A stretch of 64,000 nt of DNA from Chitinophaga sp. (GTDB taxonomy: Bacteria; Bacteroidota; Bacteroidia; Chitinophagales; Chitinophagaceae): contig NZ_JAFAIX010000013.1 of assembly GCF_019236475.1 (NCBI RefSeq), forward strand, positions 62,001 to 126,000. Reading direction: 5' to 3'. The notes beneath the pieces were generated by a model. That model ran no database searches and was not told the DNA's origin. It worked only from the letters and a program-made list of their open reading frames with translations. Shown piece after piece: positions 1 through 64,000 of the stretch (position 1 is its first letter; every line of letters starts with the position of its first letter). The translations under genes and the position numbers were made by a program.

Positions 1-543
1 AGTAGTCAACAGTTGGTAGATCTGGAGAAATTTATACCGGGTATAAGGAAAGACGTCCGGTACGCGACTACCAACAACTTTACTCATCAGCGACTATATA
101 CTTCCACCGGCATTTATTTACGCCGACCGGCGGCTATTGCGCTGAAGAAAGTGCAGGAGATACTGCACAAGAAAGGTTTCGGCTTATTAATTTATGATGC
201 TTATAGACCTTATCGTTGTACGGAGTTGATGTTTAAGATAGTTCCGAACGATCTGTATGCTGCAGATCCTCGCAAAGGATCGGGACATAACCGCGGTGTA
301 GCGGTAGATTTGAGTATGGTGGATTTGAAGACAGGCAAACCTGTGCCAATGCCTACTGATTTTGACGACTTCACACACAAGGCACATGAAAATTATAAAC
401 CCGCAGACCCAGTGGTGGCGGCCAATCGGCAGTTATTGCGGGAGACTATGATACGCTGTGGGTTTAAAGGGTCTAGTACGGAATGGTGGCATTACTATCT
501 CCCGAATTATAAAAAATATCCGTTGATGGATATTGTGTTTTAA
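1..543 (+). CDS. D-alanyl-D-alanine dipeptidase, VanX/DdpX family (5' end outside window)
   Basis: Zinc dipeptidase expected to cleave D-Ala-D-Ala in the periplasm. The frame is open from base 1, so the true start and any signal peptide lie to the left; the TTG at 13 is only the first possible start inside the window. Counting from that codon, the family hallmarks are present: the catalytic arginine in YDAYRP (R65), the zinc ligands in SGHNRGVAVD (H92 and D99), and the EWWH motif with catalytic E157 and zinc ligand H160. The visible 176-180 residues cover essentially the whole catalytic domain. No vanA/vanH-type genes are visible, so cell-wall dipeptide salvage is more likely than glycopeptide resistance. 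The gene is followed by a two-hairpin repeat and a convergent lipoprotein gene. Confidence 0.9.
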   Translation, partial: SSQQLVDLEKFIPGIRKDVRYATTNNFTHQRLYTSTGIYLRRPAAIALKKVQEILHKKGFGLLIYDAYRPYRCTELMFKIVPNDLYAADPRKGSGHNRGVAVDLSMVDLKTGKPVPMPTDFDDFTHKAHENYKPADPVVAANRQLLRETMIRCGFKGSSTEWWHYYLPNYKKYPLMDIVF

Positions 544-570
544 AAAACCCAAAAAGGGCTGTATCAAAAA

Positions 571-651
571 AATAAGGAAGGGAAATAACGTCTGCGACAT
601 CATTTCCCTTCCTTATTTTTTCGTCGTTCCTGCCCGCTGGGCAAGGACGAC
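571..651. repeat. two-hairpin intergenic element, copy A
   Basis: Hairpin 1 has perfect 16-nt arms (571-586 with 602-617) around a core reading GTCTGCGAC, with an A-rich left side and a T-run on the right. Hairpin 2 (about 622-650) is CGTCGTTCCTGCCC-GCT-GGGCAAGGACGAC with two imperfect pairs. It lies between convergent genes, so hairpin 1 can act as a bidirectional terminator. Related copies occur at 6596, 23639, 27166 and 29806, with a single-hairpin relative at 13938. Confidence 0.85.
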
Positions 652-664
652 AGGCTATAGAGAA

Positions 665-1414
665 TTATTTAGTGTAAGTGATTTTAGTGACATGTACCGC
701 TGCACCATCCGGGCTATCTGGGTGATATTCAATTTCGACAGGATAGCCAGAATCGTTATATTTATATTTATAATATATCACATAGGATCCACTACCATCC
801 GTTACTTTTTCTTCCAAAACATTATTCTCACTGTAGAAAGTACGATAGTCGGCAGATATTGCTCCCAACAAGCTATAATAGCCATTTGGCGCTTTATCAT
901 ATTTGTATTCACGCGTGCTGGTAACGCGCCCACTAGCATATCTTTCTTGTTTGATAATGTTCTTTCCGTCCCAGTAGAGTTTTTCTACTAACTCAGTACC
1001 ATAGTACATTTCAGTTTGGCGATGCTGTGCATCAAATACGTACCTTGTAGTTCCTCCAGGTGCGTCTACCATCTCGCCATTGCTATTGTAATAGATGATC
1101 CAGTTACCCATTTGGGTTAATCTTCCGTTCTCATACGATAACTGTCGATCAAATGCCACATAAGAATGGAATCCATCTGAATTATGACGGAAATAGGCCA
1201 TGCGCTTCATTGTTTTATCTGTATTGTATTCATAGACGAAGCTGTCTATTGGATCCAATATCTGTACAGGATAAAGTTTTACTTTTTCTGCTGGAGGAGT
1301 GGGAGTATCTGTTCCAGTACCTGGCTTAGGTTCATTTGGTATCATGGGTTCAACAGGCTTAGAACAAGATATTATCATGCTCACGGCGAATATGCCCAGT
1401 AAGATTTTTTTCAT
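665..1414 (-). CDS. predicted lipoprotein of unknown function
   Basis: A 249-residue protein with a clear type II signal peptide: MKK, a hydrophobic stretch, then a lipobox-like IISC with the lipidated cysteine at residue 17. A Pro/Thr/Gly-rich linker follows (about residues 20-45). The rest is beta-rich with many Tyr/Asp/Gly positions, such as YEYNTDKT and YKYDKAPNG, reminiscent of YD/RHS-like or DUF4595-like hairpin repeats seen in Bacteroidota lipoproteins; this likeness is an impression, not a match. It probably sits on the outer membrane. It is convergent with the dipeptidase and divergent from the MBG-repeat protein. No function is assigned. Confidence 0.75.
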   Translation of the reverse strand: MKKILLGIFAVSMIISCSKPVEPMIPNEPKPGTGTDTPTPPAEKVKLYPVQILDPIDSFVYEYNTDKTMKRMAYFRHNSDGFHSYVAFDRQLSYENGRLTQMGNWIIYYNSNGEMVDAPGGTTRYVFDAQHRQTEMYYGTELVEKLYWDGKNIIKQERYASGRVTSTREYKYDKAPNGYYSLLGAISADYRTFYSENNVLEEKVTDGSGSYVIYYKYKYNDSGYPVEIEYHPDSPDGAAVHVTKITYTK

Positions 1415-1548
1415 AGGAAGGTTTATTTAGGTGGAGCAAAATTAGGAATAATAGATATTTCCCGGACATGAAATCCTTGTTAATCCAGTAGCCATCAAAT
1501 GGATTGGTTTCTTCGCTATTTGTTTTTTCTTATCATGTATATCAATAA

Positions 1549-1581
1549 TTGCATGCCTACATTAAATTATATCTAGCTTTG
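1549..1581 (+). promoter_or_regulatory. candidate Bacteroidota promoter for the MBG-repeat protein
   Basis: A -7 box TAGCTTTG (1574-1581) matches the Bacteroidota TAnnTTTG pattern. A TTG lies 22 bases upstream (1549-1551), close to the expected -33 spacing. The start codon follows 27 bases later. Confidence 0.45.
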
Positions 1582-1608
1582 CGCCATCATTATTTTTAAT
1601 CCTTACCT

Positions 1609-4600
1609 ATGAAATCGGAGAGCAAACCGAGGTCGATCGCTGTAGCGCGATTATTTTTTGTACTGGTATGCTGTTGCAGCATTTTATTTCCTAAACTTTC
1701 AAACGCCCAGGTGAGTGCGCCTACTGTACAGGCCTCTTGGGTGCAGGCGAGTGATAATGCCAGTCCTACCCTCTATTTTAATTGGCAGAATGGAAATGGG
1801 GAAAAGAGAGCTGTTTTTTGGGGCAGAGGCTCCTATCCGGATTTTGCAAGTTTTCCCGCTGTGGGAACAGAGTTCCAGGTAGGCGACCAATGGTCTAATT
1901 GGAAATGTGTATATACAGGATCGGATAATTTCGCCAGTTATGTGGAACCAACAACCGGAGTTCCTTATACAGTTTTCGTTGTAGAGTATAATATTGATAA
2001 AAGTACAGGCAAAGCATACTACAATGTAGATATGGACTGGCGCTATTATAACTATAAAATCGTCTGGCATTCGGCAAGGGATATTGTCTGTGATGTTCCT
2101 GTTAACTACCGGGAAGAAATTCCGTCCGACCCTAAAGATTTTATATTACAGATTATGGGTTGGGTACAGGATGCTCAATTATTCGCTGATACAGATACAA
2201 CGACCTATTCCATTTTAACTGCCAAGAAGGCTTCCAGTGATTCGTCCTGTGGCGTCAGGGCTTATTTTTCATCAAGTGCCACAGATACAATTACAATAAA
2301 ACTTGGTATAGGCAATCTGGATGATCTGCCCAATTACGATAACATTCTGATTTCATCTGGCCGTGATGCCAATGTCGGACAATCATCGCTAAATGAGAAC
2401 AATGATGTCAAAAGTCTGACAACATTAATTAATAATAATCAGGCTACTATTGATGGTAGCAATGCTTATATAAAATTCGTCCCAGGAGCAGCGTGTTACA
2501 ACGTCAGAATTGGTTTGAAAAACAGCCCAATTGCCAAACAGTCTGTAGTTATTTATTATGTCGCCAGAATTGTAGCGCCTCCTACATTAGCAACTGATAA
2601 TACGGTGGGTTGTATGGGAGATTACATTAAACTTAATGCTACACCTTCTTATAATGCAGGTGTACGATGGACCAGTGATAGTGGTGAAACTTCCTATTCC
2701 GAAGATGGTGGGTTTTATACTCCTCAATTAAACCGGAATCGGACCTTCTACGCACAGTCAGTACATAAAGCTTCGGGATGTGTTAGTCCAGTATCTGTTC
2801 CATTCACTGTCAAAGCGCTGGAAAAGCCTGTCATTACGCTAGCCCCTGTCAATACAACTGCTAACATTGGCGACAGTACCAGCTTTAGTATAAAAGCCAC
2901 AATAAACGACTGGACTATAAGTGGCTATGATTGGAAGGTAATAAAAACGGATGGCTTCTATTACAATATCTCTGACGATGCTACCTACAGCCGCAGCCAC
3001 ACTGGACAATTAATTATCAGTAAGGTTACCGCAGATATGAACGGTTACCAATACATTTGTATTCCCTTTAGTAACTGTTCTCGTAGCAGCGATCCGGTAA
3101 CACTTACTGTCAGACAGCCACAAACGCTGACTTTCACTTCACAAACAGCCGGAAGTACCGTATCTGCTAAATATGGAGATAATGCTATCAGTGCTACAGC
3201 CACCTCTACATCTTCATTACCGATAGTTTACAGTAGTAATAATACCAGCGTAGCCAGCATCGATAATGCAGGGAAAGTGACTGTAAACGGAGTAGGCACA
3301 GCTATGATCACTGTTAGTCAGGATGGTAATGATAACTTTACCACTGCTACTCCAATTAGCTTAACACTGAACATTGCGCCGAAAGCAATTACAGTTAACG
3401 TAAATGCACAAACGAAAATATATGGCACAACTGATCCTGCATTAACCTATACCTCATCAGGATTAATCAATAATGATACTTTAACCGGTAGCCTCAGCAG
3501 ACTCCCAGGCGAAAACGTAGGTAACTACGGCATCACACAGGGTTCCGTGTCTGCCGGAAATAATTATAGCATCACTTTTAATAGCAATAATCTTACTATT
3601 AATCCAACTGCTTTAACGATCATCGCCGATCCTAAAAGCAAAAGTTATGGCAGTCAAGATCCGGTACTGACCTTTACCGCCACGGGATTAGTCAGGAAGG
3701 ACACCGTTATGGGAAAACTGAGCAGAGTACCAGGTGAAAATGCAGGTACTTATGCCATCACGCAAGGATCTATATCTGCCGATAATAACTATACGATCAA
3801 CTTCACTGGCAGCAACCTGACTATCACACCAGTTGCTTTAACTATTAATACGGAAGAACAATCGAAAGTCTACGGTGCACCAGATCCTGTATTAGCCTAT
3901 ACTGTAACCGGTTTAGTGAATAATGAAATCGTCACAGGTTCATTGACCAGAATGCCAGGTGAAAATATTGGCGAATATGCCATCTTACAAGGCACTTTAT
4001 CTGCAAGTAGCAACTATAATGTATCCTTCAATAGCAAAAACCTGAAAATTACACCTGCCAATTTAACCATTACTGCGGATGCAAAAACGAAGGTATATGG
4101 CACAGTTGATCCGGCTTTGACTTATACTGTTTCCGGATTAGCTAATAATGATAAAATCACTGGTACATTAACCAGAGTAGCGGGCGAAAATGCTGGTAGT
4201 TATGCCATTACACAAGGCAGTGTGAATGCAAGTGATAATTACAATCTTGTTTTCAACAGTAATAATCTGATTATTACGCCAACTACGGTAACCGTTACTG
4301 CTGATGCCAAATCAAAAGTTTACGGCACAGTTGATCCAGCTTTTACCTATACTGTTTCCGGATTAGTTAATAATGATAAAATCACTGGTACATTAACCAG
4401 AGTAGCGGGCGAAAATGCCGGTAGTTATGCCATTACACAAGGCAGTGTAAAAGCAGGTGATAATTACAATTTTGTTTTCAATGGTAATAACCTGAATATT
4501 GCGCCGGCAACGCTAACAGTTACCGCCGACGCCAAATCAAAAGTTTATGGCACGAATGATCCAATCCTCACCTATACTGCTACCGGGCTTGTTGGCGGAG

Positions 4601-5688
4601 ATAAAATCAGCGGCACATTAAGCCGAAATGCAGGCGAAAACGTAGGCAGTTACACCATTACACAAGGTTCGTTATCTGCCGGGAATAATTACAACCTAAC
4701 ATTCAATAACAATACACTGAATATCACACCTGCTGCATTGCAAATTATCGCTGATGCGAAATTGAAAGTATATGGTAGTAATGATCCTGTATTGACATAT
4801 ACCACTACCGGATTAATCAGCGGAGATAAGATCATTGGAAGTTTAAGTAGAGACGCGGGTGAAAATGCTGGCATTTACACTATCAGTCAGGGAAGCATAA
4901 ACCCTAGCAATAACTACACCTTTAATTTCACCGCTAATACATTCACTATTTCCAAGGCGCCACAATCCATCACCTGGACGCAGGACTTGAATATCGGTTG
5001 TAATGGAATCAATACTATCCAACTCAACGCAGCTACTAACAGCGGTTTACCAGTAACATACAGTATCGCCAATAACGATATCGCTACACTTAGCGGCAAC
5101 AGCTTAACCGCTAATACTATTGGCATTGTAGCTGTAACAGCCACCCAGGATGGTGATAACAATTACGAAGCTGCTGCTTCAGTTAGCAAAGAGCTGAAAG
5201 TAATGTTACCATCAGCCGTAAGACAGCAACTGAATAATTTATTGATCTTCGATAACAGCAACAATAATTACCTGACCTGGCAATGGTATAAAAACAACAT
5301 TTCTATACCAGGAGCTACCAACGCGTATTTCAGTGATCCAACGGGATTAAATGGATCTTATTCCGTAATAGCTACAGACAAGAATGGTAATAACATACAA
5401 TCATGTCCGATCCAGGTAAGCGCGGCTACCGCCAGAATTGCCGGTATCAGGGTTTCTCCAAATCCTGCGATCAAAGGACAAAGCGCTACCCTCACCTGCA
5501 ACTTCACAGAAGATGCACTCATCGGCGCTATGCTATATATCACTGATATCAGAGGTAACGCTATCGACCAATTGAAAAATGTACATCCGATCACAACCAT
5601 ACAAATGCCTGCAAATAGTGGATTTTACATCATCACATTGCAAATGGCCAATGGACAGAAGATTACTACCAATGTTATCGTTCACTAA
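1609..5688 (+). CDS. large secreted MBG-repeat / Ig-like protein with T9SS C-terminal sorting domain
   Basis: A 1359-residue exported protein. Order: signal peptide (about 1-34, ending SNAQ); a beta-rich N-terminal region; Ig/PKD-like segments (about 330-500); a Big_2-like domain (about 505-590); seven tandem MBG-type repeats of about 75 residues (about 593-1115), each carrying K-YG--DP-L-YT--GL and GEN-G-Y-I-QG signatures; a second Big_2-like domain; and a C-terminal type A sorting domain (about 1280-1359) beginning IRVSPNPA and ending in a basic/Val-rich strand. The family expectation is export by the type IX secretion system and attachment at, or release from, the cell surface. Function is probably adhesion or surface display (inference). 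Repeats 4 and 5 are nearly identical at DNA level. It is followed by a terminator and a barrel-protein gene. Confidence 0.88.
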   Translation: MKSESKPRSIAVARLFFVLVCCCSILFPKLSNAQVSAPTVQASWVQASDNASPTLYFNWQNGNGEKRAVFWGRGSYPDFASFPAVGTEFQVGDQWSNWKCVYTGSDNFASYVEPTTGVPYTVFVVEYNIDKSTGKAYYNVDMDWRYYNYKIVWHSARDIVCDVPVNYREEIPSDPKDFILQIMGWVQDAQLFADTDTTTYSILTAKKASSDSSCGVRAYFSSSATDTITIKLGIGNLDDLPNYDNILISSGRDANVGQSSLNENNDVKSLTTLINNNQATIDGSNAYIKFVPGAACYNVRIGLKNSPIAKQSVVIYYVARIVAPPTLATDNTVGCMGDYIKLNATPSYNAGVRWTSDSGETSYSEDGGFYTPQLNRNRTFYAQSVHKASGCVSPVSVPFTVKALEKPVITLAPVNTTANIGDSTSFSIKATINDWTISGYDWKVIKTDGFYYNISDDATYSRSHTGQLIISKVTADMNGYQYICIPFSNCSRSSDPVTLTVRQPQTLTFTSQTAGSTVSAKYGDNAISATATSTSSLPIVYSSNNTSVASIDNAGKVTVNGVGTAMITVSQDGNDNFTTATPISLTLNIAPKAITVNVNAQTKIYGTTDPALTYTSSGLINNDTLTGSLSRLPGENVGNYGITQGSVSAGNNYSITFNSNNLTINPTALTIIADPKSKSYGSQDPVLTFTATGLVRKDTVMGKLSRVPGENAGTYAITQGSISADNNYTINFTGSNLTITPVALTINTEEQSKVYGAPDPVLAYTVTGLVNNEIVTGSLTRMPGENIGEYAILQGTLSASSNYNVSFNSKNLKITPANLTITADAKTKVYGTVDPALTYTVSGLANNDKITGTLTRVAGENAGSYAITQGSVNASDNYNLVFNSNNLIITPTTVTVTADAKSKVYGTVDPAFTYTVSGLVNNDKITGTLTRVAGENAGSYAITQGSVKAGDNYNFVFNGNNLNIAPATLTVTADAKSKVYGTNDPILTYTATGLVGGDKISGTLSRNAGENVGSYTITQGSLSAGNNYNLTFNNNTLNITPAALQIIADAKLKVYGSNDPVLTYTTTGLISGDKIIGSLSRDAGENAGIYTISQGSINPSNNYTFNFTANTFTISKAPQSITWTQDLNIGCNGINTIQLNAATNSGLPVTYSIANNDIATLSGNSLTANTIGIVAVTATQDGDNNYEAAASVSKELKVMLPSAVRQQLNNLLIFDNSNNNYLTWQWYKNNISIPGATNAYFSDPTGLNGSYSVIATDKNGNNIQSCPIQVSAATARIAGIRVSPNPAIKGQSATLTCNFTEDALIGAMLYITDIRGNAIDQLKNVHPITTIQMPANSGFYIITLQMANGQKITTNVIVH
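3387..4955 (+). repeat. seven in-frame tandem repeats (~225 bp each) encoding MBG domains
   Basis: Seven units of about 74-75 codons inside the secreted protein. Protein similarity is high throughout. Units 4 and 5 (about 4060-4510) are almost the same at nucleotide level over about 120 bases, with only a handful of substitutions, which indicates a recent duplication or gene conversion. The array keeps frame and can expand or contract in whole domains. Confidence 0.9.
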
Positions 5689-5690
5689 AG

Positions 5691-5722
5691 AAAAATAAGA
5701 CCGGTCTACCGGTCTTATTTTC
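5691..5722 (+). terminator. intrinsic terminator after the MBG-repeat gene
   Basis: A hairpin with AAAATAAGACCGG arms around a TCTA loop and a T-rich 3' side, starting 2 bases after the stop codon. A-tract and T-tract flanks make it usable in both directions. Confidence 0.8.
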
Positions 5723-5744
5723 TCTCGGATTTAATCTACATCAA

Positions 5745-6578
5745 ATGATCAGAATTATTATAACCACCTGTATTTGCCTGGTACTCCTCTCCACAACTGC
5801 GATGGCACAGGAATTAGGAATCGGGCTTAGCGGCGGCATGCAAGGGCTACAATACAAATTCAACCAACAAAACAGTCAACTTAAAGCAGGGACTATCCTG
5901 GATATCGGATATACATTTCCGTTAGGAAAAAATTTGGGCATTATCTCAGGCATTACTTGTGGAACCTATACTTCCGAAATAGTGCTAAATGGGCAACACG
6001 CTTTTAACTCTTACGAGGTAGATGAATCTGGATCCGCCTTTATCTATAATGTTACCATCAATGGATACAAAGAACAACAACGTTTCATCGCAGCGGGAAT
6101 TCCTGTAATGCTGCAGTATCATACAAGCGGTAAAACCCAGTGGTACATCAATGGCGGCGCCAAATTGCTCTTTCCATTCAGTGGGAAATATACTTCCAGC
6201 GCCACTCAAGTGATCACAACAGGATTTTATCCTGATTATAACATTCTACTGAAAGACCTACCGCATCTGGGCTTTGGCACTGTCAACAACTGGAGAAGCG
6301 ATAAAGGCGCACTTTCCCTGAAGGCTACTGCTACCATCAGTGCGGCAACAGGTATTAGTTTTGAATGGAATGATTTCCGGTTGTATACAGGCATCTACAT
6401 GGACTACGGACTCAACAATCTCGCAGACAAGCCTAGTGACGGCACTTTGGTCACCTATTCTTCCTCAGGTATCAATAACATGCATGCCAATAGCATATTA
6501 AAAAGGAATGGCATGGAGAGCGCTAAACTGCTAGGGTATGGCATTCAAGTGCGATTAGGCATTCCTACCAGGAAATAG
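5745..6578 (+). CDS. outer-membrane beta-barrel protein of unknown function
   Basis: A 277-residue protein with an N-terminal signal peptide ending AMAQ (cleavage near residue 21). Alternating hydrophobic strands follow, with Gly/aromatic-rich turns such as GIGLSGGMQG, GAKLLFPFSGKY and YTGIYMDYGLNN, in the style of the porin-like outer-membrane barrel (OMP_b-brl) families of Bacteroidota. It lies on the same strand just behind the T9SS-exported MBG protein but beyond a terminator, so co-transcription is uncertain. It could be a partner or anchor of that protein (inference). Specific function is unknown. Confidence 0.7.
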   Translation: MIRIIITTCICLVLLSTTAMAQELGIGLSGGMQGLQYKFNQQNSQLKAGTILDIGYTFPLGKNLGIISGITCGTYTSEIVLNGQHAFNSYEVDESGSAFIYNVTINGYKEQQRFIAAGIPVMLQYHTSGKTQWYINGGAKLLFPFSGKYTSSATQVITTGFYPDYNILLKDLPHLGFGTVNNWRSDKGALSLKATATISAATGISFEWNDFRLYTGIYMDYGLNNLADKPSDGTLVTYSSSGINNMHANSILKRNGMESAKLLGYGIQVRLGIPTRK

Positions 6579-6595
6579 TATCTCCCAAAAATATG

Positions 6596-6678
6596 GACGA
6601 AAAAAAGAAGGAAAATGGTGTCTGCGACACCATTTTCCTTCTTTTTTTCGTCGACCCTGCCTGCTGGGAAGGGTCGAC
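6596..6678. repeat. two-hairpin intergenic element, copy B
   Basis: Hairpin 1 is a perfect 27-bp stem (6596-6622 with 6626-6652) around a TGC loop; its core reads TGGTGTC-TGC-GACACCA, a compensated variant of TGACGTC-TGC-GACGTCA. Hairpin 2 (6650-6678) begins GTCGACCC and ends GGGTCGAC, again compensated relative to other copies. It lies between convergent genes (barrel protein and leu operon). Confidence 0.88.
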
Positions 6679-6718
6679 AGGGAGGGGGAGCCAATACCTA
6701 CCTCTTATAAATAAAAAT

Positions 6719-6745
6719 GGCCGCTGAGGCACTACTTCAGCGGCC
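6719..6745 (-). terminator. intrinsic terminator of the leu operon
   Basis: Read on the minus strand, GGCCGCTGA pairs with TCAGCGGCC across a 9-base loop, followed by a T-rich tract (the A-rich bases 6708-6718 on the plus strand). It sits 31 bases downstream of leuA. Confidence 0.8.
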
Positions 6746-6776
6746 GAAATCAAACGTAAATCAATCGTTATGAATA

Positions 6777-8282
6777 CTAGTAGATTTTATTCAATGCATC
6801 TACATAGGCATGTACAGAAGCATTCACGATGTCGGTAGAGTAACCGAAGCCGTAGTAAGACTGCCCGTTATATTTCACGCGCATATTTACTTTACTTACA
6901 TCTTCAGAACCTCCATGCATCGCCTGGATACTGAATTCATCCAGATCGATGTCGTCTTTAATGATCTCGTGAATAGCATTGATAGTAGCATTCACAGGAC
7001 CATTACCTGCTGCACTGGCTTCTTTCTCCTGACCGTTTACCAGCAGTTTCACAGTAGCCATTGGGCGCAGCGGATCGCCGCATACCACTTGTAACAGGGT
7101 AACTTTGATACCTTTATCATCGTATGTTTTAGTATCGCCATCGCCCATCAGTTGCAACAGATCAGCATCGGAGATTTCTTTCTTTTTATCTGCCATCAAG
7201 AGGAAGCGTTCGTAAACTTCATCCAGGTTGATTTTATCGATTTTATAACCGAGGCGCTCCAGGTGATGTTTCAATGCATGACGGCCACTACGTGCTGTCA
7301 GGATAATCGCATTGGAGTTAATACCCACATCTTCTGGATTCAGGATTTCGTAGTTTTCACGGTGTTTCAATACGCCATCCTGGTGGATACCGGAGCTGTG
7401 CGCAAACGCATTGCGACCCACGATCGCTTTGTTTGGCTGCACTGGCATACGCATCATCGTAGAAACCATGTTACTGATTTCGTAGATACCTTTTGAATTG
7501 ATATTGGTATGATAACCGAGGGCATGATGCGTTTTCAGAATCATGGCTACTTCTTCCAGAGAAGTATTACCTGCACGTTCTCCTATACCGTTGATGGTAC
7601 ATTCTACCTGGCGTGCACCGTTTTGAATACCTGCAATCGTATTGGCAGTAGCCAGTCCGAGGTCATTATGACAGTGAACAGAGATGATGGCTTTATCGAT
7701 ATTGGACACATGATCCATCAGGTACTTAATTTTAGCACCATATTGATCAGGTAAGCAATAGCCGTTGGTATCAGGAATATTAACAGTAGTAGCGCCTGCG
7801 GCGATCACTGCTTCAATCATCTGTGCGAGATACGCATTATCAGCGCGACCAGCATCTTCTGCATAAAATTCCACATCATCTGTGAATTTGCGGGCATATT
7901 TTACTGCATCTACTGCACGTTGGAGGATTTCCTCACGGGTGCTGTTGAATTTGTATTTGATATGCATATCGGAAGATCCGATACCGGTATGAATACGGCC
8001 ACGTTTTGCAAAGCGGAGCGCATCTGCAGCAGCGTCTATATCTTTGGTATTAGCGCGGGTAAGGGCGCAAATAACTGGTTCTGAGATGGCTTTGGAAATT
8101 TCCACAACACTCTGGAAATCGCCAGGGCTGGAGATAGGAAAACCAGCCTCGATAATATCCACGCCAAGCGCTTCCAGCTTCTTCGCGATTTCAATTTTTT
8201 CTACAGTAGTTAACTGGCATCCTGGTACCTGTTCACCATCGCGCAGGGTGGTATCAAAGACGTATACACGATTTTTATCCAT
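6777..8282 (-). CDS. leuA: 2-isopropylmalate synthase
   Basis: The first committed step of leucine synthesis, condensing acetyl-CoA with 2-oxoisovalerate. The 501 residues match the full-length bacterial enzyme. The N-terminal TIM-barrel signature [12 protein letters not shown] is at residues 10-21, and the metal-binding HCHND motif is near residue 202. Family-typical GERAGN and SGIHQDG segments follow. The C-terminal LeuA dimer/regulatory domain (about 370-501) is present, so leucine feedback inhibition is expected. It is the last gene of the leu operon, 29 bases behind leuB, and ends at a strong terminator. The 2-isopropylmalate assignment over citramalate synthase is supported by the complete leuBCD set beside it. 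Confidence 0.96.
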
Positions 8283-8311
8283 GATAGCGTAACTTTTTCG
8301 GTTTAGTAAGA

Positions 8312-9391
8312 TTAGTTCAGGTTCTCCAGTACTTTCGCACCCATGGCGTCTGTACCCATAATGAATTCGTTCACCGTATGTTTGTTGGCAATATCCATTG
8401 TTCTGTAACCCTGGCGCAGTGTAGCTTCTACCGCTTTGATCACGCGCTGTGATTCTGTTTTCAGACCGAATGAAATATCCAGCATCAGTGCAACAGATAA
8501 GATAGAGGCCAGCGGATTGGCAATGCCTTTACCAGCAATATCATGTGCAGAGCCATGGATCGGTTCGTAGAAACCTACTTTATCACCCACAGAGGCAGAT
8601 GCCAGCATCCCCATAGAACCCGCGATCTGAGAGGCTTCATCTGTCAGGATATCTCCGAAGAGGTTACCTGTCAGTACCACATCAAAGCGTTTAGGATCTT
8701 TGATCAACTGCATAGCGGCGTTGTCAATGAACATATGCTCTGTTTCTACATCAGGGTATTCTTTCGCTATTTCCTGTACCACTTCTCTCCACAGACGACT
8801 TGCTTCTAGTACGTTTGCTTTATCTACAGAACACAGTTTACTACGACGGGTACGGGCAGCTTCGTATGCTTTACGGGCAATACGCTCTACTTCGTAACGA
8901 TGGTAGATCATCAGGTCAGAAGCGCTACTGCGATCTTCTGATCTTTTCTTTTCACCAAAATAAACGTCACCAGTCAGTTCGCGGAAAAAGAGAATATCAG
9001 CACCACGAAGGATTTCCGGTTTGATACTGGATGCTTCCAGCAGTTCGTCAAACAGTTTGATTGGACGCAGGTTGGCATATAATCCCAGTTCCTTACGGAT
9101 CTTCAGCAGCCCTTGTTCTGGTCTTACTTTCAGCGTAGGATCATTGTCATATTTCGCATGACCGATAGCCCCAAATAGAATGGCATCGCTGTTCCTCGCT
9201 TTGTCCAGGGTGGAATCCGGTAAAGGCTCACCGGTAGCTTCAATCGCTACGTGCCCCATCATGCCCTCTTCAAAATGAAAAGTATGATGATAGTTGTTAG
9301 CGATAGTAGCCAATACTTTCTGACCCCATGCTGTTACTTCCTGTCCAATACCATCGCCTGGTATTACTAATATTTTCTTTTCAACGCCCAT
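8312..9391 (-). CDS. leuB: 3-isopropylmalate dehydrogenase
   Basis: NAD-dependent oxidative decarboxylation of 3-isopropylmalate to 2-oxoisocaproate. 359 residues, the usual length. Visible family features: the N-terminal [10 protein letters not shown]; the substrate-binding stretch around [11 protein letters not shown]; the Mg-binding region [17 protein letters not shown]; and the adenosine loop [18 protein letters not shown]. It lies between leuD (35 bases upstream) and leuA. Related isocitrate or tartrate dehydrogenases are excluded by context. Confidence 0.96.
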
Positions 9392-9426
9392 GTAGAGTGT
9401 ACTTTATTTTGATGGTTATGGTGTGC

Positions 9427-10026
9427 TTAAAAATTGAATGGTCTGGATTGCTCGTATGTTTCAATCTCTTTGCGCAGACTCAGCAGATAATCAATGTCAT
9501 CATAGCCGTTGAGCAGACAGGTTTTTTTGTATGGATTGATATCAAATTTTTCCTGTTCGCCGGTAGCATTGATTTTGATGAACTGATTTTCCAGATCTAC
9601 TTCTATCGCAGCTTTAGGATCATTTTCAATGGCTTTGAAAATTTTATCCAGGAAGGCCTCACTCACTTGTACAGGGAGAATGAAGTTGTTGAGTGCATTA
9701 TTTTTGAAGATATCTGCAAAAAAGCTGCTCACTACTACTTTGAAGCCATAATCTGCGATTGCCCAAGCAGCGTGTTCACGAGAAGAGCCACAGCCAAAGT
9801 TTTTACCGGCTACTAGGATTTTGCCGCTATAGATAGGATTGTTGAGGACGAAATCTGCTTTAGGCGTGTTATCTGCCTCAAAGCGCCAGTCGCGGAACAG
9901 GTTTTCTCCGAAACCGTCCCTGGTGGTAGCTTTCAGGAAGCGTGCAGGGATGATCTGGTCTGTATCGATATTTTCAATGGGTACAGGTACCGCTGAAGAA
10001 ACTAAGTGTTGAAATATTTTGCTCAT
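9427..10026 (-). CDS. leuD: 3-isopropylmalate dehydratase small subunit
   Basis: The swivel-domain partner of LeuC in isomerising 2- to 3-isopropylmalate. 199 residues, as usual for LeuD. The diagnostic [13 protein letters not shown] stretch is near residues 19-31, and the [13 protein letters not shown] active-site loop is in mid-protein. It is unusual in being separated from leuC by a methyltransferase gene, only 6 bases from that gene's end, so the three reading frames are tightly linked. Confidence 0.95.
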
Positions 10027-10032
10027 TATTAA

Positions 10033-10782
10033 TTATTTTTTGACGGCAGCTACTCTCAGCCGGACGTAGTCTGCATATAAATTACCTTCTCTTGTCAAAG
10101 CTGGTCCCAGCTCCTGTTGTACTTCTTGCAGGATTTCCTTTTTCACCTTTTCTGGTACTGCTGCGAAGAAATGATCGCCGAACATTTCCAGCCAGGTGCT
10201 GATGCCGTTCTGCGGATCATGGAGTTTGGTGGGCCTGTCAAAGAAGGATACTCGTTCTATGGTGAATCCTGCTTTTTCTAGCAGGGTGCAATATTCTGCT
10301 GGAGAGGGGAAATACCAGAGTGGTTCGTAGGTATATCCTTTTTCCTGCATCACGTATTCCAATTCTCTGAGAATGCTGTTGACATTACCTTTTCCGCCCA
10401 TTTCGAAGGCCAGTCGGCCGCCAGGTTTGAGATGAGCGTACATGCGTTCAATCACTTTTTCTGGTTCGCGTATCCAGTGAAGGGTGGCATTCGAGAAAAT
10501 ACCATCGAACTGGGTAGGCAACTGAAACTCAGTACCGTCGGCTATCTCAAAATGGATATTTGGAAAATGCTTTCTGGCGCTGGCAATCATGCTTTCGGAA
10601 GCATCCAGTCCTGTAACATTTGCTCCTGTTTCCGCCAGTTTGGCGGTCAGTTCGCCGGTGCCGCAACCCAGGTCCAGGATGGTAGATCCGGGCTTTGGCT
10701 GCAACCATTCAATCAGACTATTCCCCTGTTCGAACACGAAGGCGTGTTGATCTTTGTATAAGTCGGCATTCCAGTAGTTCAT
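10033..10782 (-). CDS. SAM-dependent methyltransferase, trans-aconitate methyltransferase (Tam)-like
   Basis: A class I SAM methyltransferase of 249 residues. Motif I ILDLGCGTGELTAKL (about 35-49) and the acidic post-I loop VTGLDASESM are clear. Overall layout resembles Tam: an N-terminal WNADLY, FSNATLHWI after motif II, a hydrophobic LKPGGRLAFEM strand, and a Tam-like C-terminal cap with YADYVRLR. Tam enzymes methylate carboxylates of trans-aconitate, and a yeast counterpart also acts on 3-isopropylmalate. Its place between leuC and leuD suggests a leucine-pathway intermediate or side-product as substrate (inference). It could instead be a generic small-molecule methyltransferase. Spacings of 27 and 6 bases indicate co-transcription. 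Confidence 0.8.
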   Translation of the reverse strand: MNYWNADLYKDQHAFVFEQGNSLIEWLQPKPGSTILDLGCGTGELTAKLAETGANVTGLDASESMIASARKHFPNIHFEIADGTEFQLPTQFDGIFSNATLHWIREPEKVIERMYAHLKPGGRLAFEMGGKGNVNSILRELEYVMQEKGYTYEPLWYFPSPAEYCTLLEKAGFTIERVSFFDRPTKLHDPQNGISTWLEMFGDHFFAAVPEKVKKEILQEVQQELGPALTREGNLYADYVRLRVAAVKK

Positions 10783-10809
10783 GGTAATACGTTTAGTCGT
10801 GGCAGTTAA

Positions 10810-12207
10810 TTACACCATTTCCCTTACATCTGTTACGCGACCAGTGATGGCGGCAGCAGCAGCGGTAAGCGGGCTAGCCAGGAAGGTGCGGGCATTTGGT
10901 CCCTGACGACCTTCGAAGTTGCGGTTGGAGGTAGAGATGCAATACATACCTGCAGGCACTTTATCTTCGTTCATACCCAGGCAGGCAGAGCATCCTGGCT
11001 CACGCAGTTGGAAACCTGCCGCCATCAGCACTTTATCAATGCCTTCTGCTTTGGCTTGTGCTTCCACCTGTTTGGAACCCGGTACAATCCAAACCACTAC
11101 GTCTTCGGCTTTCTGTTTACCTTTCACGAAATCAGCCACCAGTCGGAGGTCTTCAATACGGGAGTTAGTACAGCTACCAATGAATACGTAATCGATTTTT
11201 TTGCCGAGAAGCGGAGCGCCAGGCTGGAGGTCCATATAGTCGAGCGACTTCTTAAAGGAAGGCACTTCTTTTTCGTCGAGTTGGCTCAGGGCCGGAATGT
11301 GCTGGGTGATACCCATGCCCATACCTGGATTGGTACCGTAAGTAATCTGTGGTTCTATATCGGCAGCGTCGAAGGTGAGTACCACGTCGAACTGTGCGTC
11401 TGCATCGGAGTAGAGTGTTTTCCAGTATGCCAGTGCTTTATCCCATGCTTCGCCTTGTGGGGCAAATTCACGGCCTTTGATATAAGCAAAGGTAGTATCG
11501 TCTGGAGCGATCATACCACCGCGGGCACCCATTTCGATGCTCATATTGCAGATGGTCATACGGGCTTCCATGCTCAGGCTGCGGATAGCCTCGCCGGCAT
11601 ATTCCACAAAGTAGCCAGTAGCGCCGGATGCAGAGATTTTAGAGATGATATAGAGGATGATATCTTTAGAGAGAACGCCATTTTTCAGGGTGCCGTTCAC
11701 CTCAATTTTCATACGTTTTGGCTTATACTGCAGGATGCACTGGGTAGCCAGTACTTGTTCCACTTCGGAGGTGCCGATCCCAAACGCAATAGCGCCAAAG
11801 GCACCATGGGTCGAGGTATGGCTGTCTCCACAAACGATCGTCATACCTGGCAGGGTAATCCCCAGCTCAGGGCCTATCACGTGAACAATACCCTGGTATG
11901 GATGGCCCAGGCCGTAGAGTTCCACGCCAAATTCAGCAGTATTTTTGGTGAGCATTTCCACCTGGTGGCGACTCAACGCCTCCTTAATGGGCAGATGCTG
12001 ATCCATTGTAGGCACGTTGTGGTCTGCGGTGGCTCTGGTTTTCTCAGGGCGGAATACCGGAATACCACGTTTACGTAAACCGTCAAACGCCTGTGGACTG
12101 GTTACCTCGTGAATAAAATGCGTGTTGATGTACACTGCATCCGGGTGTCCCGGTTTGCTCATCACGATATGGCTGTCCCAGATTTTGTCAAATAACGTTT
12201 TTCCCAT
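10810..12207 (-). CDS. leuC: 3-isopropylmalate dehydratase large subunit
   Basis: A [4Fe-4S] aconitase-family subunit, 465 residues, normal for bacterial LeuC. The cluster cysteines are visible: GSCTNSR near residue 344 and [10 protein letters not shown] near 402-405. [14 protein letters not shown] and the N-terminal [10 protein letters not shown] support LeuC over aconitase or homoaconitase, as does the leuBDA context. It is the first gene of the operon; expression probably starts in the 150-base region shared with the divergent helical-repeat protein. No T-box or leader-peptide attenuator was seen. Confidence 0.96.
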
Positions 12208-12361
12208 CCTTATTGCTTCCTTTTTAAATTGTTTATACCTTCAAATCTAATGGACGATATATATTTGACATATCGCTAAATTTGTCTTAATTACAACCTA
12301 TAAACGCGATCGATAAACGCCAACATACTGTTTGTCAATTACTTATAAGATTTTATTAACG
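12208..12361. promoter_or_regulatory. divergent intergenic region with promoter-like boxes
   Basis: On the minus strand TAGATTTG (12249 to 12242) is a candidate -7 box for leuC. On the plus strand TATATTTG (12260-12267) and TAAATTTG (12277-12284) are candidates for the helical-repeat gene. No convincing -33 TTTG was found at the right spacing for any of them. Confidence 0.35.
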
Positions 12362-13915
12362 ATGCCCAACAGTCAAAGTGATGCATTATTCATATTAATA
12401 AAAACCCTAACAAAAGCTGAAAAACGCAGTTTTCAGTTGGCTTTTAATAAGAATAATACCAAGGAAGACGTACTTTTCATCCAGTTGTTCACCACACTGG
12501 ACAAAATGAAAGACTACGATGAGGAGCAGATACTGAGGAAGGTACCTGACCTGAAAAAGCAGCAGTTGTCCAATGTAAAGGCGCACCTGTACAAACATCT
12601 GCTGACTAGTTTGCGTCAGTTGTATAAACAGAAAGATCCTGTCATTGATTTACGGGAGCAATTGGACTATGCCCGGGTGTTGTACAATAAAGGGTTGTAT
12701 AACCAAAGTTTGAAGATCTTGGGCAAGGCCAAAGCCATGGCATTTGACCAAGAAGAAGTCATGCTGGGATATGAAATAGTAGAATTTGAAAAACTGATAG
12801 AATCCAGGCATATCACGCGTAGTTTGGAGAATAGGGCGGAAGCACTTAGTGCGGAGTCCAAACAAATACAACAACAACTGACCAATATCAGTATGTTGTC
12901 TACCCTTTCGCTGCGTATGTATGGCCTGTACCTGAAGCTGGGGCATGCCCGCAATGAGCGCGATGCAGAAATGGTGAAATCTTTCTTTGAAAGTCAACTG
13001 CCTCCCATGCGCATGGCGGAAATGAGCTTCTATGAGAAAGTGTATATGTACCAGGCTTCTTGCTGGTATTTCTATATTTTGCAGGACTTCGTCATGTATT
13101 ACCGTTACACGCAGAAATGGGTAGATCTGTTCAAGCAATACCCTTCCTTGCAACAGACGGATATGGACCTGTATATCAAAGCGCAGCATAACCTGCTGAC
13201 CGCCCATTTCTACACTTCCAATTTTGAGAAATTCAAAACAGCGCTCTGTGAGTTGGAAAATTTCATCGCAACGAATGAGGAATGTTTCCATGAGAATACC
13301 CGCACTTCTGCTTTCGTGTACCTCTACACGGCGAAGATCAACCGGTATTTCCTAGAGGGCACGTTCACACAGGGTTTGGCGATGGTTCCTGAACTGGAAA
13401 CAGAAATCAGCAATCATACGCTAAAGATTGACCAACACCGGGTATTGGTGTTTTATTACAAAATTGCCTGTCTTTATTTTGGAAGTGGGGATAATAGCAA
13501 AGCAATCATTTATCTCAACAAAATTATCAATTTAAAAATCGGCAACTTGCGGGCAGATATTCAATGTTTTGCCCGTATCCTGCACCTGATTGCACATTAC
13601 GAATTGGAGAATTACAGTTTGGTGGAATATCTGATCAAATCTGTTTATCACTTCATTTCCAAACATAAGGATTTGGGATTGGTGATGGAAGAAATTATGA
13701 AATTCCTTCGTAAATATATTTATGCCAATCCGAAGGAATTGCGCAATGCCTTCCTGGATTTGAAAAGCAGGCTGGAAGTGATTTCGCAAGACCCATACGA
13801 ACGCAGGTCTTTCCTCTATCTGGATATTATTTCATGGCTGGAAAGTAAAATCGAAGGCATTCCTGTACAGGATGTGATACAACGGAAATTTTTGAATAAA
13901 GAGAAAAGAATTTAG
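12362..13915 (+). CDS. conserved alpha-helical (TPR-like) protein of unknown function
   Basis: The ATG at 12362 (MPNSQSD) is preferred over an in-frame TTG ten codons upstream, giving 517 residues. There is no signal peptide, so it is probably cytoplasmic. The sequence is almost all alpha-helical, with paired-helix stretches such as LDYARVLYNKGLYNQSLKIL and IACLYFGSGDNSKAIIYLNK that look like degenerate TPRs from about residue 100 on. The N-terminal 80 residues (LTKAEKRSFQ, KDYDEEQILRKV) are rich in charged residues. I know similar uncharacterised proteins only as conserved Bacteroidota hypotheticals. It is divergent from leuC and followed by a repeat element. Confidence 0.75.
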   Translation: MPNSQSDALFILIKTLTKAEKRSFQLAFNKNNTKEDVLFIQLFTTLDKMKDYDEEQILRKVPDLKKQQLSNVKAHLYKHLLTSLRQLYKQKDPVIDLREQLDYARVLYNKGLYNQSLKILGKAKAMAFDQEEVMLGYEIVEFEKLIESRHITRSLENRAEALSAESKQIQQQLTNISMLSTLSLRMYGLYLKLGHARNERDAEMVKSFFESQLPPMRMAEMSFYEKVYMYQASCWYFYILQDFVMYYRYTQKWVDLFKQYPSLQQTDMDLYIKAQHNLLTAHFYTSNFEKFKTALCELENFIATNEECFHENTRTSAFVYLYTAKINRYFLEGTFTQGLAMVPELETEISNHTLKIDQHRVLVFYYKIACLYFGSGDNSKAIIYLNKIINLKIGNLRADIQCFARILHLIAHYELENYSLVEYLIKSVYHFISKHKDLGLVMEEIMKFLRKYIYANPKELRNAFLDLKSRLEVISQDPYERRSFLYLDIISWLESKIEGIPVQDVIQRKFLNKEKRI

Positions 13916-13937
13916 GGAGACACGAAACCCTCGTGCT

Positions 13938-13977
13938 TTATTTTGTCGTCCCTGCCTGGGCTGGGGCGACAAAATAA
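13938..13977. repeat. single-hairpin relative of the two-hairpin element, copy C
   Basis: TTATTTTGTCG (13938-13948) pairs perfectly with CGACAAAATAA (13967-13977), continuing inward through GU and GC pairs to a loop. The GTCGTCCCTGCC part matches hairpin 2 of the other elements, but hairpin 1 is missing. Just upstream, CACGA/TCGTG (13921-13935) forms a small hairpin preceded by the GGGAGACACG motif shared with three other gene ends. It lies between convergent genes. Confidence 0.7.
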
Positions 13978-13990
13978 ATAACCTGCAACC

Positions 13991-15103
13991 TCATTCTATA
14001 TCTATCCAGGGTTCATATTCCCGGAATTGCTTGAAGAATATCAATGCCGAAACAAGTTGCATCCCTGCAACAGCGTACCATACTGCCCCTCCGAGTATCA
14101 TAAAAAGCACTACAAAAGCAATCACTAATATCCAGCGTAAATGCACTTCCGCATTCATACGGGGGAAATACAGGAGCACTCTGAATAACAGCAACATCGT
14201 CATGCCGGTGATAGCAGCAGTCCCGATAGCTGTCGTAGAAAAACGACCATTACTCTGAAAAAAAATAATGATGATTTCCGGCACTAGTAGCAACACATAA
14301 AAACCGATCACCCGCGAATAGCTCCGGAGCGTACTGATAGGAAGATTCGACATAAACGGCAAGTATATCTCCTCAAAAGCCCGGTGGTGAATCATCAGTT
14401 GTGTATGCAGTAATACGCAAGCAATCATTCCTAATTGCAGCGCGCGCAGATCCAGGAAATCGCTTTGATGCATGAGGAAGAAAGTGAGCCATAGTACGCC
14501 GGCAGACCAAAGTTTGGTGGTGAATATTTTCCGGGGGAAGGCCGTAAACAATTCGTAGTAAAAGTAGAGCACGGGCGGTTTCACAAAGTGCCGGTCTAGC
14601 CAGCGGGAAAAACGGGTCATAAAGAAAAACACATCTGGTTGCCAGAGTTTTTTCTCATAGAAGCGAATAGGCCAGATGCACATCACTATATTAAATACTA
14701 GGATGATAGTAGCGGCCAGGTAATAATGTCGGAAGATGCCAACTACAGCAGCTATCAGGCCGTACACGAATACCGGCAGGTACATTTGGAACTGTAGCCG
14801 CAGCCAGCGGCCGCGTCTCTCCTGATCATCCATGCAAGTCATGGTACTATAGAGAAAACTATATTGCGGTTGTTCCAATGTTTTGATGACAAAACCCGTT
14901 ATCCGAAGGTTGTACAGCAGCCATAAAGCCAATACCAAGATGAGGAAGGACCAACTGGAGAGAAAGCCAATCATTAATCCCATATGATAATAAAGCAGAT
15001 TGGAAGCATTAACGATCCCAAAGAGAAAGTAAAATAACACCAGGAAAAACCCTGTGTTTTCCACGTAAAATCTACCGGTGAATATCCTCCTGAAAATTCC
15101 CAT
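13991..15103 (-). CDS. ABC transporter membrane subunit (ABC-2-like, uncharacterised)
   Basis: A 370-residue polytopic membrane protein with about eight to ten hydrophobic segments, for example GFFLVLFYFLFGIVNA, FLILVLALWLLYNL, MTMLLLFRVLLYF and WILVIAFVVLFMILGG. Its start is one base after the stop of the ATPase gene, so the pair is probably translationally coupled. That pairing identifies it as a permease. Substrate is unknown; two-gene ABC-2 systems of this sort in Bacteroidota are mostly exporters. Confidence 0.75.
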   Translation of the reverse strand: MGIFRRIFTGRFYVENTGFFLVLFYFLFGIVNASNLLYYHMGLMIGFLSSWSFLILVLALWLLYNLRITGFVIKTLEQPQYSFLYSTMTCMDDQERRGRWLRLQFQMYLPVFVYGLIAAVVGIFRHYYLAATIILVFNIVMCIWPIRFYEKKLWQPDVFFFMTRFSRWLDRHFVKPPVLYFYYELFTAFPRKIFTTKLWSAGVLWLTFFLMHQSDFLDLRALQLGMIACVLLHTQLMIHHRAFEEIYLPFMSNLPISTLRSYSRVIGFYVLLLVPEIIIIFFQSNGRFSTTAIGTAAITGMTMLLLFRVLLYFPRMNAEVHLRWILVIAFVVLFMILGGAVWYAVAGMQLVSALIFFKQFREYEPWIDIE

Positions 15104-15104
15104 G

Positions 15105-15746
15105 TTAATTCAAAGTAATATTTCTGTTGGCGATAGTGAGTGTTCCGGCCACGGTCAGTTCATTTGTGTCCAGTGGCTGATGGGAGGTAATCAAAAAAGA
15201 GGCGCCCGACTGGCTCCAGGTGCGGATCACATCATACAAGATGGCCAGGGTTCTGGTATCGATGGTGATAAGTGGTTCGTCCAGCAATATAATGGCCGGG
15301 TTGCCGGCAAATGCCAGCAAAAGACTTAATTTTTTAAGCATACCACTGGAATAACTGCTCACCGGGTTATTCACAAAGTTATCCACACCCATTCTTTCGG
15401 CTAGTTCCAGGATGGGCTCTTGTGGGCCTCCTTTCGTGCGGAAATAGAGCTGTAGCAGGTCTCGGCCGGTGAGGAATGCGGGGTACAGGGGTTCCGCTTC
15501 CGCATAGTTGATGAGGCGACGGAACTGTACCGGGTGTTGGCGGGCGTTCACGGTGTTATTGATGGTAATATCTCCTTGGAAGGGGAGTAAACCAGCCATC
15601 ACCTTCATGCAAGTGGTTTTGCCAGCGCCATTTTCTCCTTTGAGCCAGTAGATGCCGGCATTAAGCTCCAGTTGTGGTATGTCCAGCACGGGAACATCCT
15701 GATAATGCTTACGGACCTGTTGGAGTGAAATTACCGGATCGGACAT
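15105..15746 (-). CDS. ABC transporter ATP-binding protein
   Basis: A 213-residue nucleotide-binding subunit. Walker A is GENGAGKTT (near residue 37), the signature is YSSGMLKKLSL (near 132), Walker B is AIILLDEPLITID (near 155-167), and the switch histidine is in ITSHQPLD. The second signature residue is Ser and the third Gly, the SSGM form common in ABC-2-type exporters. It is transcribed first, directly ahead of its permease. The 417-base region upstream is shared with the nrd genes. Confidence 0.9.
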   Translation of the reverse strand: MSDPVISLQQVRKHYQDVPVLDIPQLELNAGIYWLKGENGAGKTTCMKVMAGLLPFQGDITINNTVNARQHPVQFRRLINYAEAEPLYPAFLTGRDLLQLYFRTKGGPQEPILELAERMGVDNFVNNPVSSYSSGMLKKLSLLLAFAGNPAIILLDEPLITIDTRTLAILYDVIRTWSQSGASFLITSHQPLDTNELTVAGTLTIANRNITLN

Positions 15747-15885
15747 ATAAAAAATGATTAATACTGTAAATATGAAAAATTGTGGGATATATATCCTGAA
15801 ATTGTCAAAAATTTTCTGCTACTTTTTTTCTATTGAAGCTCATCACTTTAGGTAAAACAGTATAAAAAACAGGTATATATCCCCG

Positions 15886-15998
15886 TTGTTTACACACATA
15901 AAAAATATATAGATGTGCGTTATCCACACCCCTCTCAAACCCAATGCAGTTCTGATGTCCAAGAATACTCACACTCTTTTTCCACACCCGTGGAAAAC
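15886..15998 (+). promoter_or_regulatory. DnaA-box-like cluster and palindrome upstream of nrdB
   Basis: A perfect DnaA-box consensus TTATCCACA lies at 15920-15928. A one-mismatch box TTTTCCACA is at 15978-15986, and TTTTCCAC is repeated on the other strand (15997 to 15990), so the last two form an inverted repeat with a 4-base spacer. A weaker GTTTACACA is near 15888. All lie 165-280 bases before nrdB. DnaA control of nrd genes is established in E. coli; its use here is inference. The remaining DNA of this 417-base gap is AT-rich, with no supported gene. Confidence 0.5.
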
Positions 15999-16163
15999 TA
16001 AAAGTAGCTCACTAAGATATCGCACTTACATTTGTAATCCTGGGCGTTTGGATTTCAGAAGCTAAAATGACGGAATGAATGTAGTGTGGTATAATGATTT
16101 TTAGTCATGCTAACCCCCTATTGAGAAATCAGAAACCTTCGACAGTACCCATAAAATATTTAT

Positions 16164-17138
16164 ATGAACAACGAGAATGAAATTCTTTTAAAAGAGAACA
16201 AGGATCGCTTTGTGTTATTGCCAATCAATTATCCTAAAATTTGGGAGCAATATAAAAAACATGAAGCGAGTTTCTGGACGGCGGAAGAGATAGATTTGGG
16301 CAGTGATTTAAAAGACTGGGCCAATTTGAATGATGGGGAACGCCATTTTATATCGCATGTACTGGCATTTTTTGCTGCCAGTGATGGTATCGTAAATGAG
16401 AACCTGGCTGTAAACTTTATGAGTGAAGTCCAGATTCCAGAAGCACGCTGCTTCTACGGTTTCCAAATCATGATGGAAAATATTCACTCTGAAACATATG
16501 CACTGCTGATCGATACTTATGTAAAAGATCCAGTGGAAAAAGACAGATTATTCCACGCCATCGAAACAGTGCCTGCTGTGAAGAAAAAAGCAGAATGGGC
16601 TTTACGCTGGATTGAAAATGGCTCTTTCGCAGAAAGACTGGTAGCATTTGCCGCAGTAGAAGGTATCTTCTTCTCTGGTAGCTTCTGCTCTATCTTCTGG
16701 CTGAAAAAACGTGGACTGATGCCAGGCCTCACCTTCTCCAATGAATTGATCAGCAGAGACGAAGGACTGCACTGTGAATTTGCTTGCTTGCTCTATAGCA
16801 TGCTGCAAAATAAACTGAGCGAAGAACAAGTACATCAGATCATCGGCAACGCAGTGGAAATTGAAAAAGAATTCGTTTCCGAGTCCCTGCCTGTTGACCT
16901 GATTGGTATGAACGCACGACTGATGCAACAGTATATTGAATTCGTGGCCGACAGATGGTTATCTGAACTCGGATACACTAAATTGTTCAACGCTTCCAAT
17001 CCTTTCGATTTCATGGAAATGATTTCCCTCCAAGGAAAAACCAATTTCTTTGAAAAACGTGTAGGTGACTATCAGAAAGCCGGCGTTCTCGGCGGCAGTA
17101 AAGAATCACAGACTTTCAGTCTGGAAGAAGATTTCTAA
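16164..17138 (+). CDS. nrdB: ribonucleoside-diphosphate reductase, beta (radical) subunit
   Basis: Class I reductase small subunit, 324 residues, which holds the di-iron/tyrosyl radical cofactor for dNTP synthesis. Ligands are visible: D74 in FFAASDG, E105 and H108 in MENIHSETY, with the radical tyrosine at Y112. The second carboxylate/His set lies in the later helices (EGIFFSG and [10 protein letters not shown]). The sequence resembles the eukaryote-like NrdB group more than the E. coli protein. It ends 30 bases before nrdA, forming an nrdBA operon; the order is reversed compared with E. coli. Confidence 0.96.
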
Positions 17139-17168
17139 AGTTTTTCTAACCTCTTAAATTCACCCCCC

Positions 17169-19544
17169 ATGTTCGTAATCAAAAGAGATGGCAGAAAAGA
17201 AGCAGTGAAATTTGATAAAATCACTGCCCGTATTGAAAAGCTATGTTATGGCTTCAATACGGAATACGTAGACGCAATTGACGTTGCAAAAAAAGTGATT
17301 CAGGGAATATACGATGGCGTAACAACAACCGAACTGGACAACCTGGCTGCCGAAACTGCGGCATCCCTCACTACTAAACACCCGGACTATGCCCTGCTGG
17401 CTTCTCGCATTGCAGTGAGCAACCTCCATAAGAATACAGAAAAATCGTTCTCCAAAACGATGAAAAAACTGTACGACTATATCGATCCAAAAACTGGTAA
17501 GTCGGCAGCCCTGCTCTCTGATGATGTTTGGGAAATCATCGAAAAAAATGCAGAAATGCTGGATTCCAATATCATCTACGACCGCGATTTCGCTTTTGAC
17601 TACTTCGGTTTCAAAACGCTGGAACGCTCTTACTTGCTGAAAACAGATGGTCGCATTCAGGAACGCCCACAACATATGTTCATGCGCGTTTCCGTTGGTA
17701 TCCACAAAGAAGATATCGAGTCTGCAATCAAAACATATAACTTGATGAGTGAGCGTTGGTTTACACACGCTACTCCTACCCTGTTCAACGCAGGTACACC
17801 TAAACCGCAGATGTCTTCCTGCTTCCTCCTCACTATGCAGGATGATAGCATCGAAGGTATCTACGATACCCTCAAACAAACAGCGAAAATCTCCCAGAGC
17901 GCTGGTGGTATCGGACTAAGCATCCATAACATCCGTGCAACAGGTTCTTATATCAGCGGCACCAACGGTACCAGCAATGGTATCATCCCTATGCTGCGCG
18001 TATTCAACGATACTGCCCGCTACGTAGACCAAGGCGGTGGTAAGCGCAAAGGCGCATTCGCCATCTACCTGGAACCTTGGCATGCAGATATCTTCGAATT
18101 CCTCGACCTGCGTAAAAACCACGGTAAAGAGGAACTCCGCGCCCGTGACCTGTTCTATGCCCTCTGGGTTCCAGACCTGTTCATGAAACGCGTAGAAGAA
18201 AACGGCGAATGGTCCCTGTTCTGCCCGCACGAAGCACCAGGACTCCATGAATGCTGGGGTGAAGAATTTGAACAACTCTTCCAGAAATATGAGCAAGAAG
18301 GTCGTGCACGCAAAACAGTGAAAGCACAAGAACTGTGGTTCGCAATCCTGGATGCACAGATCGAAACTGGTACTCCTTACCTGCTGTATAAAGATGCGGC
18401 CAACCGCAAATCCAACCAGCAGAACCTGGGTACTATCAAGAGCTCCAACCTCTGTACAGAAATCATCGAATATACAGATGCGAATGAAGTAGCGGTTTGT
18501 AACCTCGCTTCCCTGGCACTGCCACGCTTCGTAACCGATGGTCAGTTTGATCATGAAAAACTGTATGAAGTAACCTACCAGGCTACTATCAACTTGAACA
18601 AAATCATCGATCATAACTATTACCCTGTGGAAGAAGCCCGCAACAGTAACCTCCGCCACCGTCCTATCGGATTGGGCGTACAAGGTCTCGCGGATGCTTT
18701 CATCCTCATGCGTTATCCATTCGAAAGCGATGAAGCGAAAAAACTGAACAGCGAAATATTTGAAACCATCTACTTCGCTGCCATGAACGCTTCCAATGAC
18801 CTGGCGAAAAAAGATGGCGCTTACGCTACCTTCGCTGGCTCACCTGCTTCCAAAGGTATCTTCCAGTTTGATATGTGGGGTGTAACACCTTCTGCACGCT
18901 GGAATTGGGATACCCTGAAAGCTTCCGTAAAAAAACACGGTATCCGCAACTCCCTGCTGCTGGCCCCAATGCCAACAGCTTCTACTTCTCAGATCCTCGG
19001 CAACAACGAGTGCTTTGAACCATATACTTCCAACATCTACACCCGTCGTGTATTGAGTGGCGAGTTCGTGGTAGTAAACAAACACCTGCTGAAAGACTTA
19101 GTAGAACTGGGCCTCTGGGACAATGACATGAAAAACAAAATCATTGCTTCCAACGGATCTATCCAAAATATCAACGAAATCCCTACCAATATCAAGGAAC
19201 TGTACAAAACAGTATGGGAAATCAAACAACGTAATATCATCGATATGGCTGCAGATCGCGGTGCGTTCATCTGCCAGTCACAATCACTCAACCTGTTCGT
19301 AGATACACCTACCGCTGGTAAACTGACTTCTATGCACTTCTACGCTTGGAAGAAAGGACTGAAAACAGGTATGTATTATCTCCGTACACAAGCTGCTACA
19401 CAGGCTGTTCAGTTCACCGTTGAAAAACAAGGCGGTCAACAAATGCAACCAGTGGTAGCTGCTGGTGCAGATCCTTCCATCGATGAAATACCGGTGGGCG
19501 CTGTATGCACCATGGAAGAAGGTTGCGTGACCTGCTCCGCATAA
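17169..19544 (+). CDS. nrdA: ribonucleoside-diphosphate reductase, alpha (catalytic) subunit
   Basis: 791-residue catalytic subunit. The N-terminal ATP-cone ([17 protein letters not shown], residues 3-19 onward) implies dATP/ATP activity control. Active-site segments: [16 protein letters not shown] with the first redox cysteine; NLCTEI, including the thiyl-forming cysteine; and SLALPRFV. The C-terminal tail ends in a paired-cysteine motif, CVTCSA, for re-reduction by thioredoxin/glutaredoxin. An intrinsic terminator follows 26 bases after the stop. Confidence 0.97.
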
Positions 19545-19570
19545 TCTGGGTTATCAAAATGTAAGTACAT

Positions 19571-19603
19571 AAAAAGGGCGCCTCTTATCCAGGCGCCCTT
19601 TTT
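19571..19603 (+). terminator. intrinsic terminator of nrdBA
   Basis: AAAAAGGGCGCCT pairs perfectly with AGGCGCCCTTTTT across a 7-base loop, followed by T-rich sequence. Confidence 0.92.
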
Positions 19604-19652
19604 TATTTCCACCGTCCTCCCTACCTACTAGAAAAGAAAAAATGGATACCAC

Positions 19653-19685
19653 ATTAGGGGTTGATCTCGACAATCAACCCCTAAT
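19653..19685. terminator. second terminator-like hairpin after nrdA
   Basis: ATTAGGGGTTGA pairs perfectly with TCAACCCCTAAT across a 9-base loop (TCTCGACAA), followed by a TTTTTT tract. It is 50 bases past the first terminator, with no gene between them; either a backup terminator or the remnant of a small transcript. Confidence 0.65.
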
Positions 19686-19815
19686 TTTTTGTGCCATCAA
19701 TCCACATCCCACAGACATGTTAGCAAGGCTGATAAAATCCTATCGACAAGATAATTTCACAGCAAATCCGTGCTACTGGCAGTGTTAGTATGATAAATAC
19801 GTAGAATCAAATATT

Positions 19816-19823
19816 TATTTTTG
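19816..19823 (+). promoter_or_regulatory. candidate -7 box for the DUF3857 gene
   Basis: TATTTTTG fits TAnnTTTG and overlaps the first possible GTG start. A transcript from it would begin downstream of that GTG, which supports the ATG at 19844 as the real start. No clear -33 element was found. Confidence 0.35.
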
Positions 19824-19843
19824 TGATGTTAAATCCTTTACCC

Positions 19844-22800
19844 ATGAAAAGAGCTGTTAGCACTATTATTCTGTTAACCCTTTGCCCCCTTTTACTTTTT
19901 GCAGGCGACTATGAAAAAGCCTGGGAGGCTATTCACAAAAATGATTTTAAATCTGCCACTATCTATCTCCAAAAAGCCATCAAGGCGGGAGGTCCTAAAA
20001 AGAACAGTGCCATCGCTACCTTAGTACTGCTCAATAACATGACAGGTTATGATGCCGATTTCACAAAACTGTATTTCAATCCCCTGAAAGAATTACAGCA
20101 CCCGGCGCCATATACGTATGCCATGTGGTTTTTTAATGCCTTACTGGGCGAGTACGGGCCGAAACAAGGTGTCCAAATGGAAAACCTGCAGCGCATACTG
20201 TCAGATTCTCTGAACTACAACGGCTCCATGAACGCAGCCGCGGCTTATTTCATTGGCATTAACCACCAACTCAGTGACCGTGCTGACCTGGCGAAGCCTT
20301 CTTATAACCGAGTATACGCGCTGGAAAAATGGGCGTATGTAGGTCCATTCGACAATGTGATGGGGAGCGGTTTTGATAAGGATTATGGCCCTGTCAACAA
20401 GCCCACTGGTCCTGCGTTCGTTAGCAGCAACAATAACAGCCCAGTAAACTGGTTCGTACCGTTGTATACGAGCTATGAGGGCTGGAATACCATCGGGTCT
20501 TTCTTCCCAGTGAAAAGCGCTGTCACTTATGCACAAACGTTTGTGAATGCTACCACAGATATGGACCCAATTCTATGCCTCGGTAGTACCGGCGCCATGA
20601 AAGTTTGGGTAAACGATAAACTCATTATCAGTCAGCCTGAAGAACGTACAACGGAAATGGACTGGTGGAAAGCAAAAGTACATTTGAACAAAGGCTTTAA
20701 CCGCATCCTAGTACAGATAGGCTTTACAGAAGATAACGCCCGTCAGAACTTCATCGTGCGGTTAACAGACCAAAACTATAGGGCTATCAATGGGATTGCA
20801 TCCCAGACATCTCCTGAAAAATACCAGATAGACCAGTCCAAAGATCAACCCACACTCATTCCACATTTTGCAGAAGAATATTTCAAAAAACAGATCGCTG
20901 CACAACCAGAAGACCTGATTCATTCCATCATGCTGAGCAGGGTATATATCCGCAACCAGGAATGGGACAAAGCAAAATCAGTCATGGCAAAATTGCTGAA
21001 AGCTTATCCAAAGGATGCTTTCATTACGAATTACTATTTGGATTGCATGTCTGGTACCAACGACAAGAGCGACTTTGCAGAAAGTTTGGAAACATTCAAA
21101 ACCCTGACGCCAGATAACTATTGGACAGTGTATGCAAAGCTCTTAAAGCTGGAAGGAGAGAAAAATTACACAGAAGCCCAGGAGCTGCTGAACAAATTAA
21201 TCAGCATGCAAGGCGAAAGAGAACTGACCACTATTAAAAAGCTGGAGCTGTTTGGAGAACAGGAGAAAATAGATAGCATGGTGCAACTGCTCAAAGATGC
21301 ATATGCCAAGTACCCTGATAATTCACAGATCGTGCAAACGATGTACCAGTACGAAACACAGATGAACAACGACCCCGCAAAAGGAATAGCTGTGCTGGAG
21401 AAATTCTGTGAAAAATTCTACGATTATGGCATGAATAACTTACTGATAAAAGTATATCTGAACCAGGGGAAAACCGATGCAGCAGTAGCGAAGATGAAGA
21501 AAATGATCAGTACTGCCCCTTATCAATTGGAATATTACACACCATTAGTGAAGTACTATTTTGCCAGTCAGAAATATGACTCTGCTATCCACTATCTGAA
21601 CATTGAACATCAGATCAGTCCTTACTTTCATGGCCCCCTCGGAGATATAGCCACGAGCTATGCGCAAATGAAAGAAAAAGACTCTGCTATTCTCTATTTC
21701 AAGAAAGCACTGGCACTCCATGCAGGAGGATTTGGATATCGGGAACAACTGCGTATGCTGGAAAACAGACAGCAGGTAGATAAGTACTTCCCAACAATGG
21801 ATTACTACAAAGAAATTGAGAAGTATACCCAAAAACCCCAGGACAGCACCCAACCTTATTCCTTCATCTTCGATGAGAAGAATGTAGTATTATATCCGGA
21901 AGGCGCTGGTGAACAAATGATCAACACCGCCATCTATATCCAAAACAAAAAGGGTATTAATCGCTGGAAAGAAATTTCACTCCCTTACAATGGCGTTTAC
22001 CAAGATATGATGATCGTGAAAGCGGAAGTCATAAAACCCAGCGGAGCAAGGATTCCAGCAGAAACAGAGGAAAACCAAATTGTCTTTACCAAACTGGATG
22101 TAGGCGATGTGGTGTACTATAGCTATAAAGTGACCAGCGTAGGGCGCGGCCGACTGAAACGGGAGTTCTGGGATAAATTCTATCTCTCTGACTATGTGCC
22201 TACTAATATCTCTACCTACAACATTCTCGTTGCAGATACCATTCCGTTATATTATGAATACAGAAATGGCGGTAATGCAAAACCAACAATCACCCAGCAT
22301 GAACAGTTTAAAATGTACAGTTGGAGAGAGGAAAATGTGCCTCCCATCCGTACTGAGTTTTATATGCCAGGCATTACGGAAATAGGGAAGGTACTCCATG
22401 TTTCTACTGTAAAAGACTGGGATGTGATTGGAGAATGGTACAGCGATATCACCCGTGAACAATCCAATGAAAATTACGAAGTCAACGAGGCATTCAAGGA
22501 AATATTCCCAAATGGAACGGCTAACGTAGACGACCAAACGAAAGCGAAGAAAATTTATGATTATATAGAGAAGAATATCTCTTACAGCTCTGTATCATTC
22601 AGACAAGGTGCTTACGTACCTCAGAAAGCCGGTAAAACGTTGGTTACCAAACTGGGCGACTGTAAAGACCTCTCTACTTTGTTCCTTGCATTTGCCCGTA
22701 AAGCTGGCCTGCCGGCAAACCTTATCCTGGTAAGTACCCGCGAAAATGGAGAGCATAATATGCAGTTACCATCGCTGGACTTCAACCATTGCATCATTGC

Positions 22801-23608
22801 ATTCAAAGCGAATAACAAAACGTATTACCAGGAGCTGACTTCCAACACATTGCCATTTGGCGTACTGCCGTCATCACTGGCTGGCGCGCAGATACTGAAC
22901 ATCCCGTACGATTATAAACCAGGTGAAAAGCTGACCATGATTCCCACCAGCAATTATTCACCGAAATCCATTTATCGTCGGATGGAGGTAACATTGAAGG
23001 ATGCGGATGCGGTCATTCAGTCCAATTGCGCTTATGTAGGTGAGCTAACGGAAGGCTTGAGAGCTGACTATCTCCATAAAACACCGGACGAGACCAAAGA
23101 TGGCGTTCAAACACAGGTAGGCAGAAATTTCAAAAACCAGGTAGTACTAGATAAGTATAACTTCAGTAATCTGGATAACCTTGCAGACTCACTCTGGCTC
23201 AATGCTCACTTCACAGTTAAAAATGAGGTCATCAGTGTGGGCGATATCAACATGATCAAATTGCCTTTCATGGAAGTAATTGCTACTGCCAACATCTTTA
23301 CGCCGGAAGCAAGGCAGTATCCGTTTATGTACCGCGATTATGAAGCGGTAGATAACTATCTAACGGAAATGCACATACGCCTTTCCGATGCCAAGAAATT
23401 TGACCAGGTACCGGCTACTGTTAACCTGAAAATGGGCGATATGGTATACGCGCTGGAGTTCAATAAAGTAGCAGACGACCACCTAGTGGTAACCAGACGC
23501 TTTACCACCAATAGCAACAAAACGCTCACCGCAGCCGAAATGAAGGAACTGGAAACCTTCTTCAATGGCATCATCAAAGCAGAGCAGAAGTATATCTCTT
23601 TCAGATAA
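19844..23608 (+). CDS. DUF3857 / transglutaminase-like protein with TPR region
   Basis: The start at 19844 is chosen because it gives a proper signal peptide (MKRAVSTIILLTL, cleavage near GDY); the upstream GTG/ATG codons lie at the promoter-like box. About 1254 residues, periplasmic or surface-facing. TPR-like helices fill about 25-650. A DUF3857 beta domain (about 660-860) is followed by a transglutaminase-like core with Cys940 in GDCKDLSTLF and His982 in DFNHCIIAF. The position that is usually Asp before the LPFG turn reads QELTSN, a possible Glu substitution. C-terminal beta domain. Family members are often next to polysaccharide or stress genes; the substrate is unknown. Confidence 0.85.
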   Translation: MKRAVSTIILLTLCPLLLFAGDYEKAWEAIHKNDFKSATIYLQKAIKAGGPKKNSAIATLVLLNNMTGYDADFTKLYFNPLKELQHPAPYTYAMWFFNALLGEYGPKQGVQMENLQRILSDSLNYNGSMNAAAAYFIGINHQLSDRADLAKPSYNRVYALEKWAYVGPFDNVMGSGFDKDYGPVNKPTGPAFVSSNNNSPVNWFVPLYTSYEGWNTIGSFFPVKSAVTYAQTFVNATTDMDPILCLGSTGAMKVWVNDKLIISQPEERTTEMDWWKAKVHLNKGFNRILVQIGFTEDNARQNFIVRLTDQNYRAINGIASQTSPEKYQIDQSKDQPTLIPHFAEEYFKKQIAAQPEDLIHSIMLSRVYIRNQEWDKAKSVMAKLLKAYPKDAFITNYYLDCMSGTNDKSDFAESLETFKTLTPDNYWTVYAKLLKLEGEKNYTEAQELLNKLISMQGERELTTIKKLELFGEQEKIDSMVQLLKDAYAKYPDNSQIVQTMYQYETQMNNDPAKGIAVLEKFCEKFYDYGMNNLLIKVYLNQGKTDAAVAKMKKMISTAPYQLEYYTPLVKYYFASQKYDSAIHYLNIEHQISPYFHGPLGDIATSYAQMKEKDSAILYFKKALALHAGGFGYREQLRMLENRQQVDKYFPTMDYYKEIEKYTQKPQDSTQPYSFIFDEKNVVLYPEGAGEQMINTAIYIQNKKGINRWKEISLPYNGVYQDMMIVKAEVIKPSGARIPAETEENQIVFTKLDVGDVVYYSYKVTSVGRGRLKREFWDKFYLSDYVPTNISTYNILVADTIPLYYEYRNGGNAKPTITQHEQFKMYSWREENVPPIRTEFYMPGITEIGKVLHVSTVKDWDVIGEWYSDITREQSNENYEVNEAFKEIFPNGTANVDDQTKAKKIYDYIEKNISYSSVSFRQGAYVPQKAGKTLVTKLGDCKDLSTLFLAFARKAGLPANLILVSTRENGEHNMQLPSLDFNHCIIAFKANNKTYYQELTSNTLPFGVLPSSLAGAQILNIPYDYKPGEKLTMIPTSNYSPKSIYRRMEVTLKDADAVIQSNCAYVGELTEGLRADYLHKTPDETKDGVQTQVGRNFKNQVVLDKYNFSNLDNLADSLWLNAHFTVKNEVISVGDINMIKLPFMEVIATANIFTPEARQYPFMYRDYEAVDNYLTEMHIRLSDAKKFDQVPATVNLKMGDMVYALEFNKVADDHLVVTRRFTTNSNKTLTAAEMKELETFFNGIIKAEQKYISFR

Positions 23609-23638
23609 AGGTAAAACGTTCCTGCCTGCCGTATAATA

Positions 23639-23714
23639 AAAAAGCGCAATTGACGTCTACGACGTCAATTGCGCTTTTTGTTTTTCGTCGTCCCTGCCCA
23701 CTTGGCAGGGACGA
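23639..23714. repeat. two-hairpin intergenic element, copy D
   Basis: Hairpin 1: 19-bp perfect stem (23639-23657 with 23661-23679), core TGACGTC-TAC-GACGTCA, outer arms AAAAAGCGCAAT. Hairpin 2 (23686-23714): CGTCGTCCCTGCC with GGCAGGGACGAC around a CACTT loop. The GGGAGACACG motif follows at 23747. It lies between convergent genes. Confidence 0.88.
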
Positions 23715-23758
23715 CAGGCAGGAGCATCCTGATTTATAATAATTTCGGGAGACACGAT

Positions 23759-24349
23759 CTACTCTTCCTCTTCAAAGCCCCACTGGTCCAGGAGTTGATT
23801 ATACTGCGCCTCTGGTAATCCAGGTTTGTCATAATGCCCTGCGAGGGTTTTCTGACGCATCGCTTCGTAAATGCTCACGGCACAGGCCACAGAAATATTG
23901 AGCGACTTGATAATTCCCATCTGAGGGATGATAAAATTACCGTCTACCTTTTCGATCAATTCCTCACTCACGCCCGCATGTTCATTGCCGAAAACCAAGG
24001 CTACAGAACCTGTAAAGTCAATATCATAGAGACTTACGGCATCGTGTGCTAGGTGCGTGGCTAAAATTTTATCATATTTGGCGCGTAAAGCGGTAAAACA
24101 GGCATCAATATTGTCAAATTGATGCACGGTTAGCCACTTGGCGGCAGAACTGCTACTTTTGGCACCCCATTTTTTATGCCGGGGAATTTTGGTGTTTAGT
24201 ACATAGATCTCTTGTATCCCAACAGCATCGCATGTACGCATAACAGCGGAAATATTGTGCGGATCTTGCACATTTTCCAATACCACCGTCAAATTTCCCT
24301 GCCGTTTATTCAGTACAGACAATAATCTTTCCCGTCTTTCTGGTGTCAT
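23759..24349 (-). CDS. trmH: tRNA (guanosine-2'-O-)-methyltransferase, SPOUT family
   Basis: 196-residue SPOUT (trefoil-knot) methyltransferase, expected to make Gm18 in tRNA. The N-terminal TPERRERLLSVLNKRQ matches the TrmH-specific extension. Knot motifs are visible: ENVQDPHNISAVMRTCDA (motif 1), LVFGNEHAGVSEE (motif 2) and IPQMGIIKSLNISVACAVSIYEAMRQ (motif 3). The short length and N-terminal extension favour TrmH over RlmB, which carries a longer L30e-like domain. Confidence 0.9.
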   Translation of the reverse strand: MTPERRERLLSVLNKRQGNLTVVLENVQDPHNISAVMRTCDAVGIQEIYVLNTKIPRHKKWGAKSSSSAAKWLTVHQFDNIDACFTALRAKYDKILATHLAHDAVSLYDIDFTGSVALVFGNEHAGVSEELIEKVDGNFIIPQMGIIKSLNISVACAVSIYEAMRQKTLAGHYDKPGLPEAQYNQLLDQWGFEEEE

Positions 24350-24432
24350 ATAAAAAAATTATTTATCCTGAAGGGCGTAAAATTACGAAATAAGGTAATT
24401 TCACCGCACAATCTTAAAATCAGACAAAACCT

Positions 24433-27147
24433 ATGCTCAAAAAGATACTCAAATTTACGGGCATCACCTTTATTATCCTGTTGCTAGCTGCTATTGCTAT
24501 TCCCTACTTCTTTAAGGACAAAATCATGGCCAAAGTGAAGTCGGAACTCAACGACAAGCTGAATGCCAAAGTAGACTTTAAAGACGTGGATATCAGCCTG
24601 ATACGGCATTTCCCTCGACTGGCAGTTGGCCTCGAAGACCTACAAATCACTGGCAAGGATCGTTTCAAAGATGATACCCTCCTTTCTGTACACAAAATTG
24701 ATGTAGCCCTCAATCTGATGAGCGTTATCAAAGGTAAACAGATGGATATCTACAACATCGCGCTGGTACAGCCACGTATACACGCTATTGTGGATAAAGA
24801 CGGCCATCCGAACTGGGATATCACCAAGCCGGATACTGCCACCAAAACCCCGACTGATACCAGCAAAAGCAGTTTTGCCCTCAGTCTCAAACAATATAGC
24901 ATCGAAGATGCCTATATCAGCTACGACGATCGCCAGGGTAATATGTTCCTGGAAGTAGCCGGCCTAAATCACAAAGGTAGCGGCGATTTCACGCAAGATA
25001 AATTCACCCTGAATACCCATACAGATGCCAATGGTATTACCTTCAAATATGGTCTGATTCCATATTTGAACAGCGTAAAAACCGCGCTGGATGCAGATAT
25101 CCAGATCGATAATACCACCAGCACCTACACGCTGAAAGATGCTAAAGCATCCCTGAACAACCTGGCATTGAATTTCGGAGGTCTGTTCCACATTGTAAAT
25201 GATTCTACCTACGGCATGGACTTTACCTTTAAAGCGCCAGGTAATGATTTTAAAGACTTCCTGTCGCTGGTACCTGCCATTTACGCGGCTGATTTCAATA
25301 AGATCAAAACCAGTGGTAAAGCCGCTTTCGATGGTTTTGTAAAAGGAAATTACTCTCCGAAACAAATGCCTTCTTTCGGCTTGAACCTGGCAGTAACCGA
25401 TGGTTTCTTCCAATATCCTGATCTGCCAAAACCAGTTAAAAACATCCAATTGGCGGTTAAGATCTCCAATCCTGACGGCGTTCCAGATCATACGGTGATC
25501 AATATGTCTAAAGGCCACCTGGAAATGGACAATACCCCTGTAGATATGCGGGTACTGGTGCAGACCCCGATTTCTGATATGTATGTAGACGCGGCCGCAA
25601 AAGGTAAATTGGATCTCTCTACAATTCCCCAGTATGTAAAACTGGCCACAGGTACAGCTCTCCAAGGTCTCCTCGATGCAGATATCAGTGCAAAAGGTAA
25701 CATGAGCGCTATCGAAAAACAGCAATATGATAAATTCTATGCTGCCGGCACCTTGCAACTGAGCAATATGCTCTATAAAAGCAAAGATTATCCTGACGGC
25801 GTAAAAGTGAATAACCTGTTCCTCCAATTCAATCCTAAAAACGTAACCGTGAAGGATCTGAATGCGGAATATCTTGGCTCTCATTTCCAAGCTGACGGTG
25901 AAGTGAATAACCTCCTCGCCTACACGCTGAAAAACGAAGCCCTGGATGGTAAATTCAATGTAAAAGCAGACCAGATCAACCTGGATAAATGGATGGCTAC
26001 TTCCGGTACTACTCCTGCACCAGCTCCTGCTGAAAAGAAAGAAGGAGAAGCCGCCGCCGCTGGTAGTGCGCCATTCCCGGTTCCTGCGAACCTGAATATC
26101 GCCATGAATGCCAATGTAGGCAAAGTACACTATGATAAAGTAGACCTGAATAATCTCGTTGGTGCGTTGACGGTAAAAGATGAAACCGTATCCATGCAGC
26201 AACTGAAAGCGGATGCTTTACAAGGTTCAATGGCGATCACTGGTAGCTACAGTACTAAAGTGAGCAAACTGAATCCAGATATCAACCTCACCTACGATGT
26301 ACAGCGCATCGATATTCAACAGGCATTTAATGCGTTCAATACTGTTCGTAGCCTGATGCCTATCGGTAAATTCCTGAACGGCAAAATCTCTTCCCAACTG
26401 ACCATGCATGGTAAACTGGGCAAAGACATGATGCCGGAAATGAATACCCTCACTGGTGATGGTAATCTCCTGCTGATTGAAGGGGTACTGAAACAATTCG
26501 CTCCGGTAGATCAGCTCGCCAGCACACTGAATATCTCTCAATTGAAAGATGTGAGTCTCCGTGATATTAAAAACTACTTCGCTTTCGAAAATGGCCGCGT
26601 AAAAGTGAATCCATTCAAAGTGACCGTAGCGGGTATTCGCATGGATATTGCCGGTTCTCATGGATTTGACCAATCGCTGGACTACAGCCTGCAACTGGCC
26701 CTGCCACGCAGTCTGATGGGTACTGCCGGTAATACCCTGGTCAACAATCTGGCTTCACAAGCACAGAGCAGAGGCGTGAATGTAAATGTGGGCGACAGCG
26801 TTCACCTGGCTGTTACGATGGGTGGTAATATCATGAAACCTGCCCTGAAAACAGATCTCCGTGAAAGCGCTAACAACCTGAAAGCACAAGCTACGCAGCT
26901 CGTGAAAGATAAAGTAGACACCATCAAACACACTGTGCGCGATTCTGTTAACTCCCTGAAAAATCAGGCGGTGAACACCGTTAAAGATGAACTGAAAAAC
27001 CAGTTACTGGGTAAAAAAGACAGTACTTCCAACGGTAATGGCGTACAAAATCTCGGCAAGCAAGCCGGCGAATCTGCCAAAGGCGTGCTGAATGGCCTGT
27101 TTGGTAAGAAAAAGCAGCAACCTGCTACAGATACTACTAAACACTAA
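24433..27147 (+). CDS. AsmA-like envelope protein
   Basis: 904 residues. An N-terminal membrane anchor (about 5-27) is followed by the AsmA-type start: a KVKSELNDKLNAKVDFKDVDISLI stretch, split here as KVKSELNDKLNAK and VDFKDVDISLI, then FPRLAVGLEDL. Long beta-rich repeats fill the middle (AsmA_2/DUF3971-like). Near residues 530-550 there is a Pro/Ala/Glu-rich linker. AsmA-family proteins are thought to form lipid-conducting bridges between membranes. The C-terminal 80 residues are a Lys/Asp/Val-rich amphipathic region (VKDKVDTIKHTV, VKDELKNQLL) resembling LEA-like 11-mers, an unusual tail. Confidence 0.85.
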   Translation: MLKKILKFTGITFIILLLAAIAIPYFFKDKIMAKVKSELNDKLNAKVDFKDVDISLIRHFPRLAVGLEDLQITGKDRFKDDTLLSVHKIDVALNLMSVIKGKQMDIYNIALVQPRIHAIVDKDGHPNWDITKPDTATKTPTDTSKSSFALSLKQYSIEDAYISYDDRQGNMFLEVAGLNHKGSGDFTQDKFTLNTHTDANGITFKYGLIPYLNSVKTALDADIQIDNTTSTYTLKDAKASLNNLALNFGGLFHIVNDSTYGMDFTFKAPGNDFKDFLSLVPAIYAADFNKIKTSGKAAFDGFVKGNYSPKQMPSFGLNLAVTDGFFQYPDLPKPVKNIQLAVKISNPDGVPDHTVINMSKGHLEMDNTPVDMRVLVQTPISDMYVDAAAKGKLDLSTIPQYVKLATGTALQGLLDADISAKGNMSAIEKQQYDKFYAAGTLQLSNMLYKSKDYPDGVKVNNLFLQFNPKNVTVKDLNAEYLGSHFQADGEVNNLLAYTLKNEALDGKFNVKADQINLDKWMATSGTTPAPAPAEKKEGEAAAAGSAPFPVPANLNIAMNANVGKVHYDKVDLNNLVGALTVKDETVSMQQLKADALQGSMAITGSYSTKVSKLNPDINLTYDVQRIDIQQAFNAFNTVRSLMPIGKFLNGKISSQLTMHGKLGKDMMPEMNTLTGDGNLLLIEGVLKQFAPVDQLASTLNISQLKDVSLRDIKNYFAFENGRVKVNPFKVTVAGIRMDIAGSHGFDQSLDYSLQLALPRSLMGTAGNTLVNNLASQAQSRGVNVNVGDSVHLAVTMGGNIMKPALKTDLRESANNLKAQATQLVKDKVDTIKHTVRDSVNSLKNQAVNTVKDELKNQLLGKKDSTSNGNGVQNLGKQAGESAKGVLNGLFGKKKQQPATDTTKH

Positions 27148-27165
27148 TAATTTAACTTACTGCCT

Positions 27166-27238
27166 GTCGCCCCTGCCCGCTGGGCAGGGGCGACGAAATA
27201 AAAAACGGATTGACGTCTGCGACGTCAATCCGTTTTTT
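27166..27238. repeat. two-hairpin intergenic element, copy E (module order swapped)
   Basis: Here hairpin 2 comes first: GTCGCCCCTGCCC-GCT-GGGCAGGGGCGAC (27166-27194, perfect). Hairpin 1 then follows: an 18-bp perfect stem (27200-27217 with 27221-27238), core TGACGTC-TGC-GACGTCA, outer arms AAAAAACGGAT. Both loops still read TGC and GCT on the plus strand. It lies between co-directional genes. Confidence 0.88.
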
Positions 27239-27310
27239 TATTTATGCCTACTGGCACAGTAATACCAAAAGAAAAATTCGTAACTTATAGAAACCCAAAA
27301 CCCATTCGCC

Positions 27311-27700
27311 ATGATAACAAACATCCTTCACAGTACGTGGTGCAATGCAGCCTTGTTAGCTGGATCGATATTCCTGGTAATGGGCTATCTCATCAGGCGT
27401 TTTCCTCCCAAGAGTATTAAGACCTGGTATGGATACCGTACTTTCCTTTCCACTCGCAACCAAGAAATGTGGGATGCCGGCAACAAAGACGCCGCCATGG
27501 TTTCCCGGAAAGTAGGATTTATACTCATATTACTAGGCATTTGCTGCGCCCTGTTCTTCGAGCGAAAGTCCGATTGGTTTATGTACATCACTGTTGGCGC
27601 GGTAGTAGCAGGAGCCCTCTATATTGCTGGCTACACAGAATGGATGCTAAGCAACGAGTTTGATGAGGAAGGCAAACGGCGTATTCCACCAAAACTGTAG
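27311..27700 (+). CDS. SdpI-family membrane protein
   Basis: 129 residues with three predicted membrane segments: an N-terminal one around ALLAGSIFLVMGYLI, one at GFILILLGICCALFF, and YITVGAVVAGALYIA. The PPKSIKTWYGYRTFLSTRNQEMWDAGN region, here spanning about residues 34-60, is the hallmark of the SdpI C-terminal domain. SdpI in Bacillus confers immunity to the SDP toxin; most homologues of this short single-domain kind are uncharacterised, and no toxin gene is nearby. Followed 66 bases later by an MFS transporter on the same strand. Confidence 0.8.
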   Translation: MITNILHSTWCNAALLAGSIFLVMGYLIRRFPPKSIKTWYGYRTFLSTRNQEMWDAGNKDAAMVSRKVGFILILLGICCALFFERKSDWFMYITVGAVVAGALYIAGYTEWMLSNEFDEEGKRRIPPKL

Positions 27701-27766
27701 GTTATATGACAATTCTTATTTTCTTATGACCCAACTTTGCGGTCTGAAGAAACAAGCAACGAATCT

Positions 27767-28987
27767 ATGACAGACAGCACCATTCATTTAGGCTCAATTA
27801 AGAAAAAAAACTTAGGAATCGCTACTTTATTGGCTTTTGCCATGATCCCCATGTCGGGGTTCGCTACAGACATTTACCTGCCCTCCCTCCCTGGAATGAC
27901 CGCTGCTCTTGGTATTAGCAGCAGTCAAGCGCAGCTCACCCTCAGTCTATTTTTAATCAGCTATGGTGTATCCCAACTCTTTGTGGGCGGGTTACTCGAT
28001 AGCTACGGAAGATATCGTATCTCCCTGGCAGCAATACTTGTATTTCTCGTCAGTTGTATCACCATTGCCAATACACATAGCATATATGTCATTTATGCGA
28101 TGCGTATTATTCACGGCATCACCATTGCCGCCATGGTAGTGGCCAAACGCGCTTTCTTCGTGGACTTATTCACTGGAGAAAAGCTTAAACACTATCTCAG
28201 TCTTTTTACTATTATCTGGTCTACAGGGCCTATTGTAGCCCCTTTCATTGGCGGTTACCTGGAAGTCAGCTTTGGATGGGAATCTAACTTTTACTTCCTC
28301 GCGGGGATTGCCGCCCTTTTATTCATTGGGGAATTAATTTTCAGCGGAGAATCCTTGCAACATGCAATCCCCTTCCATCTGGGGAGTATTATCCGAATTT
28401 ACACTAATATGTTGCGTACCGGCAGCTTTGTACTCGGTATAGTGATGCTGGGACTAGGTTACAGCATGATCATGGTATATAACATGTCTGGTCCGTTCAT
28501 TATTGAGCATCATTTTAACCTGTCTCCGGTTGTTACCGGCTATTGCTCCCTGCTGCTAGGTTTGGCCTGGATGGTTGGTGGCTTTACAGGCAAAGCAATG
28601 ATCGACCGGCCATTCACTCGTAAAATGAATACGAACGTGGTGTTACAGTTACTATTCGCCACCTTGATGTTATTGACATTACAGCGATTGAATACACTCC
28701 CCGTAATACTGGTTTTTGCCTTTCTTGTCCATGTGGGTGCAGGGTTTACCTATAACAACTATTTCACCTATTGCCTGGCTAAATTCCCGAAAAATGCAGG
28801 TATTGCAGGGGGATTAACAGGTGGTTTGTGTTATGTAATCGTGTCTTTCCTCAGTTACCTGATCACCTATGTGTTACCAGCGAAAGACGGCGGTAACCTG
28901 GGGGTTAGCTATCTGTTACTGATACTCGCCTCTATTCTTGTGATGTATAGGGTGAATGTATTAAACAAACGAAACGTGTCTCACTAA
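27767..28987 (+). CDS. MFS multidrug transporter, Bcr/CflA-like
   Basis: About 406 residues with 12 predicted membrane helices. The ATG at 27767 (MTDSTIHLG) is preferred to the TTG ten codons upstream, which lies in a promoter-like CAACTTTG. Helix 1 contains the Bcr/CflA pattern ATDIYLPSLPGM. The motif-A-like loop between helices 2 and 3 reads GGLLDSYGRYRI, and GGYLEVSFGWESNF fits the helix 5/6 region. Expected role: proton-driven export of drugs or small metabolites. No regulator is adjacent. Confidence 0.85.
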   Translation: MTDSTIHLGSIKKKNLGIATLLAFAMIPMSGFATDIYLPSLPGMTAALGISSSQAQLTLSLFLISYGVSQLFVGGLLDSYGRYRISLAAILVFLVSCITIANTHSIYVIYAMRIIHGITIAAMVVAKRAFFVDLFTGEKLKHYLSLFTIIWSTGPIVAPFIGGYLEVSFGWESNFYFLAGIAALLFIGELIFSGESLQHAIPFHLGSIIRIYTNMLRTGSFVLGIVMLGLGYSMIMVYNMSGPFIIEHHFNLSPVVTGYCSLLLGLAWMVGGFTGKAMIDRPFTRKMNTNVVLQLLFATLMLLTLQRLNTLPVILVFAFLVHVGAGFTYNNYFTYCLAKFPKNAGIAGGLTGGLCYVIVSFLSYLITYVLPAKDGGNLGVSYLLLILASILVMYRVNVLNKRNVSH

Positions 28988-29050
28988 ACTATTTTTTATT
29001 TTATTATTTTTACCGCAATCAGCCACAGACCCCTGATTGTCGATTTACCT

Positions 29051-29797
29051 ATGATTCCATTTTGGAGTGATTACTATTATCTCGTTATTGTACTGCAATT
29101 AGCATGTCTTGTTCACGCTATCAGAAGCGGTAACCGCGAAGCCGTTTACCTATTGATTTTCCTGCCAGGAATAGGCGCTGGTTTATATTTTGTCATGGAG
29201 ATATTGCCTGATATTACCAATGGTACAATCGGCCAGCAGTTATTACGGTTTATTTCTCCGAATGGCCGCATCAGGGAGTGGGAAAAACGGGTACAAGTAT
29301 CTGATACTGTTACCAATAGGATGGAGCTGGCTGCCGCATATGCCACACAAAATCATTACGACAAAGCAATCGCACTGGCGCAATCTTGTGCAGCCTCCTA
29401 CTCCTCCGATCAAGGTATTTTACTGCAACTGGCTAGGTTCCAATTCATGAACCAACAATACGCAGATAGCCTCGCTAACTTCGATAAGTTGAATAAAATG
29501 CCAGGCGTAAGAATGAGCAATGTAGCCGATGAACTGATGTATGCACAAGCCCTGGAAGCTACTATGGAAGCTGAAAAAGCAGAAAAGGCCTACCAAAAGA
29601 TCATCCAGGTACATCACTCATTAGAAGCCATGTATTACTACGGACTAATGCTACGCAAACAAGGACGCAACACCGAAGCCAAAGCCCAATTCGAAAGAAC
29701 CAAGGCGGAAATCGGCCTGCATCCAAGATATATCAGACGTACCATCCGCAAATGGGTATGGCTGTCCAGGAAAGAGTTGGCAACGCTGAAAGCCTAA
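29051..29797 (+). CDS. TPR-containing membrane protein of unknown function
   Basis: 248 residues. Two N-terminal hydrophobic segments (YYYLVIVLQLACLVHAI and AVYLLIFLPGIGAGLYFVM) resemble the PLDc_N/NfeD-type double-helix anchor. They are followed by a soluble region with about four TPR-like helix pairs (MELAAAYATQNHYDKAIALA, and ALEATMEAEKAEKAYQKII). Probably a membrane-anchored scaffold facing the cytoplasm (inference). Followed by repeat element F and the convergent efflux operon. Confidence 0.7.
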   Translation: MIPFWSDYYYLVIVLQLACLVHAIRSGNREAVYLLIFLPGIGAGLYFVMEILPDITNGTIGQQLLRFISPNGRIREWEKRVQVSDTVTNRMELAAAYATQNHYDKAIALAQSCAASYSSDQGILLQLARFQFMNQQYADSLANFDKLNKMPGVRMSNVADELMYAQALEATMEAEKAEKAYQKIIQVHHSLEAMYYYGLMLRKQGRNTEAKAQFERTKAEIGLHPRYIRRTIRKWVWLSRKELATLKA

Positions 29798-29805
29798 TTA
29801 TATCT

Positions 29806-29885
29806 AAAAAAATGGGCCGTGACGTCTGCGACGTCACGGCCCATTTTTTTATTTTCGTCGTCCCTGCCCGCTGGGCAGGGACGAC
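29806..29885. repeat. two-hairpin intergenic element, copy F
   Basis: Hairpin 1: 21-bp perfect stem (29806-29826 with 29830-29850), core TGACGTC-TGC-GACGTCA, outer arms AAAAAAATGGGCCG. Hairpin 2: 13-bp perfect stem GTCGTCCCTGCCC-GCT-GGGCAGGGACGAC (29857-29885). It lies between convergent genes. Confidence 0.9.
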
Positions 29886-29901
29886 AGACAGGAACGTTTT
29901 A

Positions 29902-32900
29902 TCAACCATGTCCCTGCACATCATGGTCAGGAATAGCATGATAATTTTCTTTCATCTTCGCCAGCTTTTCTTTACCGTAAGCCAGTCTTGTAATAACTAC
30001 GAAGAGCACCGGCACAATAAAGATCGCCAGGAAGGTAGCTGTGAACATACCGCCTAGTACCGTCCAACCCATTGTTTTACGTGCTTCCGCACCCGCGCCA
30101 GAGGCCAGCACCAGCGGCATAATACCCAACAGGAAGGCCAGGGAGGTCATGATAATAGGTCGTAGACGCAGCTTAGCAGCTTCCACAGCGGAAGTAACAA
30201 CGTCCATTCCTCTGTCTACACGCTCTTTCGCAAACTCCACAATCAAGATCGCATTCTTAGCCGACAAACCAATCAAGGTAATCAGACCGATTTGCGCATA
30301 TACGTTGTTGCTTAATTTAGGCAGGAAAGTCAATACCGTAATCGCTCCAAATGCCCCGATAGGCACCGCCAACAGTACCGAGAATGGTACGGACCAGCTT
30401 TCGTACAATGCAGCCAGGAAGAGGAATACGAAGATGATAGACAGTGCAAAAATGTAAACGGTCTTACTGCCGGATAATATTTCCTCCCTACTCAAACCAG
30501 AAAACTCATATCCATAACCATCTGGCAACACCTTCGCCGCCACATCTTTCAGCGCATTGATGGCATCTCCGGAACTATACCCTGGTGCAGGGTTACCGTT
30601 GATTTCAGCAGAACGGAAGAGGTTATAATGGGAGATAACCGGTGCATTTTCCACTACCTTATACGAAGTGAGGGCGCTCAGTGGCACCATGGTACCAGCA
30701 CTGTTGCGCACAAAGAATCCACTGAGGTTCTTGATATCTCCACGATAAGTGGAATCCGCCTGCGTTACCACGCGGAAGTTACGGCCATAAATAGTGAAAT
30801 CATTGATATAAGCACTACCCATATAGGTTTGCAGGGTAGAAGCAATGTCAGAGATTTTCACACCCATTTTCTTCGCTTTCTCACGATCAATATCCAATTG
30901 ATAACCTGGTGTACGAGCCGTGAAGAAAGTAAATGCTTTTGCAATTTCAGGACGTCTGTTTACAGAGTCCACAAAAGTTCGGAGCACTTTTTCAAAGGCT
31001 TTAATATCGCCGGCAGTACGCTGCTGCAATACAAAAGAGAAACCAGCCGTCTGACCCAGACCTGGAATGGCCGGAGGAGGAATTACCACCACATTGGCTT
31101 CCTTATATTTTGAGAGCTTTTTCTGCAAGGTAGCTACCAGTCCGAATACCTGTAAGGAATCCGCTTTACGCTCACTCCATGGCTTCAACTGACAGAACAA
31201 AGTACCACTGTTGGATTTAGTAGAGAAACTTACCGCATTCAATCCACCCAACGCTGCATAGTGAGCAATACCAGGCGTTTCATCCAAGTCTTTCATCATC
31301 TTGTGCAGGATTTCTACTGTACGTTCTGTAGAAGAAGACTCTGGCAAGTCGAATGTAATGATGATACGACCATCATCCTCTGTAGGAATAAAGCCTGTTG
31401 GTTTACCCTTGAATAACATCACCGTACCTACGAAAATGCAGAGCAGCAGGATCACTACATAGCGAGCATATTTTATACTCTTCTTCACGCCCATAGAATA
31501 CCTGGAAGTAGTATGACCAAACCAGCGGTTGAACTTGTAGAAAAACTTGTTCAAACCTTTGGAGTCTTTATCCAGATGCATCGGACGGAGGATAAGGATA
31601 CAAAGTGCCGGTGTGAGGGATAAAGCCACGAAAGCAGAGATCAATACAGAAATCGCAATAGTGATGGCGAACTGCTGATAGAGTCGGCCTACGATACCTG
31701 GAATAAATCCTACCGGTACGAATACGGCCGCTAATATCAACGCAATAGCAATTACCGGCCCGGAGATTTCCTTCATCGCCTGGATGGTAGCATCCTTAGG
31801 CGTCATCTTCTCATGATCTATATTATGCTGTACCGCTTCCACCACTACGATCGCATCATCCACCACGATCCCGATCGCCAGTACGAAACCGAAGAGGGTC
31901 AAGGTATTGATAGTAAAGCCTAATGGCAGGAAGAAGATAAAGGTAGCGATAATCGATACCGGGATCGCCAAGATCGGGATAATGGTAGCTCTCCAGCTTT
32001 GCAAGAAGAGGAACACCACCATCACCACCAGCATCAACGCTTCCACGAGGGTATGTACCACCTCTTCGATGGATACTTTCACCACGGAAACGGATTCGAA
32101 AGGTACTACGTAAGCGACATCGTTCGGGAATGATTTCTTCAGTTCCTCCATAGCGGCGGTTACGTTGGCAGCGGTTTCGATCGCGTTACTGCCAGGGGCC
32201 TGATAGATCAGGAGGTAGGCAGCGCGTTTACCATCCACGAAGTTGTTACCGGCGTAGTTGAATTTACCCAATTGAATGCGGGCTACGTCTTTCAGGTATA
32301 CGAGGGAACCATCACTAGGACGGGTTTTCACCACGATGTTACCAAATTCTTCCGGCGTTTGCAGACGTCCTTGTGTGAAGATGTTGTATTCAAATGTTTG
32401 TCCGGTTGGTTGCGGAGGCGCACCTACGGAACCTGCTGTAATCTGCGCATTCTGTTCCTGGAGTGCAGCACGGATATCATCTGCCGTAACGCCCATCTGC
32501 GCAAGCTTATCAGGCTTCAGCCAGATACGCATGGAGAAGTCGTCTGCACGGGTGAAGATATCACCCACCCCTTTTGCACGGAGCAATGCATCCTTTACAT
32601 ATACGTTGGTATAGTTATCCAGGAAAGTAATATCGTGTGTGCCTTTAGGTGAATACAACGCCACCAACATGAGGATACTTGGGTTACGCTTTCTAACGGT
32701 AAGCCCTAAACGCTGTACTTCCTGTGGCAGGGTAGGCTGTGCGATACCCACACGGTTCTGTACGTCCAATGCTGCGATATTGATATCAGTACCCACTTCA
32801 AAGTTCACCGTCATGCTCATCTGGCCACTGCTGGTGTTGTTGGTAGAGATATATGTCATACCGGGGGTACCGTTTACCTGTACTTCCACGGGCGTGGCCA

Positions 32901-33084
32901 CCGTTTGTTCAACGGTTTGCGCATCCGCGCCAGTGTAGGTACCGGTTACCTGTACGGTGGGTGGAGAGATCTCCGGATATTGGCCTATCGGCAGGTTCAT
33001 CATCGCCAATATGCCCACCAGTACCAACACAACAGAAATAACTATTGCAGTTACCGGTCTTTTAATAAAAGTATTTGCAATCAT
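29902..33084 (-). CDS. RND efflux pump inner-membrane transporter (HAE1/AcrB family)
   Basis: 1060 residues, the standard AcrB/MexB length. N-terminal FIKRPVTAIVISVVLVLVGILA is the first helix. The proton-relay aspartates lie in helix 4 as IGIVVDDAIVVVEAV (near residues 407-408), and the porter-domain repeats and 12-helix layout are complete. The two halves (GFALAIG- and GLSAKNAILIVEFA-type segments) are intact. It exports hydrophobic and amphiphilic compounds in a tripartite complex with the two upstream gene products. Third gene of a TolC-adaptor-pump operon, 24 bases after the adaptor. Confidence 0.95.
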   Translation of the reverse strand: MIANTFIKRPVTAIVISVVLVLVGILAMMNLPIGQYPEISPPTVQVTGTYTGADAQTVEQTVATPVEVQVNGTPGMTYISTNNTSSGQMSMTVNFEVGTDINIAALDVQNRVGIAQPTLPQEVQRLGLTVRKRNPSILMLVALYSPKGTHDITFLDNYTNVYVKDALLRAKGVGDIFTRADDFSMRIWLKPDKLAQMGVTADDIRAALQEQNAQITAGSVGAPPQPTGQTFEYNIFTQGRLQTPEEFGNIVVKTRPSDGSLVYLKDVARIQLGKFNYAGNNFVDGKRAAYLLIYQAPGSNAIETAANVTAAMEELKKSFPNDVAYVVPFESVSVVKVSIEEVVHTLVEALMLVVMVVFLFLQSWRATIIPILAIPVSIIATFIFFLPLGFTINTLTLFGFVLAIGIVVDDAIVVVEAVQHNIDHEKMTPKDATIQAMKEISGPVIAIALILAAVFVPVGFIPGIVGRLYQQFAITIAISVLISAFVALSLTPALCILILRPMHLDKDSKGLNKFFYKFNRWFGHTTSRYSMGVKKSIKYARYVVILLLCIFVGTVMLFKGKPTGFIPTEDDGRIIITFDLPESSSTERTVEILHKMMKDLDETPGIAHYAALGGLNAVSFSTKSNSGTLFCQLKPWSERKADSLQVFGLVATLQKKLSKYKEANVVVIPPPAIPGLGQTAGFSFVLQQRTAGDIKAFEKVLRTFVDSVNRRPEIAKAFTFFTARTPGYQLDIDREKAKKMGVKISDIASTLQTYMGSAYINDFTIYGRNFRVVTQADSTYRGDIKNLSGFFVRNSAGTMVPLSALTSYKVVENAPVISHYNLFRSAEINGNPAPGYSSGDAINALKDVAAKVLPDGYGYEFSGLSREEILSGSKTVYIFALSIIFVFLFLAALYESWSVPFSVLLAVPIGAFGAITVLTFLPKLSNNVYAQIGLITLIGLSAKNAILIVEFAKERVDRGMDVVTSAVEAAKLRLRPIIMTSLAFLLGIMPLVLASGAGAEARKTMGWTVLGGMFTATFLAIFIVPVLFVVITRLAYGKEKLAKMKENYHAIPDHDVQGHG

Positions 33085-33108
33085 GATCTAAAGTTGAATC
33101 TGGTGAAC

Positions 33109-34257
33109 TTATTTCTTCGGTGCAGCTCCTTGATGAGGAGGCATGCCAATCATTATCTTCCCGCTGTCGCGCAGACGTTGGAAGCCTTCTGTAATAACCT
33201 TATCGCCTTGCTCTATACCATCCATGATTACGACTTGATCGCGCATTTTTGGTCCGAGATGTACTTTACGTTGGATAGCAAAACTATCTTTCGCCAGGAA
33301 TACAAAGAATTCACCCATTTGCTCTGTAAGGGCTTTTGATGGGATAATGAGACGCTGACCCGACTGTTGGTTCAGTACATTCAGCACAGAGCTCATACCC
33401 GCAATCAGTTTATTATCTGGGTTGGCAAATTCCACGCGCACTTTAATAGTGGCTGTTTGGTTATCAATACCACGATCAATAGCGAGGATATGACCTGCAT
33501 GTGGATAATTGGTACCATCCGGCAACGTGAGGCGGAAAGTGCTGTCGCTGGCCGTTTTGGTTTGCATCTCCGCGAAGCGGGACACATCGGATTCATTCAC
33601 CACAAAGTCTACTGCAATTGGATTTTCGCTGGAGATAGTATTCAACAACGTGGTACCCGGACTCACCTGTGCGCCCAATTTCACCTGCGAAATCCCAATA
33701 CGACCTGTAAACGGCGCTTTGATGAGGGAATAATCCAGATCAGTACGCGCAGCGAGGAGTACTGCTTGTGCAGCAGCGAGTTGACTGCGAGAGGTTTCCA
33801 GGGCCGCTTCTGCATTATCCAGGATTTGACGAGCTACCGCATCCTGTTCTGCCAGGCGCTTATAGCGGTCGTCATCTTTTTTCGCTTTGTTATAGTTGGC
33901 CTGAGCGCTAGCAACGCCGGCTTCTGCCTGGCGGAATGCCGCTTCATATTTACGACGATCTATTTCATATAGGGGCTTGCCTTTTTGTACCACCTCTCCT
34001 TCTTTGAAAAAGAGACCGGTGATAAAACCAGCTACTTGGGAGCGCAGTTCTACCTGGTTCAGTGCTACCACTGACGCTGGGTATTTATCGTAATAAACGG
34101 CTGGCGCCACAGTAGCTTCTGTAATACTCACCGATGTTGGGGGCATTACAGGAGCGCTTTTCTGACCGGGGCCCTTGCAGGCAGAAAAGGCCAAAATGCC
34201 AGCAGCACTTAAAAAGACAAGGTGATTCATTTTTTTCATATCCGTTCCGGTTACCAT
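33109..34257 (-). CDS. RND efflux periplasmic adaptor (membrane fusion lipoprotein)
   Basis: Up to 382 residues. The first ATG (34257) directly abuts the stop codon of the TolC gene, suggesting translational coupling. An in-frame ATG at 34239 starts the typical signal peptide MKKMNHLVFLSAAGI with a lipobox-like AFSAC, so the mature protein is a lipoprotein either way. Lipoyl/barrel-sandwich halves (VALNQVELRSQVAGFI and YSLIKAPFTGRIG) flank an alpha hairpin (about 100-165), followed by beta-barrel and membrane-proximal domains. It links pump and outer-membrane channel. Confidence 0.93.
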   Translation of the reverse strand: MVTGTDMKKMNHLVFLSAAGILAFSACKGPGQKSAPVMPPTSVSITEATVAPAVYYDKYPASVVALNQVELRSQVAGFITGLFFKEGEVVQKGKPLYEIDRRKYEAAFRQAEAGVASAQANYNKAKKDDDRYKRLAEQDAVARQILDNAEAALETSRSQLAAAQAVLLAARTDLDYSLIKAPFTGRIGISQVKLGAQVSPGTTLLNTISSENPIAVDFVVNESDVSRFAEMQTKTASDSTFRLTLPDGTNYPHAGHILAIDRGIDNQTATIKVRVEFANPDNKLIAGMSSVLNVLNQQSGQRLIIPSKALTEQMGEFFVFLAKDSFAIQRKVHLGPKMRDQVVIMDGIEQGDKVITEGFQRLRDSGKIMIGMPPHQGAAPKK

Positions 34258-35592
34258 TTAATAATTTACAGTTAAGGTTCCTAATGCTTTCTGCAGGTCT
34301 ATTTTACTGCTCAGTACCTGGTACATCGCATTATAATAGCTGAGTTGTGCGGTACGCAGTTCTGTTTCTGAGATCAGCACATCCAGGTAGGTTTTAATAC
34401 CTTCCTTGTATTGCAGTTGCAGCAGGTTATATACATCTTGTGCCATTGCCACATTCTCTTTCAGCGTCAGATAGTCGTTCAGGTTACTCCTGTATGCCGC
34501 CATTGCCTGTGAATACTGGGTATTGACAGCATTAGTGAGTGATTCAAAGTCCCACTTATTACGTTCCAACTGGAGTTCGGCCATTCTGATATTATGCACT
34601 CTTTTCCCCCCTTGGAAAATGGGCAGGGATAATTTGATACCCATCAAAGAGTTAGGGTAATTGTTGCTATACAGTTGTCCGAAGCTCTGGTTCTGCCATG
34701 CGAAAGCATAGTTCACAAATGCAGATACAGAGGGGAGATAGCCCCACTTATTGTATTTCACATTTGCTTGCAGCAGGCTTTCCTGTGTTTTCAGCAATTG
34801 ATATTCTATCCTGTTGTGATAGTCGGCTACCACGGAGGTATCGCTGCTATTCACTTCTGCCACCATTTTGGTAGTATCGCTGGAAACGGGAATGTCTCCG
34901 AGATTGGCAGGATACCCCATCAAGTTCTTGAGATAAGCTTGTTTGGCAATCAGCAGTTCCAGGGCGGATTTGCGTTGTGCTTTAGCATTATTTAGGGAGA
35001 TAGTAGCGCGCTTGGAATCTATTTTGTCCACTACGCCGCTCTGGTATTGATTCACAGCGTCTTTCAGACTGCGTTCCAGCCGTACAATGTCTTCCGATAA
35101 TACATTGATTTGTTGTTGGGTCAGGAGCACATCATAGTATGCTTTGCTCACATCCGCCACTACGTCAATCTTATTGCGGGTAGTGGTTTGTTTGATCTGT
35201 TTTCGTATATCCTTTGCCGTATTAGTGGCGAGCAGGAGATCGCGGGTAAACAGGTTCTGGTTCAGTGTAAAGGTAGCAGCAGAGTTGTTGGCCACACCCA
35301 CTTTAGTAGGATTGCCACCAAAAATGGAAGTAGGCAAATCCAGGTAGTGTTGTAAGTTGGCGTCCAACTGTACTTGTGGGTACCAGTCGGCCAGTTTACT
35401 TTTCACACTGCGGTCCGTAATGGCTTCATCGATGACGGACTGATGAATCACTGGCTGATGCTCCAATGCATATCGGATACAATCCTGCAGGGAAGCGGTC
35501 GTTGGCAGAGGGTCCGTAGATTGCTGTGCGTGAAGTTGGCCGGAAAACGTTACTCCACACGACACAGCTAACAAGTAAAATGCTCTTTTCAT
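34258..35592 (-). CDS. TolC-family outer-membrane efflux channel
   Basis: The start at 35592 is chosen because it begins a signal peptide (MKRAFYLLAVSCGVTFSG, cleavage near HAQ); the longer frame adds 28 residues with no signal. 444 residues. Two OEP repeats of long coiled helices (about 60-225 and 270-430) and TolC-like segments such as SVIDEAITDRSVKSKLADWYPQ are visible. First gene of the efflux operon. A palindrome beside a candidate -7 box lies about 115 bases upstream. Confidence 0.93.
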   Translation of the reverse strand: MKRAFYLLAVSCGVTFSGQLHAQQSTDPLPTTASLQDCIRYALEHQPVIHQSVIDEAITDRSVKSKLADWYPQVQLDANLQHYLDLPTSIFGGNPTKVGVANNSAATFTLNQNLFTRDLLLATNTAKDIRKQIKQTTTRNKIDVVADVSKAYYDVLLTQQQINVLSEDIVRLERSLKDAVNQYQSGVVDKIDSKRATISLNNAKAQRKSALELLIAKQAYLKNLMGYPANLGDIPVSSDTTKMVAEVNSSDTSVVADYHNRIEYQLLKTQESLLQANVKYNKWGYLPSVSAFVNYAFAWQNQSFGQLYSNNYPNSLMGIKLSLPIFQGGKRVHNIRMAELQLERNKWDFESLTNAVNTQYSQAMAAYRSNLNDYLTLKENVAMAQDVYNLLQLQYKEGIKTYLDVLISETELRTAQLSYYNAMYQVLSSKIDLQKALGTLTVNY

Positions 35593-35705
35593 AAAAGGCT
35601 TTTGACATTCAGTTCTTCTTTGTTCCAATCGCAGACAACAAGGAGGAATAACGTATATGTATATACGCAGATACATAGTGTTAAGCCAGATTATCGTCTA
35701 AGTAT

Positions 35706-35733
35706 GTTGCCCCTTTAAGGCACAACAAAATTA
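35706..35733 (-). promoter_or_regulatory. candidate operator and -7 box of the efflux operon
   Basis: On the minus strand TAATTTTG (35733 to 35726) fits the -7 pattern. Immediately downstream an inverted repeat GTTGnnCC-N5-GGnnCAAC (35706-35726) lies where transcription would begin, the usual place for a TetR/MarR-type repressor site. No regulator gene is adjacent and no -33 box is clear, so this is tentative. Confidence 0.35.
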
Positions 35734-35880
35734 TTTTCAGTGCATAGTATTGCTAATGCAGTGCAGCCGCAGATAACAGGTAGGTGTTCAGGTAAATAAT
35801 AAAAAATGTAGTGGGTTACAGTAGGTCCACTGTTACTCAGGTTATTTCAAACGAGGCGCTAAGATAATATTCTAAAAAGA

Positions 35881-35905
35881 AAAATCCACCCCTAGGGTGG
35901 ATTTT
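35881..35905 (-). terminator. intrinsic terminator of lipA
   Basis: AAAATCCACCC pairs perfectly with GGGTGGATTTT around a CTA loop. On the minus strand it is followed by a T-rich tract and lies 27 bases downstream of the lipA stop. Confidence 0.85.
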
Positions 35906-35931
35906 AACAATTAGGTGAAATTCAGGGCCGA

Positions 35932-36831
35932 TCATCCTTGATTACGACCGCTGACAATATGTTTTTCTGCATGATAGGAAGATCTTACTAACGGTCCAGC
36001 CTCTACGTAGTCGAGACCAATCTTATATCCTATTTCGCGCAGTTCTGCAAATTCATCAGGATGTACGAAGCGTACTACCGGCAAGTGTTTAGGGGTAGGT
36101 TGCAGATATTGGCCGAGTGTAACTACATCACAACCATTATCATACAGATCCTGCATCGCCTGGATTACTTCTTCTTTTGTTTCGCCGAGGCCCAGCATGA
36201 TACCAGATTTGGTACGCATACCACCTTCTTTCAGTCGACGGATTACTTCCAGACTGCGGTGATATTTTGCTTGGATACGCACTTGTTTGGTGAGGCGTTC
36301 TACCGTTTCCAGGTTATGGGAAACGATTTCAGGAGCCACGTCAATGATACGTTGGAGATTTTCCCATTGGCCACGGAAATCAGGGATGAGTGTTTCCATG
36401 GTGGTTTGTGGGTTCAGGGCGCGTACTGCTTTAATGGTATTTGCCCAGATGATAGAACCGCCATCTTTCAGCTCATCGCGGTCTACAGAGGTGATAACAG
36501 CGTGTTTTACCTTCATCAGGTAGATCGCTTCCGCTACGCGTTGTGGTTCATCGTGATCCACTGGGTCCGGACGACCGGTAGCAACGGCACAGAAGCCGCA
36601 ACTGCGGGTGCAGACATTTCCAAGGATCATGAAAGTAGCAGTGCCGGCGCCCCAGCATTCGCCCATATTAGGACAGTTGCCGCTTTCACAGATGGTATGT
36701 AATTTATGGGTATCTACGAGGTTTCTAACCTGTTTGTAGTTCTCGCCTATTGGTAATTTTACACGCAGCCAGTCGGGCTTTTTCACTCTTGCGGTGGCCG
36801 GTTCGGCAGCTATTACGGGTAATTCTTGCAT
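35932..36831 (-). CDS. lipA: lipoyl synthase
   Basis: Radical-SAM enzyme inserting two sulfurs into protein-bound octanoyl groups. 299 residues. The auxiliary cluster motif [12 protein letters not shown] (about 48-59) and the radical-[11 protein letters not shown] (about 73-80) are both intact. The C-terminal RSSYHAE supplies the conserved serine cluster ligand. No lipB is adjacent. It is followed by its own terminator, and the upstream barrel-protein gene ends 37 bases away on the same strand, so they may be co-transcribed. Confidence 0.97.
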
Positions 36832-36868
36832 CGCTTACTCCTTTCTTTAGGAAAACAAAGGTAATAAC

Positions 36869-37711
36869 TTATCTCTTATTCCAGCGCTTACCGAACTGAA
36901 TGCCTAAGTATGCATTGAAAATGAACTGTTTATTATCATTATTGACCATAATAGGGATCTTTTTGGTATATGCCTCCGCATTCACCCCCACCTCTAATGC
37001 ACTCACCACTTCATTGAAATGGGCCCAGTCGAATCGCATACCCAGTTTGGCATGTAATCCAGGGATAACACTCACTTCGCCCCAGCCTTTCCCGAAGCCA
37101 GCGCCACCAGTGATCGCTTTATCATCCAGGAAGGCGTCTGCATAAGGGCCATTAGGGTCATACTTGATTTCTTTAATCTGATCGTTGCCGATGGCCACAT
37201 TGAGGTAATAAGGTTTCAGCAGACCGATAGAAATACCGCCATAGTAGATGGCACTTACTTCCACCCCATTTTTATTGGCTTTGCCCCCAATCAGGTAGCG
37301 CTGCCCTACACCCAGTTTTACTGGATAGAAATTATTCTGTTTGCCATAGATATAAGGGCGAGAAGCAATACCCATAGAGGTAGGCGCAAATCCCTGCTGC
37401 TTATATTCTTTCAGGCTCTTTTTCTCAGAGAACTCAAATTGGAAATAGTTGACTACCTTACGGCTCTTACGGTATCCCAGCTCAAAAAATCCTGTCCAGC
37501 CGTCAGTATTGAGGCGGCCGCCCAACGAAAAATCACGCTGGAATACATTTTCACCTTCTTCCTGTTCTTTGAATACTTTTATGCGTTTCAGCTTTCGCTG
37601 CTCTTTTTCTGACTTAGCAGCAGTTTTGGAAGGGCTTTCCGAAGACGTGGATTGGGCACTCAAAGACCCGCTGATAGCTGAAATAAGGATTATCAAGTAT
37701 AATTTTTTCAC
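36869..37711 (-). CDS. outer-membrane beta-barrel protein of unknown function
   Basis: 280 residues. Signal peptide MKKLYLIILISAISGSLSAQ, then a charged linker (about 21-55, Ser/Lys/Glu-rich), then repeated amphipathic strands with aromatic girdles (GWTGFFELGYRKS, VSAIYYGGISIGL, GMRFDWAHF) ending QFGKRWNKR. The layout suits a 10-12-strand barrel. I do not recognise a specific family. It lies directly upstream of lipA on the same strand. Confidence 0.7.
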   Translation of the reverse strand: MKKLYLIILISAISGSLSAQSTSSESPSKTAAKSEKEQRKLKRIKVFKEQEEGENVFQRDFSLGGRLNTDGWTGFFELGYRKSRKVVNYFQFEFSEKKSLKEYKQQGFAPTSMGIASRPYIYGKQNNFYPVKLGVGQRYLIGGKANKNGVEVSAIYYGGISIGLLKPYYLNVAIGNDQIKEIKYDPNGPYADAFLDDKAITGGAGFGKGWGEVSVIPGLHAKLGMRFDWAHFNEVVSALEVGVNAEAYTKKIPIMVNNDNKQFIFNAYLGIQFGKRWNKR

Positions 37712-37841
37712 AGTAATTGGGCTGTTGATATATTAGTAAAACGCTTGATTAAAGGTATTGTTATGTTACGAATATTAAAAATACACTTATTTTATGGTTT
37801 GATCACAATCTGTAACTTGCAATAAAATCAAAACATATAAC

Positions 37842-38249
37842 ATGCAAACTGCTGAAATTATATACCAAGGAGAATTACGCACAGTAGCCACTCATCTGCA
37901 ATCTGGCACCATCATTGAATCCGACGCTCCCGTTGATAACAACGGACTTGGCCAAAAGTTTTCCCCTACCGACCTGGTGGCTACCGCCCTCGGTTCCTGT
38001 ATGCTCACCATCATGGGTATCAAAGCAAGGGATAACCAATGGAAAATAGAAGGCACCAAGGTAAGTATCAAGAAAATTATGGGTACAGAGCCTCGCCGTA
38101 TTGTAGGCATCGATGTTACTTTTGATATGCCTGCCGGCAACGGTCTTGAAGAGAAAGATAGAACCATCTTGGAAAGAGCCGCAATGACCTGCCCAGTGGC
38201 GAAAAGCATCCATCCAGATATCGTACAAAATGTAGTGTTTAACTGGTAA
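37842..38249 (+). CDS. OsmC-family peroxidase-like protein
   Basis: 135 residues. The two redox cysteines of the OsmC/Ohr fold are present: C53 in GSCMLTIMG and C117 in MTCPVAKSIHP. Members reduce organic hydroperoxides using the Cys pair. The subgroup resembles the YhfA/OsmC-like short proteins more than Ohr. A strong convergent hairpin follows 5 bases after the stop. Confidence 0.88.
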   Translation: MQTAEIIYQGELRTVATHLQSGTIIESDAPVDNNGLGQKFSPTDLVATALGSCMLTIMGIKARDNQWKIEGTKVSIKKIMGTEPRRIVGIDVTFDMPAGNGLEEKDRTILERAAMTCPVAKSIHPDIVQNVVFNW

Positions 38250-38253
38250 TTCC

Positions 38254-38290
38254 AGGGAGACACGGACTCCCGACGTATCCGTGTCTCCCT
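38254..38290. terminator. bidirectional hairpin between osmC-like and DUF2851 genes
   Basis: AGGGAGACACGGA pairs perfectly (13 bp) with TCCGTGTCTCCCT across an 11-base loop, filling the space between two convergent stop codons. There is no strong T-run. The GGGAGACACG arm recurs near 13917, 23747 and (on the other strand) 39641. Confidence 0.65.
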
Positions 38291-38296
38291 AAATCT

Positions 38297-39592
38297 TCAC
38301 ACTGTGATGCCTTCCTTCATCATCAATCTTGCTCCTACTGCGCATTGCAGGCATTTTTTCTCATTGCAGTAATATTTTTTTAAATGTAATAATCCCTGAG
38401 ATTCGAGGGCATTGTGTGGATATATACCAATTTTCTTCCATCCTTTTATGATCTTGTTATCCTCTGCGGGCAACTGCAATAGCCATTCCAGGGCTAATTG
38501 TCGCCGATAATAGGAATTACAAACCTGGCCATAGAAAAACAATAATGGCAGTACGGCATTGATAATGATACTATTGACCCCTTGCTGCCCGATAGTGGCC
38601 GTGGTAGCCTGCTCGCTGCCACTCAAACGATAATGCGTTCGCCAATACGGGGATGGCTCTACGAAAAAGATTTCCTGCAAAGCGGCAACAGTAGTGATAT
38701 CCAACAGCCCGGCAAATAAACGCGGATGTCTGTGCAAGAGCGCTGCAAAGCAGGCAATACGCATAGAGGGGAAACTGGAAGGTCTTATCCGCAGCCATTT
38801 CCAGTTGGAGCCAGGAATCGGCGTCAATTGATGTTTATGACATAACCAGGAATAATGCCGTTGTAGTGCTTGCGTATAGCCATCTGGATGTTCTATGTCC
38901 AGCATGCCCGCCTGACCAAACAATAACGCCTCTGTCAATTGCAAATCATGTCGATAACGAAGTAGCAATTTCCAAGGAATCGATTGGGCCAATTGCAACA
39001 TGGTAGCCGCATTCTGAGGAAGCCCGAACGCCTCCGCCAATACGAAGTTACAGAGTTCATCCCAGTTATACCGTGTTTCCACTAACCACTGCTGCCACTG
39101 CTGCATTTTTTGCTCCCAACGATCCGCCAACAGGCGTTCTTCCCATGCCATCCAATGCAATGGTGGCACCCTGGAAGCTAGGCCTGCACAAGGAATGAAG
39201 GCCGTATTATTTTTCAAGGCCGAATAATGCCGCAACATCAATTTCGATATATGCTCCTGCAATTCCAGGCAAGGCGCTGGAAAATGTTGTTTTTCCTTGT
39301 CATCCACAAAAACGACATGTAGGATGATATTAACATATTTTGGATTATGATGATGGAGATGCCGGTACCAATCGGAGCTACGTACATGCAGTTCTACATT
39401 TCCGACCCATCGAGTGGTGCCGATATGAATACTAGCATGGGAAAAATCAGGTCCATCATGATGATTATGAATACCAGGACATAAAATCCGAATGGGATCT
39501 CCACCCGTGGTAAATAAGGGTTGCTGACGAAACAGCCGGTGCTGCCAAATAAAATGCAGTAGCTCCTCTGGGAGCAATGGGTTAACAGGCAT
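38297..39592 (-). CDS. DUF2851 family protein
   Basis: 431 residues, no signal peptide. The N-terminal LPEELLHFIWQHRLF and the block IHNHHDGPDFSHASI, then GNVELHVRSSDWYRH and NIILHVVFVDD, are the family's conserved His/Asp-rich signature and look like a metal site or nuclease-like core. The C-terminus has CNEKKCLQC, a small Cys-rich motif. Function is unknown; the family is restricted mainly to Bacteroidota. Its promoter region borders the SAM riboswitch on the opposite strand. Confidence 0.85.
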   Translation of the reverse strand: MPVNPLLPEELLHFIWQHRLFRQQPLFTTGGDPIRILCPGIHNHHDGPDFSHASIHIGTTRWVGNVELHVRSSDWYRHLHHHNPKYVNIILHVVFVDDKEKQHFPAPCLELQEHISKLMLRHYSALKNNTAFIPCAGLASRVPPLHWMAWEERLLADRWEQKMQQWQQWLVETRYNWDELCNFVLAEAFGLPQNAATMLQLAQSIPWKLLLRYRHDLQLTEALLFGQAGMLDIEHPDGYTQALQRHYSWLCHKHQLTPIPGSNWKWLRIRPSSFPSMRIACFAALLHRHPRLFAGLLDITTVAALQEIFFVEPSPYWRTHYRLSGSEQATTATIGQQGVNSIIINAVLPLLFFYGQVCNSYYRRQLALEWLLQLPAEDNKIIKGWKKIGIYPHNALESQGLLHLKKYYCNEKKCLQCAVGARLMMKEGITV

Positions 39593-39673
39593 ACAGATAT
39601 GGTTGGTTGATACGAAAATATGTCAGAAAAAGTAGGGAAACGTGTCTCCCTGAAAAAAAATTTTGAAACAGTA

Positions 39674-39706
39674 TTTGGAAATTTGATATAAGTGCCATTA
39701 CCTTTG
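39674..39706 (+). promoter_or_regulatory. promoter of the SAM-riboswitch transcript
   Basis: TTTG (39674-39677), a 21-base spacer and TACCTTTG (39699-39706) match the Bacteroidota -33/-7 pattern. The riboswitch begins 20 bases downstream. Confidence 0.65.
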
Positions 39707-39725
39707 CACCCAGTTCTTACACATC

Positions 39726-39839
39726 ACTTATCCAGAAAGGCGGAGGGTCTGGCCCGATGATGCCTTAGCAACCTTTCCTGATTGATCATCAGGAAAAAGG
39801 TGCTAATTCCTGCCCTGGTATTACCAGGGAAAGATAAGT
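39726..39839 (+). promoter_or_regulatory. SAM-I riboswitch (S-box)
   Basis: The P1 stem ACTTATC (39726-39732) pairs with GATAAGT (39833-39839). Inside are the S-box landmarks in order: CAGAAAGGCGGAGGG, CCCGATGATGCCTTAGCAACC, an AT-rich P3 hairpin with TGATCATCA symmetry, GGTGCTAATTCCTGCCC, and a final GC hairpin CCCTGGTATTACCAGGG. It senses S-adenosylmethionine and controls the downstream methionine-branch genes. Confidence 0.95.
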
Positions 39840-39879
39840 TGGCAGAGATTAATCTTCACCTGATAAATATATTTGAAAG

Positions 39880-39911
39880 GCTCTTCCAACACCAGGAAGA
39901 GCTTTTTTTTT
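39880..39911 (+). terminator. riboswitch expression-platform terminator
   Basis: GCTCTTCC pairs with GGAAGAGC across a 7-base loop and runs into nine T residues, 40 bases after the aptamer and 107 bases before the start codon. SAM binding is expected to favour this terminator. Confidence 0.88.
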
Positions 39912-40017
39912 GCTCCTCCCCACCCCCTCATGGATTTGTGGTTGTTTAAGTTGATTTTTAATGATAAAGTTGCAGAATATATTTCCTTATTCTGACATCA
40001 TTAAAACAGTTCTGACA

Positions 40018-41196
40018 ATGAAAACAGCAACACAACTGATTCACAGCATTCCGGTAGACGAACTGACAGGTGCGATTTCCGTACCGATCTATCAAACGTC
40101 CACTTTTGTGCAGGAATCACCAGGCATTAACAAAGGTTTCGAGTTTTCCAGGGCCAACAACCCTACCAGGAAAGTATTGGAAGACCTGATCTGCAACCTC
40201 GAAGAAGGTTATGCAGGTTTCGCCTTTGCCAGTGGCATGTCTGCCATTGACGCTGTTTTAAAATTACTCAAAACTGGCGACGAAATTATGGCCGTGGAAG
40301 ACACCTATGGTGGCATCTTCCAGATATTCAACCATATGTTCGAACGCTTCGGCATCAAAGTGAATTTTGTAGACACCAGCAATATGGATAAAGTGCTGGC
40401 TGCGATCACACCAAAAACACGCGTGATCTGGCTGGAATCCCCTACAAATCCCACTTTGCGCATCACAGATATCAAATCTGTTAGCAAAATCGCCAAACAA
40501 CATAATATCCTCCTAGTGGTAGATAATACCTTCAGCACGCCACTGCTGCAGCAACCACTTACACTAGGCGCCGATATCGTGATTCATAGCGCTTCCAAGT
40601 ACCTCAGCGGACATTGCGATGTCATTGCAGGATTGGTTGTCGCGAATTCCAAAGCATTGGCTGATCAAATACGATATAACCAGAATATCTCCGGTAGTAT
40701 TCTCAGCCCATTCGAAGCATGGCTCACCATCAGAGGCATCGAAACACTCGCCCTCCGATTGGAAAAACAATGCGCGAATGCCACCGCTGTGGCCAACTGG
40801 CTCAGCACACATCCTGCGATTGATAAGGTGTATTATCCTGGGCTCGCCACCCATAAAAATCACCACATCGCACGTAAACAACAAAAAAACTACGGCGGAC
40901 TCGTGAGCTTCTCCCTGAAAAGCGATAACATCAAAAACGCCATCCGCATTGTAAACGCGACCAAGCTGTTTAAACTCGCGGAAAGCTTTGGCGGCGTGAA
41001 AAGCATGCTGGCCCATCCGGCCACTATGACACATCGTAATATACCGGAAGACTTCCGGAAAAAAACCGGTCTGCAGGACTCCACCATCCGACTCTCCCTA
41101 GGAATCGAAGATGCGGAAGATCTTATCAATGACCTTAAACAGGCACTGGACAGATTAAACTCTCCTGCCGGAAAGCAAATAACTGTTTTACAATAA
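40018..41196 (+). CDS. metB: cystathionine gamma-synthase-type PLP enzyme
   Basis: The start at 40018 (MKTATQLIHSI) fits the family; the longer frame adds 19 residues that do not. 392 residues of the Cys/Met-metabolism PLP family. The PLP lysine is K194 in SASKYLSGH. YQTSTFVQ, EFSRANNPTRKVLE, FASGMSAIDAVL and SFGGVKSMLAHPATMTH are conserved. Probable reaction: cystathionine or homocysteine formation from an activated homoserine and cysteine. Gamma-lyase activity cannot be excluded from sequence. The SAM riboswitch and hom downstream favour the biosynthetic role. Confidence 0.88.
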   Translation: MKTATQLIHSIPVDELTGAISVPIYQTSTFVQESPGINKGFEFSRANNPTRKVLEDLICNLEEGYAGFAFASGMSAIDAVLKLLKTGDEIMAVEDTYGGIFQIFNHMFERFGIKVNFVDTSNMDKVLAAITPKTRVIWLESPTNPTLRITDIKSVSKIAKQHNILLVVDNTFSTPLLQQPLTLGADIVIHSASKYLSGHCDVIAGLVVANSKALADQIRYNQNISGSILSPFEAWLTIRGIETLALRLEKQCANATAVANWLSTHPAIDKVYYPGLATHKNHHIARKQQKNYGGLVSFSLKSDNIKNAIRIVNATKLFKLAESFGGVKSMLAHPATMTHRNIPEDFRKKTGLQDSTIRLSLGIEDAEDLINDLKQALDRLNSPAGKQITVLQ

Positions 41197-41254
41197 AAAA
41201 GCGGTATAAATAGCTGCAAGGCTGATTGATGACCGCAACAAGTTTGAAAAAAGT

Positions 41255-42439
41255 ATGGAAAACAAGATCATCAATTTAGGTATTTTCGGATTCGGCTGTG
41301 TAGGACAAGGATTGTACGAAGTTTTGAACAGAACAAAAGGTATTAATGCAAGAATCAAAAAAATCTGCATTAAAGACCCTAACAAAGCAAGACCAATCGA
41401 CAGCAGTTACTTTACTACGGATAAAAATGAAATCCTCGAAGATCCTACCATTGACGTGGTTGTGGAACTCATCAACGAAACTGATGCAGCATTTGAAATC
41501 GTCAGCACTGCACTCCGTAACGGTAAAGCGGTAGTAAGCGCCAGCAAACGTATGATTGCTGAAAACATGGCTTCCCTCTACCAATTGCAGTCAGAAAATA
41601 AAGTGCCTTTCCTCTACGAAGCATCTAGCTGCGCTAGTATTCCTATCATCCGTAACCTGGAAGAATACTACGATAATGATCTGCTGAACGCAGTAGAAGG
41701 TATCTGCAACGGATCTACTAATTATATTCTCACTAAAATATTCGAAGAAAATCTCAGCTTCGAAACAGCCCTGCAACAAGCCCAGGACCTGGGATTTGCA
41801 GAAACTGATCCTACCCTCGATATCGAAGGTTTCGATCCTAAATTCAAAATCGTTATCCTGCTGCTGCATGCTTTCGGTACTTTCGTGAAACCAGAAGAAG
41901 TCTTCAACTTCGGTATTCATCACCTGAACGACTTCGATATCGAATTCGCGAAATCCCGCAACTGTACCATCAAATTGATTGGTCACTGTCGCCGCAACAA
42001 CGGTAACGTACACGCTTTCGTGCTGCCGCATCTCGTGAAAGAACATAACCTGCTCTACGATGTATACAATGAATACAACGGTATCTTGCTGGAAAGTGCG
42101 TTCACAGATAAACAATTCTTTGTAGGTAAAGGCGCAGGTGGTACCGCAACTGGTAGTGCCGTATTATCCGATATCTCCGCACTGCTCTACAATTATCGTT
42201 ACGAGTATAAAAAAATTAAACAAAATAATCAGCCTGCTTTCAGCAACGATGTTAAATTGAAAGTATACCTCCGCTACAAAACGCCTGATCAAGTGGACCT
42301 GACTGAGTTTTTCAATATCTCTGAAAAATATGAGTCTGCTACTTATCGCTATGTTGTGGGTACCATCAATCTGCAGAAACTGAAAGATGCACATTGGCTG
42401 AAAAATAAAGATGTGAATCTGCTGGTACTGGAAGAGTAG
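41255..42439 (+). CDS. hom: homoserine dehydrogenase
   Basis: 394 residues. NAD(P)-binding Rossmann start GIFGFGCVGQGL (9-20); the catalytic/substrate region CNGSTNYILTKI and AETDPTLDIEGFDPKFKI is conserved; GKGAGGTATGSAVLSDI closes the core. The C-terminal 65 residues do not look like a standard ACT domain, so feedback control by threonine is doubtful. It reduces aspartate semialdehyde to homoserine, feeding the enzyme encoded upstream. It shares the SAM-riboswitch transcript. Confidence 0.94.
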   Translation: MENKIINLGIFGFGCVGQGLYEVLNRTKGINARIKKICIKDPNKARPIDSSYFTTDKNEILEDPTIDVVVELINETDAAFEIVSTALRNGKAVVSASKRMIAENMASLYQLQSENKVPFLYEASSCASIPIIRNLEEYYDNDLLNAVEGICNGSTNYILTKIFEENLSFETALQQAQDLGFAETDPTLDIEGFDPKFKIVILLLHAFGTFVKPEEVFNFGIHHLNDFDIEFAKSRNCTIKLIGHCRRNNGNVHAFVLPHLVKEHNLLYDVYNEYNGILLESAFTDKQFFVGKGAGGTATGSAVLSDISALLYNYRYEYKKIKQNNQPAFSNDVKLKVYLRYKTPDQVDLTEFFNISEKYESATYRYVVGTINLQKLKDAHWLKNKDVNLLVLEE

Positions 42440-42529
42440 TACTGCATTGTCAAGATTAAGTATAAGGAAAACAAATCGATCAAACACCAACCGCAATGCA
42501 TTTTTCCGCATAGCGGAACCAACCAACGG

Positions 42530-42556
42530 CGGCGCAGTTCTCTGCGCCGTATTTTT
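42530..42556 (+). terminator. intrinsic terminator of the metB-hom transcript
   Basis: CGGCGCAG pairs with CTGCGCCG around a TTCT loop and is followed by TATTTTTTT. Confidence 0.85.
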
Positions 42557-42586
42557 TTCCAAAAAACAATAGAAGTATAATTATAT

Positions 42587-42823
42587 ATGAAAGCTTACGG
42601 TTATGCAACAGGTGATGAAGAATTAACTTCTTTAGAATTATCAGAAGTCGCGCTTTTAGTAACACTAGACGAAATCCAGGATCTAATAGGGTTTTTAAAA
42701 AAAGCGTATGAAGAACATAGTCAGATTAAAATAAAGGGAGACTATGATCATTCTCACCTGAAAGATTGGAAGTCTAATTATAAAGACAAAGAACATACTG
42801 ACTTGATAATTGTGACAAAATAA
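42587..42823 (+). CDS. small orphan protein, possibly immunity-like (Imm32-like)
   Basis: 78 residues, no signal peptide. The arrangement of an N-terminal YGY, LELSEVALLVTLDEIQDLIGFL and a polar C-terminal half with a DHSHLKDW motif faintly recalls small immunity proteins of the Imm32 type (from memory, not a search). No toxin or RHS tip is adjacent. It sits alone between a terminator and the convergent maf operon, with an ATG preceded by AT-rich sequence. Local base use is more AT-rich than the flanking genes. It could equally be an unrelated hypothetical. Confidence 0.55.
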   Translation: MKAYGYATGDEELTSLELSEVALLVTLDEIQDLIGFLKKAYEEHSQIKIKGDYDHSHLKDWKSNYKDKEHTDLIIVTK

Positions 42824-42860
42824 GGGTATATCATCTCTATAAAAACGTATAAAACAAAAA

Positions 42861-42892
42861 AGATCGCAAAAGGGACAACCTTCTTGCGATCT
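42861..42892 (-). terminator. intrinsic terminator of the maf operon
   Basis: AGATCGCAA pairs with TTGCGATCT. On the minus strand it is followed by TTTTTTGTTTT, and it lies 68 bases downstream of maf. Confidence 0.8.
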
Positions 42893-42959
42893 CTCAAAAT
42901 TTAATTTTAAACCTTTGTATTGGTTATTTAAGGACACTAGTCATTAGCGCTAACAACGC

Positions 42960-43532
42960 CTAACCAAACCGCTCCAACTCCTCCACTACTCTACTCACCG
43001 GTAATCCCATTACATTATAGAAACATCCTTCGATACGGTCTATGGCTACTGCACCAATCCATTCTTGGATGGCATATGCGCCTGCCTTGTCATAAGGTTT
43101 GTAATTATCCACATAATAGGCAATCTGTTCGGGTGTTAGCGGATTAAAGAAGACGCCAGTCTCTTTGGAGAAAGCCACTTCCTTATCGCCTCTACGTATA
43201 ACCACCCCCGTTATAACCAGATGCTCACGGCCGCTGAGGGCAGTGAGGATACGAATAGCATCTTCGCGATCCTGCGGTTTGCCGATGATGGTATTATCCA
43301 GTACTACCACGGTATCCGCAGCTACTACAATTTCTTCCGGAGAGGAAATCGCCTGAATAACGATGGCTTTTTGTCGGGCTATAAACACCGGTACTTCCGA
43401 GATAGGCATGGTATCAGGGAAAGATTCATCTGTATCAGCTACTTTAATAACGAAAGGAATGCCTGCCTGTTCCATCAATTGTTTGCGTCTGGGCGACTGC
43501 GAGGCCAGTATTACCGGCGAACCTGTATACAT
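42960..43532 (-). CDS. maf: Maf-family nucleoside triphosphate pyrophosphatase
   Basis: 190 residues. The N-terminal ILASQSPRRKQLMEQAG (8-24) is the Maf signature; KVADTDESFPD, VVAADTVVVLD and the KDxxGAYAIQE-like stretch (YDKAGAYAIQEW) complete the active site. Members hydrolyse dTTP/UTP or modified nucleotides (house-cleaning). Its start immediately follows the stop of the upstream prenyltransferase gene, so they are co-transcribed. Confidence 0.93.
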   Translation of the reverse strand: MYTGSPVILASQSPRRKQLMEQAGIPFVIKVADTDESFPDTMPISEVPVFIARQKAIVIQAISSPEEIVVAADTVVVLDNTIIGKPQDREDAIRILTALSGREHLVITGVVIRRGDKEVAFSKETGVFFNPLTPEQIAYYVDNYKPYDKAGAYAIQEWIGAVAIDRIEGCFYNVMGLPVSRVVEELERFG

Positions 43533-44474
43533 TTATAGCAATATTTTGAAAAAGATCATTGATAAAATACCTGTCAGCATAATCAGTTTAACCATGGAAC
43601 TGACTTTGTGATAATCTGTTGCGGTGGTGGCTTTCTTCAGTTGCAGGTATACGTATACGCATGGGGCCTGCACAAACAGTACCAAGTAACCGATGGCTGT
43701 AAACCAACCAAACAGCCCTACCCTTATTTCCACCATCACTACGGTGATCATTAAAATCAACAACAACGAATTGCAAAGACGTTTAGCGGGTAGTACTCCC
43801 CAGATGATAGGAATGGTCTGGCAGCCGTCTTTACTGTCGCCGATCATATCCTCCAGGTCTTTTACAATTTCCCGGACCATAGATATAATGAACGCAAACA
43901 GGGCATATACCCCAATGATTTGGATGAGTTTCCGTCCTACTGGCGACATAATCGCTTCGAAGCTGTGATAAATTTGTTTTTCGTAGAAGCCAACTACTAC
44001 AACTGCCAGGGCAGTGAGTAGGGAGATGACAACATTTCCGATCAATACCTGTCTTTTAAAAGAGGTACTGTAAAACCACAGCAGCAGGGAGCAAACCACC
44101 TGTGTGAAACCCAGATAGATCTGTCCTGTTTTCCAGGCCACGATAAAACCTAGGGACACACCTGTCATATTCAGAATGGTATGCCAGGCCATCGCCCATC
44201 GGCGACTGATCACCTTATCCAATACCATTTTGTCCGGTTTATTCACGATATCGATATTGATATCAAAATAATCGTTGATAATATAACCGGCAGCGGCCAC
44301 GAATACGGTAGATAGGCACAGTAAAACGAACTGGGTTACTGACAGGGACGGTTCCTCCCCAGCACTTTCCAGTACTGGCGCTACTACACAATACTGCAGC
44401 AGGAACTGGGTAAGTGCGATATATAATAGATTGGGATATCTTACCAGTTTAAAAAAAGCAGCCCAGAGTTTCAT
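43533..44474 (-). CDS. UbiA-family prenyltransferase
   Basis: 313 residues with about eight or nine membrane helices. The first Asp-rich motif is NDYFDINIDIVNKPDK (about residues 66-81), and the second is near REIVKDLEDMIGDSKDG (about 205-221). It transfers a prenyl chain to an aromatic or glycerol-phosphate acceptor. Bacteroidota homologues are often annotated as geranylgeranylglycerol-phosphate geranylgeranyltransferase, but the acceptor cannot be read from sequence. Stop and maf start touch. Confidence 0.88.
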   Translation of the reverse strand: MKLWAAFFKLVRYPNLLYIALTQFLLQYCVVAPVLESAGEEPSLSVTQFVLLCLSTVFVAAAGYIINDYFDINIDIVNKPDKMVLDKVISRRWAMAWHTILNMTGVSLGFIVAWKTGQIYLGFTQVVCSLLLWFYSTSFKRQVLIGNVVISLLTALAVVVVGFYEKQIYHSFEAIMSPVGRKLIQIIGVYALFAFIISMVREIVKDLEDMIGDSKDGCQTIPIIWGVLPAKRLCNSLLLILMITVVMVEIRVGLFGWFTAIGYLVLFVQAPCVYVYLQLKKATTATDYHKVSSMVKLIMLTGILSMIFFKILL

Positions 44475-44510
44475 GGGATCAATAATTAATAATTGTAGTG
44501 AGATGTACAG

Positions 44511-45032
44511 TTATTTGGATGCAATTCCTTCATCCAGCAGCCAGTGGCCGTTCAATTTGAGTACTTTTTCCATAATATCCCTTACACAACCTTGTCCACC
44601 ACCTAACGGGGATACATACCTGGAAATGCTTTTGATCTCAGGAGCCGCATCTGTAGGGCAGGTGGCTAGACCTACCAACTGCATGGGCGCATAGTCTGGA
44701 ATATCATCGCCCATATAGAGGATTTCGTCCCAGCGGAGATCATTTTCGAATACGTAGTCTTGCAGTTTTTCTTTTTTATCCTGCACGCCTACATATATAT
44801 CTTTAATACCGAGCCCCTGGAGGCGACTTACCACGCTTTCAGACTTACCGCCTGAAATAATCACCACGCGATAACCCTTTTTCACAGCCAGTTGCATGGC
44901 ATAGCCATCTTTAATATTCATTTTGCGGGACATTTCCCCACCCGGTAATAATTGGAGTGTACCGTCCGTGAGTACACCGTCTACATCCAGTACAAATGTA
45001 GTCACCGGTTTAAAAAGCGATAATATATTCAT
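44511..45032 (-). CDS. KdsC-like HAD phosphatase (3-deoxy-manno-octulosonate-8-phosphate phosphatase)
   Basis: 173 residues, the capless C0 HAD type typical of KdsC. HAD motif I DVDGVLTDG (about 17-25), motif II IISGGKS (near 60), and motif III/IV GDDIPDYAPM (near 113). Expected reaction: removal of phosphate from KDO-8-P in lipopolysaccharide core synthesis; small sugar-phosphate variants exist. It lies between the DUF2520 gene and the UbiA gene, all in one direction. Confidence 0.88.
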   Translation of the reverse strand: MNILSLFKPVTTFVLDVDGVLTDGTLQLLPGGEMSRKMNIKDGYAMQLAVKKGYRVVIISGGKSESVVSRLQGLGIKDIYVGVQDKKEKLQDYVFENDLRWDEILYMGDDIPDYAPMQLVGLATCPTDAAPEIKSISRYVSPLGGGQGCVRDIMEKVLKLNGHWLLDEGIASK

Positions 45033-45068
45033 AGTTGGCGGCGAAAATACGAATTATGGATTAGACTG

Positions 45069-45842
45069 TTATTTACTAGACTTTTCATGGAAGTTGTAAA
45101 TACTGTCCGACAGTACGCTATAGACCAATTGGAGATATTCATCTCCAGCCAGCAGGTTACGATGTAATTCCATGGTGGCTTCATCCTGACGAATCGCAGG
45201 ACCTGTTTGCACCGATTCTGGGGGGAATTTCTCCAGTCGGTCGAAGGTCTCCCTGATGATGGGTTGCAGGAGTGTGAAGTCCAGGTCTTCTTTTTCGCAG
45301 TATGCCTTAGCCCTAGCAATCAGGTGGTTCGTAAAGTTATTACAAAGGACCGCCGTAAGATGATATTGCAGGCGCTGGTGGGAGTCTGTCACCGTGATGC
45401 GAGAGGCGATACTCTGCGCGAGGGCTTGGAGTCTCTTTAAAACCTCATCGTTACTCGCTTCCAGCATAATGGGTATAGGAGGGTAATTCTTCAATTCCTT
45501 TCTAATGGACTGCAGCGGATAGATAACACCCGTGTTAGTAGATATACGGGAGATAGCACTCAACGGCACAGCACCAGCAGTATGAGCCACCATCCGTCGT
45601 CCTAGGCGCAATTCGTCGTTTAATAGGGGAATGGCACTATCGGAAACTGCCAGTAGGTACATATCAGCCTCCATATTTATATCTAGCAGGTCGGTGGTGT
45701 AGGGCGCATGGAGGAGGTCTCCCAGTTCAGCGGCATGGGCCGGATTTCGACCTACAATCTGTAACACCTGATGACCATGCAGCTTAAGCAGATGTCCGAA
45801 GCAATGAGCAATGTTTCCGGTACCAACTATTACAATATCCAT
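45069..45842 (-). CDS. DUF2520/Rossmann-like oxidoreductase
   Basis: 257 residues. N-terminal dinucleotide-binding MDIVIVGTGNIAHCFGHLL (GxGxxA type), an LLAVSDSAIPLL strand, and HTAGAVPLSAI, as in ProC/6-phosphogluconate-dehydrogenase-like folds; then the C-terminal DUF2520 helical half (about 130-257) with NNFTNHLIARAKAYCE. The substrate is unknown. Likely first gene of the DUF2520-kdsC-ubiA-maf group. Confidence 0.85.
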   Translation of the reverse strand: MDIVIVGTGNIAHCFGHLLKLHGHQVLQIVGRNPAHAAELGDLLHAPYTTDLLDINMEADMYLLAVSDSAIPLLNDELRLGRRMVAHTAGAVPLSAISRISTNTGVIYPLQSIRKELKNYPPIPIMLEASNDEVLKRLQALAQSIASRITVTDSHQRLQYHLTAVLCNNFTNHLIARAKAYCEKEDLDFTLLQPIIRETFDRLEKFPPESVQTGPAIRQDEATMELHRNLLAGDEYLQLVYSVLSDSIYNFHEKSSK

Positions 45843-46059
45843 TAATATTAATTTATTTGATGGTAGATAAACAGGGATTCAGACCGCCAATATACAGCGT
45901 TTGCGCCGGTACCCGTTTTTTTCATTACATTACAACTGATTTTAACGCAATCGCGTACCTTATTTTTTATTTTCAAGGTACTTTTATATACTTGCAGAAT
46001 TCGTATACCTATTATTTTACGAAATTTTGCGTATTTAGCAGCATATTAAAGAAGCATAC

Positions 46060-48411
46060 ATGGCAAAAAATTTAGTTATAGTTGAGTCCCCAGCAAAGGC
46101 CAAAACCATTGAAAAGATTCTGGGAAAGGACTTTGAAGTCAAATCCTGCTTTGGTCACATACGTGACCTTGAGAAGGATGACATGGGCATTGACATCGAT
46201 AATAACTTCAAGCCTAAATATGTTATACCGGAAGATAAGGAAAAGGTTGTAAAAGACCTGAAGAAGCTAGCCAAAGATACCGATGAGGTATGGTTAGCAA
46301 CGGATGAGGACCGTGAGGGAGAAGCCATTTCTTGGCATTTGTGCGAGGTTTTGGGCCTCGATCCAACAAATACTAAACGTATTGTTTTCCATGAAATCAC
46401 CAAGCCTGCCATTGAAAATGCCGTTCAACATCCGCGTAAGCTGGATATGGATCGCGTGAATGCACAACAGGCCCGCCGTATACTGGATCGTATTGTAGGT
46501 TTTGAATTATCTCCTGTACTCTGGCGTAAAATGAGTATGCGTAACTCATTGTCTGCCGGCCGTGTACAGTCTGTTGCCGTTCGATTGATTGTGGAGAGAG
46601 AAAGGGAGATCAATGGATTCAATGCGGTAAGTACTTTTAAGGTAGAAGCCTGGTTCACCGGTAAAGATATTAATGGTAAGAGCATTTCCTTTAAAGCAGA
46701 AGGTCCTAATAAATTTAAGACCGCAGAAGATGCGGAGAAATTCCTGCAACAATGTGTAGGCGCGGCTTACACCGTGAAGGATATTCAGGTGAAACCAGGG
46801 AAGAAATCTCCCGCAGCACCTTTCACTACTTCTACGCTCCAGCAGGAAGCCAGCCGCAAACTGGGTTACAGCGTTTCCAAAACGATGCTGCTCGCGCAGA
46901 AGTTATATGAAAGCGGTAACATCACCTATATGCGTACGGACTCCGTAAACCTGTCTGATACTGCCTTAGCTGATATCCAGAAAGCGATCACCGGTAACTA
47001 CGGAGAGAAATACCACCAACATAGAAAGTTCAAGAATAAGAATGAGTCGGCCCAGGAAGCGCACGAAGCCATCCGTCCTACTTACATGGAAAATACCACT
47101 GTAAATGACGCGGATGCCCGTAAGCTGTATGAACTCATCTGGAAGCGTACCATCGCTAGCCAGATGGCCGATGCAGAACTGGAAAAGACCATCGCTAAAA
47201 TCGATATTTCCACCAATCATGAAGAGCTGACCGCCAGCGGAGAGGTGCTGAAATTCGACGGCTTCCTGAAAGTATATATGGAAGGCCATGACGATGAAGA
47301 TGTAAATGAAGATGACAGTCAGGAAGGTTCCTTGCCTCCATTGGCCGTAAAACAGTCACTGGACCTGAAGGAAATGAAAGCTACCGAGCGTTTCTCCCGT
47401 CCTGCGCCAAGATATACTGAGGCTAGTCTCGTTAAAAAACTGGAAGAACTGGGAATTGGTCGTCCTTCTACTTATGCTCCTACTATCACCACTATTCAGA
47501 AACGTGGTTACGTAGAAAAGAGAGATAAAGAAGGCGTGAAAAGAGATTTCCGTATCCTTAGTCTGAAAGCAGATAAAATCACCAAACAGACCGACAGTGA
47601 GAACACTGGTGCTGAAAAGTCAAAATTGTTCCCAACAGATCTGGGTATGATCGTAACAGATTTCCTCAATCAATACTTCAACTCCGTAATGGATTATGGT
47701 TTTACTGCCAAAATTGAAGGAGAATTTGACGAAATCGCCCATGGCCGTAAGATTTGGAACAAAATGCTGGCAGAATTCTACCAACCTTTCCATAAGGATG
47801 TAGAAAACACCCTGGAAAAAGCAGAACGCGTAAAAGGGGAACGTCAGTTGGGTGTTGAAGAATCTACTGGTAAACCTATCGTTGCCCGTATGGGTAGATA
47901 TGGCCCAATGATCCAAATCGGTCAGGCAGAAGATGAAGAGAAGCCACGCTTCGCAAAACTGAAACCTACACAAAGCATCGAAACGATTTCCCTGGATGAG
48001 GCGATGGAACTATTCCGCCTGCCTCGTAACCTCGGACAATTCGAAGATTCCGATGTCATCATTAATATTGGTCGTTTTGGACCATACGCACAGCACGACA
48101 AGAAATTCTATTCCCTCAAAAAGGAAATGGACCCTTACACAGTGGAACTGGATGAGATAGCCCCGCTGATCGTAGAAAAACGTACTGCCAAAGACGAGCG
48201 TACTATCAAAGTATTTGAGAAAGAGAAAATCCAGATTCTGAAAGGCCCTTACGGACCTTATATCAAACAAGGACTGAAGAATTTCAAGATTCCTAAAGAA
48301 AGGATAGATCACGCAGCAGACATCACCGTGGAAGAAGCCAAGGCGATCATTGAAGAAGCCAAAGCAAATCCGCCTAAGAAGAAAGCTCCGCCAAGGAAGA
48401 AAAAGGCTTAA
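46060..48411 (+). CDS. topA: DNA topoisomerase I
   Basis: 783 residues. N-terminal TOPRIM domain with NLVIVESPAKAKTIEK (4-19) and DEDREGEAISWH (metal-binding DxD region). The catalytic tyrosine is Y290 in NITYMRTDS. There is no CxxC zinc-ribbon. Instead the C-terminus has three GRYGP/GRFGP/GPYGP-type repeats (about 610, 670 and 730) of the Toprim_Crpt sort, and a Lys/Pro-rich tail (PPKKKAPPRKKKA). It relaxes negative supercoils. Followed by a SirB1-like gene on the same strand 55 bases on. Confidence 0.96.
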   Translation: MAKNLVIVESPAKAKTIEKILGKDFEVKSCFGHIRDLEKDDMGIDIDNNFKPKYVIPEDKEKVVKDLKKLAKDTDEVWLATDEDREGEAISWHLCEVLGLDPTNTKRIVFHEITKPAIENAVQHPRKLDMDRVNAQQARRILDRIVGFELSPVLWRKMSMRNSLSAGRVQSVAVRLIVEREREINGFNAVSTFKVEAWFTGKDINGKSISFKAEGPNKFKTAEDAEKFLQQCVGAAYTVKDIQVKPGKKSPAAPFTTSTLQQEASRKLGYSVSKTMLLAQKLYESGNITYMRTDSVNLSDTALADIQKAITGNYGEKYHQHRKFKNKNESAQEAHEAIRPTYMENTTVNDADARKLYELIWKRTIASQMADAELEKTIAKIDISTNHEELTASGEVLKFDGFLKVYMEGHDDEDVNEDDSQEGSLPPLAVKQSLDLKEMKATERFSRPAPRYTEASLVKKLEELGIGRPSTYAPTITTIQKRGYVEKRDKEGVKRDFRILSLKADKITKQTDSENTGAEKSKLFPTDLGMIVTDFLNQYFNSVMDYGFTAKIEGEFDEIAHGRKIWNKMLAEFYQPFHKDVENTLEKAERVKGERQLGVEESTGKPIVARMGRYGPMIQIGQAEDEEKPRFAKLKPTQSIETISLDEAMELFRLPRNLGQFEDSDVIINIGRFGPYAQHDKKFYSLKKEMDPYTVELDEIAPLIVEKRTAKDERTIKVFEKEKIQILKGPYGPYIKQGLKNFKIPKERIDHAADITVEEAKAIIEEAKANPPKKKAPPRKKKA

Positions 48412-48466
48412 TAACAGCCATTTTCATGGAACTGGCGAAGGGATTGACCATTGTTACACAGTTGAC

Positions 48467-49339
48467 ATGCACGAAAACAGAGAAATAAACGCTTTGTTCC
48501 ACCTGTTGGATGATCCGGATCAGGAAGTATTCGATACCGTTGCCAGCAAGATATTGCTGTACGGTAAGGATATTATTCCAAATTTGGAGAATCTGTGGGA
48601 GAATACAATCGACGAATCTATACAGGAAAGAATAGAGTTGCTCATTCATCGTGTGCACTACCAGGATTTACAAGTCGCCATACGTGAATGGAGCATTTCT
48701 GAGTCACAGGATCTCCTTCAGGGAGCTATTCTCACTGCCCGCTATCAGTTTCCTGATTTGGTACCCGGACAGATAAATACTGAAATAGAACGTATTAAAC
48801 GGAATATCTGGCTGGAACTGAACAACTATCTCACTCCACTGGAGCAGATAAACGTGCTCAACAGCATGATTTATAACTACTTCGGTTTAAAGGGCGAAGA
48901 AATCTCCTATCAGCGGAAGAATCAGTTTTTCATTAACCAGGTAGTAGAATCCAAGAAGGGGAACCCGTATACCAACGGGATAATATATCAGGCATTATGT
49001 AATATGCTGGATTTGCCTGTTTATGCGGTGAATATACCCCGGCAGTTTATCCTGGCGTATTTCGACACCTTTGTGGATTTTTCAGAGCCTATAGAGCCGG
49101 ATGACTACCGGATTCTTTTCTTCATAGATCCGATCCAGGGGCAGATTTACACCCAACAGGATGTGGATACCTATTTGAAGAGAGTATCTGTGCCATCGAT
49201 GCCTTCTTTCTTCAAGCCACAATCTAATAAGCGAATTATACAGTTGTTGCTGGAAGAGCTGTCTAAGTGTTTCCGGGAAGAAAAGGACTCCTATAGGCAG
49301 CAGGAATTGATGAATTTGTGCAGTTTGCTAGATGATTGA
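48467..49339 (+). CDS. SirB1-like transglutaminase-family protein
   Basis: The start at 48467 (MHENREINAL) is chosen because the longer frame begins inside topA. 290 residues. An N-terminal HEAT-like helical part (DDPDQEVFDTVASKIL) is followed by the SirB1 pattern: VLNSMIYNYFGLKGEE, FFINQVVESKKGNPYTNGIIYQALCNML and YAVNIPRQFILAYF. The usual catalytic Cys is not obvious in this pattern; the conserved structure may be non-enzymatic, as suggested for SirB1 proteins. It ends with a strong terminator. Confidence 0.8.
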   Translation: MHENREINALFHLLDDPDQEVFDTVASKILLYGKDIIPNLENLWENTIDESIQERIELLIHRVHYQDLQVAIREWSISESQDLLQGAILTARYQFPDLVPGQINTEIERIKRNIWLELNNYLTPLEQINVLNSMIYNYFGLKGEEISYQRKNQFFINQVVESKKGNPYTNGIIYQALCNMLDLPVYAVNIPRQFILAYFDTFVDFSEPIEPDDYRILFFIDPIQGQIYTQQDVDTYLKRVSVPSMPSFFKPQSNKRIIQLLLEELSKCFREEKDSYRQQELMNLCSLLDD

Positions 49340-49358
49340 TAATAAATAGAAGATATAT

Positions 49359-49392
49359 AAAAAAGACCAGTTCGATGAACCGGTCTTTTTTT
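49359..49392 (+). terminator. intrinsic terminator after the SirB1-like gene
   Basis: AAAAGACCAGTTC pairs with GAACCGGTCTTTT around GAT, with one A-C mismatch, followed by T residues. Confidence 0.85.
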
Positions 49393-49426
49393 ATGCCATT
49401 AAGATTACGAAGCATCCTAAAAGTCA

Positions 49427-49455
49427 AAAAGCTCACCGCAGAGCGATGAGCTTTT
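49427..49455 (-). terminator. intrinsic terminator of the Ala-rich lipoprotein gene
   Basis: AAAAGCTCA pairs with TGAGCTTTT. The T side lies downstream for minus-strand transcription, 40 bases past the lipoprotein stop. Confidence 0.7.
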
Positions 49456-49494
49456 CAATTTCTTGCAAGAAAGATATTATCAATAAATAATCTC

Positions 49495-49716
49495 TTACTT
49501 AGCAGCTGGAGCTGGAGCAGCTTTAGCAGCGGTATCAACTGGAGCGTGAGCAGCAGTATCAACGTGAGCAGCGCTATCAGCAGCAACTGGAGCAACTGGT
49601 TGAGCAGCCATAGTGTCAACGGTAGTAGCAGTAGAGTCAGTGGTAGCAGATTTACCGCCATTGCAAGCTACGAAGAACATACCAGCAGCGATTGCGAATA
49701 CAAATACTTTTTTCAT
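49495..49716 (-). CDS. small Ala/Pro/Thr-rich lipoprotein
   Basis: 73 residues. Signal peptide MKKVFVFAIAAGMFFVAC with the lipidated Cys at residue 18; the mature 56 residues are low-complexity Ala/Thr/Asp/Val/Pro with repeated DTAA-type steps (VDTMAAQP, HVDTAAHAP, VDTAAKAAP). It likely forms an unstructured outer-membrane tether or a surface filler. Similar short Ala-rich lipoproteins are common in Bacteroidota. Function is unknown. Confidence 0.75.
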   Translation of the reverse strand: MKKVFVFAIAAGMFFVACNGGKSATTDSTATTVDTMAAQPVAPVAADSAAHVDTAAHAPVDTAAKAAPAPAAK

Positions 49717-49803
49717 TTTGTGTTGTTTATAGTTTTTTAAAACCGGCGCAAAGGTATAGAATAATTTTAAATTACAAAATTTTTATACCTACAACTGGTC
49801 GAA

Positions 49804-51117
49804 TTATTTCTTTCTGAAGAATATTTTAACTGGTACTCCTCTGAAGTCAAAGTTAGTACGGATCTGGTTTTCCAGGTAATTTCTGTAAGGCGCTTTCACA
49901 TCATCTGGCAGGTTACAGAAAAAGGCAAACGCAGGCGTATGCGTAGGCAACTGGGTAACATATTTGATTCTGATAGGAATACCGCGCACCACTGGAGGAT
50001 GGTATGCCTCAATTGCTTTCAGCATCACGTCATTCAGTTTAGAAGTCTGAATTTTGCGGGTACGGTTCTCATATACTTCCAATGCCACTTCAATAGCTTT
50101 GAAAATACGTTGTTTTTCTATCACGCTCGTGAAGATGATAGGTACGTCAGAAAATGGAGCCAGGCGTTTTTTGAGTTCTTTCTCGTAGTCACGCGCTGTA
50201 TTAGTGGCTTTCTCCATGAGATCCCATTTGTTTACCAGCACCACAACTCCTTTACCTTTTCTTGCAGCGAGACTGAAGATATTCAAGTCTTGCGCGGTGA
50301 TACCTTTTTCAGCATCCAGGAGGAGCATTACTACATCCGCCTCATCCAGGGCTTTGATGGCACGGATTACGGAATAGAATTCCAGGTCTTCCTGCACTTT
50401 CGTTTTACGACGGATACCAGCCGTATCGATCAGCATGAATTCCTTTTGGAACATGTTATAGTGTGTGTGGATTGTATCGCGGGTAGTACCAGCGATATCA
50501 GACACGATATTACGTTCTTCACCAATCAGTGCATTCAGGAGGGAAGATTTTCCCACGTTAGGCTGACCGATGATCGCAATTTTAGGGATATCTGATTCCA
50601 TAGAAGCATCACCCATATCATCCGTGATATGACTTACTACCTCATCAAGGAGTTCGCCAGTACCGCTACCTGTCATAGAAGAGAGGAAGAATACGTGCTC
50701 GAAGCCGAGGCTGTAGAATTCAGTAGCTTCGAGGGCGCGTTGTTGGTTATCCACTTTATTTACAACCAGGTATACTGGTTTGGAGCTACGGCGTAACAGG
50801 TCAGCTACTTCCGAATCCAGGTCAGTAATACCAGTAGTACAATCTGTCAAGAACAGCAGGACGTTTGCTTCCTGCATAGCGATTTTCACTTGTTTGCGAA
50901 TCTCACGTTCAAAAACGTCATCACTTCCGGCAACGAATCCGCCGGTATCAATTACGTTGAAAGTTTTTCCATTCCAATCAGCCACACCATACTGGCGGTC
51001 GCGGGTAACACCGCTCTGATCATCCACAATCGCCTTGCGTTGTTCCAGCAGGCGGTTAAACAATGTTGATTTACCCACATTCGGGCGACCAACGATGGCA
51101 ACAGTAAATCCAGCCAT
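49804..51117 (-). CDS. der: ribosome-assembly GTPase Der (EngA)
   Basis: 437 residues with two tandem GTPase domains. G1 loops GRPNVGKST (about 10-18) and GQPNVGKSS (near 185); G3 DTGG and DTAG; G4 NKVD and NKWD. The C-terminal KH-like domain ends in PVKIFFRKK. It acts in 50S maturation. It lies 75 bases downstream of era on the same strand, so the two ribosome GTPases may share a transcript. Confidence 0.97.
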   Translation of the reverse strand: MAGFTVAIVGRPNVGKSTLFNRLLEQRKAIVDDQSGVTRDRQYGVADWNGKTFNVIDTGGFVAGSDDVFEREIRKQVKIAMQEANVLLFLTDCTTGITDLDSEVADLLRRSSKPVYLVVNKVDNQQRALEATEFYSLGFEHVFFLSSMTGSGTGELLDEVVSHITDDMGDASMESDIPKIAIIGQPNVGKSSLLNALIGEERNIVSDIAGTTRDTIHTHYNMFQKEFMLIDTAGIRRKTKVQEDLEFYSVIRAIKALDEADVVMLLLDAEKGITAQDLNIFSLAARKGKGVVVLVNKWDLMEKATNTARDYEKELKKRLAPFSDVPIIFTSVIEKQRIFKAIEVALEVYENRTRKIQTSKLNDVMLKAIEAYHPPVVRGIPIRIKYVTQLPTHTPAFAFFCNLPDDVKAPYRNYLENQIRTNFDFRGVPVKIFFRKK

Positions 51118-51192
51118 GATAATCTCTTTTAATAATTAATTGATTGTCGTAATCACCTGTGACGGCACTGTTGCTGTCCAGGAATTTATTAA

Positions 51193-52065
51193 TCAGTACC
51201 CGTATTCTTTCAGGAAGAGATCATTATCGCGCCATTTTCCTCTTACTTTCACAAACAGTTCAAGGAATACTTTGCGTTCGATAAATTTCTCAATATCCTG
51301 ACGGGCTCTTGTTCCCAGTTCACGGATAGATTTTCCTTTTTCGCCAAGGATAATCGCTTTCTGTGATTCTCTGGTAACAATTATTTCAGCAGTAATTTTT
51401 GTGAGTGTATCCTTTTCCTGGAACTGCGTCACGATTACTGTAGTATGATAAGGGATTTCCTCTTCGAATAATTGGAAGATTTTTTCACGGATCATTTCTG
51501 CCACAAAAAAGCGTGTAGACTTGTCCGTTAGTGTATCTTCTGGATAGAATGGGTTTGCTTCTGGGAGCAGATTAACGATGGCAGCCATGAGGTCTTTCAC
51601 ATTTTTGCCTTGTTTGGCAGAGATAGGAACGACAGCTTTGGCTTTACCCCATTCTTGGCATTTTTTCACCAGGGCATCCACATCTTCTTGGAGGAGGTTA
51701 TCCATTTTATTGATGACGAGGATGGTAGGTACTTTTAATTTAAGGGAGCTGAAGAGTTCTAGGTTTTCTTCCAGGTTATCTTTTGCGTCCATGATGAGCA
51801 GAGCAACGTCTGCATCTTCGAGTGCTGATTTTACAGCGCCCATCATTTTTTCATGGAGTTTGTATTTAGGGTCGATTATTCCGGGAGTATCGGAAAATAC
51901 GATTTGATATCCGGGTTCGGTAAGAACGCCGGTAATACGATGCCTGGTGGTTTGCACCTTGGGTGAAATAATAGCCAGTTTCTCGCCGATGATAGCGTTT
52001 AACAGTGTGCTTTTCCCCGCATTGGGTTTACCGAAAATGTTTACAAAACCTGCTTTATGCATCAT
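51193..52065 (-). CDS. era: ribosome-assembly GTPase Era
   Basis: The start at 52065 (MMHKAGFVNIFG) gives 290 residues, the family norm; the longer frame adds 41 residues rich in Tyr/Gln with no Era likeness. G1 is GKPNAGKST (about 12-20), G3 DTPG, G4 NKMD. A C-terminal KH domain with ILGEKGKSIRELGTRARQDIEKFI binds the 3' end of 16S rRNA. Upstream of der; the tRNA-fMet gene is further upstream. Confidence 0.96.
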   Translation of the reverse strand: MMHKAGFVNIFGKPNAGKSTLLNAIIGEKLAIISPKVQTTRHRITGVLTEPGYQIVFSDTPGIIDPKYKLHEKMMGAVKSALEDADVALLIMDAKDNLEENLELFSSLKLKVPTILVINKMDNLLQEDVDALVKKCQEWGKAKAVVPISAKQGKNVKDLMAAIVNLLPEANPFYPEDTLTDKSTRFFVAEMIREKIFQLFEEEIPYHTTVIVTQFQEKDTLTKITAEIIVTRESQKAIILGEKGKSIRELGTRARQDIEKFIERKVFLELFVKVRGKWRDNDLFLKEYGY

Positions 52066-52252
52066 ATCCCTGTTTAGTTGTGTGTTGTTACCCGTAGAGG
52101 CGCAAAGGAGTAAGGTGTAATCTTTACTCAAATATCCATCAAAAAATCCTTGTTGCCAGTATTGTTTCCCGGGAAAAGTCCCGTTCAATCATCTTTGTAT
52201 CTACGCGGCGGTGTATCTATGCGAGAAAAACGCTGTGAGAACTCCCTGTAAT

Positions 52253-52276
52253 AAAAAAAGCCGAATTTCTTCGGCT
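52253..52276 (-). terminator. intrinsic terminator of tRNA-fMet
   Basis: On the minus strand AGCCGAA-GAAA-TTCGGCT is followed by seven T residues, about 30 bases after the tRNA 3' end. Confidence 0.9.
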
Positions 52277-52307
52277 CTGTTTCTTTGATGCACATGACAT
52301 CTGTTTG

Positions 52308-52379
<72 letters not shown>

Positions 52380-52652
52380 ATGAGGGTGCAAAGATAGGGC
52401 TTTTTCAATTAGCACCAAATATATTTTAAATAAATAGGGATAAATCACGCATAATTGCATGACTCATAGCATATAATAGCTATATAATAAACCACATAAA
52501 TGAGCCACAGTAAAGGCATTGAGGATATCTGACTAATGATTACAGGGTCTTAAAAATAAAACTGGTGGAATAAAAGAGATCAAACTAAAGAGCCCCTATT
52601 AAAGCAATTAAACCCTAGTTAATGGCACCGTCACAAGTAAGATCTAATGATG

Positions 52653-52830
52653 GAGATCAAACCATGGAGATCCGATTATTGAATTTTGAGATCAAATTTT
52701 ACAGATCGTAGAACGGAGGCACCTACTATTCGAATTAAGCATTAGAGGTCAAATTATACTTATCAAAGAACGGCGCCACCTACTATTAGAATTTAAGCAA
52801 AAGAGATCAAATTATAGTGATCGTCAATTT
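52653..52830. repeat. degenerate ~57-58-bp tandem repeat downstream of ssb
   Basis: Units starting GAGRTCAAAT at 52688, 52745 and 52803 (spacing 57 and 58), with an imperfect start at 52653. Two units share CACCTACTATT and a GAATTTAAGC-like end. Many GATC sites occur. A shared 16-base core (GGAGGCACCTACTATT, 52715-52730) matches, 15 of 16, the array upstream of ssb. No open reading frame. The rest of the 52380-53018 gap is AT-rich and shows no gene; CACAAGGC (52911) and GCCTTGTG (52951) form an inverted repeat near its end. Confidence 0.65.
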
Positions 52831-53018
52831 GAAATCCCTATAAAGAGATAAAGCAATAGCCATCCAACAATAGATAATACATAATAGATAACCGATATTG
52901 ATAATAGCCACAAGGCACAGGCCATAAGCTTCAGCTCACAGTCTGCAGCCTTGTGACTTTGAAATTGACTATAACCACAAATCATGCATCAAAACCTCAG
53001 CGTCAGGCTATCTTGCTC

Positions 53019-53429
53019 TTAAAACGGAAGATCGTCTGCGGGCATTTCCTGCTCAGGTATACCTTCCGGTAGTGGAGGGATGTTGGAGGCAGTAGCCTTC
53101 CGTTTCTCTTCGTCCTTGCGACTAAGCAGTTGTATAGTGGCTACCCGCAGATGTAAGGCGCCAGACAATACACCTGTATTATTGCTGATATATGCGTCTA
53201 CACGTGGTGATCCTTCTAAATACACCATAGTACCCTGTAAGAGGTAGGGTGCCATGTTCAGTCGATCCCATAAGGAGCAGTCGACCCATGTAGTGCGCTC
53301 TTGCAATACACCTGCGGCATTCCTAAATCGTTCATTGGCGGCTACTGTGAAATTCAACACGGATACACCGTTTACTTCTTTAAGTACTGCATCCCGACCT
53401 AAATGGCCGATCAATTGTAGTTTAATCAT
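53019..53429 (-). CDS. ssb: single-stranded DNA-binding protein
   Basis: 136 residues. OB-fold start KLQLIGHLGRDAVLKEV, then FTVAANERFRN, TTWVDCSLWDRL and VYLEGSPRVDAYI. The C-terminal acidic tip DDLPF, needed for partner binding, is intact. It binds ssDNA during replication and repair. The low-complexity linker is short. It stands alone, flanked by two repeat arrays sharing a core. It could be the housekeeping or a second SSB; nothing in this window decides. Confidence 0.92.
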   Translation of the reverse strand: MIKLQLIGHLGRDAVLKEVNGVSVLNFTVAANERFRNAAGVLQERTTWVDCSLWDRLNMAPYLLQGTMVYLEGSPRVDAYISNNTGVLSGALHLRVATIQLLSRKDEEKRKATASNIPPLPEGIPEQEMPADDLPF

Positions 53430-53533
53430 TTCTGTAAAAGATTAAAAGGGTTAAACAATACATTTCGGGAATGGTACCTTTCTGACTGAAAAAGCGATAG
53501 GAATACTTCACATGGCTATCTGCCCTTATATAC

Positions 53534-53900
53534 GCTCCTATATAAATTGAATGCTTCTATACTTAAAGGAAACGCTCCTACACAAAACTGGAGGCTCCTA
53601 CTATTAAACCGAATGGTTCTATGCTAAAGGAAACGTTCCTATACAAAACTGGAAGCTCCTATTATAAAACTAAATGCTTCTGTACTAAAGGAAAACGTTC
53701 CTATACAAAACTGGAAGCTCCTAATATAAACCTGAATGCTCCTATGCTAAAGGAAAACGCTCCTATATAAAACTGGAAGCTCCTATTATAAAACTAAATG
53801 CTTCTGTACTAAAGGAAAACACTCCTACACAAAACTGGAAGCTCCTAATATAAACCTGAATGCTCCTATATAAAACTGGAAGCTTCTATACAAAAGGAAG
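53534..53900. repeat. hierarchical tandem repeat array upstream of ssb
   Basis: Eighteen or so 19-22-base subunits, each beginning GCTCCTA/GCTTCTA-like and ending CTGAAT, AAGGAAAAC or AACTGGAA in rotation (types A, B, C). A-type starts at 53534, 53594, 53655, 53717, 53779 and 53841 give a period of 60-62; units 53655 and 53779, and 53717 and 53841, are near-identical, so the period doubles to 124. The last copy drops its B subunit. 62 is not a multiple of 3 and there are no ORFs, so the array is non-coding. Confidence 0.9.
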
Positions 53901-54007
53901 AAACATCAACCCAAAACCGAAGGTCCAATACAAAGCTGAACAGGGTCATTATGGTCAGCTAAACCCAAGTATTTGAAAAAATTATTATTTTTTTCGTTAG
54001 ACCTGCA

Positions 54008-54015
54008 TACCTTTG
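54008..54015 (+). promoter_or_regulatory. candidate -7 box for the TPP-riboswitch transcript
   Basis: TACCTTTG fits TAnnTTTG and lies about 25 bases ahead of the aptamer. A TTTG (53972-53975) is farther upstream than the normal spacing. Confidence 0.45.
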
Positions 54016-54037
54016 TATCGGAAACGGCCTTTCAGCC

Positions 54038-54120
54038 GCTTTCACATGGGGTGCCTTACTTTCAGGCTGAGATCACACCCAAAGAACCTGGACCAGGTAA
54101 TGCTGGTTAGGAAAGTGAAA
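54038..54120 (+). promoter_or_regulatory. TPP riboswitch (THI-box)
   Basis: Closing stem CTTTCAC (about 54039-54045) with GTGAAA (54114-54119). Landmarks in order: GGGGTGCC, GCTGAGATCACACCC, AAAGAACCTG, and ACCAGGTAATGCTGGTTAGG. Ligand is thiamine pyrophosphate. No T-run terminator lies before the start codon 22 bases on, so translational control is more likely than attenuation. Confidence 0.95.
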
Positions 54121-54141
54121 ATAGTTAATATATACACATAC

Positions 54142-56508
54142 ATGAAACAGTTACTGTTGTGGGTACTACTGGGTACAGTAGGCACTTTACAAGCACAATC
54201 CGTTGTAACCGGTACCGTTACTAACAAAACCAACGGCCAACCATTGGAAGGGGTATCCGTATCCATCAACCAACAAGGCACACTGACTGACAGCAAAGGG
54301 CATTACAGCATCCACCTGAAAAAGAAGGGTAATTTCAAGTTACAGGCTACCTATTTAGGCTTCAAAGCATATTCCTTCCCTATTGACATCATGGACAACA
54401 CCAAGCAGGATATTGGCCTGGAAGAAACTGGTTTATTTGTAAAACCAGTTGAAATCAGCAGTCTCCGTGCAGGAAAAAACTCTCCTTTTGTCAACAGTAC
54501 CCTGTCTGCCGAAGAAATCAAAAAAGAGAATCTTGGTCAGGACTTACCCATATTACTGAACCAACTGCCTGCTGTTGTTACCAACTCTGATGCAGGTACA
54601 GGCATTGGTTACACAGGTATGCGTGTGCGTGGCTCTGATATTACACGCATCAATGTTACTGTCAATGGTATTCCCATCAATGATGCGGAATCACAAGGAA
54701 CATTCTTTGTGAATATGCCTGATTTTGCCAGTTCTGTTAGCAGCATTGAATTACAGCGTGGTGTAGGTACTTCTACCAATGGCGCTGGTGCATTTGGCGC
54801 AACACTCAATCTTAGCACCAACGAATTCCACGACAAAGCCTATGGCGACATCAACAACAGCTTTGGATCTTTCAATAGCTGGAAACATACTGTTAAAGCA
54901 GGTTCCGGACTAATCAATGATCATTTCACCATTGATGCACGCCTCTCACAAATATCGTCAGATGGATACATTGATCGCGCCACATCAGACCTGAAATCAT
55001 TCTATACATCGGCAGCATATATTTCCAAGAAAACCGCTATTCGACTGAATGTCTTCTCTGGAAAGGAGAAAACCTATCAGGCATGGAATGGCGTTCCACA
55101 AGCATTGCTGGCAACAGATCGCACTTACAATTCTGCTGGTACAGAAAAACCCGGTACTCCATATAATAACGAAACCGATAACTACCAACAGGATCACTAC
55201 CAGTTATTCCTTAACCAGGAAATTAATTCACATCTGAACTTCAACGTTGCCGGCCATCTCACTCGTGGTCGCGGATACTATGAGCAGTACAAAGCGAACC
55301 AGGCTTTCGCGGATTACGGCCTGGCACCTGTACATATCAATGGCGCAACTGTTGACACCACAGATCTTGTTCGTCAACTCTGGTTGGATAACTACTTCTA
55401 TGGCGGTATCTTCTCTGTAAACCGCACCGGTAATGTCTTCAACTGGAGCCTTGGTGGCGGCTGGAACCGCTACGAAGGACAACATTATAATAAGATCATC
55501 TGGGCATATACTGGTATTGATAAAGACCATGAATACAGTCGCTTCCCCGCAGATAAAAATGATTTCAATATCTACTGGAAAGGACAATATAAAATCACGT
55601 CTGCCCTGCAATTATTTGTGGACATGCAATACCGCAATGTACAGTATAACATGAACGGTTTTGATGCAGCTCCAGCTTATATGCCACACGTGAAATATAA
55701 TTTCTTCAATCCTAAAGCGGGTATCAACTATTTCATCAATACCAATAACCGATTATTCGCCTCTTTCGCAGTAGGACATAAGGAACCCAATCGTACCGAC
55801 TTTGAATCCAATATCGGTGCAAATCAACCTAAACCCGAAGAACTCCGCGACCTCGAAGCTGGATACAACTGGAGCAACAGCATCGCCTCCATTCAGGGTA
55901 ATGTGTACTACATGAACTACAAAAATCAGTTGGTTCAAACCGGTCAACTCAATGATGTAGGTGCTTATGTACGTACCAATATTCCTAAAAGCTATCGCCT
56001 CGGTGTAGAGATCCAAGGAAATGTAAAACTCAATAACATTTTCTCCCTCTCCGCGAATGCTGCCCTCAGCCAAAATAAAGTGCTGGACTTCGCCGCAATT
56101 TATTACGACGCAGCTAGTAAACCATATACACTGCAATTCAGCAAAACAGATATCTCCTTCTCCCCTGCATTCGTAGGAGGATATATACTGAGCGCCAAAC
56201 CAATTAAAAACTTGAATATTGACCTCGTAGGTAAATACGTAAGCAGACAATACATGGATAACACCGGCAACAAAGAAAGTAGCCTGGATCCTTATTATGT
56301 AAATGACCTGCGATTCAACTACATCATTCCACAACCTTTATTCCGCGAATTAGGCGTGCAACTGATGTTGAATAATATCTTCAACAATCTCTATCAACCC
56401 AATGGCAGTACATATGGTATGTATGCTAATGGGAAAGTAGTCCCAGATAACTATTACTACCCAATGGCAGGATTTAACTTCTTTGTCGGGTTAAATATTG
56501 GTTTCTAA
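54142..56508 (+). CDS. TonB-dependent outer-membrane receptor, probably for thiamine or a precursor
   Basis: The start at 54142 is chosen because the longer frame runs through the riboswitch; it gives signal peptide MKQLLLWVLLGTVGTLQAQ. 788 residues. Carboxypeptidase-regulatory-like domain (about 22-105, GTVTNKTNGQPLEGVSV), plug (about 120-230, GTGIGYTGMRVRGSDI and NDAESQGTF), then a 22-strand barrel ending in GLNIGF. The preceding TPP riboswitch is established in Bacteroidota as a mark of thiamine-related receptors. No inner-membrane partner or thi gene is in the window. Confidence 0.93.
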   Translation: MKQLLLWVLLGTVGTLQAQSVVTGTVTNKTNGQPLEGVSVSINQQGTLTDSKGHYSIHLKKKGNFKLQATYLGFKAYSFPIDIMDNTKQDIGLEETGLFVKPVEISSLRAGKNSPFVNSTLSAEEIKKENLGQDLPILLNQLPAVVTNSDAGTGIGYTGMRVRGSDITRINVTVNGIPINDAESQGTFFVNMPDFASSVSSIELQRGVGTSTNGAGAFGATLNLSTNEFHDKAYGDINNSFGSFNSWKHTVKAGSGLINDHFTIDARLSQISSDGYIDRATSDLKSFYTSAAYISKKTAIRLNVFSGKEKTYQAWNGVPQALLATDRTYNSAGTEKPGTPYNNETDNYQQDHYQLFLNQEINSHLNFNVAGHLTRGRGYYEQYKANQAFADYGLAPVHINGATVDTTDLVRQLWLDNYFYGGIFSVNRTGNVFNWSLGGGWNRYEGQHYNKIIWAYTGIDKDHEYSRFPADKNDFNIYWKGQYKITSALQLFVDMQYRNVQYNMNGFDAAPAYMPHVKYNFFNPKAGINYFINTNNRLFASFAVGHKEPNRTDFESNIGANQPKPEELRDLEAGYNWSNSIASIQGNVYYMNYKNQLVQTGQLNDVGAYVRTNIPKSYRLGVEIQGNVKLNNIFSLSANAALSQNKVLDFAAIYYDAASKPYTLQFSKTDISFSPAFVGGYILSAKPIKNLNIDLVGKYVSRQYMDNTGNKESSLDPYYVNDLRFNYIIPQPLFRELGVQLMLNNIFNNLYQPNGSTYGMYANGKVVPDNYYYPMAGFNFFVGLNIGF

Positions 56509-56517
56509 GAGTAATAA

Positions 56518-56550
56518 CAGTAGTGAGGTGCAAATGTCATCTCACTACTG
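56518..56550 (+). terminator. hairpin after the TonB-dependent receptor
   Basis: CAGTAGTGAG pairs perfectly with CTCACTACTG across a 13-base loop, 9 bases after the stop. The 3' flank AATTATTATT is only moderately T-rich. Confidence 0.6.
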
Positions 56551-56783
56551 AATTATTATTCGCATTTATTGGCAAAAAATCACAGGGAAAGCAAAAAAAA
56601 TTTAAAATTGCTCCGTCCCATCCCCAGGCAAAGCTATCTTCCCATCTTCCCTTGATAACTTTATTATTTTCTACTCCAGTTCAATACAGTACTCCTATCC
56701 ACCCAATACCCTTTTTCCTATCTCCTTAGAATTCTTTCTCTATATTTGCCCACATCCATTTACCCAAATATTAATCTTATTTA

Positions 56784-58187
56784 ATGCGACCCGTATACCT
56801 GATCATTCTTTTAACTGTATGCCTTACCCGTGCCAAAGCACAGGATAGTTTATTAAAGAAGAGCATAGATATTCCCAATAAATATTATAGTACAGTCCAG
56901 CGAAAAGCAGATGTACTCAACCGACAGTTGACCCGCAGAACAGAGAAAGCACTTAATCGGCTTTCCAAGTATGAGGAGAAGATGAATAAAGGTATGATGA
57001 AAATCGACTCTTCCGCTGCCAGAAAAATGTTCGACCAAAGCCAGGAGAAATTCGCTTCTCTGAAAAATAAACTGAAATCAAAAGCTGATCATATTCCAGG
57101 CAAAAAGTTATTAGGCAACAACCTCAGTACAGATTCGCTGTTCAACACACTCAGTTTCCTCAAACAAGCACAAGGCGTTCAATTGCCAAAGCTTAACAGT
57201 AGTCTCCAATCCGTGACCGCATTACAGGATAAACTGGCGATATTGAATGAAGCAAAATCATTTATTCAATCCCGCAGACAACTCCTGAATGCACAATTAG
57301 GAAAAATACCGGAACTCGCCGGAAGCCTTAAAAGCATTAACAAAGAAGCCTACTATTATGCACAACAGGTAAAAGACCTGAAAGAAACTTTCAGTGATCA
57401 TAAAAAAATAGAAAAGAAAGCCCTGGAAATAGCGCAGAAAATACCTGCCTATAACGATTTCATGGCCAAAAATAGTTACCTCGCCAGCTTACTGGGCACC
57501 GGTGCTGGCGCTAACGGAGGTACCCCCAACCTGGAAGGATTACAAACCCGTAACCAAGTGGAACAAGTCATCCAACAAAGACTTGGCGGTGGCCCCAATG
57601 CATCTCAGGCTGTCAGCACCTCTATGTCAGAAGCACGCGCGAAAATGAATGATCTTAAAAAGAATTTCCCCGATCTGGATAACGCTGGCGAAATACCCAA
57701 TTTCAAGCCAAATGAGATGAAAGCCAAACGATTCGTACAAAGACTCGAATACGGCGGAAATATCCAGTTCCAGCGTAATACGAACTTCTACCCCACCACC
57801 AGTGATATCGCGGCTCAAATCGGCTACAAATTCCATAAGAATGGTATCGCAGGCTTTGGTATGGCCTATAAATTGGGATTAGGCCAGGGATTTAATCACA
57901 TCGGCTTCAGTAGTGAAGGGCTCGGTCTCCGTTCCTTTATCGACTGGAAACTGAAAAATACCTTCTTCCTGAATGGCGGATATGAACAAAATTACCAACC
58001 CATTCAGGTCACTACCAATATCCCTAATCCTGCCTCATGGACACAAAGTGCATTATTAGGGATCAAGAAAAAATATAAAGTTAGTTCGAAAGTGAAAGGA
58101 GATGTGAGTTTGTTATTTGACTTTCTATATAATAGTCATATTCCAAGAACGGATCCGGTGAAATTAAGGATGGGGTATAATTTTTAA
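56784..58187 (+). CDS. exported coiled-coil plus barrel protein of unknown function
   Basis: 467 residues. Signal peptide ending RAKAQ (about residue 20). Long Lys/Leu/Gln-rich helices (about 30-230) with coiled-coil character (LNRQLTRRTEKALNRL). A Gly-rich linker (LLGTGAGANGGTPN, about 236-250) leads to a C-terminal barrel-like region from about 315, ending RMGYNF, an outer-membrane-insertion type end. Possibly a periplasmic coil with a membrane pore. I do not recognise the family. It lies 760 bases upstream of the RHS locus on the same strand. Confidence 0.7.
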   Translation: MRPVYLIILLTVCLTRAKAQDSLLKKSIDIPNKYYSTVQRKADVLNRQLTRRTEKALNRLSKYEEKMNKGMMKIDSSAARKMFDQSQEKFASLKNKLKSKADHIPGKKLLGNNLSTDSLFNTLSFLKQAQGVQLPKLNSSLQSVTALQDKLAILNEAKSFIQSRRQLLNAQLGKIPELAGSLKSINKEAYYYAQQVKDLKETFSDHKKIEKKALEIAQKIPAYNDFMAKNSYLASLLGTGAGANGGTPNLEGLQTRNQVEQVIQQRLGGGPNASQAVSTSMSEARAKMNDLKKNFPDLDNAGEIPNFKPNEMKAKRFVQRLEYGGNIQFQRNTNFYPTTSDIAAQIGYKFHKNGIAGFGMAYKLGLGQGFNHIGFSSEGLGLRSFIDWKLKNTFFLNGGYEQNYQPIQVTTNIPNPASWTQSALLGIKKKYKVSSKVKGDVSLLFDFLYNSHIPRTDPVKLRMGYNF

Positions 58188-58968
58188 AACACTTATGGTC
58201 ATTCAGGAAATGTCCTGTTTTTAATGCAATGAGTAAACCGGCATTCCTTTAAAACTACATCCAAATTTCTTATCGAGTTGGATTTAAAAATTGTTGTTTG
58301 ATCGTTTAAATGTACATTGCAGAACAATCGCGATAACTATATCGGTTCAACAGATTGTCTGGTTTAATGTTTGTTTACCCTTAAAAATATTTTGTATGTT
58401 TTACCCCTATAGTAAAGCCACACTTTAGTATTCCTGCTATTTATTTTCAACATGATATTTTCAACTGTCAAAAAATGATAATAATGAAATATTAGTTGTA
58501 TTGTGGATGATATACAGGTGATATAATTTTGCATTGATAATAACTGTCACAAGAGCAAATTGTCATTTTAATACGCCCTTGTCCCCTATACCTGGTCAAT
58601 AGAGTCTGTATTACTGTGGTCATATAGCGTTTTGTATTGTGGAACAAAGAGAAAATCCAAGGAGATATCAGTGCGGTATACCTAATATTGAATGCTGTCA
58701 GACAGGCCCGTGAGGCCATCTTATGCCCGAAAAGGACAGCATAATGATTATGTAGTATCCCCATGACTATCCACCTTTATTATCATTATTAATACAGTTG
58801 TCATGTTGTTATGCATTCCTCCTAAAAGAAGGCTTATTTAACGGAAATGATCAAGTGTTAGCAATCTATCCAAATAACATTGTTGTTATGCACACCTATG
58901 TCTATGAGATTAGTAGCGCCACTAAAAGAATTCAAAAGTAGCAACGAATGAAATGTTTTAGTGTACTA
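58188..58968. other. gene-poor AT-rich gap
   Basis: Starts with a weak terminator-like CAGGA-AATG-TCCTG followed by T residues (58204-58222). The rest has no convincing gene. A 90-codon frame on the minus strand (58492-58764) has no recognisable domain or good start context. The last part must hold the promoter of the RHS-locus genes; no clear TAnnTTTG/TTTG pair was found. Confidence 0.5.
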
Positions 58969-61185
58969 ATGAAGAAAATTGTCCATGTTGGGGCCCTTAT
59001 ATTTTGTTGCCTGACTGTTTCTGCGCAGCAGCAGCTGCCAGGTAGCATACCTGTTGATTCTGCCTATATTCTTATTTCCAAAGGATGTAAGATGCAGGAG
59101 GCTATGAAGATAATGCTTTATGGGCCTGTTCAACACGTGGATTTAGTAGCTTCCCGCCCAAGGATAAAACCTGTGTATGTGCCGCCACCAAAGCCGCCTT
59201 TATTGAATATAAAGGGGAATGTTACCTATGATTTCTTTTACCAGTCGAATGTTGATACGCCATTTACAGAGCGGGATATCCATCAACATATCTTACAGAC
59301 AAATCTCCTTGTTACTGTAAAGGATCAATATCCGTTTCGGATTGCTTTCAGTACACAACAGGGAAACTCATCGCTGTTCAGGAATCTGACCGGGGCGAGA
59401 TTATTTTATCATAGCAGTGATTTCAAAAATCAGTTATTGATGAATGCACGCAGATGGGTCGTTTCAAAGTATAAACAACAACTGGATGCTGATAAGATGA
59501 AGCTCTTAATGGATAGTCTCCGTATGCAGATATCCGGTGTACATACACACTATAATAGCGAAGCGTACCAGCAAAAGATAGTGGAGGCCAGAGAATTTAT
59601 GTTCCGTTGGAAAAGAGATTCTGCATTGGGTATTGTCAAGCCGTTGAGTGAAAAAGATGCTGAATACATGGCCTTATTGGAAAAAGGTAACCGGTATAAG
59701 GCAGAGGTAGACTCCTTACAGGATAAGTATGCAAAACTTAAACAAAAGTATGATAAACTGAATGCGAAAATAGGCGCTGAGAAAGTGCAGCTACTGGATG
59801 TGTTGCAGCATAGCAAAAATAATAAAGAGCTCATTGATGCGCTGGATGCGATGAATCTGCCGGATACGGTATTGCCCAGGAATTATAGAACCTTACTGGC
59901 TATACGTAGTGTAGGTATAGGCAGAGCGATGGTTGATTATTCTGAGCTCACGGCAAAAAACATCAGTATTACCGGTGTACAACTGGAGTTAAATCCATCC
60001 TGGTACCTGGCTGTAGCCAGTGGTTCCGTCGACTATACTTTCCGGAATTTTATTGTAAAAGAAAAGCGTTCCCCTCAATATATTAACCTGATAAGAGCCG
60101 GCGTTGGCCAAAAAGAATCCAGTCATATCTATCTCACCTATTACATGGGGAAAAAGGAATTGTATGGTGCAAATGCAATACCATTGGATTCGGCTGTGAA
60201 AGTGGATAATCATCTCATGGGTGTGTCGCTGGAGGGGCAGTGGAGCCTGGGACGTCAGACATTCATTACCGGCGAAGTGGCGAAGTCATCCCTACCTTAT
60301 AATATCCGACGTGTACACGGACAGAATAACGTTTCCAGTATGCTGAATTTTTCCGGTCATACAAATGAGGCATGGAGCGTTGGTGCCGAAACCGTTGTGC
60401 CGCGCGCAGCTATAAAACTGAGTGGTATGTATAAACGCATGGGGGGCGACTTTCAATCATTCAGTATGTATACTACCGGTTCACAGCAGACCGCCTGGAC
60501 ATTGCAGGCAGAGCAGCCTTTCTTTAAACGTCAGTTAACGGTAACAGGTGCATTGCGTAAAAATACCTATGCCACTTTTTATGAGCCGGCAGTGTTTGAA
60601 AGTAACACTATCTTCAAGAGTTTGCAGGTAACTATGCGTATACCTAAGTTGCCGGTTGTAACGCTAGCCTATCAGCCAACATCACAATTAGTAAAGTTGG
60701 GTGATGGCAATTTCACCCAGCAAATCTTTAATACCCTCTCCGGCACTGCTGTTTACAATTACAAGTACAAAAGTATAATGATGAACAGCATGCTGATGTA
60801 CTCTCGTTTTTATAATAAGCAGACGGATACTTCATTTGTTTATTATAACAGTCGCAATGTTACTGGCAGCCAAACAGTTTTTCTGAAAAAATTCACTATC
60901 ACCGGCCAGTTTAATGCCTCGCTGACAGCTGATTATAACCTTTACAGCAATACTGGAGATGTAAGCTGGAAGGCGCTGAAATGGTTGGAGGCAGGCGCGT
61001 CTCTACAACATAATTATCAATCTAAATATAACATCACCCAATATGGCTATGGTATGAACCTGAGGTTTATCATTCCATATGTTGGTGAAATCAGTGGCAG
61101 AGCGGAGAAACGTTATATGCCAGGATCTGCGAAGCAATTGGTGTCAAATAATACCGGACGAATTACCTATACCAAGATATTTTAA
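58969..61185 (+). CDS. large outer-membrane barrel-like protein of unknown function
   Basis: The start at 58969 (MKKIVHVGALIFCCLTVSAQ) is preferred to the ATG seven codons upstream because it makes a standard signal peptide. About 738 residues. A Pro-rich linker (VYVPPPKPPLL, near 70-80), mixed beta segments, an alpha coiled-coil insert (about 235-290, KYAKLKQKYDKLNAKI), and a long C-terminal stretch of aromatic beta strands ending ITYTKIF. This fits an outer-membrane barrel with a periplasmic coil. First gene of a likely three-gene operon (5-base and 40-base gaps) with an RHS-type protein; a secretion or anchoring role for that protein is inference. Confidence 0.7.
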   Translation: MKKIVHVGALIFCCLTVSAQQQLPGSIPVDSAYILISKGCKMQEAMKIMLYGPVQHVDLVASRPRIKPVYVPPPKPPLLNIKGNVTYDFFYQSNVDTPFTERDIHQHILQTNLLVTVKDQYPFRIAFSTQQGNSSLFRNLTGARLFYHSSDFKNQLLMNARRWVVSKYKQQLDADKMKLLMDSLRMQISGVHTHYNSEAYQQKIVEAREFMFRWKRDSALGIVKPLSEKDAEYMALLEKGNRYKAEVDSLQDKYAKLKQKYDKLNAKIGAEKVQLLDVLQHSKNNKELIDALDAMNLPDTVLPRNYRTLLAIRSVGIGRAMVDYSELTAKNISITGVQLELNPSWYLAVASGSVDYTFRNFIVKEKRSPQYINLIRAGVGQKESSHIYLTYYMGKKELYGANAIPLDSAVKVDNHLMGVSLEGQWSLGRQTFITGEVAKSSLPYNIRRVHGQNNVSSMLNFSGHTNEAWSVGAETVVPRAAIKLSGMYKRMGGDFQSFSMYTTGSQQTAWTLQAEQPFFKRQLTVTGALRKNTYATFYEPAVFESNTIFKSLQVTMRIPKLPVVTLAYQPTSQLVKLGDGNFTQQIFNTLSGTAVYNYKYKSIMMNSMLMYSRFYNKQTDTSFVYYNSRNVTGSQTVFLKKFTITGQFNASLTADYNLYSNTGDVSWKALKWLEAGASLQHNYQSKYNITQYGYGMNLRFIIPYVGEISGRAEKRYMPGSAKQLVSNNTGRITYTKIF

Positions 61186-61190
61186 TTATT

Positions 61191-62297
61191 ATGAAGTACC
61201 TAAGAATCCCATTTTTTGCGGCATTGCTTATTGTAACAGCGATGCTGAAAGTTAAAGCCCAGGTAGCAATAGCGCCGCAGGTGCCACCTGCCGGAATTAT
61301 GCAGCAGTCCCAGCTTTGGAATATCCTGCTGACAAATGCCAACAAAACCAAATCTTATGTAAAGGTGATCATGCGTTTAACAGATGCAGTAACCGGGCAG
61401 GGTGTGATGACTGGCATTACACGTTTAGTCGAATTACCGATCGGTGCTACTATGCTGCATCTGGCGGATTTTCAGCCCATTTCTACCGAGTATTTATTGC
61501 CGGTGCAGGATCAGCGTCCGAATGCCATGTTGCTACCCGGAAAATATATTATTTGCTATAGTGTAGTTGTAGATCGTGATAAGACAGTGGCTCCTGGGAC
61601 TGAAGATTGTATCAGATTTGTAGTGGAGCCGGTAAGTCCACCTATACTGAACTTACCAGTGGATAAAGATACGCTTCAAACGTCACTTCCGGCATTTACC
61701 TGGATTCCCCCTGCCCCGTTGAATCTGTATAGTGATTTGAATTACGATATCACCGTAGTGGCTGTCTGGCCTGGTCAGGTGCCAGCTGATGCCATACAGC
61801 AGAACATCCCGATGTATCATGGTGCTGCCTTACGTCAACCATTTCTGAATTATCCTGCTGGTGCGCCAACATTGGATACAGGTGTAAACTATGCCTGGAT
61901 GGTAACCGCATTGAATGGTCGTCAATATTCTGCGCAAACGGATATACATACTTTTCGGGTGGCGAAGGCAGCTCCGGTAACGGAAGAGGATCTTACCTCT
62001 TTTGTAGGATTAACGCGCAATGGTACTACCAAGCCCCTGCAGGTAGGGACCACCTTGAAGTGTTCTTATAATAATGAGTCGGGCGAGCAGGCGGTTAATT
62101 ATGAAATAATTGCCTTGCAACAGCAGAATAAAGTGGTTGCACAAGGTAAGCTTACACTCCAGCCTGGTCCTAATATGATCAGCATCCCCTTACAGCGTGT
62201 GGGTAATCTTTCAGGAGGAAACCTGTATTCCTTTCGATTCGTAAATGCGAGAAATGAAAGCTGGGAATTGAAGTTTATGTATTCATCTCCCAAATAA
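61191..62297 (+). CDS. exported beta-sandwich-like protein of unknown function
   Basis: 368 residues. Signal peptide MKYLRIPFFAALLIVTAML ending KVKAQ (about 24). The beta-rich mature part has two or three domain-like blocks: N-terminal WNILLTNANKTKSYVKVIMRL, a central SLPAFTWIPPAPLNLYSDLNYDI block with the PxFxWxP pattern of Fn3-like domains, and a C-terminal one with GPNMISIPLQRVGNLSGG. It starts 5 bases after the barrel gene stop. Possibly a periplasmic or surface chaperone/adaptor for the RHS protein (inference). Confidence 0.7.
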   Translation: MKYLRIPFFAALLIVTAMLKVKAQVAIAPQVPPAGIMQQSQLWNILLTNANKTKSYVKVIMRLTDAVTGQGVMTGITRLVELPIGATMLHLADFQPISTEYLLPVQDQRPNAMLLPGKYIICYSVVVDRDKTVAPGTEDCIRFVVEPVSPPILNLPVDKDTLQTSLPAFTWIPPAPLNLYSDLNYDITVVAVWPGQVPADAIQQNIPMYHGAALRQPFLNYPAGAPTLDTGVNYAWMVTALNGRQYSAQTDIHTFRVAKAAPVTEEDLTSFVGLTRNGTTKPLQVGTTLKCSYNNESGEQAVNYEIIALQQQNKVVAQGKLTLQPGPNMISIPLQRVGNLSGGNLYSFRFVNARNESWELKFMYSSPK

Positions 62298-62337
62298 AAA
62301 TTTAAAAACTGTGCCCTTACCTATAAATATTTATTAA

Positions 62338-64000
62338 ATGATATTGGCAAGAATTTCGAGTGCCAGGAAAGTTATTGCTAGCCTGTTGATTGTTGTATTA
62401 TATGTAGAAACGGTAGTACCGCTGCATTTACAGGCGGCCGTTCCATATGTCCCACTTGTAGCTGAAAAGAATAGTAAACGGAACCCAATTGGTAGTGCTG
62501 TACCATCGCGTGTAATTCCCATGGAAACTTATGCGCCGGCTCCACCGCCTCCAGCAGCGGCATTAAGCAGTACTAAAACCATGGACGACGGAGGTCCTAC
62601 CCAGCCGGAAATGGAAACATTCCATTCTGCAGGTAATGACAATATGGTGAATCTTTTCAGCGGAGACTTTAATTATTCTATTCCGTTAATAGATGTAGGC
62701 GGATATCCGCTGACGCTTGGGTACAACAGTGGCGTATCCATGGATCAGGAAGCCAGCTGGGTTGGACTTGGATGGAATCTGAATCCCGGTGCGGTTACTC
62801 GTAATATGCGTGGCCTTCCGGATGATTTCAATGGAACCGATTCCATCACCAAGGAAATAAAGGTAGAAGAAAATAAAACAGTAGGTGTAACTGCTGGAGC
62901 GGATGTAGAGTTGGTCGGATTTCCTGAGAATATGGGAGGAATAAAAGCAGGGTTTAGTCTCGGTGTTTACAAGAATTCACTTCGTGGCTGGGGTCTGGAG
63001 ACGGCTACAGATGTCAATATCCGTCTTGGAAGCAAGAATAGTGGAGCAATGACAGGTGGGTTATCCTTATCCAACAGTTCTCAAGGGGGAGCAACCATGT
63101 CTCCTTCTCTGGGTTATGAACTTCCAGGAAAAGAACAGAAAGACCATAGCACAGTTACTGGTGCATTTTCGATAGGAACTTCCTATAATACAAGATCTGG
63201 TATGCGAGGATTCCAACTGTCTGCAGGGATTCGTCAATATGACAAAGTAATACATAAAGTAAGGGATGATGAAATAGTGAGTCAAAAGGATCGGTTTAGT
63301 AAAAATCATAGTTCATATATCAGTTTTGTTTCACCAAGTTATACTCCTTCCTCTACGATACCATATACCAGTGAGAATATTGCGGTTACCTTAAAAGCCG
63401 GACCAAGTGCGACCGTCGTTTTTCCTAACCTCTTTATCAGCGGTTATTTGAACAGGCAGTATGTAGCCAAATCAGATCAACGATTTTCATTGCCGGCTTT
63501 TGGATACCTGAACTATCAGAACGGCTATACAAATACCACTGCCATCATGGATTTTAACCGTGAACGTGATATCACTTATCGTGATAAACCGGCAGTACCC
63601 AATATTGCTGTGCCTTCCTATACCTATGATGTGTTCTCTATCAGTGGTGAGGGTACAGGAGGCACTTTCAGAGGCTATCGTAATGATATCGGCTATGTAT
63701 TTGATGCGGAAATTACGACCAGGGATAATTCTTTCCATGCCAGTGGAGATCTGGGTATTGGATATTTATTTCATGGCGGTATAGACCTGGGCGCATCCAG
63801 ATCCTATACAAGAACAGGACTATGGGAACATGAAAATCCACTGAAATCAGTAATAGGATTTAGAAAGACACAAAAGAATTTTGAGTCGGTATACTTCAGA
63901 AATCCTGGAGAAAAGACCATCAATTCCCGCAGTTTCTATGATGGGATTGGCGGGGACATGGTAGTAACTGCCAAGTTAAATCAAGGAACATGGTTGTCTC
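62338..64000 (+). CDS. giant RHS-type exported protein (3' end outside window)
   Basis: The frame is open from ATG 62338 to the last base, at least 554 residues. Signal/anchor segment KVIASLLIVVLYVETVV (about 13-29), then a Pro/Ala-rich linker (APAPPPPAAA, about 70-80). From about residue 100 come the N-terminal motifs of large RHS/YD-repeat proteins: VNLFSGDFNYSIPLIDVGG, LTLGYNSGVSMDQEASWVGLGW and NLNPGAVTRNMRGLPDDF. Gly/Ser-rich beta repeats follow. Homologues usually exceed 2000 residues and may carry a variable C-terminal tip, which cannot be seen here. It is 40 bases behind the preceding gene. Confidence 0.85.
   Translation, partial: MILARISSARKVIASLLIVVLYVETVVPLHLQAAVPYVPLVAEKNSKRNPIGSAVPSRVIPMETYAPAPPPPAAALSSTKTMDDGGPTQPEMETFHSAGNDNMVNLFSGDFNYSIPLIDVGGYPLTLGYNSGVSMDQEASWVGLGWNLNPGAVTRNMRGLPDDFNGTDSITKEIKVEENKTVGVTAGADVELVGFPENMGGIKAGFSLGVYKNSLRGWGLETATDVNIRLGSKNSGAMTGGLSLSNSSQGGATMSPSLGYELPGKEQKDHSTVTGAFSIGTSYNTRSGMRGFQLSAGIRQYDKVIHKVRDDEIVSQKDRFSKNHSSYISFVSPSYTPSSTIPYTSENIAVTLKAGPSATVVFPNLFISGYLNRQYVAKSDQRFSLPAFGYLNYQNGYTNTTAIMDFNRERDITYRDKPAVPNIAVPSYTYDVFSISGEGTGGTFRGYRNDIGYVFDAEITTRDNSFHASGDLGIGYLFHGGIDLGASRSYTRTGLWEHENPLKSVIGFRKTQKNFESVYFRNPGEKTINSRSFYDGIGGDMVVTAKLNQGTWLS

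Follow-up and report, generated by a model that had tools for sequence, protein, structure and literature searches.

Near-perfectly paired gene-end hairpins of a Chitinophaga genome carry loops oriented with replication

RESULTS

A family of gene-end hairpins with a fixed tip

We found that the genome of a soil bacterium, a Chitinophaga near C. dinghuensis, carries over 100 copies of a single hairpin family (hairpin 1), positioned at gene ends. The arms pair near-perfectly at the DNA level, and loop orientation tracks replication, whichever way the genes or the element run. We propose that these are terminators in which template switching during replication homogenises the arms and inverts the loops, with GNA settling on the leading strand, and we give this reading about an even chance. 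How long hairpin stems remain perfectly paired as their sequences drift has been asked for many years, and the common answer is selection acting through compensatory mutations. In this genome the pairing can be read in more than 100 copies, with the other terminators present as an internal control, and the orientation signal points to replication. If the proposal is true, template switching is measurable in nature and fork direction can be read from sequence; if the polarity serves a protein instead, Bacteroidota chromosomes would carry a polar signal of a new kind.

The window, the whole stretch of 64,000 nucleotides that was analysed, holds the five sites of the original prediction (Table 1). 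All five are present, with the correction that the hairpin starting at 27166 is hairpin 2, not hairpin 1. The arms, whose outer stems were said to pair almost perfectly, are 18–27 bp long and 100% complementary at sites 2–5, while site 1 reaches 92%. Placement of four sites between convergent genes also holds (sites 1, 2, 3 and 5), site 4 lying between tandem (+) ORFs. Searching the window with a degenerate core pattern at one mismatch or fewer matched four of the five sites and missed site 2, against a chance expectation of 0.05. A scan of the window at Rfam gathering scores returned SAM, TPP and tRNA only, with no family matched at the hairpin sites.

Table 1. Coordinates of hairpins 1 and 2 at the five sites of the window
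Feature	Position	Strand	Arms	Loop	Core, variant and surroundings
Site 1 hairpin 1	567..621	+	567-592/596-621, 26 bp, 92% complementary	TGC (593-595)	core AACGTC-TGC-GACATC; between convergent ORFs 13-543(+) / 665-1414(-)
Site 1 hairpin 2	623..651	+		GCT	
Site 2 hairpin 1	6596..6652	+	6596-6622/6626-6652, 27 bp, 100% complementary		core GGTGTC-TGC-GACACC, paired variant of family core; ORFs 5745-6578(+) / 6777-8282(-, LeuA-type domains)
Site 2 hairpin 2	6650..6678	+		GCT	variant GTCGACCC/GGGTCGAC
Site 3 hairpin 1	23639..23679	+	23639-23657/23661-23679, 19 bp, 100% complementary	TAC on +; GTA on other strand, still GNA	ORF 19823-23608(+) / SpoU-type methylase 23759-24349(-)
Site 3 hairpin 2	23687..23715	+			
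Site 4 hairpin 2	27166..27194	-		GCT on + nonetheless	left of hairpin 1 (element reversed)
Site 4 hairpin 1	27200..27238	-	27200-27217/27221-27238, 18 bp, 100%	TGC on + nonetheless	tandem ORFs 24433-27147(+) / 27311-27700(+)
Site 5 hairpin 1	29805..29851	+	29805-29826/29830-29851, 22 bp, 100%	TGC	ORF 29051-29797(+) / AcrB-type pump 29902-33084(-)
Site 5 hairpin 2	29857..29885	+		GCT	consensus, then AGACAGGAACGTTTT

Genome-wide, the hairpin-1 core GACGTC-TGC-GACGTC occurs 108 times at one mismatch or fewer, against 1 for a reversed-pattern control, and hairpin 2, a palindrome that matches both strands, occurs at 127 places at two mismatches or fewer (control 0). The 15-nt core is constant in the 80 exact copies while the arms differ from copy to copy, and the tip common to the family is GACGTC-TNC-GACGTC; core density is about 1 per 60 kb. 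These counts dispose of the concern that only a few copies exist, and together with the arm-pairing tallies below they bear out the claim that the common core, the second module and the covariation of the stems go beyond ordinary terminators. A covariance model of hairpin 1, run against 34 genomes of the genus, found many copies only in the source species and C. dinghuensis; 11 of the remaining 32 genomes had 1–3 matches each, which we took as background.

Position, arm and polarity statistics were drawn from 112 sampled cores. A gene ends towards the core at 111 of them, at a distance of 150 bases or less in 101/111 (median 45), and 64/112 lie between convergent genes. The hairpin-1 stems are flanked by an A-tract and a T-tract. 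This position and these tracts fit the suggestion of a paired bidirectional terminator, although a simple terminator scan of the window picks up four of the five sites and, for every one of them, a single strand. Hairpin 1 looks like a bidirectional intrinsic terminator whose tip is fixed. With bidirectional intrinsic (Rho-independent) terminators it would share the A-tract/T-tract hairpin at the 3' ends of genes, in many cases convergent ones. It differs in its fixed 15-nt tip in more than 100 copies, in a loop polarity that tracks replication and, compared with other terminators in the sample, in about tenfold fewer non-Watson-Crick outer-arm pairs. Uptake sequences placed inside terminators are familiar from the DUS of Neisseria and the USS of Haemophilus, and we considered them as a possible parallel.

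Core loop polarity agrees with replication

Core polarity, a feature that the original prediction did not mention, agreed with replication in 102/112 cores, with contigs nearly uniform and 10/112 cores pointing the opposite way; the largest agreement among 5000 permutations was 85. Leaving aside two contigs of unclear skew, 91/100 cores agree. Read in the lagging frame, the loops are TGC (96), TAC (2) and TTC (2), each of which reads GNA on the leading strand, with GCA (6) and GTA (2) in the opposite sense and 4 other loops. The strand carrying TGC is C-rich (GC skew −0.027 over 36 stretches versus +0.032 over 33, p 1e-7) and gene-poor (coding fraction 0.44 versus 0.58, p 0.013). We considered whether the loops follow the RNA of the adjoining gene, and this was ruled out at tandem sites, where the polarity was held at 13/15 lagging-strand genes as well as 30/32 leading-strand genes. 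In literature searched mostly without full texts, we met no earlier report of loop polarity tracking replichores.

The polarity switches at C3 626–650 kb, which does not coincide with dnaA (C3:1,367,169) as an origin marker. Our leading and lagging labels would be exchanged if this switch were a terminus and not the origin. Since a search of the assembly for SSU rRNA gave no match, rRNA strand could not serve as a marker of replication; sampled tRNA genes (3 on the assigned leading strand, 6 lagging) were too few at n=9.

Arm pairing within the genome and against C. dinghuensis

Non-Watson-Crick pairs make up 0.3–2% of the family's outer arms versus 7–9% in other terminators of the genome sample, a group that excluded hairpin-2-like and near-core hairpins. 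With one detector, the family had 3/883 such pairs at convergent and 6/272 at tandem ends, and the other terminators 38/432 (8.8%) and 42/625 (6.7%), respectively. Counted from the 112 core sites, they numbered 2/470 at tandem sites, 2/640 at convergent sites and 0/10 at the single divergent site; G.U pairs occupied 3/672 outer-arm cells (56 of the 112 cores). Core positions had 20/672 non-Watson-Crick pairs against 4/1120 in the outer arms, an excess in the core that simple homogenisation does not predict.

Our close-relative comparison covered one species, C. dinghuensis, to which 40 places were aligned. Ten hairpins were picked by eye for an arm-pair count over pairs 7–18, leaving out core pairs 1–6. 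The selection left out the 17 places where our script found no C. dinghuensis hairpin, apart from C3_175806 and C6_145118, which were taken into the ten from sequence alignments; it also left out places with quite different hairpins or 4–5-base loops, and C2_176368, whose counterpart in C. dinghuensis carries an A.C mismatch within the core. In these ten chosen orthologous hairpins, 79 pairs were the same, 39 had changed on both sides and were still Watson-Crick, 1 had a single change and 1 was other; the seven with the most similar arms gave 64 same, 19 double, 0 single and 1 other. The alignments thus indicate that the arms at the compared sites have diverged from the sister species in pairs. 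Shared hairpins sit in flanks of about 75–91% identity, one with identical 22-bp arms and others with paired changes; at the ortholog of site 5, core and loop are identical and the arms different. At many equivalent gene ends C. dinghuensis has a different hairpin, or none detected. Its tips are mismatched at C2_176368, C3_175806 and C6_145118, which simple homogenisation does not predict. With C. dinghuensis as the single close relative, no loop inversion between close strains was caught; at C3_321984 the loop is TGT here versus GCA there in the same frame, with arms too different for certainty. Loops of C. dinghuensis G016 were excluded from the loop counts, not being independent of the source genome at shared sites.

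Hairpin 2 is a separate module

Many hairpin 1 copies are adjoined by hairpin 2, a repeat module in its own right that spans about 29 nt and is followed by a tail. The original prediction joined the two hairpins in one element, which does not fit C. dinghuensis, where several orthologous places have hairpin 1 without hairpin 2. Its 13-bp stem mostly starts GTC or GTT, the loop is mostly 3 bases and the tail mostly AGG or AGA. At the foot, most copies have CGTC/GACAG, in which GTC and GAC pair; some C. dinghuensis copies have the foot GTAG/CTAC, also paired.

In the lagging frame, hairpin 1 precedes hairpin 2 in 73/95 elements and the order is reversed in 22; the 17/112 elements with no clear hairpin 2 stand outside these counts, and every one of them shows the prevailing core polarity. 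The replication-set core was kept in 12/22 reversed elements, and departures numbered 0/73 among forward ones (p 6e-8). Hairpin-2 loops, taken in a fixed 29-base frame by which longer-loop copies are misread, had GCT:AGC at 27:9 in forward and 1:13 in reversed elements (p 1.5e-5), so that 9/36 of the forward GCT/AGC loops point the opposite way. Opposite hairpin-2 loops in oppositely oriented elements would imply loop inversions. The loop pair ACT/AGT showed no lean, and most hairpin-2 loops fall outside the GNA class, reading AGC, ATC or AAC on the leading strand.

The proposed REP-like, RAYT-processed element fared poorly: Y1_Tnp (PF01797) had 0 matches in the source genome and 0 in C. dinghuensis G016, while 5/14 control genomes and 3/34 genus genomes matched. 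On this search we rejected a RAYT for the source genome, and the RAYT/REP reading is unsupported. With REP/REPIN sequences the family shares short intergenic palindromes in more than 100 copies near gene 3' ends, and the 108 cores and 127 hairpin-2 places do amount to dispersed extragenic palindromes in high copy. It differs in lacking PF01797 and an unpaired tag of the GTAG type, in its near-perfect stems and in arms that differ between copies. We also tried hairpin 2 as a CGTC-tagged REP. As defined by Di Nocera 2013 (PMC3733652), such REPs occur in Bacteroidetes among other phyla with no dedicated transposase, and have an unpaired tag, a stem of 8–9 bp starting AT, a loop of 4–5, mostly a CCA tail and, in the REPs described, frequent G.T stem pairs. 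CGTC does precede hairpin 2, but its GTC is paired, its stem is 13 bp, its loop mostly 3 and its tail AGG/AGA, and we rejected the assignment on stem, loop and tail.

DISCUSSION

Template switching as a proposed source of paired arms and oriented loops

We suggest that annealing of the arms forms a DNA hairpin on which the nascent strand would switch template (quasipalindrome correction). Replication would repeatedly copy one arm off its partner, giving paired changes in both arms in one event, and on this proposal the arms would be near-perfect because of replication copying and not mainly because of RNA selection. A switch onto the other template strand would invert the loop. The surviving orientation would be the one with GNA (GCA, GTA or GAA) on the sequence that the leading strand has in common with the template of the lagging strand; there a stable GNA triloop would favour within-strand folding and resist re-inversion. 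We infer template switching as the cause, as we do the GNA stability argument and termination itself. Published work describes template switching that inverts loops and makes instantaneous paired changes, stable loops for which inversion is unlikely and which can promote intrastrand switching, and more frequent switching on the leading strand in E. coli (PMC8794818), a strand bias of template switching (PMC7202029), and GNA mini-hairpins as exceptionally stable DNA triloops (PMC4686876). The loop-stability step rests on this published work, since nearest-neighbour DNA energies make both loop orientations equally stable, and RNA energies likewise except for GTT/AAC. Three-base loops are depleted among instantaneous paired changes in PMC8794818 (3.5% versus 6.1%), which counts against the explanation, as does the spreading route that a core shared by many sites would still need.

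Known quasipalindrome systems (E. coli lacZ reporters, PMC7202029; rRNA hairpins, PMC8794818) resemble the family in near-perfect arms and, if our proposal is true, in paired one-step changes, loop inversion and a strand bias of the process. They differ from it in that here we see a natural, genome-wide family with a standing loop-orientation bias that tracks replichores.

The arms might instead reflect RNA selection alone on bidirectional terminators: because both strands are transcribed, and a G.U in one transcript corresponds to A.C in the opposite one, Watson-Crick arms alone would survive, and the polarity would mirror the direction in which the stronger gene usually runs. The gene-end and convergent positions speak for this, as do the tracts on both sides, the four window sites listed by the terminator scan and the higher rate of non-Watson-Crick pairs at tandem than at convergent family ends with the single detector. 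Yet other convergent-gene terminators, at 8.8%, are no better paired than tandem ones at 6.7%, tandem family cores are nearly perfect too, and the polarity persists at tandem lagging-strand genes; we consider this account unlikely. KOPS and Chi, which are polar DNA signals, are models for an alternative that we rate slightly lower still, in which a replication, segregation or recombination protein binds the duplex core, or the folded hairpin whose loop lies on the template of the lagging strand, and selection keeps the orientation. The 15-nt core kept exact amid differing arms, and a polarity independent of genes and element orientation, would suit such a signal; its low density, its many copies only in the source species and C. 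dinghuensis, and hairpin-2 loops that vary and yet are polar do not.

A REP-like mobile element could also set the polarity, if a Y1/HUH enzyme inserted it as ssDNA into the lagging-strand template. Dispersed palindromes at gene ends, hairpin 2 missing in C. dinghuensis beside shared hairpin 1, and the prevailing hairpin order in the lagging frame are in its favour, and enzymes of this kind are known to target the lagging strand (PMC6006769). We nevertheless hold it improbable: PF01797 has no match in either genome, arms differ per copy unlike those of freshly copied elements, loop orientation does not change with that of the element, and a non-systematic look at the alignments listed noticed no target duplication. 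Least probable, at only a slim chance, are recent snap-back births, young hairpins perfected in one foldback synthesis with no time to decay. They would explain near-perfect arms and the many equivalent C. dinghuensis gene ends with a different or no detected hairpin, but several hairpins are shared in flanks of about 75–91% identity, unless born independently, and these include the pair with identical arms and others with paired changes.

Template switching may also be stated more ambitiously, and we do so tentatively, as somewhat doubtful: the loops would be a molecular compass, inverted until GNA lies on the leading strand, their orientation would record which way the fork moves, and the family would be a natural genome-wide recorder of template switching. 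In its bolder form, the cell or one of its proteins might use loop polarity as a signal.

Outside the family, 33 ordinary triloop hairpins had no general lean (purine-first 7 versus 5), a set too small to weigh; among their loops, GCA lay on the leading strand in 4 of its 4 occurrences and ATT in 5 of its 5.

A dispersed family of terminator-like hairpins

All five gene-end sites of the window (571, 6596, 23639, 27166 and 29806) carry the two hairpins of the original prediction, hairpin 1 with its fixed core at the tip and the second module, hairpin 2, with one correction at site 4, where hairpin 2 (27166–27194) stands left of hairpin 1 (27200–27238) and the element is therefore reversed. That these belong to a dispersed family was borne out genome-wide: the core GACGTCTGCGACGTC has 80 exact copies and 108 with at most one mismatch, against one for the reversed pattern, and the hairpin-2 pattern occurs at 127 places, against none in the control. 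Further counts were made in 76 stretches, mostly of 20 kb, around 100 listed core places out of the 108; with the window these cover 1.58 Mb of 6.48 Mb and hold 112 cores when up to two mismatches are allowed, a density that does not transfer to the whole genome, the sample being centred on the family. A covariance model of hairpin 1 gave at least 150 matches in this genome, 75 in the sister species C. dinghuensis and 0–3 per genome in the other 32 searched genomes of the genus (both strands counted in the first two); besides this genome, C. dinghuensis alone among those searched has many copies. This is a Chitinophaga genome: the gene adjoining site 3 encodes a protein 97% identical to its C. 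dinghuensis counterpart.

Hairpin 1 runs from an A-rich run through a variable arm, GACGTC, TGC, GACGTC and the second arm to a T-run. Hairpin 2, GTCGTCCCTGCCC-GCT-GGGCAGGGACGAC followed by AGGCAGGAGAGTTTTGCC or a variant, comes after it, usually beyond a T-run and a C; in the 1.58-Mb sample 91 of the 114 hairpin-2 places have a core no more than 120 bases away. By our own ORF calls, 64 of the 112 cores lie between convergent, 47 between tandem and one between divergent gene pairs, at a median of 45 bases from the nearest gene 3′ end (101/111 within 150). The family is terminator-like, and terminator hairpins as a kind are already known. A simple terminator scan of the window listed four of the five hairpins, on one strand each, and lacked that of site 2. 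By eye, among the sites listed, two classes recur in the left flanks of hairpin 1, about GCTGTATCAAAAA and GGCGATTTTTATAAA.

Arms are almost perfectly paired

The covarying stems that had been predicted were upheld by an alignment of every second hairpin (56/112), in which 98.9% of 1008 cells were paired, two-sided changes occurred at 13 of 18 pairs, and 225 cells carried such changes compared with 50.5 in shuffles. Using one detector, we compared the family with the other terminators of the sample, a group that excludes hairpin-2-like and near-core hairpins. Non-Watson–Crick outer-arm pairs numbered 3/883 (61 hairpins) in the family versus 38/432 (53 hairpins) in other terminators at convergent sites, and 6/272 (20 hairpins) versus 42/625 (87 hairpins) at tandem sites; a first run without gene contexts had given 9/1155 versus 86/1197. 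Counted directly at the 112 core sites, such pairs made up 4/1120 in the outer arms and 20/672 in the core. The higher rate in the core either counts against simple homogenisation or partly reflects the core-based finding of sites.

Loop polarity follows replication

The core is asymmetric, TGC read from one strand being GCA when read from its complement, and core orientation is nearly uniform within each contig apart from a single switch inside contig C3, at 626–650 kb. With C3 split at 635 kb, a point chosen after the switch was seen, 102 of 112 cores agreed with the majority of their contig or half-contig, compared with a mean of 70 and a maximum of 85 over 5000 strand-label permutations. 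GC skew and coding-strand bias, taken without C4 and C9, identify the TGC strand as the C-rich, gene-poor strand, which places GCA on leading-strand sequence. Nine sampled tRNA genes gave this assignment no support (three leading, six lagging), dnaA is not at the C3 switch, and SSU rRNA had no match in the assembly, which is rated 99.6% complete. Read as lagging-strand sequence, the loops are TGC (96), TAC (2), TTC (2), CGC (1) and TGT (1) in the common polarity, and GCA (6), GTA (2), AAA (1) and ACA (1) in the opposite one. If strain comparisons bear it out, this association of loop polarity with replication would be a new phenomenon.

Gene direction was rejected as the cause of core polarity, the common polarity being kept at 30/32 tandem sites with leading-strand genes and 13/15 with lagging-strand genes. 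Element orientation was counted for the 95 elements with a clear hairpin 2. The common core polarity is found in all 73 forward elements, in which hairpin 1 precedes hairpin 2 when read in the lagging frame, and in all 17 elements lacking a clear hairpin 2; of the 22 reversed elements, 12 still keep it and 10 do not, and orientation was likewise rejected as the cause. Orientation itself tracks replication (40:14 at convergent sites, p = 0.0005) and also gene direction (27:3 versus 6:5, p = 0.02). Hairpin 2 behaves alike: read in the element's own direction, its loop is GCT in 27 and AGC in 9 of 86 forward elements, and GCT in 1 and AGC in 13 of 28 reversed ones. Among the rarer loop pairs, a similar lean, based on few copies, is seen for GAT/ATC, GTT/AAC, GGC/GCC and TGC/GCA and is absent for ACT/AGT.

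Comparison with C. dinghuensis

In 37 C. dinghuensis stretches, chosen around covariance-model matches, we found an alignable place for 40 of the 112 sites. Hairpin 1 stands there without hairpin 2 at C4_114864, C4_115970, C3_1403213, C3_175806 and C2_89212 (contig and position in our genome), so that hairpin 1 is the older at those sites and hairpin 2 was either gained here or lost in C. dinghuensis; both are present at C2_91821, C2_689079 and C10_450755. Of the joint element originally proposed, the shared second module stands and the single unit does not. Some of the 40 places hold a different hairpin, and at 17 the script found none; at three of these, however, the alignments reveal hairpin 1, its tip altered.

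Ten orthologous hairpins were picked by eye from the 40 places, C2_176368 being excluded. Over arm pairs 7–18, leaving aside core pairs 1–6, 79 were the same, 39 carried two-sided changes that preserved the pair, one had a single-sided change and one was other. Three of the ten have very different arms and may be replacements; the remaining seven gave 64 same, 19 two-sided, 0 single and 1 other. Single-sided changes in core pairs 1–6 of C. dinghuensis occur at C3_175806, C6_145118 and C2_176368. On C3 of our genome, near 1,403 kb (locus L083, about C3:1,402,968–1,403,190), a single hairpin 1 adjoins three consecutive related units, a hairpin-2 unit with tail and then two others.

Proposed template switching and its rivals

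The original observation is thus confirmed, and its interpretation is partly supported. The proposed REP-like, RAYT-processed element found no support: the RAYT marker PF01797 (Y1_Tnp) has no match in this genome or C. dinghuensis, and matches 5 of 14 control genomes. CGTC-tagged REPs were rejected too, hairpin 2 departing from their tag, stem, loop and tail rules alike.

According to PMC8794818 and PMC7202029, template switching makes quasipalindrome arms identical, inverts the loop via another route, and is strand-biased in E. coli. The rRNA-hairpin study (PMC8794818) states that stable loops are not likely to undergo inversion and can promote intrastrand switching, and found three-base loops depleted among template-switch changes; PMC4686876 describes GNA loops as forming exceptionally stable DNA mini-hairpins. 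On leading-strand sequence the common core loop belongs to this GNA class. Folding might come more readily with GNA in the nascent leading strand and in the lagging-strand template, which would favour intrastrand correction of the arms, and the opposite loop state would keep inverting until GNA was reached. Nearest-neighbour energies were unable to show readier folding with GNA. As most hairpin-2 loops are not GNA, the argument would account for only part of the polarity. The main rivals to template switching are a polar DNA signal recognised by a protein and selection on the RNA.

Other features of the window

Further features of the window, with positions
Feature	Position	Remark
Repeat with GGGAGACACG	13915, 23747, 38255, 38280, 39641	word or its complement
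Hairpin-2-like inverted repeat TTTATTTTGTCGTCCCTGCC / GGCTGGGGCGACAAAATAAA	13937–13978	without hairpin-1 core; adjoins a GGGAGACACG copy
Tandem array, periods 41, 62 and 124 bases	53534–53894	directly upstream of TPP riboswitch
TPP riboswitch	54037–54130	
ORF, 1359 aa	1609–5688	225-base internal repeat, about 7 copies
SAM riboswitch	39725–39840	upstream of ORF 39961–41196

The GGGAGACACG repeat, counting the word or its complement, has 70 copies in the 1.58-Mb sample, where the reversed word has 0, and forms one inverted pair in the window (38255–38289).
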